Assembly (NCBI RefSeq): GCF_025979705.1
Contig: NZ_CP110136.1
Span: 62,001-126,000 of the forward strand
DNA: 64,000 bases
Direction: 5' to 3'
Source of the DNA: Hymenobacter sp. YIM 151858-1
GTDB taxonomy: Bacteria > Bacteroidota > Bacteroidia > Cytophagales > Hymenobacteraceae
A program made the position numbers and the translations under genes. Below are positions 1-64,000 of this stretch, in pieces. Under the pieces are notes generated by a model, which saw only the letters and a program-made list of their open reading frames with translations, was not told where the DNA came from and did not search any database. The first letter of the stretch is position 1; each line of letters opens with the position of its first letter.

Positions 1-192
1 AGCCTGGGTGCTACCGCGCCGAACGCCACGCTGGAGGTGTACACGGTAAACGGCATGTTTGTGCGCAAGCAGTCGTTTGGCGCCGCTGCCACCACCAAGC
101 TCAACGTGAGCACGCTACCCCAGGGCACGTACCTGCTGAAGGTGACTACCGCCACGGGCACGGTGCTGACAAGCCGTTTCGTGAAACACTAG
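1..192 (+). CDS. C-terminal end of a type IX secretion cargo protein (partial)
   Basis: The window opens inside a gene whose last 63 codons are read in frame 1 and stop at TAG 190-192. The end has the features of the type A T9SS sorting domain of Bacteroidota: a short beta-rich module with L-E-V-Y-...-G, a central LPQGTYLLKV strand, and a terminal S-R-F-V-K-H. In this family the C-terminal domain takes the exported protein through the outer membrane and is then cleaved or processed. The cargo itself lies outside the window, so its enzymatic or adhesive role is unknown. A strong terminator follows 30 bases downstream. The family assignment is good; the identity of the cargo is not knowable here. 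Confidence 0.8.
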   Translation, partial: SLGATAPNATLEVYTVNGMFVRKQSFGAAATTKLNVSTLPQGTYLLKVTTATGTVLTSRFVKH

Positions 193-222
193 GGTGGATG
201 GAATAACCTTTCATGAACGGCA

Positions 223-255
223 AACGCCGCTGCTCCCAGGAGCAGCGGCGTTTTT
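223..255 (+). terminator. Rho-independent terminator after the T9SS cargo gene
   Basis: Perfect 12-bp stem, AACGCCGCTGCT at 223-234 and AGCAGCGGCGTT at 241-252, with a 6-base loop and a run of T immediately after. It lies 30 bases past the stop codon. Confidence 0.85.
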
Positions 256-351
256 GCTTTATCACGGCTTAACATAGACTTAACTCCATATTTATTAAAG
301 CCGTAACTTAAGCTAGCCGGCCGCCCACATCCCGGTCGGCATACCGCACTT

Positions 352-600
352 ATGGCCAATTCGCAAAAAAAAGGCGCTACCAACCAAGACACCAACAACA
401 TCGGCGACCCGCTATTCAACCTTAAGCATGCTCAGGTAGAAGCAGAACTTCAGCAACAAACCGGCGGCCTCGGGCCGCTCACCAACGAATACATCAGCAC
501 CGACGAAGACGGCGAGCTGGACGAAGGCCCCCGCGACAGCCAGGGCCGCCGCCGCGGCGAACCCGGCATAGATTTGGGCAGCACGGCGGGCAAGCACTAG
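352..600 (+). CDS. Small acidic hypothetical protein, 82 residues
   Basis: An 82-residue protein starting at ATG 352. I recognise no domain. It is hydrophilic and probably disordered: a Lys/Asn/Gln-rich N-terminus, a Gln-rich middle (EAELQQQT), an acidic patch (STDEDGELDEG), then an Arg cluster and a Gly-rich end. It has no signal peptide or membrane segment, so it should be cytoplasmic. It sits alone between two terminators (223-255 and 631-670), which supports it being a separate transcription unit. The opposite strand is also open here (412-597), but that reading is Ala/Val-rich as expected of a shadow. Function unknown. Confidence 0.6.
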   Translation: MANSQKKGATNQDTNNIGDPLFNLKHAQVEAELQQQTGGLGPLTNEYISTDEDGELDEGPRDSQGRRRGEPGIDLGSTAGKH

Positions 601-630
601 TCCAGCCGATTCTTTGCTCCAGCACTAATG

Positions 631-670
631 AAATCGTTCTTTGGGCAGCCGGCCCGAAGGACGATTTTTT
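631..670 (+). terminator. Terminator after the small acidic gene
   Basis: Stem-loop with AAATCGT at 631-637 pairing with ACGATTT at 661-667, and an inner GGGC/GCCC pairing, followed by T residues. It separates the 82-residue gene from rnhB. Confidence 0.7.
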
Positions 671-715
671 ATTGTGGCGGCCTAGGCGGAGTTCGTGCCT
701 AGCTTTGCAGGCACT

Positions 716-1291
716 ATGCTGCTTGCATCTTACACCGGAATGCCCCTGGAGGCGGGGCTCGACGAAGCGGGCCGGGGCTGCCTGGCCGGGCCGGTATTCG
801 CCGCCGCCGTAATTCTGCCCCCCGAGCTGGCCCTGCCCGGCCTCAACGACTCGAAACAGCTAAGCGCCCGCCGGCGCGAGCAGCTGCGCGAGCTGATTTG
901 CCGCCACGCCGTGGCCTGGGCCGTAGCCGAAGCCTCGCCCGAAGAAATTGCCAGCATCAATATTGCGCAGGCCAGCTACCTGGCCATGCACCGCGCCGTG
1001 AGCAACCTAGGCGTGGTGCCCGCGCATTTGGTGGTCGATGGAAATCGGTTTAAGCCGTACCCCGGCGTTGCGCACACCTGCCTTGTAAAGGGCGATGCGA
1101 AGTACCTGAACATTGCCGCCGCCTCGGTGCTGGCCAAAACCTTCCGCGACGACCGCATGCGCGAGCTGCACGCCGAGTTTCCGGATTATGGCTGGAGCCA
1201 GAACGCCGGCTACCCCACGGCGCTGCACCGCAACGCCATTCGGGCGCACGGCCCCACGCTGCACCACCGCATGGGCTTCCGGCTGCTCTGA
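716..1291 (+). CDS. rnhB: Ribonuclease HII
   Basis: RNase HII cleaves the RNA strand of RNA-DNA hybrids and starts removal of single ribonucleotides misincorporated in DNA. The protein (191 residues from ATG 716; a GTG seven codons upstream at 695 is the alternative) has the family signature DEAGRG with the first two metal-binding acids near the N-terminus, then LNDSKQLS, the VDGN segment and the KYLNIAAASVLAK helix. Length fits the family. It stands alone: a terminator lies upstream and a very long inverted repeat lies between it and the convergent response-regulator gene. Confidence 0.93.
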   Translation: MLLASYTGMPLEAGLDEAGRGCLAGPVFAAAVILPPELALPGLNDSKQLSARRREQLRELICRHAVAWAVAEASPEEIASINIAQASYLAMHRAVSNLGVVPAHLVVDGNRFKPYPGVAHTCLVKGDAKYLNIAAASVLAKTFRDDRMRELHAEFPDYGWSQNAGYPTALHRNAIRAHGPTLHHRMGFRLL

Positions 1292-1307
1292 TGCCCTAGG
1301 TGCCAGC

Positions 1308-1370
1308 GCCGCCCGCAAGCGCGAAGGCCCGCCCGGCAGTACCGGGCGGGCCTTCGCGCTTGCGGGCGGC
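1308..1370. terminator. Very long perfect inverted repeat between convergent genes, probable bidirectional terminator
   Basis: Two perfect 29-bp arms (1308-1336 and 1342-1370) are separated by a 5-base loop CAGTA. The stem is almost all G and C. It fills the gap between rnhB (plus) and the response regulator (minus), and CCTAGG lies just outside each arm. There is no T run, so it may act through structure alone or be a repeat element rather than a classical terminator. Confidence 0.65.
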
Positions 1371-1375
1371 CTAGG

Positions 1376-1831
1376 TTAGTGCGCTTGTTCTTTCAGCTGC
1401 AGCAAATCGAGGAACAAGCTGAATCCATCGACGGTGGCGCCGCCTTCGCCGAACCGGTCGAAGCTCATGGGCTTGATGATGTAGCCGCTTACGGCCAGCT
1501 CCCGCGCTTTCAGGCGGTCAGATTCGAGGTCGGAGGTAGTCATGATGAACACGTTCAGGCCCACGAACTCGGGGTCGGAGCGAAGGGCTTCGAGCAGCTC
1601 CAGGCCATTCATGCGCGGCATGTTGATGTCGAGCATCACCACGTTGGGCTTCGGAATGCGCTCCTTGCCGCCTTCGCCGCGCAGCATCGAGAGGGCCTCG
1701 CGGCCGTTGCGGGCAATGTGCAGCGGCACCTCAATGTTGTGCTTGCGCAGTTCGCGTTGCACGTTCATGATGTCCATCTGGTCGTCTTCGACGAGCAGAA
1801 TGCTGGGGGAAGCGTGGGTATCGGCAGACAT
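1376..1831 (-). CDS. Single-domain response regulator (Rcp1-like)
   Basis: A 151-residue stand-alone receiver domain. Conserved receiver residues are visible: acidic pair at D16-D17 in LLVEDDQMD, phosphoacceptor D68 in VVMLDINMP, T98/T99 in IMTTSD and K120 in IIKPM. The form, with a long loop before the phosphoacceptor strand and no output domain, is that of the Rcp1/CheY-like regulators that partner phytochrome-type and CHASE3 kinases. The start at ATG 1831 is chosen because the frame upstream is not receiver-like. The kinase gene ends 64 bases upstream on the same strand, so the two probably form an operon and a phosphotransfer pair. With no DNA-binding domain, the downstream target is unknown. 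Confidence 0.88.
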   Translation of the reverse strand: MSADTHASPSILLVEDDQMDIMNVQRELRKHNIEVPLHIARNGREALSMLRGEGGKERIPKPNVVMLDINMPRMNGLELLEALRSDPEFVGLNVFIMTTSDLESDRLKARELAVSGYIIKPMSFDRFGEGGATVDGFSLFLDLLQLKEQAH

Positions 1832-1895
1832 GGGTTCGGAGTAGGAGAGGGCAACAACCTGGTGGAGGGGCAACCGTCCTATACGGCGTTTTGCC

Positions 1896-3428
1896 CTAGG
1901 GGATAACCTTTTTTGCCCGCTGGTTGGCTGCAATGCGTGCTGCCGAGGTTTTCGGCCAGGTAAACGTAAACGTGGCGCCCGCTCCCTCGCTCGACTCGAG
2001 CCGGATGGTACCGCCGTGGCGCTCAATGATTTTCTTGACGATGGCCAGCCCCACGCCGGTGCTTTCGAGGGTGTCGCGCTCGGTAAGCGTCTGGAAAATG
2101 ACAAACACCCGCTCGTGGTACTCGGGCGCAATGCCGGGGCCGTTATCGGCTACGGCGAAGGTGTACTCTTCGGGGTTTTCGCGCAGGGTAATGCGCACCA
2201 GGCCGTTGGCGGGGTCGTGGTGGTATTTGAGGGCGTTGCTGATGAGGTTGCTGAACACCTGATGCAGCTCCACGGGCGAGGCTGTGAGCGTGGGCAGGTA
2301 GGGCGGCAGCACAATCCGGAAGCCCGCGGGCGGCGCCAGCGAGTCGATGATTTCCGTGAGCAGCTCGCGCAGGTTTACGCGCTCTTGCTCCTCTTTTACC
2401 CGCCCAATGCGGGCCAGCTCCAGAATGCCGCTGATGAGGTTTTCCATGCGGTGCACGCGCGTGCGCATCAGCACCAGAAACTCCCGGATGTGGTCGGGCA
2501 GCGTATCGCCCATGTCTTCCTCAATCCAGTGGGAGGCGCTTTCGATGCCGCGCAGGGGGGCTTTCAGGTCGTGCGACACCACGTAGGCAAACTGGTCGAG
2601 CTCCTGGTTGCGGCGCTCCAGCTGCGAAATCGTCGATTCGATGGTGCCGGCCATGGAGTTGAGCGAGGTGGCCAGCTCGCTGAGCTCGTCCTGCTCGTCG
2701 TCGGCCAGGCGCACGTGGTACTCGCCGTTGGCAATGCGCGTGGCCAGTTGCACCATGGAGTTGATGCGCCCGGCCAGCAGCCGCGTGATGATCATGGCCC
2801 CGATCAGACCTAGGATAAGCGCCAGAATGGTGAGGGCCACCGAGATAATGCGCGTTTCGCGGATGCTGTCGGCCAGTTTCTCGCGCTGCTTATCGCGCGA
2901 GGCCAGCTCTTCGCGGTCGAAGCCCCGGAACAGCACCCGAATCTGATCCATCAGCTGCTTGCCGGTTTTGTCTTCTACCAGGCTGCGGTGCTCCATTCCC
3001 TCGATGCCCTCTTGCCGGGCGTTGCGCAGGCGGGCCTGCCGCTTTTCGCTCACGAGCAAATGCGAGTACGCCGACCACCGCTCGTACAGCTCCTGCGCCC
3101 GCACCAGCCGGGCGTACTGTGGGTCGTCGGGGTCAAACTCATCGCGCAGGCGCGAAAACGAGCCCAGCAGCTGCCGCTCGCCCTCATAGTACGATTCGAG
3201 CAGGCCTTCATTGCCAATCAGCAGGTACCCCCGAAAGCCCGACTCCATATCCACGATGTGGCGCAGCATGCGCGTGGATTGCGCCGTGCGGTTTTGCGAC
3301 TGGGCAATGCGCTCGGAGTTGCGCAGCACCTTGCGCGAGAGCTGATAGTTGACGATAACTACCGTGACGAACAGCAGCGCAATGGCTAAAAAGCCGATAA
3401 ACAGGCGGGTGGAGAGCTTCAGCTTCAT
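1896..3428 (-). CDS. Membrane histidine kinase with CHASE3 and HAMP domains
   Basis: About 510 residues. Order: transmembrane helix near 8-28; a periplasmic helical CHASE3 sensor near 35-190 (typical motif MESGFRGYLLIG); second transmembrane helix near 195-216; HAMP near 218-270; a HisKA helix with the phosphorylated His at about 286 (VVSHDLKAPLRG); and a HATPase_c domain with N box NLISNALKYH, G1 box DNGPGI and G2 box GVGLAIV. All catalytic motifs are intact. CHASE3 kinases of this kind usually pair with Rcp1-type receivers, and such a receiver follows directly. A CZB zinc-binding protein precedes it by 23 bases, suggesting a three-gene unit. The signal sensed cannot be told from sequence. 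Confidence 0.9.
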   Translation of the reverse strand: MKLKLSTRLFIGFLAIALLFVTVVIVNYQLSRKVLRNSERIAQSQNRTAQSTRMLRHIVDMESGFRGYLLIGNEGLLESYYEGERQLLGSFSRLRDEFDPDDPQYARLVRAQELYERWSAYSHLLVSEKRQARLRNARQEGIEGMEHRSLVEDKTGKQLMDQIRVLFRGFDREELASRDKQREKLADSIRETRIISVALTILALILGLIGAMIITRLLAGRINSMVQLATRIANGEYHVRLADDEQDELSELATSLNSMAGTIESTISQLERRNQELDQFAYVVSHDLKAPLRGIESASHWIEEDMGDTLPDHIREFLVLMRTRVHRMENLISGILELARIGRVKEEQERVNLRELLTEIIDSLAPPAGFRIVLPPYLPTLTASPVELHQVFSNLISNALKYHHDPANGLVRITLRENPEEYTFAVADNGPGIAPEYHERVFVIFQTLTERDTLESTGVGLAIVKKIIERHGGTIRLESSEGAGATFTFTWPKTSAARIAANQRAKKVIP

Positions 3429-3451
3429 GCTACGAGGCGGCGCCCAAGGCG

Positions 3452-3820
3452 CTAAGCGCCCTCTTTACGCAACTTTCGCTCAATGGTATTGATCAGCTCC
3501 AATACCTCGTCGGTAAGGGGGTTGATGTCGCTGAGGCCGCGCTGCGCCTGCTCGGCTTGGCCGGCCTGGCGCAGGTCCATCAGCTTGTTGGCCATTTGGT
3601 GCAATTGGCGGTGTATGCGGTCGAGCTTTTGGGTTTCGGGCATGTGCCCAAACTGCGGCAGGGCTACGTGGCTGATCCACTGACCTAGGCCACACACGTC
3701 GGGGTCGCGCACGGGGGCCTCGTCGGTGCCGCTGCCGTACAAGAAGGAGCGCAATTTGGCTTTAAACAGGATATGCTTGAGTCGGGCTGCGTTAATCTCC
3801 CGCTTGATGTCTTCACTCAT
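3452..3820 (-). CDS. Stand-alone CZB (chemoreceptor zinc-binding) domain protein
   Basis: A 122-residue soluble helical protein matching the CZB domain, which in chemoreceptors and diguanylate cyclases binds zinc and can sense hypochlorite or zinc level through a Cys ligand. The expected ligand set is visible: H16 in LKHILFKAKL, C43 in DVCGLGQWI, and H70 and H74 in IHRQLHQM. The H-to-C spacing (27) and the H-x3-H pair fit the family. It has no receiver, kinase or membrane part. Its position as first gene of the minus-strand CZB-kinase-receiver unit suggests that it feeds a zinc or oxidant signal to the kinase; that link is inference. Confidence 0.82.
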   Translation of the reverse strand: MSEDIKREINAARLKHILFKAKLRSFLYGSGTDEAPVRDPDVCGLGQWISHVALPQFGHMPETQKLDRIHRQLHQMANKLMDLRQAGQAEQAQRGLSDINPLTDEVLELINTIERKLRKEGA

Positions 3821-3880
3821 ATGATAGTAGCTGAAAGGCGCGCATGCGGCTGCTAGCCCTTCTACGACAAAGATACTCGA

Positions 3881-3910
3881 TTGGGCGGCGCGGGTTTTCG
3901 GCTACTTTTG
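3881..3910 (+). promoter_or_regulatory. Predicted gcvT promoter (Bacteroidota -33/-7 type)
   Basis: TTG at 3881-3883, a 19-base spacer, then TACTTTTG at 3903-3910, which matches the TAnnTTTG -7 consensus fully. It lies 70 bases upstream of the gcvT start. Confidence 0.6.
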
Positions 3911-3979
3911 CGCCGGCTTGGCAGCCCAGGTTGCCGGGTTGCTTATTCCCACCGATTCCCGCAAGCTTTTCCCACCGAC

Positions 3980-5086
3980 ATGAGCGAACTGAAAACCGTC
4001 GTGCTGAACGACGTGCACCAGCAACTCGGCGCCAAAATGGTGCCCTTCGCCGGCTACAACATGCCCGTGCGCTACTCCTCCGACCTCGACGAGCACCACA
4101 CTGTGCGCCGGGCTGTGGGCATTTTCGACGTGTCGCACATGGGCGAGTTTCGGGTGCGCGGCCCCCGCGCGCTCGACCTCATTCAGCGCGTAACCAGCAA
4201 CGACGCCAGCAAGCTCACCGACGGCAAAGCGCAGTACTCGTGCTTGCCCAACGAGCAAGGCGGTATTGTTGACGACCTGCTGGTGTATAAGCTGGCCGAC
4301 GAAGACTACATGCTGGTGGTAAACGCCTCCAACATCGAGAAAGACTGGAACTGGATCAGCCGCTTCAACCAGGAGTTCGGCGCCGATATGGAAAACGTGT
4401 CGGACCAGATCAGCCTGTTTGCCGTGCAAGGCCCCAAAGCCGCCGATGCCCTGCAAAGCCTCACCGACGTGGATCTGAAGTCGATTCCGTACTACTCGTT
4501 TGTGCAGGGCACGTTTGCCGGCCACCCCAACGTGATTATCTCGGCCACGGGCTACACCGGCGCCGGCGGCTTCGAGCTGTACATCCCCAACGAAGCGGCC
4601 GCCGATATCTGGAACAAGATTCTGGAAGCCGGCAAGCCCTTCGGCCTGAAGCCCATCGGCCTAGGTGCCCGCGACACCCTGCGCCTCGAAATGGGCTTCT
4701 GCCTTTACGGCAACGACATCGACGACAACACCTCGCCGCTCGAAGGTGGCTTGGGCTGGATTACCAAATTCACCAAGGACTTCACCAACAGCCAAGCTCT
4801 GAAGCAGCAGAAGGAGCAAGGCGTGCAGCGCAAGCTGGTTGGCTTCGTGATGGACGGCCCCGGCATTCCGCGCGCGCACTACGAGCTGGTAAACGAAGCC
4901 GGTGAGAAGATTGGCGAAGTTACCTCGGGCACGCAGTCGCCGAGCATGAGCAAAGGCATTGGCCTAGGGTACGTGGCCACCGAGCTGAGCGCGCCCGGCA
5001 GCAAAATCTTTGTACAAGTGCGTGGCAAAAACCTGCCGGCTACCGTTACCAAGCTGCCCTTCGTGAAAGGCACGGAGGAAGCGTAG
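3980..5086 (+). CDS. gcvT: Aminomethyltransferase, T protein of the glycine cleavage system
   Basis: GcvT moves the aminomethyl carbon of glycine from the lipoyl arm of H protein to tetrahydrofolate, giving methylene-THF and ammonia. The 368-residue protein matches the family throughout: [13 protein letters not shown] at the start, DVSHMGEF, the folate-site strand [24 protein letters not shown] with the conserved Asp-Arg, and a C-terminal barrel containing VGFVMDG. ATG 3980 is chosen because the family begins about there; the open frame extends further upstream without homology. The gcvH and gcvP genes are not adjacent. It is preceded by a good promoter and followed by a long inverted repeat. 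Confidence 0.96.
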
Positions 5087-5097
5087 TAGTTTTTATC

Positions 5098-5196
5098 TGT
5101 CATCCTGACGAAGGAAGGACCTTTTCACGCCTGATAGCAACTACCTGCTCCTAGGTCGTTCTCACGTGATAAGGTCCTTCCTTCGTCAGGATGACA
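5098..5196. repeat. Inverted repeat element with 26-bp perfect arms
   Basis: Arms at 5098-5123 and 5171-5196 are perfect reverse complements, beginning TGTCATCCTGACG and ending GTCAGGATGACA, with a 47-base centre that contains CCTAGG. The element fills most of the gap between gcvT and comB. Its size and shape suggest a dispersed MITE-like or REPIN-like repeat; it may also form a terminator or mRNA hairpin. Confidence 0.75.
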
Positions 5197-5216
5197 CACA
5201 ACTGACAACTGAATCC

Positions 5217-5957
5217 ATGCCCTCTGTTGATATCTGTTTTTCGCCCGAGCTGCTGCCGCTGTACGACTTGCGCGGTCGGGTAGCCGTGGTGGTTGATATC
5301 CTGCGCGCTACTTCCAGCATTGTTACGGCGTTGGCCAGCGGCGTTACGCACGTGTTTCCGGTGGCGGAGCTGGCCGAGTGCCAAGCCCTAGGTGAACAAC
5401 ACGGCTGCCTCACTGCCGCCGAGCGCGACGGCCGTGCCGCCGAAGGTTTCGACCTAGGCAACTCGCCCTTCGGCTACCTCGATGGCGTGCTGCCCGTGCG
5501 GGGCCGCGCCGTAGCCATCAGCACCACCAACGGCACGCAGGCTTTGCGCCGCTCGCTCGCGGCCGATGCCGTGGTGGTGGGCGCCTTCCTGAACCTAGGG
5601 GCCGTGGAGGAATTTGCCCGTGCGCAGCAGAAGGACGTGGTAGTGGTGTGCGCCGGTTGGAAGGGCAAGTTCTGCCTAGAAGACACGGTATTCGGCGGCG
5701 CCTTGGCCGAGCGTCTGAGCGACACATTCGACGTGAGCAGTTCCGATTCTACGATTGCCGCGCTGCACCTCTGGCAGCAAGCCAAAGCCGATTTGCACGG
5801 TTACTTGCTGCAATCGGCCCACGTGCGGCGCCTCAATTCACTCGAGGCTAACAAGGATTTTGAGTTCTGCCTGCGCGTGGATGAGTACCCCGCGGTGCTG
5901 CCCATCTGGAAGGAAGACCGGCTGGTAGCACTGCAGGCCGAAGTAGCGCGAGTGTAG
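5217..5957 (+). CDS. comB: 2-phosphosulfolactate phosphatase family protein (ComB)
   Basis: A 246-residue ComB-family protein. The family is known for removing phosphate from 2-phosphosulfolactate to give sulfolactate, a step in coenzyme M synthesis in archaea; bacterial members are common but seldom tested. Family hallmarks visible: the N-terminal VVVDILRATSSIV segment, ISTTNGTQAL, VVCAGWKGKFCLEDTVFGG and the C-terminal RVDEYPAVLP. The start at ATG 5217 lies just after the inverted repeat and excludes it from the coding sequence. No comA or other sulfonate gene is adjacent. In this lineage the product might serve sulfonolipid or sulfolactate metabolism, but that is a guess. Confidence 0.85.
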   Translation: MPSVDICFSPELLPLYDLRGRVAVVVDILRATSSIVTALASGVTHVFPVAELAECQALGEQHGCLTAAERDGRAAEGFDLGNSPFGYLDGVLPVRGRAVAISTTNGTQALRRSLAADAVVVGAFLNLGAVEEFARAQQKDVVVVCAGWKGKFCLEDTVFGGALAERLSDTFDVSSSDSTIAALHLWQQAKADLHGYLLQSAHVRRLNSLEANKDFEFCLRVDEYPAVLPIWKEDRLVALQAEVARV

Positions 5958-5958
5958 C

Positions 5959-6168
5959 CGCTGTAGCGCGGACTTTGTAGTCCGCGTCCACGGATAGTAA
6001 AATCAAACGGCTCGGAGCATAGGCACCGAGCCGTTGTTGTATAAAGCTAATCCTGCTTTACCAGTCGTTCTGTCAAACGCGGACTGAAGTCCGCGCTAAA
6101 CGTTGGCGGCTGCTGGGGTAAGAAGTTACTATCTGTGGACGCGGACTGCAAAGTCCGCGCTACGGCGG
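5959..6168. repeat. REPIN-like element: three GTAG/TTAG-headed hairpins, outer two in inverted pair
   Basis: The left unit has GTAG at 5963-5966 followed by hairpin CGCGGACT/AGTCCGCG (5967-5986). The right unit is its inverse: CGCGGACT/AGTCCGCG at 6140-6159 then CTAC at 6160-6163. Over 43 bases the right end (6126-6168) matches the reverse complement of the left end with only about three differences. A third hairpin of the same sequence lies at 6078-6095. The layout matches REP doublets (REPINs) mobilised by TnpA-REP (RAYT) enzymes, which recognise a GTAG beside a hairpin. Confidence 0.72.
6006..6040. terminator. Bidirectional terminator between comB and the mazG-like gene
   Basis: Perfect 10-bp stem AACGGCTCGG (6006-6015) and CCGAGCCGTT (6026-6035), T-rich afterwards. 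It lies inside the REPIN-like element between two convergent genes. Confidence 0.6.
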
Positions 6169-6495
6169 CTACTGCAGTTTCTCGTTTTGCTTGTGCCGGT
6201 CGGCGTCGCGCTGGGTTTTCTTTTCGAGGTTGCGCTGCAGGGCCTCGGTGAGGTTGACGCCGGTTTGGTTGGCTAGGCAAATCACCACAAACAGTACGTC
6301 GGCTAGCTCATCGGCCAATACTTTGTCGCGGTCGGAGGGTTTGAAAGACTGCTCGCCGTACTGGCGGGCAATGATGCGGGCCACCTCGCCAACCTCTTCG
6401 GTGAGCATAGCCATGTTGGTTAGCTCGTTGAAATAACGCACGCCGGTGGTCTGTATCCACTGATCAACGGTTTGTTGGGCTTCTTCGATGGTCAT
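6169..6495 (-). CDS. MazG-like nucleotide pyrophosphohydrolase
   Basis: A 108-residue single-domain all-alpha NTP pyrophosphohydrolase of the MazG/dCTPase superfamily. Members hydrolyse (d)NTPs to the monophosphate and pyrophosphate and remove abnormal nucleotides. The metal-binding pattern is visible: ExxE in MLTEEVGEVARI and ExxD in LADELADVLFVV. The C-terminal part (LQRNLEKKTQRDADRHKQ) is charged and helical. The stop lies next to the REPIN-like repeat. The start is 12 bases downstream of the dtd stop, so the pair is probably co-transcribed with dtd first. The exact nucleotide substrate cannot be stated. Confidence 0.88.
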   Translation of the reverse strand: MTIEEAQQTVDQWIQTTGVRYFNELTNMAMLTEEVGEVARIIARQYGEQSFKPSDRDKVLADELADVLFVVICLANQTGVNLTEALQRNLEKKTQRDADRHKQNEKLQ

Positions 6496-6507
6496 GGCAC
6501 CTAGGGT

Positions 6508-6966
6508 TTAAGCGTTATTGGAACTGGGCGTGTCGAGCACAATGGTTACGGGGCCGTCGTTGAGCAAGCGCACCTTCATGTCGGCGCCGAAGCGGCCGGT
6601 GGCTACGGGGCGGCCCATTAACTGCTCGAGTTGTTGCACAAACTGCTCGTACAGCGGAATAGCAACGGGCGGCGGCGCGGCGGCAATGTAGCTCGGGCGC
6701 GTGCCCTTGCGCGCATCGGCCAGCAGCGTAAACTGGCTTACCACCAGCAAGTCGCCGCCAACATCCTGCACCGAGCGGTTCATCTTGCCTTCGTCGTCGT
6801 TGAAGATGCGGAGCTGCACCAGTTTGCGGGCCATCCAATCGAGCTCGGCGGCACCATCGGAGTGGGTGAAGCCGGCCAGCACCAGCAAGCCGGAGCCAAT
6901 CTGGCCCGTGATTTCGCCGTCGACGGTAACCGAAGCTTCCGCGACGCGCTGCACAACTACGCGCAT
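6508..6966 (-). CDS. dtd: D-aminoacyl-tRNA deacylase
   Basis: DTD hydrolyses D-amino acids (and glycine) wrongly attached to tRNA, a proofreading step that keeps D-residues out of proteins. The 152-residue product has the family signature: MRVVVQRV at the start, SQFTLLADARKGTRPSY (active-site SQxxL motif) and LLNDGPVTIVLDT at the end (the NxP motif appears here as NDGPVT, as in the family). Length is typical. ATG 6966 is chosen over upstream ATGs because the canonical N-terminus begins there. It is divergent from the glycosyltransferase gene with a very short gap, and is followed by the mazG-like gene on the same strand. Confidence 0.94.
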   Translation of the reverse strand: MRVVVQRVAEASVTVDGEITGQIGSGLLVLAGFTHSDGAAELDWMARKLVQLRIFNDDEGKMNRSVQDVGGDLLVVSQFTLLADARKGTRPSYIAAAPPPVAIPLYEQFVQQLEQLMGRPVATGRFGADMKVRLLNDGPVTIVLDTPSSNNA

Positions 6967-7011
6967 ATGGAGGAGGTAAAGGCGAACAAGAGCCGCAAAG
7001 AAAGGCAGCAA

Positions 7012-8553
7012 ATGCCCATCTTCGCCCACGTGTCGTCTCCATCCGCTACTCCGTCTTCCGCATCGGCTTACCTGCGTTGGCTGCTGCCAGCCCTGTTACT
7101 GGTGGCTGCTTTGCGGCTGTGGCACCTGCCCGCAGTAGCCCTGCCCGATTACGACTCGGTGCGTAACTGGCAGATCATCCAAGAAGTAGCGCAGCTCGAT
7201 TGGCGGCACATCTTCCACCACGGCAGCCCGGGGTTCTACCTGCTTTTCGCGCCCGTTACGTGGCTTACCACCGACTACCGCGTGTACCTGGTGCTGAATG
7301 CCTTGGTGGGCGTAGCGGCCCTAGGTCTGATGACGCAGTGGATAGCCCGGGCAGCGCGCCTGCGCGGTCCCGAAACGGCGTTGCTGGTGCTGCTGGCGGG
7401 CTCGTCGGTGTTCCTGACGTTCTCGGGCCGCGACTTCACCATGAGCTCCCTTAGCTTGCTGGCTTTGGCTGGCCTGATGCGGGCACATTGGCGGCGCCTG
7501 CAAATGCCCACTCAGCGCAATCTGCTACGCACCGCCTTGTGGTTGGCCCTGGGGCTCTCCATCAACTACAAATTCCTGCTCACCGCGCCCATTCTGCTGG
7601 TGCTCGAGCTGCTGCAAGCCGATGGGCTGTTGTGGCGCAAGGGCAACTGGTGGCGCTTGCTGCTGGTAGTGGCGCTGCCCTTTGTGGTGCTCGGGGTGCT
7701 GGCTTGGCTGATATCGGGCGTGCCGCTGTACCGTTGGCCAGCGGTGTACTTCGTCATCATGTTTCCGGCGGCGGCCAATGCGGCTGGTCGTCAAGGTACC
7801 GTGCAGGTCGATTTTGCTTACTACCTGCGCTACCTCGCCGATTTCGAGTCGCCGTTGCTGTTGCCGGCTTTAGGCATGGCGCTGGTGTGGTTTGGGGCCG
7901 ATTTGCGCCAACGGCCAACCACCATTGGTGCGTATTTGCTGGTGTGGGCCGCCTGCACCTTGGCGGGTATGTCGTTGCTGATAAAGGCGCCGCGGGGCTT
8001 GTTGTTTGGCTACATCCCGATGTACGCCTTGCCCGTGCTGCTGCTGCAAAAGTGGCCGCGTGGAGTAGCGCTGGGTTTGCCGGTGCTGGCCCTAGGTTAC
8101 AACGGTTGGCAGGTGCAGCGGCAGGTGCTGGCTTACGCGCCATCTAGCTACCCACAGGTGGCGGCGTGGCTCAAGCAGCAGCAGATTACACGAGTAGCTA
8201 CTACCGTGGGCATAAGCTTGGCGCCTGCGGCCGCCGAGCATGGCATTGCTGTAACCGGCGCAAACAACCTAGGGCAGCTAACCGCGCTGCGCCAGAAAGG
8301 CTACCGCTACCTGCTGCTCGATGATTACTACCGCGTAGCCGGCGTGCAGCAGTTCGATTCGTTGCGCCGCGTGCCGTACGTGGCGGCTTGGCCCGAGCCC
8401 TTGCTCCGCTCGCCGCTCATCTACCTCGAGCACTCCGAGTACACCGGCCTAGGTTATCAAGCCACGCTGCAGCGCCAGCAGCAAGCCGCCCGCGATACGT
8501 TGCAATTGCGCCTGATCGACCTAGGCGCGTTGCCGCTTCCGGAGCCGCGCTAG
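7012..8553 (+). CDS. Polytopic membrane glycosyltransferase-like protein
   Basis: A 513-residue integral membrane protein. After a short Ser-rich cytoplasmic tail, a first transmembrane helix is followed by a loop with ALPDYDSVRNWQ, where an acidic pair lies after helix 1 as in GT-C superfamily enzymes (PMT/ArnT type), and then about ten hydrophobic segments to near residue 400. The C-terminal 120 residues are soluble with alternating strands and helices. GT-C enzymes transfer sugars from polyprenyl-phosphate donors on the periplasmic side; donor and acceptor are unknown here. The start could be ATG 6967 or ATG 7012; the latter leaves 45 bases between the divergent dtd and this gene. It overlaps mltG by 4 bases, tail to tail. 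Confidence 0.7.
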   Translation: MPIFAHVSSPSATPSSASAYLRWLLPALLLVAALRLWHLPAVALPDYDSVRNWQIIQEVAQLDWRHIFHHGSPGFYLLFAPVTWLTTDYRVYLVLNALVGVAALGLMTQWIARAARLRGPETALLVLLAGSSVFLTFSGRDFTMSSLSLLALAGLMRAHWRRLQMPTQRNLLRTALWLALGLSINYKFLLTAPILLVLELLQADGLLWRKGNWWRLLLVVALPFVVLGVLAWLISGVPLYRWPAVYFVIMFPAAANAAGRQGTVQVDFAYYLRYLADFESPLLLPALGMALVWFGADLRQRPTTIGAYLLVWAACTLAGMSLLIKAPRGLLFGYIPMYALPVLLLQKWPRGVALGLPVLALGYNGWQVQRQVLAYAPSSYPQVAAWLKQQQITRVATTVGISLAPAAAEHGIAVTGANNLGQLTALRQKGYRYLLLDDYYRVAGVQQFDSLRRVPYVAAWPEPLLRSPLIYLEHSEYTGLGYQATLQRQQQAARDTLQLRLIDLGALPLPEPR

Positions 8554-9617
8554 CGCTTAATCCGGAGGCTATCGAGCCAGCGCTGATACTTGCGGGCGTT
8601 CCGCTTGTGCTCGGCGTAGGAGGCGGCAAAATCGGAGTAGCCGCTGCCGCCGGCGCGGGCGCAGAAGAACAAGTAGTCGTGTTGGGCGGGCTTCAGCACT
8701 GCATCAAGGCTTTGGCGGTTGGCCGAGGTGATGGGGCCGGGCGGCAGGCCTTTGTGCTTGTAGGTGTTGTAAGGCGAATCAACCAGTTTGTCCTTATTGA
8801 GCACGCGCTTCACGCCGAAGTTGCCGATGGCCCAGAGCAGCGTGGGGTCGGCTTGCAGGCGCATGCCGCGGCGCAGGCGGTTGAGGTACACACCGGCAAT
8901 TACGGGCTTATCTTCGGGCTTGGCGGTTTCGCGCTGCACAATGCTGGCCAGCACGTGCACCTCGGCAGGGGAGAGGCGCAGCGAATCGGCCCGGCGCTGC
9001 CGCTCCGCCGACCAAAACCGCCGGTGGTGCGCCGCCATGCTGTCGAGGAACTGCCGGGCCGAGGTGTTCCAGACGAACCGGTACCGGCCCGGGATGAACA
9101 GCGTCAGCACCGTGGTGGTATCCACGCGGTACTGACGCTGCAAATTGGCCTGCCGATTCAGCAGGCGCCGCAATTGCGTTGAGTCGGCTTCGAGCTGGCG
9201 TTGCATCTGGCGGGCCAGCTGCGGCTTGTACTTGAAGGCATCGAGCACAAATTCCACGGTATCCTGCTGGCCTTGCATCAGCTTATCGAGCAGGGCGGCG
9301 TTGCCTAGGTTGCTCTCGAGCACGTAGCGGCCGGGGCGCACTTGCGCGGGGTAGCCTTTGCGCTCAGCGAGCCACGCAAAGGTGGCCGGCTCCTGCAGCA
9401 GCTCGTGGCGTTCGAGCGAGTCGAGCACATCTTGGTACGTACCGCCGGTACGGATGTAGAGGTAAGCCGGGCCAAACGGCGACGGCTCCACATTGGGGCG
9501 CCACAGCACGCGCCAGGCACCATACAGCGCAATGCCGCCCGCAATCAGCAGCACTACAAACAGTGCCCAGCCAACGCGGCGCCACAGCAAAGCAGATTTA
9601 TTCTTTGGGTAAGCCAA
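8550..9617 (-). CDS. mltG: Endolytic peptidoglycan transglycosylase
   Basis: MltG (YceG) is an inner-membrane lytic transglycosylase that cuts nascent glycan strands and sets their length. The 355-residue product has a short cytoplasmic N-terminus, one transmembrane helix near 13-33, a LysM-like subdomain and the catalytic domain. Catalytic Glu lies in VLASIVQRETAK, followed by the family motifs GVYLNRLRRGMRLQADPT, SPYNTYKHKGLPPGPI and the C-terminal FFCARAGGSGYSDFA. The first codon is TTG 9615-9617: a TGA lies directly upstream in frame and no ATG is available before the membrane helix. It overlaps the glycosyltransferase gene tail to tail by 4 bases. Confidence 0.92.
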   Translation of the reverse strand: MAYPKNKSALLWRRVGWALFVVLLIAGGIALYGAWRVLWRPNVEPSPFGPAYLYIRTGGTYQDVLDSLERHELLQEPATFAWLAERKGYPAQVRPGRYVLESNLGNAALLDKLMQGQQDTVEFVLDAFKYKPQLARQMQRQLEADSTQLRRLLNRQANLQRQYRVDTTTVLTLFIPGRYRFVWNTSARQFLDSMAAHHRRFWSAERQRRADSLRLSPAEVHVLASIVQRETAKPEDKPVIAGVYLNRLRRGMRLQADPTLLWAIGNFGVKRVLNKDKLVDSPYNTYKHKGLPPGPITSANRQSLDAVLKPAQHDYLFFCARAGGSGYSDFAASYAEHKRNARKYQRWLDSLRIKR

Positions 9618-9695
9618 TCAAAAGAAAACTTACGCGACCTAGGGGAGAGGTTAGCGGCGTGCGTCGCCTCAATCGCGTGTACTACCATCGTCAAC

Positions 9696-9719
9696 TAGCT
9701 CCGGCCAATGCCGGAGCTA
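9696..9719. repeat. GTAG-headed REP-like palindrome (second sequence type)
   Basis: Perfect 10-bp arms TAGCTCCGGC (9696-9705) and GCCGGAGCTA (9710-9719) with loop CAAT. Read on the minus strand it is GTAG followed by a CTCCGGC/GCCGGAG hairpin, the same architecture as the repeats at 5.96-6.17 kb but a different stem sequence. It lies in the gap between the mltG start and the end of the regulator gene. Confidence 0.55.
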
Positions 9720-9734
9720 CAACCCACCTAGGGC

Positions 9735-11213
9735 TTACGGGCCTTGTACCAACGCCGCAATAGAGGCGGCCAGTTCGGTTTTGCGTTGTTGCTCCACAAT
9801 CTTCACGGGCGGAGCGGCGCGCACTTCGCAATCCGGAATGGAACACCGCTCGCAGGTTTCGTTTACCCAACGCGTCGGGATAGACTCGTCGGCCAGGAAC
9901 GCCACTTTCTGCCGCAGGTTGTCGTCGACGGGCAGGCCCACGGTTACGCTGGTGGCGTGGCCCGAGGCATCGTAGCGCGCAATGGTGATGCAGAGGTACT
10001 CGTCGGGCGTTTGCCAGTAGCGCGAGCGTTGGGCGGCCACGCGCAGGCCGGGGCTGCCCGCTTGCCGAGCCTGCTCCATCAGCCACAGGCTTACCCAGCG
10101 GCGGCAGTAGTGCTCTTGCAGCTCGTTGCCGTGCGGGTTGTGAAGGCGCGATAGATGCAGCTCTTTGGTGAGGCGGAAGCCCTGGCCGTCGGGCTCTTGG
10201 TCGAAGCGCAGGAAAAACAAGCTGCCGATGCCGAAGTGACGCGCCAGCAGGTTGGTAACGCGCTGCAGCAGCATTTCCGGCGACACCTCGTAGCGCGTGA
10301 GCAAGCCAAGGAGCAAGGCGGCATTCCAGCGCGGTGTCGAGAACAGGGCTTGCAAATCGGCCACTAGCTGGCTTTCCTCCATAATTAGGGCCACGGCGAA
10401 GTACGAAGCCCGAAAGTGATTTAGCACTTGCTCGAACGAGCCCGGCGTGGCCGACGGCACATTGGTGTACGGCCGCTCTTTCAGCCCTAGGTAGTTAAAG
10501 GCCACCTCGCGGCCCAGCACAAACATTTCCTGCGCCCGCGAAAGGCCCGGCCGCAGCAGCAGGCGCCGCGCCGCGGGCTTGTACACCGAGCGCAGCTCCT
10601 GCAGCGCGGGGTGTTCGGCTAGGGTGTGGCGGTCGATGAGGTAGTGGTACTCCTGTCCGAGCAAGTCTTCGAGCTGGTGCATATCGAACGGCGGTTCGGT
10701 ACGCAGCCGGAAGCGCGCCACGCAGCTGCGCACGGCATCTTCGAGGTCGTCGAAGTAGTTGTCGTGCATTTCCTGGTAGGAGCGGAGGGCGGCCAGGTAA
10801 AAGTTCTCCTGCCGCATCTCGTAGTTGCGCGCCAGCTCCAGAATGGTGCTGATAAACGCCATTACCCGCGTGGGCGCGTCGGATATCATCTCGATCAGCC
10901 GCGCCGGATCGAGCCCGAACATGTCCAGCGGAAACTCGCGCAGCACATCCGATTGCAGCAGCTCCGAAATAGGCGCCAGGCGCTTGCCTAGGTGCAACGA
11001 TACCAGCTCGTCGTAGCTCACGCCCAGCACCCGCGCAAAGGCCATAATCTTATCGGCTTTGGGGTACTTCTTGCCCTTCTCAATCTCATTCAGGTACGAG
11101 ACCGACACATCAACGGCCTGCGACAATGCGGCCGGGGTAAGGCCGCGCTCTTGGCGGAGCTGCCGAAGCTTAAGACCAAAAATTAAGCGGACTACCTGAG
11201 CGTGAGTGAGCAT
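9735..11213 (-). CDS. XRE-family regulator of the ScfR/RamB type, probable glyoxylate-shunt regulator
   Basis: A 492-residue regulator. Residues 5-60 form an XRE helix-turn-helix (LRQLRQERGLTPAALSQAVDVSVSYLNEIEKG). A middle region resembles the IrrE/ImmA-like fold found in the family, but the usual HExxH metal motif is degenerate (FVLGREVAFN). The C-terminal third ends in a Cys cluster CERCSIPDCE, as in short-chain fatty-acyl regulators (ScfR, DUF2083), which include RamB, the acetate and glyoxylate regulator of Corynebacterium. The gene is divergent from aceB and aceA, the two shunt enzymes, so it very probably controls them, perhaps sensing an acyl-CoA. ATG 11213 is chosen as start because the HTH begins there. 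Confidence 0.86.
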   Translation of the reverse strand: MLTHAQVVRLIFGLKLRQLRQERGLTPAALSQAVDVSVSYLNEIEKGKKYPKADKIMAFARVLGVSYDELVSLHLGKRLAPISELLQSDVLREFPLDMFGLDPARLIEMISDAPTRVMAFISTILELARNYEMRQENFYLAALRSYQEMHDNYFDDLEDAVRSCVARFRLRTEPPFDMHQLEDLLGQEYHYLIDRHTLAEHPALQELRSVYKPAARRLLLRPGLSRAQEMFVLGREVAFNYLGLKERPYTNVPSATPGSFEQVLNHFRASYFAVALIMEESQLVADLQALFSTPRWNAALLLGLLTRYEVSPEMLLQRVTNLLARHFGIGSLFFLRFDQEPDGQGFRLTKELHLSRLHNPHGNELQEHYCRRWVSLWLMEQARQAGSPGLRVAAQRSRYWQTPDEYLCITIARYDASGHATSVTVGLPVDDNLRQKVAFLADESIPTRWVNETCERCSIPDCEVRAAPPVKIVEQQRKTELAASIAALVQGP

Positions 11214-11299
11214 GCAAGCGGTGGAGAGTAAGAAAACAAAGAAACGAAACCTGCGCCAGATGCTGTGAAAATCAACATAAAAGCTAATTTTTGTCATTT

Positions 11300-11313
11300 A
11301 GCGAAAATTCGCT
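11300..11313. promoter_or_regulatory. Candidate operator for the ScfR/RamB-like regulator
   Basis: A 14-bp palindrome AGCGAAAATTCGCT (6-bp arms, 2-base centre) ends on the first base of the aceB -33 element. A further half site AATTCGCT lies at 11324-11331, between the -33 and -7 elements. The position is right for repression of aceB, and possibly of the divergent regulator gene. No binding data; inference from symmetry and location. Confidence 0.5.
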
Positions 11314-11343
11314 TGACAAAAACAATTCGCTCACGTATGTTTG
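11313..11343 (+). promoter_or_regulatory. Predicted aceB promoter (Bacteroidota type)
   Basis: TTG at 11313-11315, a 20-base spacer, then TATGTTTG at 11336-11343, a full match to TAnnTTTG. It lies 41 bases upstream of the chosen aceB start. Confidence 0.65.
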
Positions 11344-11384
11344 GTACAGATCTTCACGCCCACACTCCCACCAACCAAAACACT

Positions 11385-13013
11385 ATGGAAACGCTTGATC
11401 AGCCGATCGTTGCCCCTAAGACTGATTACCTCTGCCCCGAGCGCGTGAAAGTGCTGGGCCGCTGCACGCCGGCCTATGCTGAAGTGCTCACGCCATCGGC
11501 TTTGGCTTTTGTGGCTGCCTTGCACCGCCACTTCGAGGGCCGCCGGCGCGAGCTGCTGCAGCGCCGCCAGCAGCGCCACGCCGAGTTTGCGGCTGGTCGG
11601 CTGCCCGATTTCCTGCCCGAAACCAAGCAGCTGCGCGAAAGCGACTGGCAGGTAGCCAAACTGCCCGCCGACCTGCTCGATCGGCGCGTGGAGATTACCG
11701 GCCCCACCGAGCGGAAGATGATCATCAACGCGCTGAACTCGGGAGCCAAGGTGTTTATGGCCGACTGCGAGGACTCGCTTTCGCCCACCTGGGACAACGT
11801 GGTGCAGGGCCAGATAAACCTGCGCGATGCCGTGCGTCGCACCATTTCGCTCGAAACGCCCGCCAAAACCTACAAGCTGAACGAGCGCACCGCCACGCTG
11901 CTGGTGCGCCCCCGCGGCTGGCACTTGCCCGAAAAGCACGTGCTCGTGGATGGCGAAGAAGTAAGCGGCGCACTGTTCGACTTCGGCCTGTACTTCTTCC
12001 ACAACGCCCATGAGCTGATTGCCCGCGGTACCGGCCCGTACTTCTACCTGCCGAAGCTGGAAAGCCACCTGGAAGCGCGCCTCTGGAACGAGGTATTCGA
12101 GTTTGCGCAGTGGGAGCTGAAGATTCCGAAGGGCACCATCAAGGCTACCGTACTCATCGAAACGCTGCCCGCCGCCTTCGAAACCAACGAGATTTTGTGG
12201 GAGCTGCGCCAGCACTCGGCCGGCCTCAACTGCGGCCGCTGGGACTACATCTTCTCTTACATCAAAACCCTAGGTGCCCGCGCCGAGTACCGCCTGCCCG
12301 ACCGCTCGCAGGTAACCATGACGGTACCCAACATGGCCGCTTACGTGCGCCTGGTTATCGATACCTGCCACCGCCGCGGGGTGCACGCCATGGGCGGCAT
12401 GGCCGCGCAAATTCCCATCAAGGACAATCCCGCCGACAATGCCATTGCCCTCGACAAGGTGCACAACGACAAAGTGCGCGAGGCTACCCTAGGGCACGAT
12501 GGCACCTGGGTGGCGCACCCCGCGCTGGTGCCCATTGCGCTGGAGGTGTTCGATAAGCTGATGCCCCAGCCAAACCAGATTGACAAGCCCCGCTCCGAAC
12601 AGCCGCTGCCCACCGCCGCTGAGCTGCTGCAAGCCCCCGAGGGTACCATTACCGAAGGTGGCATGCGCCAGAACATTGATGTGGCCCTGCGCTACCTAGG
12701 CGCCTGGATTAGCGGCAACGGCTGCGTGCCGCTTTACAACCTGATGGAAGACGCCGCCACCGCCGAAATATCACGCGTGCAGCTGTGGCAATGGCTGCAC
12801 ACTTCCGGCACTGTGCTGGCCGATGGCCGCGAAGTAACCCAGGAACTGTACCGCGAACTGCTGCAGGACACCGTAGAAAAGCTGCGGCGCGAAGTAGGAG
12901 AGGACACCTACCAGGAGTACTACCGCCCTGCCGTGCACCTGCTCGACCGCTTGGTACTGGCCGATAGCTGCGCCGACTTCCTGACCCTGCCAGCCTACGA
13001 AGTGCTGGCCTAG
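11385..13013 (+). CDS. aceB: Malate synthase A
   Basis: Malate synthase condenses glyoxylate with acetyl-CoA to malate, the second step of the glyoxylate shunt used for growth on acetate and fatty acids. The 542-residue protein fits isoform A in length and motifs: [14 protein letters not shown] with metal-binding acids, [23 protein letters not shown], the [13 protein letters not shown] loop and [15 protein letters not shown] 11385 is chosen because it follows the promoter; the open frame upstream would run through the promoter and operator. It is the first gene of a probable shunt unit with aceA, separated by a REPIN-like repeat, and is divergent from its likely regulator. Confidence 0.97.
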
Positions 13014-13017
13014 CGTA

Positions 13018-13121
13018 CCGTAGCGCGGGTTTCGCAGTCCGCGGCCTTGGGTGTTAACCGGCAATCCGCTGGATGATTGACTTTACTGCCCAGAGGCTGC
13101 GGATTGCAGCCCGCGCTACAT
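13018..13121. repeat. REPIN-like inverted pair between aceB and aceA
   Basis: The left unit has GTAG at 13020-13023 followed by a CGCGGGT...AGTCCGCG hairpin. The right unit is inverted, ending GCCCGCGCTAC with CTAC at 13116-13119. The sequences are diverged copies of the repeat at 5.96-6.17 kb. The pair begins 5 bases after the aceB stop codon. Confidence 0.65.
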
Positions 13122-13230
13122 CGCACGCTTCCTCTGCTCACTGCTTACCCCAAGCCGACGTTCAAAATCGTCGGGCTGGCTTTGCATTGCTTACACATTT
13201 CTCCATTCCCACATCCAAAACACCACTCGT

Positions 13231-14520
13231 ATGAACCGCGCCGAACGCATTGCCGCCATCAACCAAGATTGGGCCACCAACCCCCGCTGGGAGGGCATCG
13301 AGCGACCCTACTCCGCCGAAGACGTTGTGAAGCTGCAAGGCTCCGTAAAAATTGAGTACTCGCTGGCCCGGCACGGGGCCGAACGCCTCTGGGAGCTGTT
13401 GCACACCGAGCCCTACGTGGCGGGCCTAGGTGCCCTCACCGGCAACCAGGCCGTGCAAGAGGTGCAGGCCGGCCTCAATGCCATTTACCTCTCGGGCTGG
13501 CAAGTAGCGGCCGATGCTAACCTGGCCGGCCACATGTACCCCGACCAAAGCCTATACCCCGTCGACTCGGTGCCGGCCGTGGTGCGCCGCATCAACAATG
13601 CCCTGCTCCGCGCCGATCAGATTCAGCACCTCGAAGGCAAAGATGGCGGCGTAGATTACCTGGTGCCCATTGTGGCCGATGCCGAAGCCGGTTTTGGCGG
13701 CAACCTGAATGCCTTTGAGCTGATGAAGATGATGATTGAAGCCGGTGCCGCAGGCGTACACTTCGAGGATCAGCTGTCGTCGGCCAAAAAGTGCGGGCAC
13801 CTAGGCGGCAAGGTGCTGGTGCCCACCCAGGAGGCTGTACAAAAACTCGTAGCTGCCCGCCTTGCCGCCGATGTGCTGGGGGTGCCCACGCTCATCGTGG
13901 CCCGCACCGACGCCGACGCCGCCGATCTGCTCACCTCCGATGTCGACGAGCGCGACAAGCCCTTTGTGCTGCAAGAAGCCGAGCGCACCAGTGAAGGTTT
14001 CTACCGGGTGCGCTGCGGCGTAGAAGCCTGCATTGCCCGCGGCCTGGCTTACGCCCCGTATGCCGATATGCTCTGGATGGAAACCTCGCACCCCGACCTG
14101 GAGCAGGCACGGCAATTTGCCGAGGGTATTCATGCCAAGTACCCCGGCAAAATCCTGGCCTACAACTGCTCGCCCTCGTTCAACTGGGCCGCCAAGCTAA
14201 CGGTGGAGCAGATGGAGACTTTCCGCGAAGAGCTGGCCGCTATGGGCTTCAAATTCCAGTTCATCACGCTGGCCGGCTTCCACGCGCTCAACACCAGCAT
14301 GTTCGAGCTAGCCCAGGCCTACCGCGACCGAGGCATGGCCGGCTACTCCGAGCTGCAGCAGCGCGAGTTTGCCCTGCAGCAGCACGGTTTCAAAGCCGTG
14401 AAGCACCAGGCCTTCGTGGGCACCGGCTACTTCGATGCCGTGCAGAACGTGGTATCGAGCGGGCAAGCCAGCACGGCGGCGTTGGTGGGCTCCACCGAAG
14501 AGGCGCAGTTTCATCACTAA
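13231..14520 (+). CDS. aceA: Isocitrate lyase
   Basis: Isocitrate lyase splits isocitrate to succinate and glyoxylate, the entry step of the glyoxylate shunt. The 429-residue product carries the catalytic signature [14 protein letters not shown], metal-binding segments [11 protein letters not shown] and [20 protein letters not shown], and the C-terminal active-site loop [12 protein letters not shown]. Length and motifs are those of the prokaryotic short form. It follows aceB by 217 bases that hold a REPIN-like repeat but no clear terminator or consensus promoter, so it may be co-transcribed or have its own weak promoter. The divergent ScfR/RamB-like gene probably regulates it. Confidence 0.97.
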
Positions 14521-14560
14521 GCGGCTGGCCCTAGGTGTCCCGCCTGTCGTGTCGCTATGC

Positions 14561-14648
14561 CTGTCATGTCGAGCGCAAGCGAGACATCTGGGTGAACAAC
14601 ATTGGAGGTATCCTGCGCCAGATGTCTCGCTTCCGCTCGACATGACAG
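14561..14648. repeat. Inverted repeat element with 30-bp arms
   Basis: Arms at 14561-14590 and 14619-14648 are reverse complements with one mismatch, beginning CTGTCATGTCGAGCG and containing GCGAGACATCTG; the centre is 28 bases. It shares the terminal TGTCAT with the element at 5098-5196 but otherwise differs. It lies between the convergent aceA and rnd. Confidence 0.75.
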
Positions 14649-14684
14649 ACGCGCTCGACCTGCCAGGCGCGGCGTCATGACAAG

Positions 14685-14727
14685 AAACAAACAGCGCCCG
14701 GCTTTGCTGCCGGGCGCTGTTTGTTTG
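14685..14727. terminator. Bidirectional terminator between aceA and rnd
   Basis: Perfect 17-bp stem, AAACAAACAGCGCCCGG (14685-14701) with CCGGGCGCTGTTTGTTT (14711-14727), A-rich on one side and T-rich on the other, so it can serve both strands. Confidence 0.85.
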
Positions 14728-14745
14728 CTGCCGACCTAGGGCGGC

Positions 14746-15930
14746 TTAGGCACTCACCGCATCAAAGGGCTCGGCAATAAAGTTGTAATCGAGGTTGTGG
14801 CGCTGGGTAGCGTCGCGCAGCAGCTGCTTTTGCCAGGGGCGCAGCACGCGCTCGGCCCCTTGCTCCACAATGTCGGCAACCAGCCGGTTCGAGAGCACGA
14901 GGTTGGCTACGTAGCTGTTGATGTCGTTGGCGATATGCGACTTCAGCGTCATCAGGAACTGCTCGCGGGCATCGGCGCGGGCGGCCCGGTCGCCGTTGAG
15001 GCGGCGGCGGAACGGGTAGCGGCGCTGCTCGTTGGCCAGGGGCGGATCGGGCACGGCCACAAACTTATCCGGCGACATAGCCGCCAGCTGGCCCAGGTAC
15101 GGCTCGCGCTTCAGCTCGGGGTGCAGGCCACGGGCCGAGCGCCAGTCGTTGGTGCTGCGCGGGGTGTCGCGCACCAGCTCCGAGAGCCGGTCGTTCGAAA
15201 ACACCATGTAAGGCGGGCGGTCCAGCTCCTTGGCTACGTGGTCGCGCAGCAGGTACAAATCGCGGAACAGGGGCAGCTCGTGCGGCTGAATGCGGTATTT
15301 GCCGGCAATGCGCAGGTAGGGGCGTTCGTCGCGGGTGTAGCGCACGTCTTCGAGCGAGGCATTTTCCTCGGCGGCCCAGTGCGTGCGGCCCAGCACGGCC
15401 AGTTTATCGGCCAGGCGGTCGGCCAGCTCCAGCAGGTACAGCACGTCGTTGGCGGCGTACTGCTTCTGGGCCTCGGTGAGGGGGCGCTTCAGCCAGTTCG
15501 ACTTTTGTTCGCCCTTGTCCACCTCAATGCCCAGCTCGCTTTGGATCAGCCGACCTAGGGCAATGTTGTTATCCGACTCGGCCAGCAACGTGTGCAGCAC
15601 GCTGGTATCGGTAATGCGGCGCACGCGCACGCCGTACAGCTCATCGAGCAACAGAATGTCGGATTTGCAGCTGTGGAACACTTTTTCCACGTTGGCGTCG
15701 CCGAAAATATCCCACAGGGGCTGCAGCTCGGCGGCGGCATCGGCCAGCGGAATCGGGTCGATGAGGTAAGCCCTGGCTCCGTCGAAAAGTTGAATTAAGG
15801 CAAGGTTCCGGCCGTAATGATGGCGCATGTCGTCGAACTCCAGATCGACGGCAATGCGCGGTTGATTACGCAGCCAGTCGGCAGCTTGCCGAATGGCGTC
15901 GGGCGTAGTGAGGTATTGTATTTCAGCCAT
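14746..15930 (-). CDS. rnd: Ribonuclease D
   Basis: RNase D is a 3'-5' exoribonuclease that trims tRNA and other stable RNA precursors. The 394-residue product has the DEDDy catalytic set: Asp and Glu in IAVDLEFDD, Asp in HSCKSDILLLDEL, and Tyr plus Asp in YAANDVLYLLEL. An HRDC nucleic-acid-binding domain follows (RDLYLLRDHVAKELDRPPYMVFSND), then a second HRDC-like region, as is usual. ATG 15930 is chosen because the exonuclease fold starts there; the open frame upstream has no family features. It is followed by a strong bidirectional terminator, and a 633-base gap lies upstream. Confidence 0.93.
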   Translation of the reverse strand: MAEIQYLTTPDAIRQAADWLRNQPRIAVDLEFDDMRHHYGRNLALIQLFDGARAYLIDPIPLADAAAELQPLWDIFGDANVEKVFHSCKSDILLLDELYGVRVRRITDTSVLHTLLAESDNNIALGRLIQSELGIEVDKGEQKSNWLKRPLTEAQKQYAANDVLYLLELADRLADKLAVLGRTHWAAEENASLEDVRYTRDERPYLRIAGKYRIQPHELPLFRDLYLLRDHVAKELDRPPYMVFSNDRLSELVRDTPRSTNDWRSARGLHPELKREPYLGQLAAMSPDKFVAVPDPPLANEQRRYPFRRRLNGDRAARADAREQFLMTLKSHIANDINSYVANLVLSNRLVADIVEQGAERVLRPWQKQLLRDATQRHNLDYNFIAEPFDAVSA

Positions 15931-16563
15931 TAAATCACAAGTAGGCCACAAGGTAGAAACCTTCCGCGAAGGTAGTAGCGCGGCCGCTTTGTACAGGGTA
16001 AAGGTAGGCAGGCCAAACGAGCTTCGCCAGCGCTGCACCTGGGCGCTCGGCCCGGCCGGGCGCCAAACGGCTGCACCAGGGCGGTAAGTTGGGGCTGTCG
16101 GTCACCACGAAACCCAACGCGACCTAGGGCAGTAAAGACCATACTGTTCAGGTTACGGGTGCGCGGTTAAGGCTTCGAAGCCCTGCTGCAGTACAACCAG
16201 CCACTGCTTGGGTACGCACGAAGTTAGCATTAGCCTTTGGTTAGTAACATCGCAAGAATTATTAGGGGCAAATTTGCCAGGTAGTGCTATTGTGTTGCAC
16301 GATAGTTATATTAGTTGCAAGCCAAGACGTAGTTTACCGGTCGGCAATAGCGTGCTTTTCTCAGCTTTTTTTCTTCTTTTGGCCCCACAAGCTCGACAGG
16401 AAATCTTCCTAGGTTCCACAGATAGTTTCCGGCCTGGGCACCCGCCGCGCTGCCTGCCATCGGGGTGGCGTTGTTGCAGAGGCAGTTTCCACCGCTTAGC
16501 AGTACGCATGGCTTAATTTTTTCCGCTTTTTCACTCACCAAACCGGCCGCAAGGCCACCCATT
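15931..16563. other. Long gap between divergent rnd and susC; no confident gene
   Basis: This 633-base stretch contains a GC hairpin near 16042-16064 and, from about 16220 to 16400, a distinctly AT-richer segment with A/T runs. That segment is probably the promoter and leader region of susC, but I find no TTG-spacer-TAnnTTTG pair that fits well. Short open frames exist (for example 16208-16516) with no recognisable features. A small RNA or leader cannot be excluded. Confidence 0.5.
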
Positions 16564-19500
16564 ATGGATCATAAACTTCTACTCTCGCTGGCCCTTATGG
16601 GCCCGGCGGCAGTGGTAGCCCAGGCCCAGACGCGCACCGTGAGCGGGCGCGTTACGGCCGTAGCCGATGGCACCGGGTTGCCAGGCGCTACGGTGTTGGA
16701 GCGCGGCACCACCAACGGTACCAGCACCGATGCCGACGGCAACTTCCGCCTTACGGTGCAGCCCGGTGCCACCCTCGTAATTAGTTCGGTGGGCTTCACC
16801 ACGCAAACCATTCCGGTGGGCGACCAGTCCAGCCTCAACGTGCGGATGGCCACCAACGAGCAGCTGCTCAACGAAACCATTGTGGTGGGCTACGGCACGC
16901 AGGCCAAGCGCGAGCTAACCGGTGCCGTTACCCAAGTGGGCTCGCGCGAGGTAGAGAACGTACCCGTGGTCAGCTTCGAGCAGGCCATTCAGGGGCGTAC
17001 GCCGGGCGTGCAAATCAACCAGGGCACGGGCAAGCTGGGGGCCGGGGTGCAAATCCGGGTGCGCGGCGCGGCCTCGGTATCGGGCTCCAACGAGCCGCTG
17101 TACGTGATTGACGGCATTCCGGTAACCTCGCAGGACGTGGGCGCGGCCAACGACGAGCCCATCAACCCGCTGGCCGACCTGAACCCGAACGACATCGAGT
17201 CGATTACCATTCTGAAAGACGCTGCTGCCTCGGCCATTTACGGTGCGCGTGCCTCCAACGGCGTAATTCTGGTAACCACCAAAAAGGGCCGCCAGGGCGC
17301 TACCCGCGTAAACGTGGGCGCCTACTACGGCCGCTCCGAGCCTACCCGCCTGCGCGAGTTTCTGAACGCGGCCGAGTACAAAGAGCTGTTCGGCGAAGCC
17401 ATTACCAACGCCGGCCTGATCGGGCCGGGCGGCTACGCCGACTTGGCGGAGGCCTTTGAGGGCGAAGCCGGCCTCGACTTCAACTCTACGTCTGACACCG
17501 ACTGGAACCGCGCCGCTTTCCGGACGGGCAGCGTGCAGCAGTACGATGCCAACGTAACCGGCGGCGATGCCAAAACGCGCTTCTACCTCAGCGGCACCTT
17601 CAACGACCAAACCGGCATCATTGTGGGCAACCGCTACCGCCGCGGTTCGTTGCGCGCCAACATCGACCACAACATCACCGAGAAGCTGAAAGTCGGCTTC
17701 AACATTTCGGCTACGCGCTCCGTGAACGACCGCGTGCCCGACGACAACGCCTTCTCGAACCCGGTGCAGCTGAACGCGTTGCCCCCGATTCAGCCCAAAG
17801 AAGACCCCAACGACCCCACCGGCCTCAACCGCAACACGCTGTACTACAACGCGCTGGTTGATGTAACCAACGCCAGCAACCGCGCCGGTACGTACCGCTC
17901 GTTCAGCAACCTGTCGTTGTCGTACCAGCCCATTCAGGGCCTTACGCTGCGCTCGGAGCTGGGAGCCGACTTCCTGAACCTGAACGAGAACCTTTACCGC
18001 GGCCGCTACACCCTCGATGGCGCGCCCACCGGCTACGGGTATTCCAACCAGGTGCAGTCGATCAACTACACCACCAACCAAACCGCTACCTACCTCAAAA
18101 CCCTAGGTACCGACCACACCTTCGAGGGGCTGGTGGGCTTCTCGTTCCAGCGCTACAACCAGCAGGCTACGGCCGCTGAGGGCCGCGGTTTCCCGAACGA
18201 CCAGTTCCGCCGCATCGCGTCGGCCTCGCGCATTATTTCGGGCAGCTCGTCGCAAACGGACTACTCGTTTATCTCGTACCTGGCGCGCGTCAACTACACC
18301 TTCCGCAACAAGCTGCTGCTCTCGGTTAGCGCCCGCGCCGACGGCTCGTCGCGCTTCCCCGAAGACCGTAAGTACGGCGTATTCCCGGCCGGTTCGGTGG
18401 GCTACGTGATTACGGAAGAGGACTTCCTGCGCGACAACTCGGTGCTGAGCCTGCTGAAAATTCGGGCGTCGTACGGGGTAACGGGCAACGCCGAAATCGG
18501 CAACTTCAGCTACCAGCGCCTGTTTAGCACCCTGGCCTACGCCGACCAGGCCGGTATTGTGCTGGGTACCAACGTGGGCAACAGCCGCCTCTCCTGGGAA
18601 ACCACCAACCAGGCCAACGTAGGCCTCGAATACGGCTTGCTCAACAACCGCATCAGCGGTGAGATTGACGTGTACGAGAAGCGCACGGGCGTAGTAACCG
18701 GCGGCGGCGCACTGCTGAACCTGCAGTTGCCCTATACCGGCGGCTACCCCATCGTGACGAAGAACCTAGGCGAAATCCGCAACCGCGGCATCGAGCTGAA
18801 CCTGAACACGCGCAACCTGGAGGGCGAGTTTAAGTGGAGCACCAACTTCAACATCACCTTCAACCGCAATAAGGTGATTGACCTCGACGGGCAGGAAATC
18901 TTCGGGGGTGGGCGCAACGTGGGCCGCATCCGCGAGGGCGAGCCGATTGGCGTGTTCTGGGGCAAGAAGTACGCCGGCGTAGACCCCGCCACCGGCAACG
19001 CGCTGTACTTTACTGCCGATGGCGGCACCACCGCCCGCTACGCCGATGCCGTGGACCAGAAGCTGGGCGACCCGAACCCGAACTTTACGGGCGGCCTCAC
19101 CAACACCTTCTCCTTCAAAGGCTTCGAGCTGTCGATTCTGAACCAGTTTACCCAGGGCAACGACATCTACAACGTGGCGGGCCTGTTTCAGTCGGTAAAC
19201 GGCGACTTCTTCGACAACCAGACGCGCGACCAGTTGCGCCGCTGGCGCCAGCCCGGCGACGTAACCGACGTGCCCCGCGCCGAGCTGTACGCCGCCAACG
19301 GCGCCCAGCCCTCCTCGCGCTGGGTTGAGGATGGCTCGTTCTTCCGCTTCAAAAACGTAACGCTGGGCTACAACCTGCCCAAGTCGCTGATTGAGCGCGC
19401 CAAGCTGCAGTCGGCCCGCATCTACGTTACCGGCCAGAACATCATCACCCTCACCGACTACACCGGCTACGACCCTGAGGTGAATACCACCGGCCTGGGC

Positions 19501-19584
19501 AATACCAACGTGCTGCTCGGCCACGACTTTTACACGCCGCCGCTGGCACGCACCGTGCTGGTAGGCGTAAACCTGGGCTTCTAA
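16564..19584 (+). CDS. SusC/RagA-family TonB-dependent outer-membrane transporter
   Basis: A 1006-residue SusC-type transporter. Order: signal peptide to about residue 20 (ends VAQAQ); a CarboxypepD_reg-like beta-sandwich near 22-105 (TVSGRVTAV...GLPGATV); the TonB plug near 115-225 with VVGYGTQAKRELTGAV, IRVRGAASV and the SusC hallmark PLYVIDGIPV; then a 22-strand barrel ending in a C-terminal aromatic (VLVGVNLGF). SusC proteins import oligosaccharides, peptides or other large nutrients with a SusD lipoprotein lid. The matching SusD gene follows by 7 bases. No glycosidase, protease or anti-sigma gene is adjacent, so the substrate cannot be inferred. Confidence 0.95.
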   Translation: MDHKLLLSLALMGPAAVVAQAQTRTVSGRVTAVADGTGLPGATVLERGTTNGTSTDADGNFRLTVQPGATLVISSVGFTTQTIPVGDQSSLNVRMATNEQLLNETIVVGYGTQAKRELTGAVTQVGSREVENVPVVSFEQAIQGRTPGVQINQGTGKLGAGVQIRVRGAASVSGSNEPLYVIDGIPVTSQDVGAANDEPINPLADLNPNDIESITILKDAAASAIYGARASNGVILVTTKKGRQGATRVNVGAYYGRSEPTRLREFLNAAEYKELFGEAITNAGLIGPGGYADLAEAFEGEAGLDFNSTSDTDWNRAAFRTGSVQQYDANVTGGDAKTRFYLSGTFNDQTGIIVGNRYRRGSLRANIDHNITEKLKVGFNISATRSVNDRVPDDNAFSNPVQLNALPPIQPKEDPNDPTGLNRNTLYYNALVDVTNASNRAGTYRSFSNLSLSYQPIQGLTLRSELGADFLNLNENLYRGRYTLDGAPTGYGYSNQVQSINYTTNQTATYLKTLGTDHTFEGLVGFSFQRYNQQATAAEGRGFPNDQFRRIASASRIISGSSSQTDYSFISYLARVNYTFRNKLLLSVSARADGSSRFPEDRKYGVFPAGSVGYVITEEDFLRDNSVLSLLKIRASYGVTGNAEIGNFSYQRLFSTLAYADQAGIVLGTNVGNSRLSWETTNQANVGLEYGLLNNRISGEIDVYEKRTGVVTGGGALLNLQLPYTGGYPIVTKNLGEIRNRGIELNLNTRNLEGEFKWSTNFNITFNRNKVIDLDGQEIFGGGRNVGRIREGEPIGVFWGKKYAGVDPATGNALYFTADGGTTARYADAVDQKLGDPNPNFTGGLTNTFSFKGFELSILNQFTQGNDIYNVAGLFQSVNGDFFDNQTRDQLRRWRQPGDVTDVPRAELYAANGAQPSSRWVEDGSFFRFKNVTLGYNLPKSLIERAKLQSARIYVTGQNIITLTDYTGYDPEVNTTGLGNTNVLLGHDFYTPPLARTVLVGVNLGF

Positions 19585-19591
19585 CCGACTG

Positions 19592-21013
19592 ATGACCGTG
19601 AATACTTTTTCTTCTCACGTAATGCGGCGAGCCGCCGCGGCGGGCCTGCTGCTAACGCTGGGGCTCGGCACCGGCTGCCAAGACCAACTGGACCTGCAGC
19701 CGCAGCAATCTGTGGACGCCGAACAGGCCCTGAGCACGCCCGAGGGCGTGGATGCGGCCGTGGTAGGGGGCTACGCCCGCCTAGGCCGCCCGCAGCTGTA
19801 CGGCACCAACTACCTGCTGGTGCCCGAGCTGTTGGCCTCCAACAACTACATCAACTGGCTGGGCACGTTCCAGAGCTACCGCGAGCTGGCCCAGAAGACG
19901 AACCTGACGAGCTTCAACGTAGAAGCCGACCGCACCTTCGACCACTCGTACCGCACCATCAACCACACCAACCTCATCATCGATGCGCTGCCGGTGGTAA
20001 CCAACCAGGCGAACCGCCAGCGCTACGAAGGCGAGGCGCGTATGATGCGCGCCATGGTGTACTTTGAGCTGGTGCGCCTGTACGGGCTGCCGTACCGGGC
20101 CGGCCAAACCAACAGCCAGCCGGGCGTGCCCATCAACCTCACGCCCAACAAAACCGAGGAACAGGCAGCCCGCCGTCTGCCGCGCGCTACCGTGGAGGAG
20201 GTGTACCAGCAGGTGGTAACCGATTTGCAAGCCGCCATTCAGCTGCTGCCCACCAACAACGGCAACCGCCTCGACCGCTTCGATGCGCAGGCGTTCCTCT
20301 CGCGGGTGCGCCTGCAGCAGGGCCGCTACGCCGAAGCCCTGGCCCTGGCCAACGACGTAATCAACAACAGCGGCGCCAGCCTCAATCCCTCGGTGCTGTC
20401 GGCCTTTACCAACCGCAACACCCGCGAGTCGCTGTTTGAGATTCAGCAGAACGACCAGAACAACGCCGGTGCCGTGAACGACGGCTTGGCCACGTTCTAC
20501 ACCAGCCGGGCTTCGGGCTTCAACGGCCGCGGCGACGTGCAGATTGTCGCTGCGTTTGCCAGCCAGTACGGCCCCGGCGACCAGCGCGGTTCCGGCCCCA
20601 TTCTGGGCTCGTTGATTTACACGGGCGACGGCCCCCGTGCCGGCCGCCTGCGCAACTTTAAGTACAACGACCCCGGCCAGAACATTCCGCTGATCCGACT
20701 GGCCGAAATGTACCTGACGCGTGCCGAGTGCAACGTGCGCCTGGGCTCGTCGGTGGGCGATACGCCCCTGAACGACGTGAACCGCATCCGCCGCCGCGCC
20801 GGCGCCGCGGCCCTCACTGCCGTAACGCTCGACGACGTGCTGAAGGAGCGCGAACTGGAACTGGCCTTCGAGGGTTTCCGCCTGCACGATTACAAGCGTA
20901 CGCAGCGCAACATCACGTCGGTATACACCTTCGATAGCCCGCGCCTGGTGCTGCCCATTCCGCAGCGCGAAATCAACCTAGGCAGCTCCTTGCCGCAAAA
21001 CCCCGGCTACTAA
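19592..21013 (+). CDS. SusD/RagB-family nutrient-binding outer-membrane lipoprotein
   Basis: A 473-residue SusD-family lipoprotein, the extracellular lid over the SusC barrel. The signal peptide ends in a lipobox (LGTGC, Cys near residue 29), then QDQLDLQPQQS as is typical of the mature N-terminus. The middle holds TPR-like helices (EARMMRAMVYFELVRLYG is a classic SusD signature). The C-terminal SusD domain has YLTRAECNVRLG, LNDVNRIRRRAG and the family motif LKERELELAFEGFRLHDYKR. It starts 7 bases after susC, so translation is likely coupled. A strong terminator at 21037-21072 ends the two-gene unit. Substrate unknown. Confidence 0.95.
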   Translation: MTVNTFSSHVMRRAAAAGLLLTLGLGTGCQDQLDLQPQQSVDAEQALSTPEGVDAAVVGGYARLGRPQLYGTNYLLVPELLASNNYINWLGTFQSYRELAQKTNLTSFNVEADRTFDHSYRTINHTNLIIDALPVVTNQANRQRYEGEARMMRAMVYFELVRLYGLPYRAGQTNSQPGVPINLTPNKTEEQAARRLPRATVEEVYQQVVTDLQAAIQLLPTNNGNRLDRFDAQAFLSRVRLQQGRYAEALALANDVINNSGASLNPSVLSAFTNRNTRESLFEIQQNDQNNAGAVNDGLATFYTSRASGFNGRGDVQIVAAFASQYGPGDQRGSGPILGSLIYTGDGPRAGRLRNFKYNDPGQNIPLIRLAEMYLTRAECNVRLGSSVGDTPLNDVNRIRRRAGAAALTAVTLDDVLKERELELAFEGFRLHDYKRTQRNITSVYTFDSPRLVLPIPQREINLGSSLPQNPGY

Positions 21014-21036
21014 GCCCGGCCCTAGGTGCTTCAAAT

Positions 21037-21072
21037 AAAAAGCCACCCCGGCAGCTGCCGGGGTGGCTTTTT
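21037..21072. terminator. Bidirectional terminator after susD
   Basis: Perfect 36-bp palindrome (arms 21037-21054 and 21055-21072) that starts with A5 and ends with a T run. It separates susD from the convergent minus-strand gene. Confidence 0.88.
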
Positions 21073-21094
21073 TTATGCGGTGCGCGGGCGGTGG

Positions 21095-21574
21095 TTATTC
21101 GTCCTCGTCTTCGTCCTGCTCAGCCTGTTGGTCGAAATCCAGCTCCGAAACCAGCTCGAACGCCTCTTCCAGTACCTGATCCATGGCCGGGATGGAATCG
21201 GCGTCGAGCGTGCGCTCGAACAGGTTGAGCAGTTGGCTGCCTTCCTCGTTCACGTACAAATCGGTGTACAGGCGCTCGAATCGGTGCGCTTCTTTGGTGA
21301 TGACAGCGTCGATTTGCTGCGTGGAGCGGGCCTCCAGGGCTTTGTGCAACACCTGCATTACCTGCCGGCTTTCGTCGTGGTCGCCTAGGTCGGCCAGGGC
21401 CTTCATCAGGCTCATGGCCACCAACAGCCGCACGCGCTCGAAGCGGAAGCCCTGCTCGGCCGGAGCCGCTTGCTGCAGCGTTTGGTAGGCTTTCACGTCG
21501 TCGGGCTGCAGGTAAAGGGGGCCTTCCTGGCGGAAGGCGGCATGAAGGAGCTGCTGGAAGGTAGTGGCAGGCAT
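21095..21574 (-). CDS. Hypothetical acidic protein, 159 residues
   Basis: I do not recognise a family. The product is a soluble, mainly helical protein with no signal peptide, and ends in a strongly acidic tail (DFDQQAEQDEDEDE). The body has Leu-rich amphipathic helices (VRLLVAMSLMKALADLG and SQLLNLFERTLDADS). ATG 21574 (MPATTFQQLL) is chosen as start; an upstream extension would overlap the divergent small membrane gene at 21721 and is low in family-like character. The two divergent genes would share a 146-base promoter region. The terminator at 21037-21072 lies directly downstream. Function unknown. Confidence 0.65.
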   Translation of the reverse strand: MPATTFQQLLHAAFRQEGPLYLQPDDVKAYQTLQQAAPAEQGFRFERVRLLVAMSLMKALADLGDHDESRQVMQVLHKALEARSTQQIDAVITKEAHRFERLYTDLYVNEEGSQLLNLFERTLDADSIPAMDQVLEEAFELVSELDFDQQAEQDEDEDE

Positions 21575-21720
21575 GGGCACGAAGTAAGTAACCGGGGTAG
21601 GGTGCAAAGGAACGGATTTGGGCCCAGCTAACGCGCGGCCGTTGTCTTGCCGTATTACGTACGAGTAAACCGGCAGCCCACGGTCGGGTTGTTGTTGCTC
21701 ACCTAATTGCTCGACGAAAC

Positions 21721-21984
21721 ATGACGCATAAAACCAAGTGGCTGGTATTTGCCCCAAGCGGGCTGGTGGTGGTAGGCTTCGGCATTTGCCTGATTCAGTG
21801 GGCCACCAAGCGCATGCAGGACGGCGCCGCCACCAAAGACTGGGTATTGGCGGGCACGGCTGCCCTGGGGGTATTCAACGCCGGGCTTAGCCTTTTTGGC
21901 CGGGGAGTGGCCGAGAGCGTGCTGTATCAGCTGAAAGAAAAGCCGCGCGATGAAGCCAGCCGGCCCAAACCGCCGCAGGACTAA
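21721..21984 (+). CDS. Small membrane protein, 87 residues
   Basis: An 87-residue protein with two predicted transmembrane helices, near 8-26 (WLVFAPSGLVVVGFGICLI) and near 42-62 (VLAGTAALGVFNAGLSLFG), joined by a short positively charged loop (KRMQDGAATK) and ending in a charged cytoplasmic tail rich in Lys, Arg and Pro. No family is recognised. It is alone on the plus strand and is followed by a hairpin terminator. Function unknown. Confidence 0.65.
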   Translation: MTHKTKWLVFAPSGLVVVGFGICLIQWATKRMQDGAATKDWVLAGTAALGVFNAGLSLFGRGVAESVLYQLKEKPRDEASRPKPPQD

Positions 21985-22010
21985 CGCCACCTGCTGCCCC
22001 CAAAAGCAGA

Positions 22011-22036
22011 AAGCCGCAGTCAAAGACTGCGGCCTT
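22011..22036 (+). terminator. Stem-loop after the small membrane protein gene
   Basis: AAGCCGCAGTC (22011-22021), loop AAA, GACTGCGGCCTT (22025-22036), with one bulged G in the right arm. There is no long T run, so termination strength is uncertain. Confidence 0.5.
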
Positions 22037-22384
22037 GCCTACGTGCCAGGTAGTTTCTCACCAATACCCTTTTGCTGGCACCTTTGCTTTCTAGTAGCCG
22101 CCCGACCCTCACCACAAAAGCCGGACGACGATTCAAAAGTAGAGCTGGCAAAAGGGAACGGCGGCCATACTTGCTGAATGGCAATCAGCGCTGTGCGAAC
22201 TGCCCCCTCGGGCCGGTGAACACGCGTAGTAGTGCTGTACTGCAAGCCGTTGCTGAGGTAGGCGCACCTAGGGAACAGCATTGCTCGGCAGATTTGAAAA
22301 AAATAGTTGCAGATTTAAGACGAGCTGTGTTAAGTTTGCACCCCGTTTCAGCACTGCCTGTACAGGCAAGCAATACCGGGAACC
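22037..22384 (+). other. Gap upstream of tRNA-Lys with its promoter; no confident gene
   Basis: This 348-base stretch holds the tRNA promoter at 22307-22338. An open frame at 22072-22422 runs into the tRNA and is rejected. Nothing else recognisable is seen. Confidence 0.5.
22307..22338 (+). promoter_or_regulatory. Predicted promoter of tRNA-Lys
   Basis: TTG at 22307-22309, a 21-base spacer, then TAAGTTTG at 22331-22338, a full match to the Bacteroidota -7 element. It lies about 46 bases before the tRNA. Confidence 0.7.
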
Positions 22385-22457
22385 GATTCTGTAGCTCAGC
22401 TGGTAGAGCAATACACTTTTAATGTATGGGTCCTGGGTTCGAATCCCAGCGGAATCA
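22385..22457 (+). tRNA. tRNA-Lys, anticodon TTT
   Basis: Cloverleaf is complete over 73 bases. The acceptor stem GATTCTG pairs with CGGAATC (one T-G pair), the discriminator base is A, the D arm has AGCTCAGCTGGTAGAGC, the anticodon stem ATACA/TGTAT encloses loop CTTTTAA with TTT at 22418-22420, and the T arm is CTGGG-TTCGAAT-CCCAG. CCA is not encoded; the three bases after the discriminator are CTT. It is a lone tRNA with its own promoter and terminator. Confidence 0.97.
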
Positions 22458-22461
22458 CTTC

Positions 22462-22490
22462 AAAGCCTCGCACTTCTGCGGGGCTTTTTT
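22462..22490 (+). terminator. Terminator after tRNA-Lys
   Basis: AAAGCCTCGCA, loop CTTC, TGCGGGGCTTTTTT: a 10-bp stem with one T-G pair and a six-base T run, starting 5 bases after the tRNA. Confidence 0.88.
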
Positions 22491-22606
22491 GTTGTTGCAG
22501 GTGTCAGCAGCTGCGTGGCCTGCCAACGCATGGGCTCCGGCACCAGCAGGCCTAAAACCGATGGGGGCAGCTGCTGCGTAAGCATTGCAACATCACCTTC
22601 TGCACC

Positions 22607-23173
22607 ATGCACATTCGTACGGCTTTATTGCTGCTGCTCGTAGCGGGTTGGTTTTCGGCGGCCCACGCCCAAACCAAGCCTACAGGCGCAAAGCCCCAAA
22701 AACCCGCTGCGGCCAGGCCGGCTGCCCCGCGCAACCCGTATTACTCGCGCACCGATACCACGCGCCTGCGGCTAACCGATGCGCAGTGGCAAAAAGTGTT
22801 GTCGCCGGACGTTTACCGCGTGGCCCGCGGCAAATACACCGAGCGCGCCTTTACGGGCAAGTACTGGAACGCCAACAGCCGCGGCACCTACTACTGCGCG
22901 GCGTGCGGCAACGCCCTGTTCCGGTCCGATGCCAAGTTTGCCAGCGACTGCGGCTGGCCCAGCTTCTTTGAGCCCATGCGGGCCAAATCGGTGAAATACC
23001 TGCCCGATAACTCGCACGGCATGGAGCGCATAGAGGTGGTGTGCGGCCGCTGCGACTCGCACCTGGGGCACATTTTCGACGACGGGCCCGCGCCTACCTA
23101 CAAGCGCTTCTGCATGAACTCCATCGTGCTCGACTTTGTGCCGGGCAGCGGGGCCAGCTTCGGGCTGCGGTAA
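22607..23173 (+). CDS. msrB: Exported peptide-methionine (R)-S-oxide reductase
   Basis: MsrB reduces the R form of methionine sulfoxide in proteins. The 188-residue product has an N-terminal signal peptide (ends near AAHAQ, residue 21) and a Lys/Pro/Ala-rich linker before the MsrB fold, so it should act in the periplasm. Zinc-binding pairs C97/C100 (YYCAAC) and C146/C149 (CGRC) are present. The catalytic Cys is C169 in RFCMNS, and C115 (SDCGWPSF) is a possible resolving Cys. GKYWN and HGMERIEVV fit the family. It is a single gene after the tRNA terminator. The periplasmic placement suggests envelope oxidative repair. Confidence 0.93.
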   Translation: MHIRTALLLLLVAGWFSAAHAQTKPTGAKPQKPAAARPAAPRNPYYSRTDTTRLRLTDAQWQKVLSPDVYRVARGKYTERAFTGKYWNANSRGTYYCAACGNALFRSDAKFASDCGWPSFFEPMRAKSVKYLPDNSHGMERIEVVCGRCDSHLGHIFDDGPAPTYKRFCMNSIVLDFVPGSGASFGLR

Positions 23174-23199
23174 GGCTGCTCCAAGCTTCAATAACACAT

Positions 23200-23628
23200 T
23201 CAACGGCGGTTGGCCTCGTGGGTCTGCCGCCGTTGTTCGTTTTGCTGCAGGTCGTTTAGCTCGATGTTGAGGGCATCCACGGAAATCTGGATTTCCCACA
23301 ACGACAACGCCAACGATACCAGTAAGGCCAGCAGGCTGGCGCCGAACACAATTTTGCCTAGGTCGGCAAAGCCCGCGTACAGCAGAAACATGCACAGCAC
23401 GCAGCCAAACATACTGGCAATGCCCACGGCCTGCATGTTGCGCACCAGCCCCAGGCGCCGCCGCAGGTTCCGGATTTGCCGCATGTAATGCTCGCTGTGG
23501 GTTTCGGCGTACTGCGCCTTGAGCGTGCGCACGAGGTTGGCCAGGGCCAGAAAGCGGTTGGTAAACGCCAGCAACAGCAGCGACAACGCCGGGAAGAGCA
23601 GGGTAGGGGTGGTAAGCGAAATATCCAT
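23200..23628 (-). CDS. DUF2721 family membrane protein
   Basis: A 142-residue membrane protein that matches the DUF2721 pattern: a first helix with PTLLFPALSLLLLAFTNRFLALANLVR, a charged helical segment (EHYMRQIRNLRRRLGLVRN), then two more transmembrane helices (ASMFGCVLCMFLLYAGF and KIVFGASLLALLVSLALSLWE) and a charged C-terminal coil. Function of the family is unknown. ATG 23628 is preferred to a TTG two codons upstream. It is convergent with msrB, with 26 bases between them; a CAACGGCGG/CCGCCGTTG pairing across the stop codon may help termination. Confidence 0.78.
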   Translation of the reverse strand: MDISLTTPTLLFPALSLLLLAFTNRFLALANLVRTLKAQYAETHSEHYMRQIRNLRRRLGLVRNMQAVGIASMFGCVLCMFLLYAGFADLGKIVFGASLLALLVSLALSLWEIQISVDALNIELNDLQQNEQRRQTHEANRR

Positions 23629-23776
23629 AAGCAAAGCCGGGGCTTGCCGGCTCCCGCGGCCGCTAAGCTACCCAGGGCGGGTGGTATAACCACTTCGGCT
23701 ACCTTGTAGCGTACATTCGTTGCGAGGCCCCCGCAGGCCCTCGCTTCTCCCCACGTTTTCCGACCTAGGCACAACG

Positions 23777-26347
23777 ATGACTCTACCGTTTACCCGCGTG
23801 TTGCGCGCCGGGCTGCTGGCCCTGAGTGTGGCAACTGCTGCCCCCAGCTTTGCGCAACAAGCGTTGCAGTCGCCCGAGCAGTTTTTGGGCTACAAGCTGG
23901 GCAGCCGCTTTACCTACCACGCCGATGTACTGCGCTACGCCGATTACCTGGCGCAGCAACACGCCGACCGCATGCGTGTGGTACCGTACGGCCGCACCTA
24001 CGAAGGCCGCCCACTCGAGGTGGTGCAAATTGCTAGTCCGCGCAACTTGCAGCGCCTCGACGACATCCGGCGCAGCAACTTGCGCCGCGCTGGGCTCGAA
24101 AGCGGCACGCCCAGCCTCGATCAGCCGGCCATTGTGTGGCTGAGCTACAACGTGCACGGCAACGAGGCCGTGTCGAGCGAGGCCGTGCTGCAAGTGCTCT
24201 ACGACTTTGCCAACCCGCAAAACAAAGAGGCGCAAGCCCTGCTTGAGCGCGTGGTGCTGCTCATCGACCCGTGCGTGAACCCCGACGGGCGCGAGCGGTA
24301 CGCGCAGTGGTACGGCCGCGTGGCGGGTGCACCTGCCAACGCCTCGCCGCTGAGCTGGGAGCACCGCGAGCCGTGGCCCGGCGGCCGCTTCAACCACTAC
24401 ATGTTCGATCTGAACCGCGACTGGGCCTGGCAAACCCAGCGCGAAAGCCAGCAGCGCATAGCCCTCTACAACCAATGGCTGCCGCAGGTGCACGCCGATT
24501 TTCACGAGATGAGCGCCGAAGCGCCGTATTATTTCTCGCCGGCGGCCAAGCCCTTCCACGAGGATATTACGCCCTACCAGCGTAAGTTTCAGAACGTCAT
24601 CGGCGACTACAACCGGCAGGTGTTCGATAAAAACGGCTGGCTATATTTCAGCCGCGAAACCTACGACCTGTTTGCCCCCAGCTACGGCGACACCTGGCCC
24701 TCGTTCAACGGCGCCATTGGCATGACGTACGAGCAGGGCGGTAGTGGCCGCGCCGGGGTGCGCTACATCAAAAGCGACGGCGACACGCTTACGTTGGCCG
24801 ACCGCATTGCCCACCACCACGCCGCTAGCTGGGCCACCATCAGGGCTGCTGCCGACCACCAGCAGGAAATGCTTAAGGAGTTCGACAAGTACTACCAGGA
24901 TGCGCGCCAGCGGCCCCGCGGCCGCTACAAAAGCTACGTGGTAAGCGGCTCGCCCGAACGCCTGGCGCCGTTGGTCGACTACCTCCAGCGCCAGCAAATA
25001 CAGTTTGGCTACCTGGGCGAGCGGCGCAAAACGCAGGCCTACAACTACAGCAACGGCAAGCGCGAAGGCGTAACGCTGCAGCCCACCGATGTGGTGATAA
25101 GCATGTACCAGCCTAAATCGACGTTGGTGAAGGTGCTGTTCGAGCCCCAGGCCGCACTGGAGGACTCGCTGACCTACGATATCACGGCGTGGTCGTTGCC
25201 GTATGCCTACGGGCTGCAGGGCTACGCCCTTACCTCCAACCTAAAAGCCGGCGGCAAAGCGCCAGCTGCGGCAACTAAGCCCAACAGTACGCTGCCCGCC
25301 GCCGATGGCACCACCTACGCCTACATTGCCCGCTGGAACTCGCTACGCGATGCCCGGCTGCTCTCCACGCTGCTGCAGCGCCAGGTACGCGTGCGCGTGG
25401 CTTACCAGCCCTTCGAGGCCGGTGGGCAGAAGTTTCAGGCCGGGACGCTCATCATCAACCGCGGCAACAACCAGGGCCTGGGCAACCGCTTCGATGCGGT
25501 GGTGCGCAGCCTGGCCGACTCGGTAGGAGCCGAACTGACGGCCGTGAAAACCGGCTTTGCCAGCGAAGGCAGCGACCTAGGCTCGAGCAATGTGCACGGG
25601 GTAGGCAGGCCCAGCGTGGCCCTGATGGCCGGCCCCGGCACCGATGCTACGGCGTTTGGCGAAGTGTGGCACTTTTTCGAGCAGCAGCTGGGCTACCCGG
25701 TATCCGTAATCGGCACCGATTATTTTGCCTCGGTGCCGCTAAACAAGTTTGACGTGCTGGTGCTGCCCGATGGCAACTACGCCGACGTGCTGAACGAGCG
25801 GCAGCTCGAGAACCTGAAAAGCTGGGTGCGCAGTGGTGGCCGCCTCATAGCCCTGGAAGGTGCCATGAGCTACCTGGCCGGCAAAAAGGATTTCGCGCTG
25901 AAAACCAAGCCCGCCGACTCCAGCCAGACCAACAGTAAAAAAGGCGCCGCGCCCAACCCGTACCGCCAGCTGCGCCGCTACGGCACCTCGGAGCGCGAGT
26001 CGTTGCAGGAGCAAGTGCAGGGCAGCGTGTACCGCGTGGAGCTCGATAATACCCATCCGCTGGCTTTTGGCTACCCCAGCAGCTACTTCGCGCTGGTGCG
26101 CAGCCCCCTCAACTACCAGTTTTTGGGCGAAGGCAGCTGGAACGTGGGTGTACTGAAAAAAGGCCAGGCCGCCGCTGGCTTCACGGGCAGCCAGGTGCGC
26201 GCCAAGCTCAACGATACAGTGGTGTTGGGCGTGCAGGAAATGGGCCGCGGCCAGGTAATATACCTCGGCGACAACCCGCTGTTCCGGGGCTTCTGGCAGG
26301 CCGGCAAACTGCTCTTCACCAATGCCGTGTTTATGGTAGGCCAGTAG
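23777..26347 (+). CDS. Exported M14-family zinc carboxypeptidase with a large C-terminal region
   Basis: An 856-residue secreted protein. The signal peptide ends near residue 27 (APSFAQQ). The M14 carboxypeptidase domain spans about 35-370: zinc ligands H127 and E130 in YNVHGNEAVSSEA, the substrate Arg/Asn region DLNRDWAWQ, the third zinc His near 240 in VHADFHEM, and a catalytic Glu near 318 in GMTYEQGGSG. After it come about 480 residues including a GATase-like or DUF4159-like alpha/beta part (FDVLVLPDGNY, GGRLIALEGAMSYL). The architecture is frequent in Bacteroidota and suggests periplasmic or surface peptide or amide trimming. It is monocistronic with a strong terminator. Confidence 0.87.
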   Translation: MTLPFTRVLRAGLLALSVATAAPSFAQQALQSPEQFLGYKLGSRFTYHADVLRYADYLAQQHADRMRVVPYGRTYEGRPLEVVQIASPRNLQRLDDIRRSNLRRAGLESGTPSLDQPAIVWLSYNVHGNEAVSSEAVLQVLYDFANPQNKEAQALLERVVLLIDPCVNPDGRERYAQWYGRVAGAPANASPLSWEHREPWPGGRFNHYMFDLNRDWAWQTQRESQQRIALYNQWLPQVHADFHEMSAEAPYYFSPAAKPFHEDITPYQRKFQNVIGDYNRQVFDKNGWLYFSRETYDLFAPSYGDTWPSFNGAIGMTYEQGGSGRAGVRYIKSDGDTLTLADRIAHHHAASWATIRAAADHQQEMLKEFDKYYQDARQRPRGRYKSYVVSGSPERLAPLVDYLQRQQIQFGYLGERRKTQAYNYSNGKREGVTLQPTDVVISMYQPKSTLVKVLFEPQAALEDSLTYDITAWSLPYAYGLQGYALTSNLKAGGKAPAAATKPNSTLPAADGTTYAYIARWNSLRDARLLSTLLQRQVRVRVAYQPFEAGGQKFQAGTLIINRGNNQGLGNRFDAVVRSLADSVGAELTAVKTGFASEGSDLGSSNVHGVGRPSVALMAGPGTDATAFGEVWHFFEQQLGYPVSVIGTDYFASVPLNKFDVLVLPDGNYADVLNERQLENLKSWVRSGGRLIALEGAMSYLAGKKDFALKTKPADSSQTNSKKGAAPNPYRQLRRYGTSERESLQEQVQGSVYRVELDNTHPLAFGYPSSYFALVRSPLNYQFLGEGSWNVGVLKKGQAAAGFTGSQVRAKLNDTVVLGVQEMGRGQVIYLGDNPLFRGFWQAGKLLFTNAVFMVGQ

Positions 26348-26365
26348 GCACCTAGGGCCACCAGC

Positions 26366-26401
26366 AAAAAGCCCCGCCGGACTGCTCCGGCGGGGCTTTT
26401 T
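26366..26401. terminator. Bidirectional terminator after the M14 peptidase gene
   Basis: Perfect 16-bp stem AAAAAGCCCCGCCGGA / TCCGGCGGGGCTTTTT with loop CTGC. It serves the plus-strand peptidase and probably the convergent gene at 26420. Confidence 0.9.
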
Positions 26402-26419
26402 ATTGCTTCAGGGCGAAGA

Positions 26420-26893
26420 TTAGTCTACGATGTCTTCGGCTTTGTTGCCTACTTTCTTGGCGCCTTTCTTCACGCCGTGGCCCACTTTCTTGGCGCCTTT
26501 GCCCACGGCACGGCCTACTTTCTTACCGCCGCGCTTTACGTCGCTGCCGGTGTTGCTTACCATACGGCCCGACTTGGTGCGCTCGTAGGGCGTGTTGGTG
26601 CCTGTGGCGGGCGTCGTAGCCGAGCTGTTAGCGTCGTTGGTGGTCGTGGTGCCCGTCGACATGGAACCGCCGGTGGTGGTGCCGCCCGTGGTACCGGTGT
26701 TGTAGCTACCCGAGGTAGTACCCGTCGACATGGTGCCCGAGGTGGTGCCCGTCGACATAGTGCCCGAGGTAGTGCCGGTAGTGGTGCTGCCGCTCGTGGT
26801 GGTCGACGACGACGAAGTGGTGGTGCCGGTTTGCGCCATGGCCGAAATGCTGGTCAGCGCAACGGCCGACAGGAGCATCAGTATCTTTTTCAT
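26420..26893 (-). CDS. Exported low-complexity Thr/Ser/Gly-rich protein with basic Gly-Lys tail
   Basis: A 157-residue protein of unknown function. A signal peptide ends at AMAQ (residue 21). Residues 22-95 are nearly all Thr, Ser and Gly with near-perfect repeats of the type GTTSGTMST. The last 50 residues are basic and Gly-rich with repeats of the pattern GKGAKKVGHGVKKGAKKVG. The Thr/Ser-rich part could be an O-glycosylated or amyloid-like region; Bacteroidota do O-glycosylate D-S/T motifs in the periplasm, but such motifs are scarce here. The basic tail could bind LPS, peptidoglycan or nucleic acid. All of this is inference. Confidence 0.75.
   Translation of the reverse strand: MKKILMLLSAVALTSISAMAQTGTTTSSSSTTTSGSTTTGTTSGTMSTGTTSGTMSTGTTSGSYNTGTTGGTTTGGSMSTGTTTTNDANSSATTPATGTNTPYERTKSGRMVSNTGSDVKRGGKKVGRAVGKGAKKVGHGVKKGAKKVGNKAEDIVD
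26690..26790 (-). repeat. Coding tandem repeat, about 27-bp unit
   Basis: Within the Thr/Ser-rich gene, units of about 27 bases containing GTGCCCGTCGACAT recur nearly unchanged, with diverged flanking units. Such repeats can vary in copy number by slippage. Confidence 0.6.
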
Positions 26894-26948
26894 AGGATGA
26901 GGTCAGATTGGAATCGACCTTTCTACGCAAACCCTGCCACAAGGATAC

Positions 26949-28172
26949 CTAAGGAAGCAATAATGAACTGTCGCCGTAGCTCAAAAAGCGGTAATTATTG
27001 GCCAGGGCGTGGTCGTATACGCGGCGCCAATCGTTGCCGATAAGCGCCGAAACCAGCAGCAGCAAGGTGCTTTCGGGCTGGTGGAAGTTGGTAATCAGCC
27101 CTTGTATCATCCGGAAGCGGTACCCCGGCGCAATCAGCAGCTGCGTGCTGGCTTGCAGGGCATCGTCGCCGCGGCGCTCCAACTCGTCGAGCAACGCCTG
27201 CAAAGCCGTTTGCATGGGCACCTCGGTGGCGTGCTCGTAGGGCTCCCATTGCTGCACCAGCCCCGAAAGGCTGCCGCCGCGTACCACCTGGCAGCCCAGC
27301 CAGTACAGGCTCTCGAGGGTGCGCAGGCTGGTGGTGCCCACGGCGATAATGGGCCTGGGTGCGTGCGCAATCAGCTGGCGCAGCACCTCGCGGGTGGCAC
27401 TAATGGGCTCGGAGTGCATGGCGTGGTCGGCCATTTGGGCGGCTTTCACCGGCTGAAAAGTGCCGGCGCCCACGTGCAGGGTAAGCTGGGCGCTCTGAAT
27501 ACCCTGCTCGGCCAGGTCTTGCAACACGCGGTCGGTAAAGTGCAGGCCGGCAGTAGGGGCGGCCACGGCACCATCGTGGGCGGCGTACACGGTTTGGTAA
27601 CGCTCGTCGTCGGTGGGGTTGGCTTCGCGGTTGAGGTAGGGCGGTAAGGGCAGGCGGCCCGCGCCGGCCAGCACCTGCGCAAACGGCAGCTCGGCCGGCT
27701 GCCACCGAAACCGAATCAGCGAGCTGCCCTCCTCCGCGGCTTCGCGCTCGGCTTCGAGCACTGCCGTTTGCCCGTCGGGCGTGGTAAAGGTGGCTTGCAC
27801 CACACCGGTTTTCCAGCGCTTGCCGTTGCCCACCAGGCAGCGCCACACGCACTCAGTGGTTTGCTGCATGGCCGGCTCAATAGCGCGGCTGGGGGCCACC
27901 GGCTCCAGGCAAAACAGCTCAATTTGCCCGCCCGTGGGCTTGTGCAAGTACAAGCGGGCCCGCACCACTTTGGTGTTGTTGAATACCAACAATGCATCGG
28001 CCGGCAACTCGGCGGGTAGTTCCCGGAATATGCGGTCCTGAATACCGCCCTGCCGGTACACCAGCAACCGCGAGCCGTCGCGGTCGGGGAGGGGTTCCGG
28101 CGCGATGCGCTCGGCGGGTAAGTCGTAAGTAAAGTCCAGTATGGAAAGCTGACGAGGGTCGGGGGTGTGCAT
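26949..28172 (-). CDS. queA: S-adenosylmethionine:tRNA ribosyltransferase-isomerase
   Basis: QueA transfers and isomerises the ribosyl part of SAM onto preQ1 in tRNA, giving epoxyqueuosine at the wobble position of Asp, Asn, His and Tyr tRNAs. The 407-residue product has the family features: FDLP-like N-terminus (LDFTYDLPAERIA), DALLVFNNTKVVRARL, GRLPLPPYL, YQTVYAAHDGAVAAPTAGLHFT, LTLHVGAGTFQPV and the C-terminal LITNFHQPESTLLLLVSAL. It is a little longer than the Escherichia coli enzyme, with an insert near residues 100-150. On the minus strand a TAATTTTG -7-like element lies 5 bases upstream of the ATG, so the transcript may be nearly leaderless. Confidence 0.95.
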   Translation of the reverse strand: MHTPDPRQLSILDFTYDLPAERIAPEPLPDRDGSRLLVYRQGGIQDRIFRELPAELPADALLVFNNTKVVRARLYLHKPTGGQIELFCLEPVAPSRAIEPAMQQTTECVWRCLVGNGKRWKTGVVQATFTTPDGQTAVLEAEREAAEEGSSLIRFRWQPAELPFAQVLAGAGRLPLPPYLNREANPTDDERYQTVYAAHDGAVAAPTAGLHFTDRVLQDLAEQGIQSAQLTLHVGAGTFQPVKAAQMADHAMHSEPISATREVLRQLIAHAPRPIIAVGTTSLRTLESLYWLGCQVVRGGSLSGLVQQWEPYEHATEVPMQTALQALLDELERRGDDALQASTQLLIAPGYRFRMIQGLITNFHQPESTLLLLVSALIGNDWRRVYDHALANNYRFLSYGDSSLLLP

Positions 28173-28220
28173 GGGGCAAAATTAACCTAGGGCCGGTAAC
28201 CGCGTCCTAGGTAGCTACCC

Positions 28221-28270
28221 GCCAATAACACGGCCGCACCCAATAGGTTGGGTGCGGCCGTGTTATTGGC
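28221..28270. terminator. Terminator after the methyltransferase gene
   Basis: Perfect 23-bp arms (28221-28243 and 28248-28270) with loop TAGG. It lies just past the stop of the minus-strand methyltransferase and upstream of queA. Its T-rich flank on the minus strand is short. Confidence 0.78.
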
Positions 28271-28287
28271 CCAGGTGCCGAGGCAAA

Positions 28288-29076
28288 TTAAGGCCGCCTG
28301 AAGATGAGCAAGTGCTGTTGCGGGAGGGTTTTGATGTTCTCCACAAACTGCAAGCCCACGGCCTGCAGCTCGCGGCGGGCCTGTTCCTCGCTCATGCGAT
28401 GGATGCGCTTGATGGGCACATTGGGGTCTTCGGAGCGGTACTCCACCAAAGCCACGCGGCCGCCGGGTTTCAGCGCGTTTTTGATGGCCCGCATCATTTC
28501 GCGCGGGTGGTCAAACTCGTGGTACGCATCCACGATCAGGGCCAGATCAACGCTGTTGGCGGGCAGGTTGGGGTTTTTCACGGTGCCGAGCACGGGCTCC
28601 ACGTTCGTAACCTTGCGACGCTGGCTGGCGGCTTTCAGCTTTTCCAGCATCTGGGGCTGAATATCCACGGCCAGCACCTTGCCTTGCGGCACCTGCTCGC
28701 TGATGCGGAACGTGAAAAACCCGGTGCCCGCGCCAATGTCGGCTACCACATCGGTGGGTTTCAGCTTCAGCTCGCGCAGCAAAATATCGGTGCCTTCTTC
28801 CTGCTCCCGGTCGGGGCGCTCCAGCCAGCCGGCGCCGTCGTGGCCCATTACGTGGGCAATTTGGCGGCCCATGTAGTAGCGGCCAATACCGTTGGGGTCT
28901 TGGGGGGCGCGGCGCTGGTAGCCAGCCGAGTCGGGCGTGGCCTCGGTGCGGTGCTGCACCACGCGCGCGGCGTCGCTCTCGGCAATGGGCGTTTGGGTGC
29001 AGGAAAACAGCAGCGCAGGCACGGCCAACGCGGCGGTCAGGGCTTTGCGCAGAAACAGGGAGGCATCCGGATGCAT
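28288..29076 (-). CDS. Class I SAM-dependent methyltransferase with a lipoprotein-type signal peptide
   Basis: A 262-residue protein. The N-terminus is a lipoprotein signal: a basic start, hydrophobic core ALTAALAVPALL and a lipobox FSC with Cys at about 26. Residues 95-235 form a class I methyltransferase fold with SAM motif I VADIGAGTGFFTF near 110, VLAVDIQPQMLEKL, a motif IV-like LALIVDAYHEFDHP and LKPGGRVALVEYR. The chosen start, ATG 29076, gives the complete signal. The methyltransferase motifs look intact. SAM is cytoplasmic, so an exported version is puzzling; similar exported proteins exist in proteobacteria, function unknown. It is monocistronic. Confidence 0.8.
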   Translation of the reverse strand: MHPDASLFLRKALTAALAVPALLFSCTQTPIAESDAARVVQHRTEATPDSAGYQRRAPQDPNGIGRYYMGRQIAHVMGHDGAGWLERPDREQEEGTDILLRELKLKPTDVVADIGAGTGFFTFRISEQVPQGKVLAVDIQPQMLEKLKAASQRRKVTNVEPVLGTVKNPNLPANSVDLALIVDAYHEFDHPREMMRAIKNALKPGGRVALVEYRSEDPNVPIKRIHRMSEEQARRELQAVGLQFVENIKTLPQQHLLIFRRP

Positions 29077-29181
29077 AGACGCGTGCAAAGAAAACGGCAA
29101 CTGCGGGTTTAACAACGCTTGCTGGCAAAACCGTTCGTTGCGCCCCCTACGCCGGAAAAAACCCAATTGATCCTCAATCAA

Positions 29182-29213
29182 TTGAAGAAAGAATATAGTT
29201 AATACTTCTTTTG
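29182..29213 (+). promoter_or_regulatory. Predicted promoter of the Ala-rich lipoprotein gene
   Basis: TTG at 29182-29184, a 21-base spacer, then TTCTTTTG at 29206-29213 (one mismatch from TAnnTTTG). The surrounding DNA is AT-rich. The start codon is 75 bases downstream. Confidence 0.5.
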
Positions 29214-29287
29214 TCTGAGCTAACTCCTATTTTCGGCTCGAATTCGTACCATTCCTTGGTTCAAACCTTTCTTAACCCATAACCACT

Positions 29288-29875
29288 ATGAAGCAACTTG
29301 CCTCTGCCCTCCAGAAAATGGCTGCTGCTGCGCTGTTTGCCGCTGCACTCACGGGCTGCGCGCGCAACGAGTACGCTATGCTGCCCAAAACCAGCTCGTA
29401 CCACGGCGACCAGCACCGCTCGGTAGCCGTTAAGCCCGCCCCGGCGCCGGTAGCCGAGCAAACTGCTCCGGTTGTAGTAGCCGACGAGCCCGTAGCTCCG
29501 GCCGCCACGGTAGCTGCTGCCCCCGTAAAAGAAGAAGCCGCTGCTCCGCGCAAAGCTGCCAAAGTAGCTAAGCAAGAGCGTGCCGCCGTAGCTGCTGCTC
29601 CGGCTGCCAAGCCCAACATGGTTCAGAAAGCCCTTATTGCCAAGGCCCTGAAGAAAGTTGACAAGCTGGCTGCCAAAGCCGAGCTGAAGAAGCAGTCGAA
29701 CGCTGCCTCGGCCGACGATGCCAACGCCCTGTCCAAAAACATCAAGCTGGGTATCATCCTGCTGCTGATCGGTGTACTGCTCGGTATTTTCGGCGGTGTC
29801 ATTGGCCTGCTCGGTCTGATCTTCGCCATCATCGGTATCGTACTGATCGTACTCGGCCTGCTCGAGGAAATCTAG
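29288..29875 (+). CDS. Ala-rich lipoprotein with a C-terminal Gly-rich membrane hairpin
   Basis: A 195-residue protein of unknown function. The signal peptide ends in a lipobox (LTGC, Cys at 24). Residues 45-105 are a Pro/Ala/Val-rich linker, then a Lys/Ala-rich helix (LIAKALKKVDKLAAKAELKK). The last 40 residues are very hydrophobic with Gly spacing (LGIILLLIGVLLGIFGGVIG and LLGLIFAIIGIVLIVLGLL), forming one or two membrane helices. A lipid anchor at one end and a membrane segment at the other suggest a protein that tethers two membrane regions or spans the periplasm. Codon use is rich in highly used codons (GCT, GTA), suggesting good expression. Confidence 0.72.
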   Translation: MKQLASALQKMAAAALFAAALTGCARNEYAMLPKTSSYHGDQHRSVAVKPAPAPVAEQTAPVVVADEPVAPAATVAAAPVKEEAAAPRKAAKVAKQERAAVAAAPAAKPNMVQKALIAKALKKVDKLAAKAELKKQSNAASADDANALSKNIKLGIILLLIGVLLGIFGGVIGLLGLIFAIIGIVLIVLGLLEEI

Positions 29876-29897
29876 GTCGTGCGCACCGTACCAGCCT

Positions 29898-29940
29898 AAA
29901 CAAAAGCGCCCCGGCTACTGCAGCCGGGGCGCTTTTGTTT
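29898..29940. terminator. Bidirectional terminator between the lipoprotein gene and priA
   Basis: Perfect 19-bp arms (29898-29916 and 29922-29940) around a 5-base loop; A-rich left edge and T-rich right edge. It lies between convergent genes. Confidence 0.9.
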
Positions 29941-29960
29941 GTCAGCCCTAGGTCGCGGGC

Positions 29961-32510
29961 TTACATCGGGTCCACATCAGCCACAATGCGGGCCTGCCGG
30001 AAATCTTTTTCGTCGCGCACCAGCGTCATGGCTTCCAGTATCTGTGCCTTGGCGTGCTTTAGCACGGTATGCTCGCGGCTGAGCTTGATGGTGATTTCCT
30101 GTAGGTAAAAGTTGCGGATGCGGAAAATGTACGGTGCCTCGGGGCCCAGCACGGCATCCCGACCTAGGCGCTCTACCAGCTCCTGCGTCAGCAGCACAGC
30201 CGCCTCCAAGGCTACGCGTTCTTCCACGTGCTTCACCGTAATCTTGATGACGCGGGCAAACGGCGGGTACATGTGCTCGCGGCGCTGCGCAATTTCGTAC
30301 TCGTAAAAGTCCTCGTAGTCGTTGCGCATCACCTTGTCGAAGATGGGCTGCTGCGGGTCGCCGGTTTGCACGATTACCTTGCCCTTTTTGCCCTTGCGCC
30401 CCGCGCGGCCGCTTACCTGCACAAACATTTGGTAAGCCCGCTCGTGCGCCCGGAAGTCGGGGTAGTGGATGATGCTGTCGGCGTTGATGATGCCCACCAG
30501 GCTCACGTTGCCGAAGTCCAGGCCCTTCGTCACCATTTGGGTGCCCACCAGCACGTTGGTGCGCTGCTGCTCAAAGTCGCTGATGATTTGCTGGTAGGCG
30601 TTTTTGGCGCGCGTGGTGTCCAAGTCCATGCGCTGCACATTGGCCTCGGGCAGCATAATCTTCAGGTCGTCCTCGATGCGCTCGGTACCGAAACCCATGG
30701 CCCGAATAGCCCTGGAGCCGCAGGCCGGGCACTCGCGCGGCATGGCCTCGTGGTGGCCGCAGTAGTGGCAGCGCAGCTCGTGGGCGTTTTTGTGGTAGCT
30801 CAGGCTCACGGCGCAGCTCTTGCACTTGGGTATCCAGCCGCAGTCCAGGCAGCTGATAAAAGGCGAGTAGCCGCGGCGGTTCTGAAACAAAATCACCTGC
30901 TCGCCCTGCGACAATCGGCCTTCAATAGCCGCCGTGAGCTCGGGCGTGAAGTGGTGCGAGGGTTTCTTCTGGCCTTGCTGCGCATTGCGCCGCGTGTCAA
31001 TCAGCTCTATTTCGGGCAGGCCCGCCTCGCCGAAGCGCTTGGTAAGCTGTACCAAGCCCCAGCGCCCGGCGCGGCACTGGTAGTACGTCTCGACCGACGG
31101 CGTTGCCGAACCCAGGAGAATTTTGGCGCCTTGGAAGGTGCCCATCATCAGGGCCACTTCGCGGGCGTTGTAGCGCGGGGCCGGGTCGTACTGCTTATAG
31201 CTCGATTCGTGCTCCTCGTCGACGATAATCAGCGACAAACTATCGAAGGGCAGAAACACGGCCGAGCGCACGCCCACCACCACCTGAAACCGACCCGAGA
31301 GCACGCCGTTCCAGACCTCCACGCGCTCGTTGTCGGAGAATTTGGAGTGGTACACACCTAGGCGCGAGCCGAATACGCGCATGAGGCGCGTTACGATTTG
31401 CGCCGTCAGGGCAATTTCGGGCAGCAGGTACAGCACCTGGCCGCCGCCTTCCAGCGCCTTCCGGATCAGGTCGATGTAAATCTCGGTTTTGCCGGCGCCC
31501 GTTACGCCGTGCAGCAGCGTAATGTCCTTCTGGCCGAAGTGCTCCAATATCTGGTCGCGCGCTTTGGTTTGGGCCTCTGACAACGCAAAAGGCATTTGGT
31601 TGCCCTCGTTTTCATCCAACGGAAAGCGCGACACAATCTGATCGAACTGCTCGAGCACGCCGTTTTTGATGAGCGTGTTCACGGCCGACGGGGAGAGGTG
31701 CGGCGAGCTGGTGAGGGCTGCCTTTTCGAGCCCGTTGTGGTTGAGGTGCTCGTTTTGGTACACCGGCACCCGCTGGATGTAGCGCATCAGCACATCCAAT
31801 TGCTTGGGCTTGCTGGCGAGGCTCTCGAACAAGCCCTCCAGCGCCGCCTCGGCCACAAAGTGGTGGGCGAGGCGCACTTTCTTCACCACTTTGGGCGCGT
31901 ACTTATCCGCAATGTGCTCGAACAGAAAGACCACGTCCTTCTGAATCAGGCTCTTGATGACTTTGTGAAAGGAGCTGATGCCCAGGATTTCGCCTACTTC
32001 CGAGAAGGTCAGGGCCTTGCCGTCTTCGGTACCTAGGGCCTCCACAATTTTCTGCTCCTGCTCGCTGAGCGGGTAGGGCGTGCCCTCGGCCACGTACTGC
32101 GGGTGCAGCTGCACCCGCGACTCGGAGCTGAGTTTAAGCGCTGATGGCAGGGCCGCATTAATCACCTCGCCAATGGTGCACATGTAGTAATCGGCAATCC
32201 AGCGGAAAAGCTTCAGCTGGGGCTGCGTTACCACCGGCGCATCGTCGATAAACTCGAGGATGTACTTGGCCTGGTAGTCCTTGGGCGGAGTTTCGTGCAC
32301 GGCTGCCACAATGCAGCTCAGCGTCTTTTTCGCCCCGAACTGCACCAGCACCCGCCCGCCAATCACCACTTGGTCGTTCAGCTCGAAGGGCACGCGGTAG
32401 GTATAGAGCTTGGGCAGCGGCAACGGCAAAATCACGTCGGCAAAAAGCGTGACGCGGTCGGCCGCGGCGGGCTCGGATTGGGGCAGGGAAAAAAGGTGCG
32501 TTTGGGACAC
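29961..32510 (-). CDS. priA: Primosomal protein N', replication restart helicase
   Basis: PriA recognises stalled or repaired forks and reloads the replisome. About 849 residues: N-terminal 3'-DNA-binding domain (VTLFADVILPLPLPKLYTYRVP), a winged helix, a DEAD-like helicase with Walker A GVTGAGKTEIY and DEEH box VDEEHESSYKQ, the zinc module with eight Cys (SCLDCGWIPKCKSC and RCHYCGHH...CPACG), then the C-terminal helicase half with TERIEDDL, TQMVTKGLDFGNV and QVSGRAGR. No ATG precedes the conserved N-terminus; GTG 32508-32510 is preferred, and GTG at 32553-32555 (15 codons earlier) is the alternative. It is a single gene between two intergenic gaps. Confidence 0.95.
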   Translation of the reverse strand: MSQTHLFSLPQSEPAAADRVTLFADVILPLPLPKLYTYRVPFELNDQVVIGGRVLVQFGAKKTLSCIVAAVHETPPKDYQAKYILEFIDDAPVVTQPQLKLFRWIADYYMCTIGEVINAALPSALKLSSESRVQLHPQYVAEGTPYPLSEQEQKIVEALGTEDGKALTFSEVGEILGISSFHKVIKSLIQKDVVFLFEHIADKYAPKVVKKVRLAHHFVAEAALEGLFESLASKPKQLDVLMRYIQRVPVYQNEHLNHNGLEKAALTSSPHLSPSAVNTLIKNGVLEQFDQIVSRFPLDENEGNQMPFALSEAQTKARDQILEHFGQKDITLLHGVTGAGKTEIYIDLIRKALEGGGQVLYLLPEIALTAQIVTRLMRVFGSRLGVYHSKFSDNERVEVWNGVLSGRFQVVVGVRSAVFLPFDSLSLIIVDEEHESSYKQYDPAPRYNAREVALMMGTFQGAKILLGSATPSVETYYQCRAGRWGLVQLTKRFGEAGLPEIELIDTRRNAQQGQKKPSHHFTPELTAAIEGRLSQGEQVILFQNRRGYSPFISCLDCGWIPKCKSCAVSLSYHKNAHELRCHYCGHHEAMPRECPACGSRAIRAMGFGTERIEDDLKIMLPEANVQRMDLDTTRAKNAYQQIISDFEQQRTNVLVGTQMVTKGLDFGNVSLVGIINADSIIHYPDFRAHERAYQMFVQVSGRAGRKGKKGKVIVQTGDPQQPIFDKVMRNDYEDFYEYEIAQRREHMYPPFARVIKITVKHVEERVALEAAVLLTQELVERLGRDAVLGPEAPYIFRIRNFYLQEITIKLSREHTVLKHAKAQILEAMTLVRDEKDFRQARIVADVDPM

Positions 32511-32646
32511 GGTTCTATCAGCGGCGAATAACAAAGATAGCCCGCCAAACGCCACAATTATTCCCTAGGTCGGAGCATCCGGAAATGGCTATTCAGCCAT
32601 ATGCCTGCCCCAGAGCAGACTGCTGGCACCTAGGGCTAAGCAAACG

Positions 32647-34707
32647 TTACTGGCCCGCTGCTGCCGCCCGAATTTGCGCCAACGCCTCGGCCACGCTGTG
32701 CACCGGCTGCTGGCAGGCGTGGTTGTAGCACACATAAATGGTGGTTTGCCCGTTGGCAGCCTCGCGGTGCTGCAGCAACGGCAACTCGCTGGTGGTGCTG
32801 GTGCCCGCCAGCACGGCATTGGCCAGGTAGTGGCGGCTCAGCTCGCGGCGGAAATGCTCGGCCTCGGGGCCCACAATGGCTACTTCGGCCAGCGGCGCCA
32901 AATGGCTGAGGTACACCGAGGCCCAATTGCACAGGTGCTGGGGTTCTTTCACGGCTAAGTCCTGCGCCAGCGCCAGCATATCGGCCGCTTGTTCGCGCCA
33001 GGCCGGCACATCGAGCAGGGTACCCAGGCGCAGCAGGTTGTGCGCCATTACGGAGTTGGAGCTGGGTATCACGTCGTCGAACAGCTCTTTTTTGCGCGCA
33101 ATCAGCGCCTCGCCGGTGCTATCGGTGTAAAACAAGTGCGACTCGGCTTCATCGGCAAAGTGCTCCAGCACGTATTCCGTCAGCTCGCGGGCCCGTTGCA
33201 GCCAGCGTTCGGCAAACGTGGCTTCGTAGAGGGCCGTGTACGCGTCGATCAGCAGGGCGTAATCTTCCAGAAATGCCACAATGGTAGCGCGGCCGTTCTT
33301 GTAATTGCGCCACAAGCCCTTGCCGCGGCGCAGGTGCCGATCCATAAACTCGGCGTTTTGCAGGGCCAGTCCTAGGTGCTCTGGCTGATGGAAGGCGTGG
33401 TAAGCATCTACCAGGCCACGCAGCATCAGTGCATTCCAGCCCGTCAGGATTTTATCGTCGAGGCCGGGGCGTACGCGCTGGGCGCGGTATTCAAGGAGCT
33501 TCTCACGCCAGCCAGCAGCCAAATCGGCTACTACGCCGGCCGTCAGTTGATGTGCTTCGGCAAACTCCGCATCGGTGTAGCCGCGGTGCAAAATGTTGTT
33601 GCCGTGCTCCCAGTTGCCCACAGCCGTGCAGTTGTAGTATTCGGCCGCCAAGGGCGCTTCGTCGCCTAGGGCCTCGCGCAGCTGCTCCAGGCTGAAGACG
33701 TAGAACTTGCCCTCCTCGCCTTCGCTGTCGGCGTCGAGCGACGAATAAAAACCGCCTTCAGGGCTCATTAGCTCGCGCTGCACAAACGCCACGGTTTGCT
33801 GCACCACCTCGCGCCAGTGCTCATCCTGCGTCAGCTGATACGCTTCGGCGTACAGGCTAACGAGCTGGCCGTTGTCGTAGAGCATTTTCTCGAAGTGGGG
33901 CACCAGCCACTCTTCATCCACCGAATAACGCGCGAAGCCGCCACCTACTTGGTCGTAAATGCCGCCCCACGCCATTTCGCGCAGCGTAAGGATGCTTTGC
34001 TGCAGCGCAGCGCCGTGGCCGGTAAGGGCATGTGCCCGCAGCAAAAAGCGCCAGATTACCGGCATCGGAAACTTAGGCGCTTTCTTGGTGCCGCCCAGCT
34101 GTCTATCGAAACGCTTAGCCAGGTTCCGTAGTAGGGTTTGAAACGCCTCGTGGGCTACCGGCTGAGCCGTGACTTGCGCTCCGTATTTCTCCAGATCGTT
34201 GGCCCGTAGCACCCGCGCAAAATCCTCGGCCGACTGGTCTAGCTCGGGCCGATGCTCGGCGCTGCCGTAGGCGTTGGCAATTTGCTGCAGCAGCTCAAAC
34301 CAGTTGCGGGGCGGAAAGTACGTGCCGCCGTAAAAGGGCTTCGCCTCCGGGGTCAGAAACACGTTCAGCGGCCAACCACCACCCAGGCCCATGGCGTGCA
34401 GGGCATCCATGTATACCTGATCCACGTCGGGCCGTTCCTCCCGATCAACCTTAATGCACACGAACCGCTCGTTCATTACCTGGGCAATCTGCTCGTGCTC
34501 AAACGATTCGCGCTCCATCACGTGGCACCAATGGCAGGCCGCGTATCCAATGCTCACCAATATGGGCTTTTGCTCGGCCCGAGCCCGGCTAAGCGCCTCC
34601 ACGCCCCAGGGGTACCAGTCGACGGGGTTATAGGCATGCTGCAGCAGGTACGGGCTCGATTCGCGCGCTAGGCGGTTGGGCTTGGCATTGGGGGCAGGCG
34701 TTGCCAT
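32647..34707 (-). CDS. Thioredoxin-domain protein of the DUF255 (YyaL/SSP411) family
   Basis: A 686-residue protein: an N-terminal DUF255 thioredoxin-like domain (residues 8-175) followed by an alpha/alpha six-barrel like glycan epimerases. Family motifs: [18 protein letters not shown] at the start, the redox-type C58-H-W-C61 in [88 protein letters not shown] and [12 protein letters not shown]. Cellular role is not established; it is widely conserved. ATG 34707 gives the expected N-terminus; the frame continues upstream through the GSCFA gene's terminator and is not used. Cytoplasmic, no signal peptide. Confidence 0.9.
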
Positions 34708-34769
34708 AAGCAGTGGCTGGCTTTGGGTAGAGGCTGAAAGTAGGCTTGTACGCTTGTGCGTAAAAACAG

Positions 34770-34796
34770 CAAACCCGGCCCTAGGGACCGGGTTTG
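34770..34796 (-). terminator. Terminator after the GSCFA gene
   Basis: CAAACCCGG...CCGGGTTTG stem (34770-34796) with a CCTAGGG-containing centre; a T run follows on the minus strand (AAAAA at 34762-34766 on the plus strand). It separates the GSCFA gene from the DUF255 gene downstream. Confidence 0.72.
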
Positions 34797-34798
34797 TT

Positions 34799-36793
34799 TT
34801 AAGTTGTAGCAGGCGGCTCCTGCGGCTTCCGGCGCGGCGGGCGGCCACGGCGCTTGGCTTCCGAGGCGGGCACGGCTTCATCGGTAGGCACTGCAGGGGC
34901 ATCGGGCGTAGCAGCCGGAGCTGCCTCCGGAACCGGCTCGGCCGGCGTTGGGGCTGCGGCAGCAGCAGGTTTCCGCCTAGGTGCCGGCCGCCGGCGAGGC
35001 GGGGTGGGGGCTTCGTTACTTGGCTCTTCCGCAACCGGCGCAACGGGCTCGGCGGCGGGCAGGGCCGGCACCAAGGTTGGCAACGCATCAATAGCCGATT
35101 CTACTGCTGCCATAAGCTTGCTATTGCCCTTGCCCCGGCCAGCGCGGCTGCGCGACTTGGGCTTTTGAGGCTGCGGAAGCTCTTCGGCATTGGCTGCCGG
35201 TGCCTCGGCGGGCGCGGGCTCCGGTGCCATTTCTGCTGCAACAGGTTGCGCAGGGGCCGTAATGCTTTGCTCGGGCTGCTCCTCGGGTTGTGGCTCGGCA
35301 TACAAGGCCGGCGTTTGGCGAGTAGGCCGCCCGCGCCGCTTAGGCGGCCTGGGTTCGGTTACCTGCTGTTGCGGCTGCTCGGCTACGTGCCCTTCGGCAA
35401 CCAGCACAACTGCTTCTGTAGCTTCTGTCGGCTCGTTCGGCGCAACTTGCTCTGCTGCTTCCTCCTGAGAAGCATCAGCAACGGTTTCTTCAGCTCCCGC
35501 ACGGTTTTTCCGTTTGTGCTTACGGCCGCCGCGTTTGCGCTTGCGGCGCTTGGCCGGGCCCGTTTCAGGCGTCGCCGATTCCATTTCGTGGGCTACTTCG
35601 GCAGCAGGAGTAACATCGCCTAGGTCTTCCGTTTCCTGTTCCTCCACTGCTTCAACCCAAGCCTCGGGCGAAACAGGAGTTGCAGCCTGCCGAGCTTGCA
35701 CGGGTTGCGCAACGGGTTCCGGTCTCGGCACTTCCGCCTGCGCGGTGCCTTCGCCAATGTCAATGCGTTCCTCGTCATCTTCAGGCTCGGGCGGCAGCAC
35801 GGGTTTGGGGGGCGGCGGCAAGGCCACAATGCGCTTATGCACATCGCGCATCTCCGCACGCACATCTACGCGGCCAGCCAGGCGCTGGAGCCTTAGCTGC
35901 GTTTGTTCCAGGAAATGACGGTGTTCCGGCGCACCCACATGTAAGGGCCGATGCTCAAGTGCCCTACGGATGCCTTCCCATTCTTGCGCGAATTGCCGGA
36001 AGGAGCCGTCGAAATAAACGGCCGTGAACTTCTCCCAGATGTATTGCTCCGCCACTTCCGACGGATGAAGCATGTCGGCCGCGTAAAAGCGGTAATCGCG
36101 CAGGTCATCAAGCAGCAGCTCGTACGCCGGAAAGTAAGTGGCTTCCGGCAACAGCTCGCTCAAATAATGGCAAGCTACGCGCAGCACCGATTTGCTTACC
36201 GCATTCAGCGGCAATGTATCGCGCAGGTGTCTAACCGGGCTTACCGTCAGAATTAGCCTGAGCTTCGGGTTGATTTGCCGCAGCAAAGCGTAGGCCTCGG
36301 TTACAGCCGTAATAATCTCCTCGGCCGAAAGCAATTCTTTCTCGAAACGCTCAGCCGGAATTTTGTGGCAGTTATTTACTACCTCCCCGGTTTCCTGCAG
36401 CCGATAGCCGAAAGCAGTACCCAGCGTCCAGACCAGTACATCGGCCGAGCGCACGAACTCCGCCGTTTCGCGTACGGTTTGCTCAATTCGTTGCAGCAGG
36501 GCAGGGGGGGAGTCTGCACCTAGGGTAGCATGCAAATCAAAGCTCTGCCAGCGTCCGCGGGCTTCTACTAGGTGTTGCTGCCAATCGGTTTCTTCGCCCG
36601 CTACTGCACGCAGCAGCCGCGCTGCCGCCAGCGGATTAAATACGGTGCCGAACGGGTTGACAAGCGTCCGAACCTTGTATTGGGCCAGCCGCTCCCCGAT
36701 TACATCCGAAAAGCACGACCCTAGCGTAAGCACGCGGGCTCCCAACGACAGAGGGTTGGAATCGGGTCGGAGTGTTAATTCAGTACGAAACAT
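34799..36793 (-). CDS. GSCFA-domain protein with a long disordered tail carrying AT-hook-like motifs
   Basis: A 664-residue two-part protein. Residues 1-290 are a GSCFA domain, a GDSL/SGNH-hydrolase-like fold of unknown substrate: [14 protein letters not shown] (the naming motif, with the nucleophile-like Ser), [33 protein letters not shown] and [17 protein letters not shown]. Residues 330-664 are disordered, rich in Pro, Ala and Glu, broken by basic patches near 411-428 ([16 protein letters not shown]), near 483 (KRRGRPTR) and at the C-terminus ([11 protein letters not shown]); the last two match the AT-hook core RGRP. Whether the tail binds DNA is untested. A -33/-7-like promoter lies at 36829-36860. 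Confidence 0.82.
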
Positions 36794-36828
36794 TAGCAAA
36801 AACAGCCTCTGGGGCCGTATACGGAAGG

Positions 36829-36860
36829 CCAACCTACGCAACTAGCAGCTTACGGCCAAA
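36829..36860 (-). promoter_or_regulatory. Possible promoter of the GSCFA gene
   Basis: On the minus strand TTTG (36857-36860), a 20-base spacer, then TAGGTTGG (36829-36836), one mismatch from TAnnTTTG. It is 36 bases upstream of the start codon. Confidence 0.4.
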
Positions 36861-36905
36861 CTTCAACTTGGATTGGTGCAGCTTTTGTTGCCCAAGTAGG
36901 CCAAT

Positions 36906-36937
36906 GAAAAAGCCCTGCCATGTAGGCAGGGCTTTTC
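36906..36937 (-). terminator. Terminator of the rpsF-rpsR-rplI operon
   Basis: GAAAAAGCCCTGCC (36906-36919) and GGCAGGGCTTTTC (36925-36937) form a stem with a 5-base loop; T residues follow on the minus strand. It lies 27 bases past the rplI stop codon. Confidence 0.82.
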
Positions 36938-36963
36938 TTTACACTAGCGCATGCGCGGGCAGC

Positions 36964-37407
36964 TTACTCAGCTACAACGTTTACGCGGATCTTGTGCTTC
37001 ACCTCGCGGTGCAGATCGATCGAAGCGGTGTATTCACCTACACCTACCGGATCCGAATCAAGGCTGATGCGCTTGCGGTCTACCTCAAAGCCTTTGGCTT
37101 TCAGTACATCGGCAATTTGCAGCGTCGTAACACGGCCGAAGATCTTGCCCGACTCACCCACCTTAGCAGGGATGTCGATGCTCAGGTCGCCGATGCGGTC
37201 GGCCAGCCCTTGAGCGTCAGCTTTAATCTTATCAGCTTTGTGCGAAGCCTGACGTACGTTCTCGGCTACGATCTTCTTGTTGGTTTTGTCGGCCAGTACG
37301 GCCAGACCTTGGGGCAGCAGGTAATTGCGGCCGTAGCCGGGCTTTACCTTCACAACGTCGTTCTTGTAGCCCAGGCCTTTTACGTCGTCTTTCAGGATAA
37401 CTTCCAT
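36964..37407 (-). CDS. rplI: 50S ribosomal protein L9
   Basis: L9 binds 23S rRNA near the L1 stalk and helps hold the reading frame. The 147-residue product begins MEVILKDDVKGLGYKNDVV and has the signature GYGRNYLLPQGLAV, then the long connecting helix (ADKIKADAQGLADRIGD) and the C-terminal domain with KIFGRVT and DLHREVKHKIRVNVV. Last gene of the rpsF-rpsR-rplI operon, 30 bases after rpsR; order and strand are the usual bacterial ones. Confidence 0.97.
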   Translation of the reverse strand: MEVILKDDVKGLGYKNDVVKVKPGYGRNYLLPQGLAVLADKTNKKIVAENVRQASHKADKIKADAQGLADRIGDLSIDIPAKVGESGKIFGRVTTLQIADVLKAKGFEVDRKRISLDSDPVGVGEYTASIDLHREVKHKIRVNVVAE

Positions 37408-37437
37408 CTCGGTCAGTCGTCGTTAGGGGGTAGTGGA

Positions 37438-37689
37438 CTACTTCAGCTGGTCAGCCACGAAGGGCATAAGCGCCAGGTGACGGGCTTTAGCCACGGCCTG
37501 AGCTACTTTGCGCTGGAATTTCAGGCTGGTGCCCGTGATGCGGCGGGGCAGAATGCGGCCCTGCTCGTTCACGAACTTCAGCAGGAAGTCCGGGTTCTTG
37601 TAATCTACGTAGCGAATGCCGGCCTTCTTGAAGCGGCAGTACTTCTTGCGTTGCTCCTGCTTGTGGATGCGTTCGTTGGCGAGGCTCAT
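37438..37689 (-). CDS. rpsR: 30S ribosomal protein S18
   Basis: S18 binds with S6 on the platform of the small subunit. The 83-residue product has [22 protein letters not shown] and the signature [32 protein letters not shown]. It starts 1 base after the rpsF stop codon, so translation is probably coupled, matching the S6:S18 heterodimer. Confidence 0.97.
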
Positions 37690-37690
37690 G

Positions 37691-38065
37691 TTACTGGGCT
37701 ACTGCTTCTGATTGTTTTGCTTTCTGCTGATTCAGCTCGCCCTTGCGACGACGCTCGTTGTAAGCAACGGCGTGCTTATCCAGAGCGGTAGTCAGGAAGC
37801 GGATTACGCGCTCATCGCGACGGAATGCCAGTTCCAGTGTATCTACCAGCGTAGGCTCGCTGGCAAATTCTACCAGGAAGTAATACCCGGTCGATTTTTT
37901 CTGAATCGGGTAGGCCAGCTTGCGCAAACCCCAGTTTTCCGAATTCAGGATGTCGGCGCCATTTTCCTTAAGCACCTGCGTGAACTTCTCGATCGTCTCT
38001 TGAACCTGCGCGTCGTTCAGCACGGGCGTCAGGATGAAGACGGTCTCATAGTTTCTGTTAGCCAT
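37691..38065 (-). CDS. rpsF: 30S ribosomal protein S6
   Basis: S6 pairs with S18 in the small subunit. The 124-residue product begins [18 protein letters not shown] and has the ferredoxin-like fold with the conserved [22 protein letters not shown] and [12 protein letters not shown] segments; the C-terminal tail is Lys/Gln-rich. ATG 38065 is the natural start; the frame runs 15 codons further upstream without homology. A -7 element TACCTTTG is at 38108-38115 on the minus strand. Confidence 0.97.
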
Positions 38066-38107
38066 TGCGGAACAGAGAAAAAGTAAGTGAGACGATGAAT
38101 GAGCCGG

Positions 38108-38115
38108 CAAAGGTA
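38108..38115 (-). promoter_or_regulatory. Possible rpsF -7 promoter element
   Basis: TACCTTTG read on the minus strand is a full match to TAnnTTTG, 43 bases upstream of the rpsF ATG. The best TTG is 23 bases further upstream, slightly outside the usual spacing, so the -33 element is uncertain. Confidence 0.4.
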
Positions 38116-38366
38116 AGACTTTTTCTCAATCAGCTTATCAATTACGATTGTTATTTGTTATTCAGCTCTAAGTAAACTAGTTGAGGATCAACTCTCAAAC
38201 CTTGTAAAACGTAGTCGGTTAATGAAGACACAGATGCCTTGGTACCTGGCTGAAGTTGTAAGTTTTGAGGGAGGCATTTCTACACCTATATATAATAAGG
38301 TGTGTGACAAGGCTTTTTAGAATGTTTCTAAGCAGTGCTGATAGGCCAAAATTTAGCAAACCCCGG

Positions 38367-38397
38367 TTTGTGGTCTGGCAATCGTGGGCTACATTTG
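38367..38397 (+). promoter_or_regulatory. Predicted promoter of the act-cox operon
   Basis: TTTG at 38367-38370, a 19-base spacer, then TACATTTG at 38390-38397: an exact match to the TTTG-N19-TAnnTTTG consensus. It lies 46 bases upstream of the actA start. Confidence 0.8.
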
Positions 38398-38443
38398 TGG
38401 CCCTAAAGCGCCCTGCTTTTACGTTTTTCCAGCACGTTTTGCA

Positions 38444-39775
38444 ATGAGTAGCTTCCGACTACGTCCCTTTTCACACTGGCTTCTTGCTCTGTTTCTGACG
38501 TTTACTGCGGTTGGCCAAGTGGCCGCGCAGGATAACGCGACAGTTAGCAAGGAGGGTGTGACCCCCGGCGCCACAGCCGGAGCCGCACCTGCGGCTGCAG
38601 CGGGCAGTGCCCCCGCTGGCGACGCTGCAGCCATTTCGGCTGGCGACGCCTTGTTCAAAGGTAACTGCGCACAATGCCACGCCATCAACGATGTGGTAGT
38701 TGGCCCCGCTCTAGCCGGTGTTGAGCAGCGTCGTCCGCTGCCATGGCTTATCAAGTGGGTTCAGAACTCCAGCAAGATGGTAGCCAGCGGCGACGAGTAC
38801 GCGGTGAAAATCTTCAACGAGTACCAGAAGCAACAGATGCCCAATTTCGCGCTGAGCGACGAGGAAATCACCTCGATCTTCGCCTACGTGAAAGCCGAGG
38901 CTTCCAAGCCTGCCAATGTAGCGGTAGGCGGTGATGACCGTGGCGCTGAGGGCAAGCCTTCCGGCGAAGTATCGGAAGGTGGCGCCGCTGGTGCCGGTAA
39001 GTATGTAAACGTCGTACTAATCGTACTGATCGTTGTCCTGATCGTTCTGGTTGTTACGCTGGTAATCATCGCCAATATCATGCGCGACGTGCTCCGCGGC
39101 CGCAAAGACCTCGACGGTCGTGACCTGGAGATGATCGACCAGAAAACCGACTGGATGGCCATTCTGAAATCCAGCTGGTTTAAAGGAGCAGTAGGCACAT
39201 TGTTCGTATTGGTTGTTCTGTATGAGTCGATTCAGGGCCTGATGGCAATTGGCTTACAGCAGGGCTACCAGCCTTCGCAACCTATCGCCTTCTCGCACAA
39301 ACTCCACGCTGGTGAGCACCAGATCAACTGCGCTTACTGCCACACTTCGGTGTACAAGAGCAAGTCGGCGAACATCCCTTCGGCGAACATCTGTATGAAC
39401 TGCCACTCGCAGATCAAAACGACTTCTCCCGAAATCAAGAAGATCTACCGCGCCATCCAGCGTAATCAGCCGATTCAGTGGGTTCGTGTTCACAACCTGC
39501 CCGACTTGGCTTACTTCAACCACTCGCAGCACACCCAGGTGGGGGGCATCGAGTGCCAAACTTGCCACGGCCCGATCCAGAATATGGATGTTGTGTATCA
39601 GTACTCGGCTCTAACCATGGGCTGGTGTATCAACTGCCACCGCGAAACGCCGCTTAACACTAAGGGCAACGGTTACTACGACAACCTAGTGAAGCTGCAC
39701 GACAAAGCAAATGCCGGTGCTCCGTTCACCGTGTCGTCGAACGGCGGCACCGAATGCTCGAAGTGCCACTACTAA
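38444..39775 (+). CDS. actA: Alternative complex III subunit ActA, six-heme cytochrome c
   Basis: ActA is the periplasmic multiheme cytochrome c of alternative complex III (quinol:electron acceptor oxidoreductase). The 443-residue product has a signal peptide (to about 29), an N-terminal class I cytochrome c domain with C75-x2-C78-H79 and a candidate Met ligand at 132, two hydrophobic segments near 188-214 and 246-270, then the five-heme domain with CxxCH at 296, 317, 371, 395 and 438. That makes six heme motifs in one chain, where the classical pentaheme subunit has five. It is the first gene of the act operon, behind a near-perfect promoter. Confidence 0.93.
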   Translation: MSSFRLRPFSHWLLALFLTFTAVGQVAAQDNATVSKEGVTPGATAGAAPAAAAGSAPAGDAAAISAGDALFKGNCAQCHAINDVVVGPALAGVEQRRPLPWLIKWVQNSSKMVASGDEYAVKIFNEYQKQQMPNFALSDEEITSIFAYVKAEASKPANVAVGGDDRGAEGKPSGEVSEGGAAGAGKYVNVVLIVLIVVLIVLVVTLVIIANIMRDVLRGRKDLDGRDLEMIDQKTDWMAILKSSWFKGAVGTLFVLVVLYESIQGLMAIGLQQGYQPSQPIAFSHKLHAGEHQINCAYCHTSVYKSKSANIPSANICMNCHSQIKTTSPEIKKIYRAIQRNQPIQWVRVHNLPDLAYFNHSQHTQVGGIECQTCHGPIQNMDVVYQYSALTMGWCINCHRETPLNTKGNGYYDNLVKLHDKANAGAPFTVSSNGGTECSKCHY

Positions 39776-39877
39776 TAATGAAAGTACTGAGCTAGGGTGC
39801 CGAGTAAGGAAGCAAGCGGTTCGCTACTTCATACTCGACGCCCTAACTCTCTGCCAAATACGACTACCCAACCCACG

Positions 39878-42800
39878 ATGCAAGAGTCGCCTAAGTACTG
39901 GAAGGGAATTGAGGAGCTCGAGAACTCGCCGGAGTTTTTGCACAACGCCCTGAGCGAATTCGGGACGTTGCCGGTGAAAGAAAGCCACCCCTCAACGGAT
40001 GATACGGTTGCACCGCGTCGCGACTTCCTGAAGCTGATGGGCTTTGGTCTGGCTGCCGCTACCTTGGCTAGCTGCGAAGCGCCCGTCCGCAAAGCCATTC
40101 CGTACCTGAACAAACCCGAGGAAGTAGACCCGGGTATCGCCAACTTCTACGCTTCGACCTATTTCAACGGTCAGGACTACAACAGCGTGCTGATCAAAAC
40201 GCGCGAAGGTCGTCCGATCAAGGTTGAAGGCAATCCGGAGTCGCCCGTTACGCGTGGTGGTTTGTCCGCTCGCGGCCAGGCGTCGTTGCTGAACCTTTAC
40301 GATCAGTCCCGTTTGCAGTCGTTTGCTATCAATGGCAAGCCTGCCGATAAGGATCAGGTCGATCAAGAGATTCGCACCAAGCTTGCTGGTGTTACTGGCC
40401 GCATTGCAATTGTTTCGCCTACTATCATTAGCCCCACAACCAAGCGGGTTATTGCTGAGTTTGCGGGTCGCTATGCCAACACCGAGCACGTTATGTACGA
40501 TGCAGTGTCGCAGTCGGCGCTGCTACGTGCAAACGGCGGTGTAGTTCCAGGTTTCGATTTCAGCAAAGCTGCTGTAATTGTAAGCTTGGCTGCCGACTTC
40601 CTGGGTACTTGGATTTCCCCCGTTGAGTATGCGTCGCAGTACATCGTAAACCGCAAGGTTTCTTCGTCTAAGAAGACGATGTCGCGTCACTTCCAGTTCG
40701 AGCCTAACATGACTCTAACCGGCGCCAACGCCGATGTTCGTGTAGCTGTTAAGCCTTCGGAGCTCAATCAGGTTGCGCTGGCGCTTTACAACGGAATCGT
40801 TGGTGGAGGTGCCGGTTCTTCCTACAAGAACCCTCAGCTCACTAAAGCTATCAACGAACTGAAGGCTGCCGGCAATCGGGCATTGGTAGTTTCTGGTTCC
40901 AACGATGTAGCTGTTCAGACCCTTGTAGCGGCTATTAATGCCGCCCTAGGTAATACTGGCACTACCATCAATCCTGCAACGCCTTCGTTCGTGCGTCAGG
41001 GTGATGATGCTCGCATGTCGCGTCTGGTCGCAGATATGAAAGCTGGCCGAGTAGGAGCTGTCATCTTCTACCACGCTAATCCCGCCTACGACCACCCGCT
41101 GGCTGCTGATGTAAAGCAAGCTCTGCAGAACAAAGGGCTGCTGAGCATTTCGTTCAACGAAAAGATGGACGAAACTACTTCGCTTTGCCAGTATCAATGC
41201 CCCGACCACAACTGGATGGAGTCGTGGAATGACTTCGAGCCTCGTCGTGGGTCACTGAGCTTGTCGCAACCGGTAATCACTCCGTTGTTCAAGACTCGTC
41301 AGGCTCAGGAAAGCTTGCTCGTTTGGGCTGGTAACCCTAACACTTATTATAACTACCTGCGCAACAACTGGCGCGGTGTCCTAGGTGGTAATTTCCAAGC
41401 CGGCTGGGATAAGGCCGTGCACGATGGGGTTGCCGCTGGAACGCTGAGCCCTGCACCAGTAGCCCAAGTAGCTCCTGCTGTTTCGGCTGATCAAGCTGCA
41501 GGTGAGGTTGCCGCTTCCAAAGCTGCTTCCGGTGTCGAGCTTGCTCTCTATGAAAAAGTGGGTGTTGGTAATGGCTCACATGCTAACAACCCTTGGCTTC
41601 AGGAGTTACCGGATCCGGTTTCCAAAGCCACTTGGGGTAACTACGTTACTGTTTCCCGTGCCATGGCCAAAGAGCAAGGGTGGGAGCAAGGCGATGTTAT
41701 CCGCGTGACAGCCAATGGTAAATCCGTAGAACTGCCGGTGCTGATCCAGCCGGGCCAAGCCCAAGGATCGGTTGGTATTGCAATCGGTTACGGTCGTGAG
41801 AAAGCCGGTAAAGTAGGCGACAAAGTTGGCGCTAATGCCTTCCCGCTTGCTCAGCTTCGCAATGGCGCTGTAGTGTACAATGTGCCCGTAACGCTCGAAA
41901 AAACCGACGCATCGCAGCCCATTGCTCAAACGCAGACGCACCACACCATCATGGACCGCAAGCCGGTGGTGCAAGAAGCTACGTTGGCTCAGTACATCAA
42001 GAATCCAAAAGCAGTAACCGAGTACGACAAAATTTCCACGCCGGAAGGTCTGGAGAAGCCGAACAAAGTATCGCTGTGGCAGGACTATGAGTACAAGAAC
42101 CACCACTGGGCAATGGCTATCGACCTCAACTCATGCATCGGCTGTGGCTCGTGCGTACTGGGTTGCCAGGTTGAGAACAACATCCCAGTTGTAGGTAAGC
42201 AAGAGGTAATTAACCGTCGCGAAATGCACTGGTTGCGTATCGACCGCTACTATAGCTCGGATACGCACAAAGACTCTTTCGAGACGGAAGGTAAGCTGGC
42301 TACCTACGCACTCATGGAAGATCCTTCGGATAACCCGCAGGTAATTTTCCAACCGATGCTGTGTCAGCACTGCAACCACGCTCCTTGCGAAACGGTGTGC
42401 CCGGTACTTGCCACTACCCACAGCACCGAGGGGTTGAACCAGATGACCTACAACCGTTGCGTAGGTACGCGTTACTGCGCCAACAACTGCCCATACAAGG
42501 TGCGCCGCTTTAACTGGTTCTCGTACTACTCCAACGAGAAGTTTGAGACCGTAAACGGTCACATGTTCACCGATCTGGGCCGCATGGTTCTGAACCCTGA
42601 TGTGACGGTACGTGCCCGGGGCGTAATCGAGAAGTGCTCTTTCTGCGTGCAGCGCATCCAGTTGGGCAAACTCGAAGCCAAGAAGGAAAAGCGTCGTCCC
42701 GTAGATGGTGAAGTGGTAACGGCCTGCGCTCAGTCTTGCCCAACCCAAGCCATCGTGTTCGGTGACCTTAAAGATCCGAACTCTCGCGTGGCGCAGATTT

Positions 42801-42958
42801 GGCGCCGCGAAGATGGCGAACGGGGCTTCAAAGTTCTCGACGCTATCAATACGCAGCCGAACATTACGTATCTGACGAAGATCCGTAACACGGACGTATC
42901 GAACTTCTTCGCGCCTGAAGCTGAACATGCAGCAAAGGCTGAGCCCCACAATGCGTAA
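39878..42958 (+). CDS. actB: Alternative complex III subunit ActB, iron-sulfur protein
   Basis: ActB is the large peripheral subunit that fuses a molybdopterin-oxidoreductase-like domain, which has lost the cofactor in this family, to an iron-sulfur domain. About 1026 residues: a twin-arginine-like motif RRDFLKLMG near residue 47 and a Cys soon after (LASCEAP) that may be lipidated; the oxidoreductase-like region from about 60 to 700; then a four-cluster ferredoxin domain with CIGCGSCVLGC near 752, CQHCNHAPCETVCP near 829, CVGTRYCANNCP near 861, CSFC near 920 and CAQSCPTQA near 950. Start chosen at ATG 39878. Codon use is less G/C-rich at third positions than in neighbouring regions. Confidence 0.95.
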   Translation: MQESPKYWKGIEELENSPEFLHNALSEFGTLPVKESHPSTDDTVAPRRDFLKLMGFGLAAATLASCEAPVRKAIPYLNKPEEVDPGIANFYASTYFNGQDYNSVLIKTREGRPIKVEGNPESPVTRGGLSARGQASLLNLYDQSRLQSFAINGKPADKDQVDQEIRTKLAGVTGRIAIVSPTIISPTTKRVIAEFAGRYANTEHVMYDAVSQSALLRANGGVVPGFDFSKAAVIVSLAADFLGTWISPVEYASQYIVNRKVSSSKKTMSRHFQFEPNMTLTGANADVRVAVKPSELNQVALALYNGIVGGGAGSSYKNPQLTKAINELKAAGNRALVVSGSNDVAVQTLVAAINAALGNTGTTINPATPSFVRQGDDARMSRLVADMKAGRVGAVIFYHANPAYDHPLAADVKQALQNKGLLSISFNEKMDETTSLCQYQCPDHNWMESWNDFEPRRGSLSLSQPVITPLFKTRQAQESLLVWAGNPNTYYNYLRNNWRGVLGGNFQAGWDKAVHDGVAAGTLSPAPVAQVAPAVSADQAAGEVAASKAASGVELALYEKVGVGNGSHANNPWLQELPDPVSKATWGNYVTVSRAMAKEQGWEQGDVIRVTANGKSVELPVLIQPGQAQGSVGIAIGYGREKAGKVGDKVGANAFPLAQLRNGAVVYNVPVTLEKTDASQPIAQTQTHHTIMDRKPVVQEATLAQYIKNPKAVTEYDKISTPEGLEKPNKVSLWQDYEYKNHHWAMAIDLNSCIGCGSCVLGCQVENNIPVVGKQEVINRREMHWLRIDRYYSSDTHKDSFETEGKLATYALMEDPSDNPQVIFQPMLCQHCNHAPCETVCPVLATTHSTEGLNQMTYNRCVGTRYCANNCPYKVRRFNWFSYYSNEKFETVNGHMFTDLGRMVLNPDVTVRARGVIEKCSFCVQRIQLGKLEAKKEKRRPVDGEVVTACAQSCPTQAIVFGDLKDPNSRVAQIWRREDGERGFKVLDAINTQPNITYLTKIRNTDVSNFFAPEAEHAAKAEPHNA

Positions 42959-42986
42959 GTCAACTCGAAACTAAATACTGATCAAT

Positions 42987-44441
42987 ATGCAGCACGTTTC
43001 GCCTGTACGTATACCGCTCGTAACGAGCGGTAAGACGTACCACGACGTCACCCAGGACGTGTGCCGCCAGGTGGAGGCCAAGCCGAACATCCGTTGGATG
43101 GCCGCGCTAGCCGTAGCCTTGTTCTTTCTGGGCATTTTCTTCTATTCCGTTTACCGTACGCTTTGGTACGGTATCGGTGAGTGGGGCCTGAACAAAACGG
43201 TTGACTGGGCTTGGGATATCACCAACTTCGTATGGTGGGTAGGTATTGGCCACGCTGGTACTCTGATTTCAGCTGTACTCTTGCTGTTCCGTCAGAAGTG
43301 GCGGACCTCGATCAACCGTGCGGCTGAGGCTATGACCATTTTCGCCGTAATCTGCGCTGCGATGTTCCCGGTTTTGCACATGGGCCGTCCTTGGCTGGCT
43401 TACTGGGTTCTACCTCTGCAAAACACTTGGGGCTCGTTGTGGGTGAACTTCAATTCGCCTTTGCTCTGGGACGTATTTGCTATTTCGACTTACTTCTCGG
43501 TTTCGCTGGTATTTTGGTATACCGGTCTCATCCCTGATTTCGCGACCATTCGTGACCGTGCAAAAGGTCCGATTGCTCGCCGTGCTTATGCGCTGCTCAG
43601 CTTCGGTTGGAAAGGTGGCGCCAAGCACTGGTCACGCTACGAAACGGTTTCGCTGATCCTTGCGGGTGTTTCTACCCCGCTGGTATTATCGGTGCACACC
43701 ATCGTATCAATGGACTTTGCTACTTCAGTAGTACCAGGATGGCACACTACCATCTTCCCGCCCTACTTCGTGGCGGGTGCTATCTTCTCGGGTTTCGCCA
43801 TGGTACTCACGCTGATGCTGATTACCCGCGTTGTGTTCCGCTTAGAAGACTACATCACGCTCGAGCACATCGCTCTCATGAATAAAATCATGATGATTAC
43901 GGGCTCTATCGTTGGTGTTGCTTACATCACGGAATTCTTCATTGCTTGGTACTCGCAGGTGGAATTTGAGCAGTATGCATTCATCAACCGTGCTACTGGT
44001 CCTTACTGGTGGGCGTACTGGTCGATGATGACTTGCAACGTGATTTCGCCGCAGCTGGTATGGATTCGTCGCATTCGCTACAGCATTCCCGCTACGTTCA
44101 TTCTGTCGATCATTGTGAACATTGGTATGTGGTTCGAGCGCTTCGTAATTATCGTTACGTCGTTGCACCGCGACTACCTCCCATCCAGCTGGGCAATGTT
44201 TTCGCCTTCGATCATTGACATCGGGATTTATGTAGGTACGCTGGGTTTATTCTTCACCCTGTTCCTACTCTTTGCTAAGTTTTTCCCTGTGATTAACATG
44301 GCTGAGGTTAAATCTATCCTCAAATACGGTGTGGACAACGGTCCGACTTATGGTGGTGCCAACACCGGCGCTCAACAGTCGAGCTACCGTCCGACCGGTG
44401 CTCCTGCTTCTGCTCCCGTAAACTACAACAAGCATGACTAA
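42987..44441 (+). CDS. actC: Alternative complex III subunit ActC, NrfD-like quinol-site membrane protein
   Basis: ActC is one of two NrfD/PsrC-like integral membrane subunits and carries the likely menaquinol site of alternative complex III. The 484-residue product has about ten transmembrane helices (for example [57 protein letters not shown] and [18 protein letters not shown]). The motif GHAGTLISA and [12 protein letters not shown] are typical of NrfD-like subunits. It overlaps actD by 8 bases, so translation is coupled. Confidence 0.95.
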
Positions 44442-44958
44442 GCGGTACGCGCTCGGCATCTTCGAAGATGAAGACGTGCTCTTGCACGCTATTGAAAACA
44501 TCCGCGCTGCCGGCGTAAAAATCTACGACGTTTTCTCGCCTTACCCCGTTCACGGCATCGATGATGCTTTGGGTATCGAACGCTCCCGTCTGCCGATTGC
44601 TGCGTTCTTCTATGGCTTGTGTGGCTTGTCGTTTGCTCTGTGGATGCAGATATACATGATGGGTTTCGACTGGCCAATGATCGTAGGCGGTAAACCCCAC
44701 ATTGGTCTGCCTGCCTTCATTCCGGTTGCTTTCGAGCTGACGGTTCTCTTCACGGCTCACGGCATGATGATTACCTTCTTCCTGATCAGCAAGCTCTGGC
44801 CACGTTGGCGCGTACCGGTTATGGACGTGCGTTCTACGGATGATAAGTTCGTCATGGCAATCGAGCTGAAAGAAGGAACCGATCTGGCTCAACTCACCCA
44901 GCTGCTGCGCAGCAATGGTGCTTCTGAGGTGAACGAGAAAGAAATGACCAAAGAATAA
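44434..44958 (+). CDS. actD: Alternative complex III subunit ActD (DUF3341)
   Basis: ActD is a small membrane subunit of the complex. The 174-residue product begins [17 protein letters not shown] with a ferredoxin-like cytoplasmic part (DUF3341), followed by two transmembrane helices ([20 protein letters not shown] and [20 protein letters not shown]) and a cytoplasmic C-terminus. It overlaps the end of actC by 8 bases, and its TAA overlaps the ATG of actE by one base (TAATG). The order actC-actD-actE is standard. Confidence 0.93.
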
Positions 44959-45683
44959 TGACGCACTTTGTAAAATATGGCGTCCAGGCTTCGGCCATTG
45001 TGTTCGCTTCGGTGCTGGTAACTGCTTGCAACGATGCCAACGATCCAGGCTTGGAGTATGCGCCTCAGATGTACGAGTCAATCCCGTACGAGCCGCTGAA
45101 ACAGTACGATGCTAATACGGTTAATCCGATGGGCATCAATATGCGTAACCCAGCTATTGCTACGGTTCCGCGTGGTAAGCTTGACTACTTCAACCATATC
45201 GGTAAAGACAGTGTAGGTATAGCTTCGCGCACTTTGCGTAATCCGCTTGCTTACAGCCGTCAAAACCTGGAAGAAGGCAAAGTCCTTTACACCAGAGTCT
45301 GCCAACACTGCCATGGCGAGCAGGGTGACGGCAATGGACCTGTAGGAGCTAAGTTTAAAGGCGTTCCCAACTATTCAGCTGGTGCTTACGCCAACATGAA
45401 CGATGCTCATATCTACCACGTGATTCAATGGGGTAAAGGACGTATGATGCCGCACGGCTCAATAGTCAACCCCGAAGAACGTTGGAAGATTGCGATGTAC
45501 GTGCGCGTACTGCAGAAAGGTAAAGGGCCGGAAGGCATGAGCGAGTTGGTACAAGACGAACTCACTCCTACGCAAAAAACCAATCCCGAAAATCAGGAGC
45601 CGTACGGTCAAGCTCAGGCTGACAAAGCTTCGGAAACCCCGGGCCAAGGTGGCACGGAAGCTCGTAACGGCACGGCAGAGTAA
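44958..45683 (+). CDS. actE: Alternative complex III subunit ActE, mono-heme cytochrome c lipoprotein
   Basis: ActE is a membrane-anchored mono-heme cytochrome c that carries electrons on from the complex. The 241-residue product has a lipobox (LVTAC, Cys at 24), then a class I cytochrome c with C115-x2-C118-H119 in RVCQHCHGEQGDGNGPVG and a candidate Met ligand in GRMMPHG. The C-terminal tail is hydrophilic and low in complexity. It overlaps actD by one base and precedes actF by 5 bases, so it is within the translational unit. Confidence 0.93.
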   Translation: MTHFVKYGVQASAIVFASVLVTACNDANDPGLEYAPQMYESIPYEPLKQYDANTVNPMGINMRNPAIATVPRGKLDYFNHIGKDSVGIASRTLRNPLAYSRQNLEEGKVLYTRVCQHCHGEQGDGNGPVGAKFKGVPNYSAGAYANMNDAHIYHVIQWGKGRMMPHGSIVNPEERWKIAMYVRVLQKGKGPEGMSELVQDELTPTQKTNPENQEPYGQAQADKASETPGQGGTEARNGTAE

Positions 45684-45688
45684 TCAAT

Positions 45689-47011
45689 ATGGCTTCAACG
45701 CATCATCACGAACCTGTAACGGCTGAGTTCCTCGAACTCTCGCCCGCTGCGCGCCGTCGGTTCATCCTGTTCATTGTTGCCGGGGTCGTGCTAATGGCCA
45801 TCGGTCTCATAATGGCTGCTATGAATGTGGGCGGCCACCACGAAGTTGCCGCTGCTGGTCATGGTGCCTCAGAGGGCGCTGGTGCATCAGTTGAGCATGG
45901 CGGCGATCATGCCCCTATCTGGCTACGTCGGCTATTTGTTAGCCTTTGGCAAAGCAATACCTACCTGATTGGTATTTCGGTTGTAGGAACTGTGTTCGTT
46001 GCCATCAACACGGTTGCTTACGCGGGCTGGTCGATCATCGTCCGCCGTATTGCTGAGGCCTTCAGCGCTTGGCTGCTGCCCGGTTTGGCAATTATGCTGA
46101 TCGTTTTCTTCGCCAGCGGTCATAACCTCTTCCACTGGCGTACTGAGGGCATCATGGATCCGACCTCGGAACATTATGATGCAATCATTGCTGGCAAGTC
46201 AGGTTTCCTGAATCTGCCGTTCTACTTAATCCGGATGGTGCTGTTTGTACTTATCTGGTGGTTCTTCTCGGAGCGTTTGCGTAAGCTTTCGCTAGAAGAA
46301 GACCAGCTTGGAGGTACAGGCTTTTGGGATAAGAGCATCAATGTATCAGCCTTGTTCCTGGTGCTGTTCGCAGTAACCTCTTCGATTGCAGCTTGGGACT
46401 GGGTTATGTCTATCGACACGCACTGGTTCTCAACAATGTTTGGTTGGTACGTGTTTGCTTCATGGTGGGTAGCGGGGATTGCTGCTATCCTACTAACGGC
46501 TATTTTCTTAAAGCAAGCAGGCTACTTGCGCTTCCTGAACTCTAACCACCTGCATGACCTAGGCAAGTTGATGTTTGGTTTCAGCATCTTCTGGACCTAT
46601 ATATGGTTCTCGCAATTCATGCTGATCTGGTATGCTAACCTGCCAGAAGAATCGGTTTACTTCAACCAGCGCTTAGGCGGGTTTAATGGGCAGTACACTT
46701 GGCTGTTTTTCTTCAACCTGATTATCAACTTCGCTTTCCCCTTCCTGGCTCTGATGACGCGCGATGCAAAACGCCAGATGATCATGTTGAAAATCGTTGC
46801 TATTGCCGTTTTGATCGGCCACTGGCTTGATTTCTACATGATGATTATGCCCGGAACGATGAAGGCCGACAGTGGGTTTATCATTGAGATTGGTACTGCG
46901 CTAGTATTCCTAGGTGCGTTCCTTCTGCTGATGACGAAACGTCTGTCACAGGCATCATTGATTCCTGTCAATCACCCCTTCGTAGAGGAGAGCGTACATC
47001 ACACAACCTAA
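45689..47011 (+). CDS. actF: Alternative complex III subunit ActF, second NrfD-like membrane subunit
   Basis: ActF is the second NrfD/PsrC-like subunit and forms a pseudo-symmetrical pair with ActC. The 440-residue product has about ten transmembrane helices (for example FILFIVAGVVLMAIGLIMA, SNTYLIGISVVGTVFVAINTV and GFSIFWTYIWFSQFMLIWYA) and a His/Gly-rich periplasmic loop near 49-75 (GGHHEVAAAGHGASEGAG). It is the last act gene, followed after 43 bases by coxB with no terminator, which supports a joint act-cox transcript. Confidence 0.94.
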   Translation: MASTHHHEPVTAEFLELSPAARRRFILFIVAGVVLMAIGLIMAAMNVGGHHEVAAAGHGASEGAGASVEHGGDHAPIWLRRLFVSLWQSNTYLIGISVVGTVFVAINTVAYAGWSIIVRRIAEAFSAWLLPGLAIMLIVFFASGHNLFHWRTEGIMDPTSEHYDAIIAGKSGFLNLPFYLIRMVLFVLIWWFFSERLRKLSLEEDQLGGTGFWDKSINVSALFLVLFAVTSSIAAWDWVMSIDTHWFSTMFGWYVFASWWVAGIAAILLTAIFLKQAGYLRFLNSNHLHDLGKLMFGFSIFWTYIWFSQFMLIWYANLPEESVYFNQRLGGFNGQYTWLFFFNLIINFAFPFLALMTRDAKRQMIMLKIVAIAVLIGHWLDFYMMIMPGTMKADSGFIIEIGTALVFLGAFLLLMTKRLSQASLIPVNHPFVEESVHHTT

Positions 47012-47054
47012 GCCCTGCGCGGTTCGGACCACTGACTTTCACAACGTACAACTA

Positions 47055-48122
47055 ATGATTGCTCTAGGTATCCTTCTGGCGCTGGTGCTCCTTCTGGTCG
47101 TGTTCGGCCTCTTGTTCCGGCTACAGATTCTGACTTCCATTTTCTCGGGCAGCTATAACCGGCCAGTAGGCCTCAGCAACCGGGTAAATGCCATCTTAAT
47201 GTTGTTATTCCTGATTGTAGGAGGCGCAGCATTTGCTTATTCGTTTGTCGACAACTTCGACAAAATGAATCCGCCGATTGCTTCGGTACACGGCATGCAT
47301 ACCGAGAAGCTTTTCTGGACCACAATGGTGGTTATCGGTATCGTATTCGTTATAACTCAAGTAGCGTTGTTTGTCTACTCTTATCGTTACCAGTATCGTG
47401 AAGGTCGTCGTGCGTTCTTTTTCTCGCACAACAACAAAATCGAGATTATCTGGACGGTAATCCCAGCGGTGGTTATGTCGGGCCTCATCTTTGGCGGCTG
47501 GAAAGAATGGACGAGCATTATGGGTCCTGCTCCAAAAGATGCCATTGAGGTAGAGGTAATGGGTAAGCAGTTCAACTTCCTTGTTCGTTACCCCGGTCGC
47601 GACCAAAAGCTCGGCAACATCAACTACCGTTTGATTGATGCTACCAACGAGTTTGGCTTCGATCTGAACGATCAGCGCGGAATGGACGATTTCACGGCTG
47701 GTGAGGTACACGTACCTAAAGGCCATCCGGTGCTGATGCGTATCCGTTCGCGCGACGTGTTGCACGCAGTGTACGCTCCCCACTTCCGTGTTCAGATGTA
47801 CGCCGTACCTGGCATGCCTACTAAGTTTTGGTTTACTCCTACCAAAACTACTGACGAAATGCGGGCTCAAACGGGTAACCCGAATTTCAACTACGAGATT
47901 GCCTGCAATCAGATCTGCGGTCGGGGTCACTTCGCAATGAAGGCCACCATTATCGTTGACGAGCCTGAAGATTACATTGCTTGGTATTCTCAGCAGAAGT
48001 CGTTCGTAGAGCAAAACCCAGATGTACTTGCCGATTTCAAACAGAAAAAGGCTGCCTCTGTTGAACAAGCACAAGCTGCTGTAGCGGTGCCCTCTACTGT
48101 TTCGGCTAAAGCCGCCCTCTAA
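47055..48122 (+). CDS. coxB: Cytochrome c oxidase subunit II
   Basis: Subunit II holds the dinuclear CuA centre that accepts electrons from cytochrome c. In this 355-residue protein the CuA ligands are H237 (VLHAVY), C284 and C288 (CNQICGRGH), H292 and M295. Four hydrophobic segments precede the cupredoxin domain (near 1-20, 45-64, 88-108 and 130-148), two more than the usual pair of helices. No fused cytochrome c domain is present, although adjacent actE and actA supply heme groups. It is 27 bases upstream of coxA. Confidence 0.95.
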   Translation: MIALGILLALVLLLVVFGLLFRLQILTSIFSGSYNRPVGLSNRVNAILMLLFLIVGGAAFAYSFVDNFDKMNPPIASVHGMHTEKLFWTTMVVIGIVFVITQVALFVYSYRYQYREGRRAFFFSHNNKIEIIWTVIPAVVMSGLIFGGWKEWTSIMGPAPKDAIEVEVMGKQFNFLVRYPGRDQKLGNINYRLIDATNEFGFDLNDQRGMDDFTAGEVHVPKGHPVLMRIRSRDVLHAVYAPHFRVQMYAVPGMPTKFWFTPTKTTDEMRAQTGNPNFNYEIACNQICGRGHFAMKATIIVDEPEDYIAWYSQQKSFVEQNPDVLADFKQKKAASVEQAQAAVAVPSTVSAKAAL

Positions 48123-48149
48123 CGAGTAACTATTAAGCAAGCTTTTCTG

Positions 48150-50003
48150 ATGGCTGCATCAAACATTCCGATGGGCTCGGCACCAACCAGCGCGCCGCAC
48201 ATCCAGCATCACGTAGCCGGCGACCACCACGACGAGCACCATGATGAAGGCAACTTCCTAACGAAGTATGTTTTCAGCACGGACCACAAGATGATTGCTA
48301 AGCAATTCCTGATTTCAGGTATTGCCTGGGCTTTTATCGGTGCCACGCTCTCCACGCTGTTCCGTATTCAGTTGGGTTGGCCCGATGCTCAGCTTACGTG
48401 GCTTGAGCCATTGCTGGGTCGTTGGGTAGAAGGAGGGAAGCTTAACCCCGAATTCTATCTGGCATTGGTTACCATGCACGGCACTATCATGGTGTTCTTC
48501 GTGCTAACTGCAGGTTTGAGCGGTACCTTCTCGAACTTCCTCATCCCACTGCAGATCGGTGCGCGTGATATGGCTTCGGGCTTTATGAACATGCTCTCGT
48601 TCTGGTTCTTCTTCCTGGCGGGTGTGGTAATGTTCGTTTCGCTGTTCCTCGAAACCGGGCCTGCAGCTGCTGGCTGGACGATCTATCCTCCGCTCAGTGC
48701 GTTGCCGCAAGCCATTCCTGGCTCAGGAGCTGGCCAAACCCTTTGGCTGGTTTCGATGGCTCTGTTCATTGTATCGCAGCTCCTAGGTGGTGTTAACTAC
48801 ATCACTACTGTAATCAACCTGCGTACTGCCGGTATGTCGATGGCTAAATTGCCGCTGACAATCTGGTCGTTCTTCCTGACTGCAATTCTGGGTCTGCTTT
48901 CTTTCCCGGTACTGTTCTCAGCTGCTCTGCTACTAATCTTTGACCGTTCTTTTGGCACTAGCTTCTTCCTCTCCGATATCTACATTGGTGGTGAAGCTCT
49001 GAACCATGTTGGCGGTAGCCCGATCCTGTTCCAGCACTTATTCTGGTTCCTAGGTCACCCGGAAGTTTACATTGTAATCATGCCGGCCATGGGTATTGTA
49101 TCAGAAGTAATGGCTACGAATGCTCGTAAGCCGATCTTCGGTTACCGTGCCATGATTGGTTCGCTGATCGGTATCTCGCTGTTGTCGTTCGTTGTGTGGG
49201 CTCACCACATGTTCGTAACGGGCATGAACCCCTTCCTGGGGTCGGTGTTTATGTTCCTGACGCTCATCATTGCAGTGCCTTCAGCAGTAAAAACCTTTAA
49301 CTGGTTGGCTACACTGTGGCGCGGTAACATCCGCTTTACTGCTGCTATGCTGTTTGCCATTGGCTTCGTTTCGCTATTCGTATCGGGTGGTCTGACGGGT
49401 ATCATCCTAGGCAACGCTGCACTCGACATCCAGATGCACAACACCTACTTCGTGGTGGCCCACTTCCACCTAGTAATGGGTAGCTCTGCATTCTTCGGTA
49501 TGTTCGCCGGTGTTTACCACTGGTTCCCGAAGATGTTTGGCCGCATGATGGACGAAAAGCTCGGCTACGTACACTTCTGGCTAACCATCCTGGCTGCTTA
49601 CTTGGTATTCCTGCCGATGCACTACGTTGGTATTGCTGGTTTCCCACGTCGCTACTACGCCTACACGGCGTACGAGACCTTCAACCAGTTTGCTGACCTG
49701 AACACGTTCATTTCGATAGCTGCAATCTTTGCTTTCTTCGCACAGTTTGTATTCCTGTTCAACTTCGTGTACAGCATCTTCCGCGGTCGTCGAGCTACCG
49801 AGAACCCGTGGAACTCGAATACGCTGGAATGGACTACGCCAGTGGTTCCTGGTCACGGCAACTGGCCTGGCGCAATTCCGGCAGTTTACCGCTGGCCTTA
49901 CGACTACAGCAAGCCCGGCGCAGAGCAGGACTTCATTCCTCAGAATATCCCGTACTCGCAGACTGTTTCTTCGAACCTGCCGTACGAGCGCGAAATGGAA
50001 TAA
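48150..50003 (+). CDS. coxA: Cytochrome c oxidase subunit I (caa3 type)
   Basis: Subunit I carries the low-spin heme and the heme a3-CuB centre where O2 is reduced and protons are pumped. The 617-residue product has a His-rich cytoplasmic start, then 12 or more helices. Metal-site motifs: GHPEVYIVIMPAMG (CuB His cross-linked to Tyr), WAHHMFVTGM (two CuB His) and HNTYFVVAHFHLVMG (heme a3 and heme a ligands), with the first low-spin heme ligand in LVTMHGTIMVF. A terminator 21 bases after the stop codon ends the act-cox unit. Confidence 0.97.
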   Translation: MAASNIPMGSAPTSAPHIQHHVAGDHHDEHHDEGNFLTKYVFSTDHKMIAKQFLISGIAWAFIGATLSTLFRIQLGWPDAQLTWLEPLLGRWVEGGKLNPEFYLALVTMHGTIMVFFVLTAGLSGTFSNFLIPLQIGARDMASGFMNMLSFWFFFLAGVVMFVSLFLETGPAAAGWTIYPPLSALPQAIPGSGAGQTLWLVSMALFIVSQLLGGVNYITTVINLRTAGMSMAKLPLTIWSFFLTAILGLLSFPVLFSAALLLIFDRSFGTSFFLSDIYIGGEALNHVGGSPILFQHLFWFLGHPEVYIVIMPAMGIVSEVMATNARKPIFGYRAMIGSLIGISLLSFVVWAHHMFVTGMNPFLGSVFMFLTLIIAVPSAVKTFNWLATLWRGNIRFTAAMLFAIGFVSLFVSGGLTGIILGNAALDIQMHNTYFVVAHFHLVMGSSAFFGMFAGVYHWFPKMFGRMMDEKLGYVHFWLTILAAYLVFLPMHYVGIAGFPRRYYAYTAYETFNQFADLNTFISIAAIFAFFAQFVFLFNFVYSIFRGRRATENPWNSNTLEWTTPVVPGHGNWPGAIPAVYRWPYDYSKPGAEQDFIPQNIPYSQTVSSNLPYEREME

Positions 50004-50023
50004 TACCAGTTCCGCTGAATGTT

Positions 50024-50060
50024 AAAAGGGAAGCCAGATTCTGGCTTCCCTTTTCTTTTT
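50024..50060 (+). terminator. Terminator of the act-cox operon
   Basis: AAAAGGGAAGCCAG (50024-50037), loop ATT, CTGGCTTCCCTTTT (50041-50054), then T residues. It separates coxA from the ctaA group. Confidence 0.88.
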
Positions 50061-50110
50061 TCAAGCAAATCAATCGGAACTTCGCAGCCTTATCTGGTTT
50101 TACTTTTCAG

Positions 50111-51190
50111 ATGGACACACCAGCTTTTGAACGCCGATTTAAGCTCGTCGCTACCCTAACGTTGGTAGCGGTTTACGTGCTGATTTTGGTAGGAGGAATT
50201 GTGAGAAGCACAGGCTCGGGAATGGGTTGCCCCGATTGGCCCAAATGTTTTGGCCAGTGGGTGCCTCCTACTCATATCAATCAATTACCTTCTAATTATA
50301 AGGAGATATACACGGCCCAGCGCGTAGCCAAAAATGAGCGCCTTGCTAAAACGCTCGCAAGCCTTGGTTTCGCTGAAGTAGCGGCCGACATTTTCGCTCA
50401 TCCCAATCAGTACATCGAAACTGATTTCAACGCCACCAAAACCTGGATTGAATACCTGAACAGGCTGACGGGTGTAGTGATTGGTTTTCTAATACTACTC
50501 ACAGTCGTTTTTGCATGGCCCTACCGTCGAACCGACCCCTTAATTTTTTGGGCAACGTTTCTGAGTTTTACAACAGTGGGTATACAAGGATGGCTGGGCT
50601 CATTGGTGGTTTCCACCAATCTGCTGCCGGTTATGGTTACTATACACATGAGTTTGGCTCTGGTGCTGGTTGCGTTACTGATTTGGACTATCGTTAGAGC
50701 TGACAAGTGTGCGGTAACAAGGCCCTCACAGCCTTTGCCTACTAGTTCGGCTGTGCTGCTTTTATGTCTGACCGCTCTTACCTTCTTGCAGATTGTGGTA
50801 GGTACGCAGGTGCGGGAGGATATTGATATGGTGGCTTTTGGTTTGAACTACATGCACCGCGACCAATGGATTGGGCAGTTAGGTGGTGTATTTAGGTTTC
50901 ACCGCACTTTTTCGGCAGTGCTGTTGGTAGGTAACGTGTATGTTGCCGTTAGACTCCTGCAAACCGGTAATGCAGCCCTCATCAAGATGGCTTACGCCAC
51001 GCTGCTGGTACTGGTACTCGAAATTGTAGCAGGTATCACGCTCGCCTATTTTGGGATGCCTGCTGCAGCGCAGCCAATTCATCTTACCCTAGGTACATTG
51101 CTGTTCGGGGTGCAGTTTCTGGCCTTCGTACAATACCGAAAGTTGATGCACTTGCCTCAAACCGCCCGGCATCCGCTTGTTGTTGCGTAA
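50111..51190 (+). CDS. ctaA: Heme A synthase (COX15/CtaA family)
   Basis: CtaA oxidises the C8 methyl of heme O to a formyl group to make heme A for the oxidase. The 359-residue product has eight transmembrane helices. The first helix is followed by the conserved Cys pair C40/C46 in GMGCPDWPKCFGQW. Conserved helix-end His residues are present at H179 (VTIHMSL), H264 (FRFHRTFS) and H324 (QPIHLTLG). The expected first His of the ExxHR motif is Asn here: E114-Y-L-N117-R. The loop between helices 1 and 2 is longer than in Bacillus. It begins the heme-A and COX3 group after the act-cox terminator; start at ATG 50111. Confidence 0.92.
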   Translation: MDTPAFERRFKLVATLTLVAVYVLILVGGIVRSTGSGMGCPDWPKCFGQWVPPTHINQLPSNYKEIYTAQRVAKNERLAKTLASLGFAEVAADIFAHPNQYIETDFNATKTWIEYLNRLTGVVIGFLILLTVVFAWPYRRTDPLIFWATFLSFTTVGIQGWLGSLVVSTNLLPVMVTIHMSLALVLVALLIWTIVRADKCAVTRPSQPLPTSSAVLLLCLTALTFLQIVVGTQVREDIDMVAFGLNYMHRDQWIGQLGGVFRFHRTFSAVLLVGNVYVAVRLLQTGNAALIKMAYATLLVLVLEIVAGITLAYFGMPAAAQPIHLTLGTLLFGVQFLAFVQYRKLMHLPQTARHPLVVA

Positions 51191-51242
51191 CTTTGCGGCC
51201 CCATTTGGAGCCGAATGCCCGGCTTGATTGTTTTTGCTGCTG

Positions 51243-52106
51243 ATGACAAAGGTCAGGGCCTACTTCCAACTTCTGAAATTCCGGCTTTCGCTCACCGTAG
51301 CGTTTTCTGCGGCTATCGGCTTCATGCTCGGCCAGCATGAGTTTGCATGGCGTGTTCACTGGGCCGAGGCTTTGCTAGTAATGCTGGGCGGCTTATTGGT
51401 AACGGGCTCTGCAAATACCATCAACCAGATATACGAGAAGGATCTGGATCGGCTGATGAAACGAACGGCCCAACGCCCGTTGCCGCAGGGTGTACTCACC
51501 ATAACCGAAGCCTGGGTTTTTGTTGTTATTACGGGGTTGGCGGGCCTGTTGCTGTTGGGCTTGTACTTCAATCCGCTAACGGCTGTCATATCCCTGCTTT
51601 CGCTTATTCTCTACGGGTTTATTTACACTCCCTTAAAGCGTATCTCTCCCATTTGTGTGGCAGTGGGGGCCATACCCGGAGGTTTGCCGCCCATGATTGG
51701 CTGGGTAGCTGCCACGGGGATGCTGACGGTAGAAGCCTGGATTCTCTTTGGCATTCAGTTTATGTGGCAATTCCCGCACTTCTGGGCTATCGCCTGGGTG
51801 CTCGATGAGGACTACAGCAAAGCCGGGTTCCGGATGCTACCAACCTCCGGAGGGCGCGATTTGCGCACGGCCTTTCAGATAATGACTTATACGCTGCTGC
51901 TCATCCCGCTTAGCCTGCTGCCCATGCAGTTTGGCATGACGGGTAAAACATCGGCGCTTATTGCTGTACTGTGCGGAGTTTTATTCCTGATGCAGACGTT
52001 TTACCTCATGCGTACCGGCTCCAAGAAGGCCGCGATGCGCATCATGTTTGGCTCGTTTCTGTACCTCCCGATCGTGCAGATAGCCTTAGTCATCGACAAA
52101 CTCTAA
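51243..52106 (+). CDS. ctaB: Protoheme IX farnesyltransferase (heme O synthase)
   Basis: CtaB attaches a farnesyl group to heme B to give heme O, the substrate of CtaA. The 287-residue product is an UbiA-type prenyltransferase with nine helices. The first Asp-rich motif is N-x2-N-x6-D-x-D-x5-RTxxRPLP, seen as NTINQIYEKDLDRLMKRTA with D67 and D69, and the second acidic region is the loop ending DEDYSKAGFRML. ATG 51243 is preferred to a TTG five codons upstream. It is 52 bases after ctaA and 10 bases before the first COX3 gene. Confidence 0.95.
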   Translation: MTKVRAYFQLLKFRLSLTVAFSAAIGFMLGQHEFAWRVHWAEALLVMLGGLLVTGSANTINQIYEKDLDRLMKRTAQRPLPQGVLTITEAWVFVVITGLAGLLLLGLYFNPLTAVISLLSLILYGFIYTPLKRISPICVAVGAIPGGLPPMIGWVAATGMLTVEAWILFGIQFMWQFPHFWAIAWVLDEDYSKAGFRMLPTSGGRDLRTAFQIMTYTLLLIPLSLLPMQFGMTGKTSALIAVLCGVLFLMQTFYLMRTGSKKAAMRIMFGSFLYLPIVQIALVIDKL

Positions 52107-52116
52107 CATTTCGGAT

Positions 52117-52704
52117 ATGCATCCTTCCGAGTCGTTAAATAATAAGCAAGTAGCCCTAGGTATTCATCCGTTGCGCTTCCTGCTGTGGCTGATGATCATC
52201 AGCATTACCATGATGTTCGCGGCGTTTACGAGCGCCTTCATCGTGCGTCGGGGCGAAGGTGGTTGGCTTGAGTTCGATCTGCCCTCAGGTTTGGTATTCA
52301 ACTCAGCAGTCATTTTGCTTAGCAGTGCTGCTATGCAGTGGGCTTGGTTTTCGGCTCGCCGCGACGAGCTTCGGCGCGTACAGCTGGCTATGCTGGTAAC
52401 CTTTGCCCTAGGTGTTCTTTTCCTGATTGGGCAATGGCAGGTATGGGAAGAGCTGGTTCAGAACAAGATTTTCTTCGGGGGCAAGGATAGCAACCCAGGG
52501 GGTTCTTTCGTATACGTGCTCACCGGTGTACACGCCTTTCACTTGGTAACGGGTTTGGTGTTCCTGTTAGTGGTACTGCTTAAAAGTCTGCGTTTTCAGG
52601 TGCACTCCCGGCAAATGATGGCTATGACCAACGGAACCATCTACTGGCACTTCCTGGGTGGGCTTTGGTTGTACCTGTATTTGTTTCTACTTTTGAACCA
52701 CTGA
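52117..52704 (+). CDS. Cytochrome c oxidase subunit III-like protein (short form)
   Basis: A 195-residue five-helix COX3-family protein: MHPSESLNNKQVALGIHPLRFLLWL, a second helix with FTSAFIVRRG, then YVLTGVHAFHLVTGLVFL (the conserved His pair) and GTIYWHFLGGLWLYLYLFLLLNH at the end. Subunit III stabilises subunit I and the proton uptake path. A second, longer COX3 gene follows after 20 bases. This double arrangement is common in Bacteroidota; which copy enters which oxidase is unknown. Confidence 0.9.
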   Translation: MHPSESLNNKQVALGIHPLRFLLWLMIISITMMFAAFTSAFIVRRGEGGWLEFDLPSGLVFNSAVILLSSAAMQWAWFSARRDELRRVQLAMLVTFALGVLFLIGQWQVWEELVQNKIFFGGKDSNPGGSFVYVLTGVHAFHLVTGLVFLLVVLLKSLRFQVHSRQMMAMTNGTIYWHFLGGLWLYLYLFLLLNH

Positions 52705-52724
52705 TTTCGTTTTTCTCGCACACT

Positions 52725-53489
52725 ATGGCCATTTCCACTACGGCAACGCAGAACGCCGCTTACGAAGCGCCGCGCAGCGGCACCTGGGACGGCGGTAACG
52801 AACCTTTCAAGGCTAGCTATGGCAAGCTGATGATGTGGTTCTTTCTGCTGTCGGATGCATTCACGTTCGCGGCATTCCTGACCACCTACGGCATGGTGCG
52901 TCACCGCCACCTTGCTTACACCGGTACGCCCGAGGCTTTCCAATTCAGCACGGCTTACTGGCCTATTCCGGAGAAAGTATTTAATGCTTTCCCAGGCCTG
53001 CACGGGGTTGATATCCCGCTGGCCTTCGTAGCCTTGATGACCATGATTCTCATCGTGTCGTCGGTGACGATGGTACTGGCTGTGGAAGCAGGTCACCGCA
53101 TGGATAAGGACGACGTGCAGAAGTGGCTGCTGTGGACTATCCTGTTTGGTGGTATGTTCCTGGGTTGCCAGGCTTGGGAATGGTCGCACTTTATCAGCGG
53201 CACCGACGAGGGCACGCTGATGGCCGATGGGACGCGCTTCTTCGGAGCAAACCTCACGATGAACCAGTACGGCCCGGTGCTGTTTGCCGATCTGTTCTTC
53301 TTCATCACCGGCTTCCACGGCACGCACGTATTCTCGGGCGTTTGCTTGCTGGTATACGCTTTCATCGCGACTACCAACGGTACTTTCCACAAGCGTGGCC
53401 ACTACGAAATGGTTGAGAAGATTGGCCTGTACTGGCACTTTGTAGACCTGGTGTGGGTATTCGTCTTTACCTTCTTCTACCTGATCTAA
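52725..53489 (+). CDS. Cytochrome c oxidase subunit III (long form)
   Basis: A 254-residue COX3-family protein with five to seven helices: KLMMWFFLLSDAFTFAAFL at the first conserved helix, LWTILFGGMFLGCQAWEWSHFI, LFFFITGFHGTHVFSGVCLL (conserved His pair) and the end YWHFVDLVWVFVFTFFYLI, the classical COX3 C-terminus. ATG 52725 is chosen; the upstream frame overlaps the previous gene. Together with the short copy, it supplies subunit III for the oxidase encoded by coxB and coxA. Confidence 0.92.
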   Translation: MAISTTATQNAAYEAPRSGTWDGGNEPFKASYGKLMMWFFLLSDAFTFAAFLTTYGMVRHRHLAYTGTPEAFQFSTAYWPIPEKVFNAFPGLHGVDIPLAFVALMTMILIVSSVTMVLAVEAGHRMDKDDVQKWLLWTILFGGMFLGCQAWEWSHFISGTDEGTLMADGTRFFGANLTMNQYGPVLFADLFFFITGFHGTHVFSGVCLLVYAFIATTNGTFHKRGHYEMVEKIGLYWHFVDLVWVFVFTFFYLI

Positions 53490-53503
53490 TTGCTTAATAG
53501 TTG

Positions 53504-53551
53504 GATGGCTAGATGGCTGCATGTTCGTCGAACATCAACCATTTAGCCATC
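53504..53551. repeat. Nested inverted repeat between COX3 and COX4-like genes
   Basis: A 15-bp outer arm (53504-53518) pairs with 53537-53551 with two mismatches, and a 7-bp inner stem ATGTTCG/CGAACAT lies at 53521-53535. No T run follows, so it is more likely an mRNA structure for processing or attenuation than a terminator. Confidence 0.55.
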
Positions 53552-53576
53552 TGGCTGTTTAACCTCTGTCATAATC

Positions 53577-53927
53577 ATGGCTCAGCACGCTCCCGAACAC
53601 GATTACAACGCCGAAGGTCACGCGGTACACGGCAAGCCCAATGTGAAGCCGATTCTGCGTGCTTTGTTGTGGATTGTTGGTATCACTGCCTTCGAATTTT
53701 TGCTGGCATTCATCATGCCTGCTTCCACGCTTCGCAACTCGATCTTCATCATCCTGACCATCTTCAAGGCCTTCTTCATCGTTGCCGAGTTTATGCACTT
53801 GCGCCACGAAACCAAGGGCCTGATCTGGTCGATCCTGATTCCGATGGCCCTGCTCATCTGGCTGTTGGTGGCTCTGGTTTCTGAAGGTAGCTTCGTTGGC
53901 GAAGCCATCTTCAACGCTTACAAATAA
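53577..53927 (+). CDS. Cytochrome c oxidase subunit IV-like protein
   Basis: A 116-residue protein with three transmembrane helices, the form of prokaryotic COX subunit IV (CtaF/CoxD): a hydrophilic His-rich start (AQHAPEHDYNAEGHAVHG), helix 1 LLWIVGITAFEFLLAFIMP, helix 2 FIILTIFKAFFIVAEFMHLRHE (with the family motif FFIVAEFMHLRHE), and helix 3 WSILIPMALLIWLLVALVSEG. It follows the COX3 genes by 87 bases holding an inverted repeat, and is 3 bases upstream of sco. Confidence 0.88.
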   Translation: MAQHAPEHDYNAEGHAVHGKPNVKPILRALLWIVGITAFEFLLAFIMPASTLRNSIFIILTIFKAFFIVAEFMHLRHETKGLIWSILIPMALLIWLLVALVSEGSFVGEAIFNAYK

Positions 53928-53930
53928 GGC

Positions 53931-54605
53931 ATGAGGCCCCAGAAAGTCTTAATACTGGGCCTCCTTCTGCTCTTGCCGGTACTGGCATTCCTGTTTCTTT
54001 ACAGCTTCGGTACCAACCATTTCGCGCTGCGCACTTTCTATCCGCTTCGTGTCGACTCGACGCAAGTAGGAGGGAAGTGGCAGCGCGATACGGTTTTTCA
54101 TCGGGTGGGTTATTTTCGCCTTCAAAACCAATCGGGGCAGTTGGTCACGGCAAAGAACCTGGAGGGAAATGTGTACGTGGCTAGTTTTTTCGCTACCAAC
54201 TGTGCTGATGTCTGCCCTAGGTTGAACAGCCAATTGCAGCGGGTGCAGGAGAAGTTCAGGAAAGAGCCGCGCCTCAAACTGCTGTCGTTCAGCGTTGATC
54301 CGGAGCGCGATTCCGTCGCGGCGCTGGCGAAATATGCCGAGCAGTACGGCGCCATTGCGGGTAAGTGGTATTTTCTTACCGGAGCCAAGGATAGCGTTGC
54401 GCGCCTGGCAATGGAGTCTTACAAGCTTGCCGATGCCGGGCCGGCAACCATCAGCTCGTCGGGTGGTTTAGTGAATAGCCCGCGCTTGGTGCTGGTAGAC
54501 CGCGACAAGCATATACGGGGCGTGTACGATGGCCTTGATCCGAAAGACGTGGATCGACTGATGACCGAAATTCGCATTTTGCTTTACACCTATGACCACG
54601 ACTAA
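53931..54605 (+). CDS. SCO1/SenC-family copper chaperone-like protein
   Basis: Sco proteins deliver copper to the CuA site of subunit II. The 224-residue product has one N-terminal transmembrane anchor (LILGLLLLLPVLAFLFLY) and a thioredoxin-like domain with the CxxxC pair C91/C95 in TNCADVCPRL. The conserved His that should complete the Cu site lies in a V-D-H-S/T-type motif; here the aligned stretch reads LVNSPRLVLVD, so Asn182 occupies the His position by my alignment. It overlaps the next gene by 14 bases. Confidence 0.86.
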   Translation: MRPQKVLILGLLLLLPVLAFLFLYSFGTNHFALRTFYPLRVDSTQVGGKWQRDTVFHRVGYFRLQNQSGQLVTAKNLEGNVYVASFFATNCADVCPRLNSQLQRVQEKFRKEPRLKLLSFSVDPERDSVAALAKYAEQYGAIAGKWYFLTGAKDSVARLAMESYKLADAGPATISSSGGLVNSPRLVLVDRDKHIRGVYDGLDPKDVDRLMTEIRILLYTYDHD

Positions 54606-55155
54606 CCCTGGCGTAGCAGCCGGACCCGTAATGCCGCGCGGGTACAAAGTGGTAATGCTTGCACTGGGCGCTATCATCCCGATAGCAGTAGCGGTGCTTT
54701 ACTATTTTCCGCAGGTCTTTCGCATCGAGGGGGCCGACGTGAGCTTTTTGCCCGCCGTTAATGCGGGGCTGAATTCGCTAACGGCTGTGTGCCTGATGCT
54801 GGGTTATTACTTCATCCGGAATAAGGATGTAGCCAAGCACCGGGCCATGATGGGCACGGCTTTTCTGCTGGGGTCCGTTTTCCTGGTGTCGTATGTGGTG
54901 TACCATTCCCAAGCCGCAACCACCCGCTTTGGTGGCGAAGGAGTTGTTCGGTACATCTACTACTTCGTGCTGCTCACGCACATTTTGCTGGCGGCCGTAA
55001 CGGTAGGGCTGGTGTTGTTTACGCTGTATTTTGCCATCAGCAACCAGTTTGCCAAGCACCGCAAAATTGCACGCTGGACATACCCCATCTGGCTGTATGT
55101 ATCGGTTACGGGCGTAATCGTATACTTCATGATAGCGCCTTACTACGTACACTAG
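54592..55155 (+). CDS. DUF420 family membrane protein
   Basis: A 187-residue membrane protein with about five helices matching DUF420: KVVMLALGAIIPIAVAVLYYFP, FLPAVNAGLNSLTAVCLMLGYYFIRN, KHRAMMGTAFLLGSVFLVSYVVYH and the final helix YPIWLYVSVTGVIVYFMI. DUF420 proteins are associated with heme-copper oxidase biogenesis (the staphylococcal relative CtaM is needed for an aa3 oxidase), and the location here agrees. It overlaps sco by 14 bases and is followed 42 bases later by the small CxxC gene. Confidence 0.88.
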   Translation: MTTTNPGVAAGPVMPRGYKVVMLALGAIIPIAVAVLYYFPQVFRIEGADVSFLPAVNAGLNSLTAVCLMLGYYFIRNKDVAKHRAMMGTAFLLGSVFLVSYVVYHSQAATTRFGGEGVVRYIYYFVLLTHILLAAVTVGLVLFTLYFAISNQFAKHRKIARWTYPIWLYVSVTGVIVYFMIAPYYVH

Positions 55156-55197
55156 CGCGGGGCGGAACTTCACTTTCTGGAAGCTGTTGAAAGAGGT

Positions 55198-55452
55198 ATG
55201 AAAAAGGTATTGTTTGCTGTATTGCCGGTTTTGTTCGTGCTGCTGCTGAGCCTCGCGCCCCAGACGATCTACGCCCAGTGCACGCTCTGCAAGAACAACG
55301 TCGAGTCGGCGCGTACCGACAAAGACGGTTACGACATATCGGGGCTGAACAAAGGCATCCTGTACATGATGGCGGCTCCGTACGTGATGGGCGGTTTGGT
55401 TGGTTTTTTCTGGTACCGCAACGTGCGCCGGAAGCGTCAGCAAGCAGCTTAG
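55198..55452 (+). CDS. Small exported membrane protein with CxxC motif
   Basis: An 84-residue protein with a signal peptide (to about residue 26), then CTLCKNNVESAR with a CxxC pair just after the cleavage site, a short polar stretch, and one transmembrane helix (LYMMAAPYVMGGLVGFFWY) with a basic C-terminus. So the CxxC faces the periplasm. It is the last gene of the oxidase-assembly run (ctaA, ctaB, COX3, COX3, COX4, sco, DUF420), which suggests a role in copper or heme handling or in thiol redox during oxidase assembly. The sequence AAAGAGG lies just before the ATG. Function not known. Confidence 0.72.
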   Translation: MKKVLFAVLPVLFVLLLSLAPQTIYAQCTLCKNNVESARTDKDGYDISGLNKGILYMMAAPYVMGGLVGFFWYRNVRRKRQQAA

Positions 55453-55607
55453 TACTTTGCTTGTGGTGGCCCCTAGGTGCCATTATGCGCCTGGCCTGCC
55501 GAAGCGCGCAGTTACCTAGGGCAAAGTGTGGCCCAGGTGGCCGGCGTCCTGCCGGAAAAACTCACCTAGGGCTAACCAACAACGTTGAGTCATCGAGTGC
55601 TTTGCAC

Positions 55608-55637
55608 GCAAATGCCGCCTACTGGCGGCATTTTTGC
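55608..55637 (+). terminator. Terminator after the oxidase-assembly group
   Basis: GCAAATGCCGCC (55608-55619), loop TACT, GGCGGCATTTTTGC (55624-55637): an 8- to 12-bp stem with T5. It lies 155 bases after the small CxxC gene and before the large kinase gene; the interval 55453-55607 otherwise contains three CCTAGG copies and no gene. Confidence 0.72.
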
Positions 55638-55702
55638 TTACTAGCCCGCCGAATCCTAGGTAAGTTTCTAATCTTGCCACGGTTATACCCAGAACTTCTT
55701 TA

Positions 55703-58700
55703 GTGACGAAGCGCTTTTCACCGCTGGTGCTGCTGCTGGCGGCTTTGCTCTGTTTTACGGGAGCTTTCCTGAGCAACTACTTCACGGCGCCGGGCGTGCT
55801 GATGGAGGCCGACATGGCGCGGCTTCAGCAACTGCTTTCTGGGGCTGAAGAGCGGGCCGAGCGCGAGGCCGAAAGTTTGGCCGTGCAGCTGGTGCGCGGC
55901 CAGAGCAGCTTTGCCACACTGCAGGGCGCCACGTACCCAACGTTCGTATTTCGGGGCACACAATTGCTGTACTGGTCCGACCACACCATTCGGCCAGATG
56001 TGCAAAACGTAGCCCAGCCGTTTCGCGACAAGCTGGTGCGCATGCGTTTTGGTACGTACCTGGCCGTGCGGCGCCCGGCGGGCAACTTTACCATTCTCAC
56101 CTACATTCCGCTGCAGCGGCAATACGGCATCAGCAACCGCTATTTGCGCGAAGGGCCCGATCTGGCACTGTTCAAAGGCTCGGATGTGGAGCTGCTGCCC
56201 GGCGCCGAGCAAAACGACCGGCTGCCCAAGCTCTACTCGCACGAAGGACACTACTTGTTTTCGGTACAGAGCCGGCAACCCAACCCCGTTACGGGCAAAT
56301 ACCTGCCGCTGGGGCTGCTGCTCCTAGGTGTTGGGCTGTATGTGGCAGCCGCCTTGCTGATGGGGCACGAGCTGTTTGGGCGCCGCCAGGCCTGGCTTGG
56401 GGCTATGGCTGTGGTGCTGCCTTTGGTATTGCTGCGCGCTGTGCTGCTGCAATTCAACCTGCCGTTTTCGTTTATCGAGTTGCCGTTGTTCGACCCGAAA
56501 GTGTACGCGGCTTCGTGGGTGTCGCCGTCGTTGGGCGATTTGCTGATAAACGCCTCGTTGCTGCTGGTGGTGGCGTGGTACGCGCTGCTGCTGTTTCGGC
56601 GCTACGGCCTGCTGCGCTATATGCGCAGGCTGGAGGGGCAGCCCAAGCGCCTGGGCGCGGCGGTACTCATCTTTCTGGCATTTTACAGCCTGTTGCTGCT
56701 GCTGTACCACTTTTACCTAAGCACGGCTACCAACTCGCAGCTGGTGCTCGATGTAACGCAGAGCATTCAGTTCTCCCGGTTCAAACTCCTGCTTTGCGCC
56801 GCCATTGTGCTGCACACCGGCAGTTATTGCTTTGGCTTTTGGCTGCTCACGCAGTTGTATATGGCCGTGGTGCGCCCGCAGCCCAAACCAATACACTTGC
56901 TGCTGGTAGGCGTGCCGGCCCTGCTTATTCTGCCGGTTGGTTTTGCCCTAGGCGAGCCGGCGCTGGTGCTGCTGGGGCTCACGCTGCTGTTCTTTTTGCT
57001 GCTGCGCATTTCGTCGCTGCGGCTGCTGTCGGGGGTGCTGCCGTACCGCGTGTACGTGTTCGTGTTTCTGATGCTGGGCCTAAGCTCCAGCCTGGGCTCG
57101 TTGGCGCTGTACCAGCACTTCAAGGATCAGCTGATTTTGAGCAAGCAGCGCCTGGCCGGCAACCTGTTGGTGGATAACGACCTGCAAGGGGAGTTTATGC
57201 TGGTTGAGCGCGCGCGCGACATTGCCGCCGACCCCATCATCCGGACGCGCCTCGCCTCGCCGTTTGCCGATCAGGAGTTGGTGCGTCAGCGCATAGCCAA
57301 GTACTACTTGCGCGGGTACTTCGACAAGTACGAGGTGAAGGTGACGCTGTTCGACGCCAACGGCATTCCGATGGACGAACCAGCCAGCACACCCAGGCTG
57401 CCGGCTCTGCGCCCTTATTTGCTGCAGCAAGCCATTCCGACGGACCTGCCCAACCTGTACCTGCTCAACCCCGCGGGTTCGTTCGATACGCGCCGGTACG
57501 TGGCGTTTGTGCCGGTGCCCACCGTAGCTGGCAACGTGGCTACCGTAATGCTGCAGCTCACGCTGAAAAAGCTGACGGCCAACAGCGTAGTGCCCGAGTT
57601 GCTGGTCGATCAGAAGTACTTTCAGCCGGGCCTCGGTAACGAGCTGAGCTACGCCGGCTACGAGTACGACCGGCTGGTGTACAGCGAGGGGGATTTTGAC
57701 TACGTGAACAACCTGCCCGTGCCGGTGCTGCACGATGAGCGCCTGTACACCGCTGGCGTGGTGCTGAATGGTGGCCACCACCTGGGCGTAAAGGGGCCGC
57801 AAAACCGCACCGTAGTGGTTTCGACGCCCACGTATGCCGTGGCCGAATGGCTGGCCAACTTCTCGTTCTGGTTTTTGCTGCACACCATTGGCGGGGTACT
57901 GGCCGGGGTGGTGGTGCTGGTGGTGCGCGGGCGGCATCCGCAGCTGCTGCGCGCTACGTTCAGCGCTAAAATCCAGCTGTTTCTCAACATCGGTATTCTG
58001 GTAACGCTTTTGGTGGTGAGCTTAGCCACGGCCAGCCTGTTTACCGACACCTACAAGCGCGATTTGCGCCGCACCTACGAGCGCCGCGGCCAGCTGGCGC
58101 AGGCTACCTTGCTCAAAAACCGCGACCTGCTAACCGAGCCCGAAGGTCACGAACGCCTAACCGAGCTGGCCGAAAACGTATCGACGCTAACCGAGGCCGA
58201 CCTGAACCTCTACGACGCCAAAGGCCAGCTGCTGGTAAGCAGCCAGCCGCTGATTTTCGAGGCCGGGTTGGTAAGTGAGCTGATGAACCCCGAAGCCGTG
58301 GCAGCCTTAGCCGAGCGAGGGCAACCGCGCATTCTGGTAAACGAGCGCGCCGGCTCGTTGTCTTTCAATACGCTGTATTTGCCGCTGCGCGCCCAAACGG
58401 CGGGCCCGGGTGGGGGCGCGGTGCTGGGCTACGTGGGCATTCCGTTCTTCGACTCGGAAAAGGAGCTGAACACCAAGCTGACGGAGCTGACGACGACCAT
58501 CCTGAACATCTTCACCGTGATGTTCATCTTGTTCCTGTTCCTCACGTTTGTGGCCACGCGCGTGCTCACACAGCCACTTAAGCTGATTACCGAAAAGCTG
58601 CGCCACACCACGCTTACGGGGCAAAACGAGCCGCTGGCTTACGAGTCGAACGACGAAATTGGCTTGCTGGTGCGCGAGTACAACACCATGCTGCACAAGC

Positions 58701-59404
58701 TCGAAGACAGCAAGCAGGAGCTGGCCATGCAGGAGAAAGAAGCCGCGTGGCGCGAAATGGCCCGGCAGGTAGCCCACGAAATCAAGAACCCGCTCACGCC
58801 CATGAAGCTGAGCCTGCAGTTCTTGCAGCGTGCCTTGGCCGAAAAGCGCGACAACATCGAGGAAATGATGGGGCGCATCTCGCAAACGCTCATCACGCAG
58901 ATTGATGTGCTAACCGACATTGCCACGTCATTCTCCAACTTCACCAACCTGCCGGCCATGCGCCCCGAGCGCCTGGGTATTGCCTCGGTGCTGCGGCGCT
59001 GCGTGGCTTTGCACCAGCACGTGCGCATGGAGGTGGAGCCCGGCGCCGAAGACGCGGTGGTGTACGCCGATGAAAGCCTGATTGTGCGCACCTTCAACAA
59101 CCTGTTGCTGAATGCCCTGCAAGCGGTGCCGGAAGAGCGAAAACCGGAGGTGGTGGCGCGCGTGCAACTGCCCGCGCCGGGGTTGGTGCGCATCAGCATC
59201 GAGGATAACGGCAGCGGCATTGCCGACGACGTGCGCGACAACGTGTTCAAGCCTAACTTTACTACCAAGGAGAAAGGCTCGGGCATTGGTTTGGCCGTGG
59301 CCCGGCGCGGCATCGAGAGTGCGGGCGGTAAAATCTGGTTTGAGACGACGGAGGGCCTAGGTACTACTTTCTTCATTGAGCTGCCGCAGGCCGCCGGGGT
59401 GTAG
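55703..59404 (+). CDS. Giant membrane histidine kinase (NtrY-like)
   Basis: A 1233-residue kinase starting at GTG 55703. N-terminal helix (11-30), an extracytoplasmic segment to about 195, then about eight more helices between 200 and 470, a second extracytoplasmic domain (about 490-720), two more helices near 725 and 765, a third extracytoplasmic region (790-935), a final helix (LNIFTVMFILFLFLTFVA), a HAMP domain, HisKA with His near residue 1025 (RQVAHEIKNPLTPMK, the NtrY-type motif), N box LLLNALQAV, G1 DNGSGI and G2 GSGIGLAVARRG. No response regulator gene is adjacent in the window, so its partner is unknown. The signal is unknown; the size of the sensory part is unusual. Confidence 0.9.
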   Translation: MTKRFSPLVLLLAALLCFTGAFLSNYFTAPGVLMEADMARLQQLLSGAEERAEREAESLAVQLVRGQSSFATLQGATYPTFVFRGTQLLYWSDHTIRPDVQNVAQPFRDKLVRMRFGTYLAVRRPAGNFTILTYIPLQRQYGISNRYLREGPDLALFKGSDVELLPGAEQNDRLPKLYSHEGHYLFSVQSRQPNPVTGKYLPLGLLLLGVGLYVAAALLMGHELFGRRQAWLGAMAVVLPLVLLRAVLLQFNLPFSFIELPLFDPKVYAASWVSPSLGDLLINASLLLVVAWYALLLFRRYGLLRYMRRLEGQPKRLGAAVLIFLAFYSLLLLLYHFYLSTATNSQLVLDVTQSIQFSRFKLLLCAAIVLHTGSYCFGFWLLTQLYMAVVRPQPKPIHLLLVGVPALLILPVGFALGEPALVLLGLTLLFFLLLRISSLRLLSGVLPYRVYVFVFLMLGLSSSLGSLALYQHFKDQLILSKQRLAGNLLVDNDLQGEFMLVERARDIAADPIIRTRLASPFADQELVRQRIAKYYLRGYFDKYEVKVTLFDANGIPMDEPASTPRLPALRPYLLQQAIPTDLPNLYLLNPAGSFDTRRYVAFVPVPTVAGNVATVMLQLTLKKLTANSVVPELLVDQKYFQPGLGNELSYAGYEYDRLVYSEGDFDYVNNLPVPVLHDERLYTAGVVLNGGHHLGVKGPQNRTVVVSTPTYAVAEWLANFSFWFLLHTIGGVLAGVVVLVVRGRHPQLLRATFSAKIQLFLNIGILVTLLVVSLATASLFTDTYKRDLRRTYERRGQLAQATLLKNRDLLTEPEGHERLTELAENVSTLTEADLNLYDAKGQLLVSSQPLIFEAGLVSELMNPEAVAALAERGQPRILVNERAGSLSFNTLYLPLRAQTAGPGGGAVLGYVGIPFFDSEKELNTKLTELTTTILNIFTVMFILFLFLTFVATRVLTQPLKLITEKLRHTTLTGQNEPLAYESNDEIGLLVREYNTMLHKLEDSKQELAMQEKEAAWREMARQVAHEIKNPLTPMKLSLQFLQRALAEKRDNIEEMMGRISQTLITQIDVLTDIATSFSNFTNLPAMRPERLGIASVLRRCVALHQHVRMEVEPGAEDAVVYADESLIVRTFNNLLLNALQAVPEERKPEVVARVQLPAPGLVRISIEDNGSGIADDVRDNVFKPNFTTKEKGSGIGLAVARRGIESAGGKIWFETTEGLGTTFFIELPQAAGV

Positions 59405-59610
59405 CGCTGCGCGGTGCTCGGCGCTGGCGCCGCAGGCGCCAATGCGGGGCCGCGCCGTTTGGGCCCGGTAGTGCGCAGTTCCGCAGGGCGGCTGTTGGCC
59501 GCCGCGCCGAGTATCACTCAGCGCTACAGGATTTTTATCGGGCCACGCTACGTTTGCGTGCCGTACGTTACTTCGCCTTTGGGTTGCCGCCGCTCCGCCG
59601 CGAGCTTTCT

Positions 59611-62600
59611 ATGTTGCCACTGATACGCTGCTACTTACGCTGCTTTTTGCTGCTGGCATTGCTAGCAGGCAGCGTGTGGGCGCGTGCGCAACAGCGGCCC
59701 GAGGTAATGTCGTCGCGCAGGTGCGTGTGGGTGCGGGTACCCGCCAACCGCGATACCACCGAGTTTCGGCTGACCGATTCGCTAACAGTGGTGCCGTCGT
59801 CCGTATCCGTTTCAGTGCCGGGCCGAGCGGTGGCGTACGACCGCACCACCGACCGGTACCGCATCCTGTGGCCGAGCAGCCGCATTGCCGCGCCCGAGCC
59901 CAACGAGCCCGATTTGCGCCTGCCCACCAATCGGCCCGACTCGGTGCTGGTGTGCTACCGCGTGCTGCCCATGCGCCTAGGTGCGCCGGTAGCACGCCGA
60001 CCTAGGGAGCAGATGGATACCATCAGCTTCAACAACCGCCCGTTTATGGGGTACGCGGGCCTAGGTCAGCAGGAGCAGATATTGGCCACGCCGGGCATCA
60101 ACAAAACGGGTAACCTCACGCGCGGCGTTTCGTTCGGCAATGCCCAGAACGTATTCGTCAATTCGGCGCTGAACCTACAGCTTGAAGGCAAGCTAACCGA
60201 GAAAATCGGGCTGACGGCGGCCATCAGCGACCAGAACGTGCCGTTTCAGCCCGAGGGCAACACGCAGCAGCTGCAGGAGTTCGACCGCATTTACATTACC
60301 CTGACGCACCCGAATTGGGCGCTTACGGCCGGCGACGTGGTGCTGCGCAACAAGCCCGATTACTTTCTGCGCTTCTATAAAAACGTGCAAGGCGCGGCGG
60401 CCGAGGCGCAGTTTCAGCAGCGGCCCGGTTGGCGCAGCTCCACCAACGTGGCGGCGGGCGTGGCCAAGGGCAAGTTTGCCAGCACTACCGTCGACCCCAT
60501 CGAGAACGTGCAGGGGCCGTACCGCCTGCGCGGGCCCAACGGCGAGCAATTCATCATTATTCTGGCCAACTCCGAGCGCGTGTACCTCGATGGCCGCCTG
60601 CTGGTGCGCGGTTTCGATAACGACTATGTAATCGACTACAACACGGCCGAGCTCACGTTTTCGCCGCGCCACCTCATCACGCGTAACTCGCGCATTCGCG
60701 TCGATTACGAGTACTCCGATTTCAATTACGCCCGCTCGCTCTACCACCTCAGCCACTACCAAGAGGCCGGGCGCCTGCAGCTACACGCCAATTACTACCG
60801 CGAGGCCGACAACCCCGACAACTCGCCCAACCTCACGCTCGACGACGACGACCGCGACTTTTTGCGCCGCCTGCCCGACAACGTGAGCATTGCCGCCACG
60901 CCCGGCGCCGATTCGGCCACCTACGACCGCCGCCAGGTGCAGTACAACCGCGTGCGCTACCGCGACCCGGCCACCGGCGAGCAACGTTGGATTTTTGAGC
61001 TGCTGACCGACTCGACGCGCAGCGTGTACAACGTGCGCTTTACCGATGTGGGCGAGGGCAACGCCGACTACGTGCTGAGCACCGACCCCGAAAAAACCAA
61101 CGCCAACGGCCGCGTGTACGAGTATGTGCCGCCCATCGGCGGGGTACCTAGGGGGCGCTACCGGCCCGAGCGCCTGCTGCCCACACCGCTCGAAAAGCAA
61201 CTGATTTCGGCCGGCGCCACCTTGCGGGTTGATTCGACTACTTCGGTGTTCGTGGATGTGGCCTCGTCGGACCTCGACCTGAACCGCTTCTCGCCGCAGT
61301 CGGATAAGGGCCACTCCATGCGCGTGGGCTACGCGGTGCAGGACAAGCCTTTGGCGTTGCCGGGGCTGCGCAACTACCGCCTGCGCTCCTCCATGGATTA
61401 CGAGTACACCAGCCGGCGCTTTTCGCCCATCGACCGGTACCGCGACATAGAGTTCGACCGCAACTGGAGCACCGGCGCCACCCAGCAGAGCAACGCCATT
61501 GGCGGCCGGCTTTCGCGCGAAGACAACATCTTCAACTTTGCGGTGGGCGCCACCAAGGACCTGAACAACCACTTTGGCTACCGCGTGAGCCGGCGCTACC
61601 GGGCGGGCGAGGTAAGCGGCGTGCAGCACTGGCTGGAGGCTGCCCAGCGCGTAGGCGACGTGGAGCTGCGCAGCTCGTTGTTTTTGCTAGGTGCCGAAGC
61701 AGGCCGGCGGCGCTCCAGCTGGACGCGCGGCGAAGGCGTCGTGCGCTACACCCGTGGCCCGGTGGTGCCCGGCTACGCTTACCGCTTCGACAAAAACCGC
61801 GTGGCGCTGCCTTCGGGCGATTCGTTGTCGTCGGCCAACTACTTCGACGAGCACGCCGTGTTTGTGCAAAGCCAGGACAGCGCCCGCACCAAATACCGCC
61901 TCGATTACACCTACCGCCGCGACCGTGCGCCCAACGCCGAGCAAACCGCCCTGCAGCTGCGCGGCACCGCCCAAACCTGGCAGGGGCAGCTTACCACGCG
62001 CATCGGCCAAAACCAGGACCTGAGCCTGCTGGCCACCTACCGCGACCTGTTGGCCCGCGACAGCGCCCGCCAACGCACGGCCCTAGGTCAGTTGGCCTGG
62101 AACGCCTCGCTGCTGCAAGGGCAGGTGCGCTCCGAGCTGACGTACAACGTAGCCACCGGCCGCGAGCCGAAGCGCGACTACGTGTTCATACCGGTGCCAG
62201 CCGGGCAGCAGGGGCAAGGCACGCACTACTACGCCGGCGACCTGAACAACAACGGCCGCCAGGACAAAGAGGAGTTTCTGGAGGCCGCTACGCCCGATGC
62301 CGTGTTCCGCACGCACATCAAGGTGTTTTTGTTTACCGATACCTACGTAACGGCCTTCACCAACCGCTTTGGCTACCGCCTGCTGCTGGGCGCACCTAGG
62401 GCGTGGCGCGAGGGCCGGGGCTGGCAGGCCGTGGCGGCGCGCTTCAGCAACGTCAGCAGCATCAACCTCGATCGGCGCACCACCGATAAGTCGCTGTCGG
62501 CGCGCTTGAACCCGTTTGCCTACCAAACCAACGACGAGCAGTTGCTTTCGCTGAATAAGCTGCTGCGCAACACGCTGTACTTCAATCGCTCCAATCCGGT

Positions 62601-63210
62601 ATTCGGGGCCGAGCTGACGGTGCTGCAGAATCAGCAGAAAACGCTGCTCACCACCGGCACCGATACGCGCAACCTAGCCAGCCAAAGCATGCTGCTGCGC
62701 CGCACCTTGGCGCAATCGTTTACCTCGCGCCTCACGGCCACGCGCAGCATCCGCGAAAACAGCAGCACCTACCTGCTCACGCGCAACTTCCGCATCCGGC
62801 AGTACGAGGTGGCGCCCGAGCTAAGCTACCAGCCCTCGGGCACATGGCGCTTCACGGGCACCTACCAGCACACCACCAAGGAAAACGTGTTCGGCCCCGA
62901 AACCGGCGCCCGCGGTGCTTTCGATGAGTTGGGGGTTGAAACGCGCATCAGCCAGGTAAACAAGCGCACCGTTACGGCTGCCAGCCGCTACGTGCGCGTG
63001 GCCTACAGCGGCGACCAAGCTTCCGAAGCCTCCGTGGTGGGCCTCGAAATACTGCAGGCCCTGCGCCCCGGCAACAACGTAACCTGGACGATAAACCTGG
63101 AGCAGCGCCTCAGCAACGGCCTCAACATCACCATCAGCTACGACGGCCGCAAACCCGATGGCCTGCGCAGCATTCACACCGGGCGCATGCAGGCCTCGGT
63201 GCTGTTTTGA
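59611..63210 (+). CDS. Large outer-membrane beta-barrel protein
   Basis: A 1199-residue exported protein with a signal peptide (LLLALLAGSVWARAQ, to about residue 27). The N-terminal 150 residues form a soluble domain; from about 175 on it has the alternating polar/aromatic strands of a big barrel and the run GNLTRGVSFGNAQNVFVNSA, followed by LQLEGKLTEKIGLTAAISDQ, QPEGNTQQLQEFDRIY and LTAGDVVLRN. Those motifs resemble the Bacteroidota SprA-type conserved regions (GLT-A-ISD, PEGNTQQLQEFD), but the protein is half the length of SprA, so I call it a paralogue-like family member. The last residue is Phe, the usual barrel end. Start at ATG 59611. Function unknown. Confidence 0.68.
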   Translation: MLPLIRCYLRCFLLLALLAGSVWARAQQRPEVMSSRRCVWVRVPANRDTTEFRLTDSLTVVPSSVSVSVPGRAVAYDRTTDRYRILWPSSRIAAPEPNEPDLRLPTNRPDSVLVCYRVLPMRLGAPVARRPREQMDTISFNNRPFMGYAGLGQQEQILATPGINKTGNLTRGVSFGNAQNVFVNSALNLQLEGKLTEKIGLTAAISDQNVPFQPEGNTQQLQEFDRIYITLTHPNWALTAGDVVLRNKPDYFLRFYKNVQGAAAEAQFQQRPGWRSSTNVAAGVAKGKFASTTVDPIENVQGPYRLRGPNGEQFIIILANSERVYLDGRLLVRGFDNDYVIDYNTAELTFSPRHLITRNSRIRVDYEYSDFNYARSLYHLSHYQEAGRLQLHANYYREADNPDNSPNLTLDDDDRDFLRRLPDNVSIAATPGADSATYDRRQVQYNRVRYRDPATGEQRWIFELLTDSTRSVYNVRFTDVGEGNADYVLSTDPEKTNANGRVYEYVPPIGGVPRGRYRPERLLPTPLEKQLISAGATLRVDSTTSVFVDVASSDLDLNRFSPQSDKGHSMRVGYAVQDKPLALPGLRNYRLRSSMDYEYTSRRFSPIDRYRDIEFDRNWSTGATQQSNAIGGRLSREDNIFNFAVGATKDLNNHFGYRVSRRYRAGEVSGVQHWLEAAQRVGDVELRSSLFLLGAEAGRRRSSWTRGEGVVRYTRGPVVPGYAYRFDKNRVALPSGDSLSSANYFDEHAVFVQSQDSARTKYRLDYTYRRDRAPNAEQTALQLRGTAQTWQGQLTTRIGQNQDLSLLATYRDLLARDSARQRTALGQLAWNASLLQGQVRSELTYNVATGREPKRDYVFIPVPAGQQGQGTHYYAGDLNNNGRQDKEEFLEAATPDAVFRTHIKVFLFTDTYVTAFTNRFGYRLLLGAPRAWREGRGWQAVAARFSNVSSINLDRRTTDKSLSARLNPFAYQTNDEQLLSLNKLLRNTLYFNRSNPVFGAELTVLQNQQKTLLTTGTDTRNLASQSMLLRRTLAQSFTSRLTATRSIRENSSTYLLTRNFRIRQYEVAPELSYQPSGTWRFTGTYQHTTKENVFGPETGARGAFDELGVETRISQVNKRTVTAASRYVRVAYSGDQASEASVVGLEILQALRPGNNVTWTINLEQRLSNGLNITISYDGRKPDGLRSIHTGRMQASVLF

Positions 63211-63230
63211 AAAACTTACTTCCTAGGTGC

Positions 63231-63848
63231 TCAGTAGCGCCAGTAACTTGGGCGTCGTACTGCCGGCTGCTTGCCTACTTTCTTGGTGATGTCGCGCTGC
63301 TTAAAGCAGAAATCGAACGGGTGACCGGTGCGCAGGGCGCGCAGCGTTAGCTCGGCGCAGGCCAGGGCGTCGGAAAGGCTGTCGTGGTGGTTTAGCTCGA
63401 TGCCGAAATGGGCCGACAGCTCGCTCAGCTTGCTGCGCCCGATGTGCGGAAAAGCCTCCTTGCACAGCTTAATCGAGCACATGCTGAAGAACTCGGGCAT
63501 GGGCAGCTGGTGCGTGGCCAGGCTATGCTGCAGCACGCTTACATCGAAAGAGGCATTGTGCGCCACTACCAACTGGCCCTGCATATAATGCTCGATGGCG
63601 GGCCACAGCTGCAGCAACGTAGCGGCGGGGCGCAGCTGCTCGGCCGAAATGCGATGAATGCTGTAGTTGATGCCCGACACGCGCAGCTCGGGCGGCCGGA
63701 TGAGGTGCTGCTCGCGCGCCACGATGTTGCCGCCGCGCACCTGCACAATGCCAATGGAGCAGGCGCTGTCGCGCTTCTCGTACGCCGTCTCGAAGTCGAT
63801 GGCGGTGAAGTTGAGCTCCTGGAGGTCCTGGAGGAGGCGTTTCTGCAT
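63231..63848 (-). CDS. DEDDh 3'-5' exonuclease (DnaQ-like)
   Basis: A 205-residue exonuclease of the DnaQ/epsilon superfamily. Catalytic motifs: ExoI AIDFET (D18, E20), ExoII VAHNASFDVSVL, and ExoIII HDSLSDALACAEL with His and Asp of the DEDDh type. Residues 40-75 match the typical epsilon-like segment REQHLIRPPELRVSGINYSIHRIS. Length is about that of polymerase III epsilon-like proofreaders and of stand-alone exonucleases; it could process DNA or RNA ends. It is convergent with the barrel gene, 20 bases apart, with no clear terminator. Confidence 0.9.
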   Translation of the reverse strand: MQKRLLQDLQELNFTAIDFETAYEKRDSACSIGIVQVRGGNIVAREQHLIRPPELRVSGINYSIHRISAEQLRPAATLLQLWPAIEHYMQGQLVVAHNASFDVSVLQHSLATHQLPMPEFFSMCSIKLCKEAFPHIGRSKLSELSAHFGIELNHHDSLSDALACAELTLRALRTGHPFDFCFKQRDITKKVGKQPAVRRPSYWRY

Positions 63849-63937
63849 GGCCGCGCGGTAAACTGGGTGGTAAATGATGCCTCGGGGCTAGGCCCGAAAA
63901 ACGGCATGCAATTACGCACTCTGTGGCCGCAACAGCC

Positions 63938-64000
63938 CTAGGGCAGCGGCGCTTTTTGGCCGGCAGCTACCGTGGGCCGCGGCCGCACCAAGGTGTAGAG
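63938..64000 (-). CDS. Possible C-terminal end of a gene entering from the right (uncertain)
   Basis: On the minus strand the last 63 bases stay open (20 codons, Pro/Ala/Arg-rich) and end at a TAG (63938-63940). Twenty open codons in GC-rich DNA occur easily by chance, so this is only a possibility; no domain is recognised. Confidence 0.2.
   Translation of the reverse strand, partial: LYTLVRPRPTVAAGQKAPLP

Follow-up and report, generated by a model that had tools for sequence, protein, structure and literature searches.

A driven asymmetric word centred on CCTAGG, with related dialects, in the chromosomes of Hymenobacter

The DUS of the Neisseriaceae occur in thousands of copies and form dialects that share a common CTG core and are consistent with phylogeny, as described in the cited part of PMC3630211. 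The uptake signal sequences of the Pasteurellaceae are another relevant case, for which gradual drive through one-mismatch intermediates is set out in part of PMC1939737, while cyanobacterial HIP1 and the alternate HIPs are iterated about once per kb, with other words in some lineages (PMC4390886, in part). Within the Bacteroidota, Riemerella columbina prefers its own DNA in transformation, with no word yet assigned to it; that study tallied the raw k-mers of three species without settling what they do (PMC7965970). We found no paper joining Hymenobacter with CCTAGG, or with a methylome; among the matches listed there was also no report of competence in Hymenobacter and, by title or start of the abstract, no description of such a motif in Bacteroidota.

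The Hymenobacter word described here shares several features with these systems. Like the Neisseriaceae DUS it has thousands of copies per genome, phylogeny-consistent dialects and a core of three bases, which is CTA on one strand where the DUS have CTG, the sharing of CTA being by spelling alone. Unlike them it belongs to the Bacteroidota, is not in every species of its group and has no counterpart of ComP among the prepilins, of which our search found none; it is also shorter than the DUS 10-mers, at 7-8 bp, which counts against an uptake reading. Gradual drive through one-mismatch intermediates recalls the Pasteurellaceae, although the word and the phylum are others and the evidence of competence is absent here. 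Iteration at about one per kb and replacement by other words in some lineages recall the HIPs, but in the clade of the window (the whole stretch of 64,000 bases that was analysed) the word is asymmetric, unlike HIP1, and its carriers have no methyltransferase of five families in common.

CCTAGG occurs exactly 85 times in the window, the figure that the original prediction had given as approximate from a manual count, and its expectation of roughly 21 at about 60% GC agrees with a composition expectation of 20.3 at 59.0% GC. Among the 64 palindromic hexamers none has a higher composition-based observed/expected ratio in the 64,000 bases, and Markov models of order 1, 2 and 3 predict 12.5, 9.0 and 13.7 copies. 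A fourth-order model expects 66.2 (observed/expected 1.28), formally close to the ratio near 1 that had been named as evidence against the claim; however, this model is blind to the excess, because its 5-mers are nearly all CCTAGG itself (85 of 92 CCTAG and 85 of 95 CTAGG). The whole genome (G000) holds 5325 copies against 75 of the reversed word GGATCC, but composition is the fairer yardstick since GGATCC is itself rare in G000. The over-representation is thus confirmed in both window and genome, and it is the opposite of the avoidance expected for the restriction site of a resident restriction-modification system. The sites, from a window scan and numbered by the start of the hexamer on the + strand, are as follows:

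+ strand, 42 CCTAGGT sites: 1295, 1370, 4660, 5150, 5387, 7320, 8091, 8448, 9304, 10486, 10987, 12269, 13425, 14530, 16408, 18102, 21021, 21384, 23357, 28206, 29947, 32564, 33371, 34976, 35619, 40945, 41380, 46909, 48782, 49049, 51088, 52155, 52407, 54216, 55472, 55655, 56323, 59356, 59976, 60060, 62082, 63222
Minus strand, 33 sites that read ACCTAGG on the + strand (CCTAGGT on the - strand): 1006, 2809, 3684, 5453, 5594, 6500, 8268, 8520, 9638, 9727, 12695, 13800, 14735, 15554, 16123, 18765, 20977, 22267, 23764, 25576, 26351, 28186, 30163, 31357, 32032, 32629, 36519, 46558, 55515, 55565, 60001, 61147, 62395
No strand, 10 CCTAGG sites without the A/T flank: 681, 1895, 4963, 12488, 19780, 33665, 34780, 49406, 56947, 63937
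55453..55702, no strand: four sites, 55472 (+), 55515 (-), 55565 (-) and 55655 (+), in a stretch that is intergenic by the codon-score gene calls
36600..48800, no strand: thin stretch over the act-cox region, 5 sites, 0.41/kb

The word lies both in intergenic DNA (26 copies over the 6.2 kb that the window has of it) and in genes, and it is sparser inside the act-cox region (0.41/kb at 36.6-48.8 kb) than on either side (1.61 and 1.38/kb), both as originally described. Its spread is uneven elsewhere too, a single 20-kb tile of G202 having 6 sites and the whole G202 genome 5585. Using our own codon-score gene calls, we counted 59 coding copies in the window, where synonymous shuffles gave a mean of 4.7 and a maximum of 11 in 200; overlapping genes may double-count a site in the figure of 59, and 58 sites are wholly inside genes. 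The X-Leu-Gly frame claimed for the coding copies prevails, with C-CTA-GG outnumbering CCT-AGG by 52 to 6 in the window and by 119 to 15 in 186 kb. CTA is used at 53 of 80 C-CTN-GG codons of the window, as against 22/516, 3/59 and 72/1115 in other contexts, and so is not equally common where GG does not follow; in G000 the figures are 407/781 at C-CTN-GG and 165/4916 at C-CTN-nonGG, and the enrichment is limited to the C_GG context. A codon, dipeptide or composition artefact, for which the predominance of the Leu-Gly frame might speak, is refuted by these shuffles, by the intergenic copies and by the restriction of CTA to C_GG.

The part of the original prediction which held that the DNA word, rather than the codon or the protein, is driven or selected therefore stands, but the palindromic hexamer is not that word. 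The driven unit is asymmetric (ACCTAGG/CCTAGGT), with ACCTAGGG as its best form, and an A/T flank is present at 75 of the 85 sites in the window. In G000 the proportion of CTA was 75/85 with the flank A..G and 147/181 with C..T, fell to 65/123 and 47/85 with the intermediate flanks A..C and G..T, and was 7/115 with the palindromic G..C. CCTAGG hence forms the middle of an asymmetric unit some 8 bp long, of which ACCTAGGG/CCCTAGGT is best (CTA at 222 of 266 sites) and ACCTAGGC/GCCTAGGT next, the GCCTAGGC context (7/115) being at background level. This flank table, together with a two-orientation logo, rules out the palindrome as the driven unit in G000; the extended forms CCTAGGTGCC and CCTAGGGC, noted as frequent in the original prediction, each show one side of this asymmetric unit. 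Palindromic best words do occur in other lineages, namely G101 and G200 (A..T) and G080 (C..G). Strength is alike in either orientation to the gene in G000 (75/85 vs 147/181, and 65/123 vs 47/85), and this equal drive excludes an RNA-level motif.

Comparison with relatives shows how the word has been acquired. Where the low relative G006 has a word one mismatch away, it was gained in 30 of 397 cases, rank 1 of 4048 words; between low genomes the gains were 0/199 and 1/189. With G006 as ancestor proxy, synonymous sites with the right flank changed from CTC to CTA at 32/49, from CTG at 22/34 and from CTT at 8/8, against 54/1089, 240/3592 and 17/291 elsewhere; in these counts the flank is judged in the derived genome, and the species pairs are pooled and not independent. 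A sister pair gave, in small numbers, 49/73 and 13/34 for CTG and 5/12 and 1/11 for CTC. Every ancestral base converts, transversions included, which excludes deamination or any other single mutation type. Retention between sisters was 228/282 and 228/244, against 117/606 and 117/388, and CCTAGG is among the better conserved words between sisters, though short of the extreme (rank 33 of 1407). The drive was seen again in 7 other high genomes, with 4/124 and 4/212 in low genomes, and in two genomes the contexts are filled near saturation (28/28 and 18/18). Thus most sites able to spell the word without a change of protein do so, from any starting base, and are then kept; the word has been spread across the chromosome by fixation drive, in both orientations and at the level of DNA.

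The distribution of the word is patchy. Of eight genomes from the genus of the window, three drive CCTAGG (G000 with 5325 copies, G005 with 5678 and G007 with 6212) and form one clade, and the sister species G006 is nearly without it (220 copies). Other Hymenobacter lineages drive CCCTAGG, A[CG]CTAG[GC]T, TAGGCCA, CTACCCC and GCTAGCC, dialects which appear related in that each contains CTA on one strand, by spelling alone and with no chance baseline. We placed the labelled rows on a tree of a gene which, following the original prediction, we call actB, its protein matching models of the TAT-variant-translocated molybdopterin oxidoreductase and 4Fe-4S. The dialect labels need 6 changes, the minimum, as compared with a mean of 13.3 for shuffled labels (0 of 200 as low); this count excludes 22 unlabelled rows and includes L024, labelled CTACCCC on raw counts, which later failed the shuffle test. 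CTACCCC is not limited to a single branch; L038 gives a weak signal for it, and L035, almost identical to L038, does not pass the shuffle test. GCCCCCC in L022, a possible further case, passes, yet is a C-run. G184, G185 and G193 are not half-way CCTAGG genomes, for they drive TAGGCCA instead, of which their CCTAGG is probably a by-product; G194 was sampled over 20 kb only. The intergenic rates of G101, G159 and G200 are probably underestimates, because their called coding fractions are low (0.65, 0.74 and 0.64). As for the low genomes, CATTGCC and TCGCGCA were rejected as mostly tied to one codon phase, and AGGGCAA, with mixed phases, as not enriched between genes. CATTCCG is a possible, weak case in G001 and G004 (22 vs 4.8 and 25 vs 4.6 in genes, 2 vs 0.8 and 4 vs 1.0 between genes; 0.87/kb in the intergenic DNA of the pooled lows).

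Where separate plasmid-like contigs were sampled, and in one island with an integrase gene, the motif is nearly missing. C-CTN-GG is spelled with CTA at 0/32 and 1/41 on small contigs, against 29/51 on two chromosome tiles, and in L140 four copies lie at 193-2484, adjoining pheS, with none beyond, before the integrase gene at 3074.

We propose, with a probability of about 0.4, that the word marks self DNA in the manner of an uptake sequence, and uptake is the best fit among the precedents first suggested. A DNA-binding receptor would prefer DNA bearing the lineage's own word, conspecific DNA imported through the ComEC channel would be recombined into the chromosome by RecA, and this biased import would multiply the word; altered receptor specificity could then give rise to dialects, and receptor loss to motif-free species. 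Within the scope of our searches, the putative receptor would not be a type IV prepilin of the canonical kind. Prepilins (PF07963) were found in 0 of 26 genomes, with controls positive in 8 of 14, and because of this the word, although most DUS-like, is not classed as a DUS. Our search for a receptor gene found none, which counts against uptake, as does the saturation (28/28, 18/18), because it exceeds the need of a one-site-per-fragment rule. The uneven spread of sites, the less than extreme conservation between sisters, the weakness of near-site exclusion outside G000 and the lack of a competence report for Hymenobacter among the matches listed count against it too. ComEC is present in 26 of 26 genomes but does not discriminate, since motif-free genomes carry it too, and a PilB/PilT-type Walker pattern had no match, which is uninformative as parts of genomes only were scanned.

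It is unlikely that the word instead reflects sequence-directed biased repair or gene conversion, in which an endonuclease or repair factor would resolve near-motif mismatches towards the motif with no need of uptake, dialects arising from changed enzyme specificity. The near-saturation of permitted sites looks site-autonomous, and gains arise from near-miss words while losses are rare, as such a process would have it. However, the increase is seen in transversions as in transitions (CTG to CTA 22/34, CTC to CTA 32/49), where repair of the T:G type should favour transitions; the small contigs that share these cells, though perhaps recent arrivals, are almost untouched (0/32, 1/41), and no candidate enzyme was found, Vsr being left out. 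Very-short-patch repair drives CCWGG frequency and acts on T:G only, so that the likeness would be of word frequency moulded by repair and the difference that transversions are driven here as well.

Selection for the binding sites of a chromosome-structuring protein, about one per 0.7-1.3 kb and with dialects following changes of its DNA-binding domain, seems to us quite unlikely. It may be consistent with the near-confinement of the motif to the chromosome in sampled stretches, with its density in convergent intergenic DNA (4.30/kb, against 2.72/kb in tandem and 1.51/kb in divergent) and with the mutual exclusion of near sites in G000 (p 0.002 below 100 bp; 0 of 500 simulations below 200 bp). 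But a joint test of the seven remaining genomes gave only a weak sign of the exclusion (p 0.27 and 0.067), which is so not clearly replicated; over 5000 sites would have to be under almost neutral selection, presence is patchy among close species and there is no strong orientation pattern.

A HIP-like process, in which the word is the target of a methyltransferase and accumulates step by step through methyl-directed mismatch repair (the model in the cited part of PMC4390886), is improbable. The density of about 1/kb is that of HIPs, and the same paper reports that, wherever a cyanobacterial genome has a highly over-represented sequence, it also has a putative methyltransferase able to methylate it. 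Profiles PF01555, PF00145, PF02086, PF07669 and PF02384, however, gave no gene common to G000, G005 and G007, which weakens the HIP1/methylase precedent: G007 matches none but PF01555, with one gene on a 12.5-kb contig, and G005 has no PF01555, PF00145 or PF02086 match. This is not fatal, because some HIP1-rich genomes lack a CGATCG enzyme (PMC4390886, in part), but intergenic density reaches 1.8-2.8/kb within the high clade, above one per kb.

A Chi-like or replication-oriented motif (recombination hotspot, KOPS) is very improbable: the word is over-represented, asymmetric, lineage-variable and rare on small contigs, with a slight orientation excess in 586 kb of G000 (355 vs 296), but this non-palindromic word stands in both orientations in G000 without strong or switching skew (+93/-76 in eight tiles; TAGGCCA in G185 +56/-55 in six), the replichore skew expected of such a motif not being seen in the sampled tiles and stretches, where the origin was not located, and the sister species G006 is nearly without it.

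A word confined to a small clade and re-spelled by its neighbours offers natural replicates for the study of how a motif originates, spreads and changes, and how often carrier species use the codons CTA and AGG should not be taken as a sign of translational selection. If the bias lies in repair, it would be a new force on genome sequence and codon use. If the word is an uptake signal, it could explain self-preference in the transformation of Bacteroidota, observed in Riemerella columbina, and point to a non-pilin DNA receptor. More tentatively, Hymenobacter may then represent the first family of uptake-type self signals in Bacteroidota, with at least six related CTA-containing dialects, several switches within one genus-level group, a receptor other than a type IV pilin and, in each lineage, gene exchange mainly with its own kind.

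Exact counting gives 85 copies of CCTAGG in the window (GC 59.0%), where composition predicts 20.3, which bears out the original prediction of about 85 against 21, and the word has the highest observed-to-composition ratio among the 64 palindromic hexamers. Markov models of order 1, 2 and 3 expect 12.5, 9.0 and 13.7 copies; a fourth-order model expects 66.2 and cannot judge the excess, since nearly all of the 5-mers it is built on come from CCTAGG (85 of 92 CCTAG, 85 of 95 CTAGG). The whole genome (G000; 4.62 Mb in 3 contigs, the window being bases 62,001–126,000 of contig 1) carries 5325 CCTAGG vs 75 copies of the reversed word GGATCC; since GGATCC is scarce there in its own right, composition gives the fairer comparison. 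As had been claimed, sites are sparser within the act-cox region (5 in 36600–48800, 0.41/kb), where, as a guess, codon choice in highly expressed genes is perhaps constrained. GATC is almost absent (0–4 per locus, most loci 23 kb) from L030, L031, L032, L034, L036, L037, L039 and L040, the remaining Hymenobacter loci having 19–54, and many genomes of genus g5 hold only 0–20 GGATCC.

The drive acts on DNA, not protein. Over 586 kb of G000, CTA supplies 407/781 of the Leu CTN codons framed as C|CTN|GG vs 165/4916 in C|CTN|nonGG, so its use is unequal where GG is absent; the remaining contexts give 35/561 and 420/8793. Where CCT precedes an Arg codon, that codon is AGG in 16 of 21 cases, vs 87/3530 after non-CC codons. 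Copies lying entirely between genes amount to 72 in 25.8 kb (2.79/kb vs 0.31 expected); density is 4.30/kb between convergent genes, 2.72 between tandem and 1.51 between divergent ones. The proposal that the hexamer is favoured for itself is thus upheld, both by a CTA excess tied to the C_GG context and by the intergenic copies.

The unit is not the palindrome first supposed, as its flanks decide. At X-C|CTN|GG-Y in G000, CTA is used in 75/85 codons flanked A..G, 147/181 with the complement C..T, 65/123 with A..C and 47/85 with G..T, vs only 7/115 in the palindromic G..C context. The driven unit is asymmetric: 716 sites in G000 divide into ACCTAGGG/CCCTAGGT (409), ACCTAGGC/GCCTAGGT (188), ACCTAGGA/TCCTAGGT (54), ACCTAGGT (9) and neither flank (56), and in the window 75 of the 85 copies have an A/T flank and none is ACCTAGGT. 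By arithmetic on the G000 codon counts, the odds of CTA exceed those in C|CTN|nonGG by a factor of about 31 overall (ln 3.4) and about 145 with the best flank (ln 5.0). Complementary flanks give equal CTA use, so it makes no difference which way the word faces relative to the gene, and this excludes an RNA-level cause. The sites themselves show no strong orientation skew (355 vs 296 over 586 kb in G000; +56/−55 for TAGGCCA over six tiles of G185).

Abundance among relatives is patchy and bimodal. Within the genus (8 genomes) G000, G005 and G007 carry 5325, 5678 and 6212 copies and the remaining five 123–249. A family survey of 200 genomes, these 8 included, adds six with more than 5500 (G080, G101, G159, G200, G202, G206) and four intermediates with 1209–2331 (G184, G185, G193, G194), the other 187 having 54–888. 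The window protein at 39797–42958, in the act region, matches TIGR04519 and 4Fe-4S models, and we take it to be ActB; its closest named match (Hymenobacter sp. CRA2, 87%) makes the window organism a Hymenobacter relative (Bacteroidota). The high trio forms a single clade (support 100/100 in one tree, 100/99 in an ActB tree of 42 rows) with the low genome G006 as its sister (83/79 and 100/99). CTAG is strongly depleted in tiles of the low relatives G006 (L107) and G001 (L110), with 17 and 8 per 20 kb vs 68 and 63 expected. For E. coli, PMC1939737 describes GCCTAGGC as under-represented.

With low genomes as ancestor proxies, one-mismatch words of G006 became CCTAGG in G000 in 30/397 cases, the top gain among 4048 words, whose median is 1.7%. 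It comes first for G005 and G007 too; taking G001 and G002 as proxies puts it second and third, and comparing low genomes with each other puts it close to last (0/199, 1/189). Any ancestral base converts at right-flank synonymous sites: with G006 as proxy, CTA replaced CTC at 32/49, CTG at 22/34 and CTT at 8/8, and with G001–G004 at 78/109, 87/105 and a low 2/7, these counts being pooled across species pairs and not independent. Without an A/T flank the rise is smaller (CTC 2/7 and CTG 5/13 with G006; 9/28 and 15/27 with G001–G004). In an alignment of 503 kb between the sisters G005 and G000, CTA within the motif is retained at 228/282 and 228/244, CTA outside it at 117/606 and 117/388. CCTAGG itself is conserved at 443/601 (hexamer mean 51%, six near-cognates 31–48%, CCATGG 65%), ranking 33 of 1407 words in a smaller set, which is high but not unique.

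The same bias recurs elsewhere. CTA takes 135/201 of C_GG codons in G005 and 74/96 in G007, and 85/148, 56/68, 97/112, 46/58 and 116/138 in G080, G101, G159, G200 and G206, vs 4/124 in G006 and 4/212 in G001–G004 pooled. Its share elsewhere is 0.06–0.24 except in x|CTN|GG, likewise raised in G159 (23/79), G101 (33/89) and G200 (56/103); for G101 and G200 this agrees with their AGCTAGG word. Flank rules differ: G080 drives C..G (38/48) and C..C (21/30) but not A..C (3/16), G101 and G200 drive A..T (28/28, 18/18), and G159 and G206 are broad. A synonymous-shuffle scan yielded CTAGGCC (genes 77 vs 9.9 shuffled, intergenic 66 vs 2.8) and TAGGCCA (106/20.8, 66/2.6) in G193, similarly in G184 and less strongly in G185, and ACCTAGG and AGCTAGG in G202. 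Among 28 named loci, mostly 23 kb long, four pass for CTACCCC (L026, H. profundi; L030, sp. UV11; L037, H. ginkgonis; L041, H. citatus), L032 and weakly L038 for GCTAGCC/CTAGCCC, L025 and barely L042 (6 vs a shuffle maximum of 5) for TAGGCCA, and L039 and L040 for CCTAGG words; in L022 (H. roseosalivarius) GCCCCCC alone passes (14 in genes vs 1.6), as a dialect or a C-run effect, and in 17/28 no listed word passed. Each dialect word has CTA on one strand (TAGGCCA read as TGGCCTA), perhaps by chance. Among the 20 labelled rows of the ActB tree, the five dialects of at least 2 rows besides CTACCCC are each one clade; CTACCCC takes 4 changes if the doubtful L024 is included, and the labels as a whole take 6, the minimum (shuffled mean 13.3). 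The lows G001–G004 and G006 gave no word of comparable strength in the scan; the nearest candidate, CATTCCG, about 5-fold in genes (22/4.8 in G001, L110–L112; 25/4.6 in G004, L116–L118) and slightly raised between genes (pooled lows 0.87/kb), is possibly a further weak word of G001/G004. CATTGCC and TCGCGCA are over-represented in L107–L120 and other stretches, mostly bound to one codon phase. That a driven, asymmetric, dialect-forming word exists we regard as practically certain.

Its cause may be a drive of the uptake type, to which we give a probability of roughly 0.4, because the fixation bias acts whatever the type of mutation, works towards a single asymmetric word that is re-spelled between lineages, and leaves recent arrivals alone, all as in known uptake sequences. 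The Neisseriaceae DUS come in eight dialects that share a CTG core, with as many as 5918 copies (PMC3630211), and self-preference in transformation is recorded for Riemerella columbina, where raw k-mers gave A-rich and T-rich words (PMC7965970). ComEC is present in 26/26 genomes; prepilin, found in 0/26, counts against such a drive, although a divergent fibre would be possible, since Flavobacterium johnsoniae is reported to have homologues of PilB, PilC and PilQ but none of PilA (PMC7965970). None of the literature matches listed on Hymenobacter (CCTAGG, methylome, over-represented motifs, competence) or on uptake sequences in Bacteroidota describes such a word. That repair bias produces the word seems unlikely, and its production by structural binding a little more so. 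Sites are spaced slightly more evenly than random (median gap 623 vs 565, G000), with near-site exclusion in G000 (47/128 under 100 bp vs 0.47 expected, p 0.002) that is weak in the other seven genomes together (p 0.27; under 200 bp p 0.067). A methylase-linked drive is the least probable of these four: the suggested search for a matching enzyme was made across PF01555, PF00145, PF02086, PF07669 and PF02384 and found no gene common to the high trio, the sole member seen in G007 being a 297-aa PF01555 protein on its 12.5-kb contig C4 (L001). G005 and G000 have in common a weak PF07669 match under the cut-off, and low genomes also carry matches similar to it in the part of the profile covered and in the length of the frame.

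The apparent sparing of recent arrivals, on which the uptake-type reading draws, comes from small contigs and one island. In G000, C2 and C3, called plasmid-like by size and separation alone, have 2 and 0 CCTAGG in their first 20 kb, and C2, C3 and C4 of G005 have 1, 0 and 1 (20, 20, 11 kb); CTA in C|CTN|GG is 0/32 and 1/41 on small contigs vs 29/51 on two chromosome tiles. One chromosomal tile of G000 (L140, C1:3.00–3.02 Mb) holds an island:

L140:2500–20000 and L014, an element integrated next to pheS that encodes an integrase and a protein of Schlafen/AlbA type

All four CCTAGG of this tile lie in its first 2.5 kb, beside pheS; the integrase gene starts at 3074, and the 17 kb beyond has none. 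Just past the element are an exonuclease VIII-like protein and a C5 DNA methyltransferase. Since the small contigs and this island are nearly without it, the word seems to be a sign of DNA that has long been resident.
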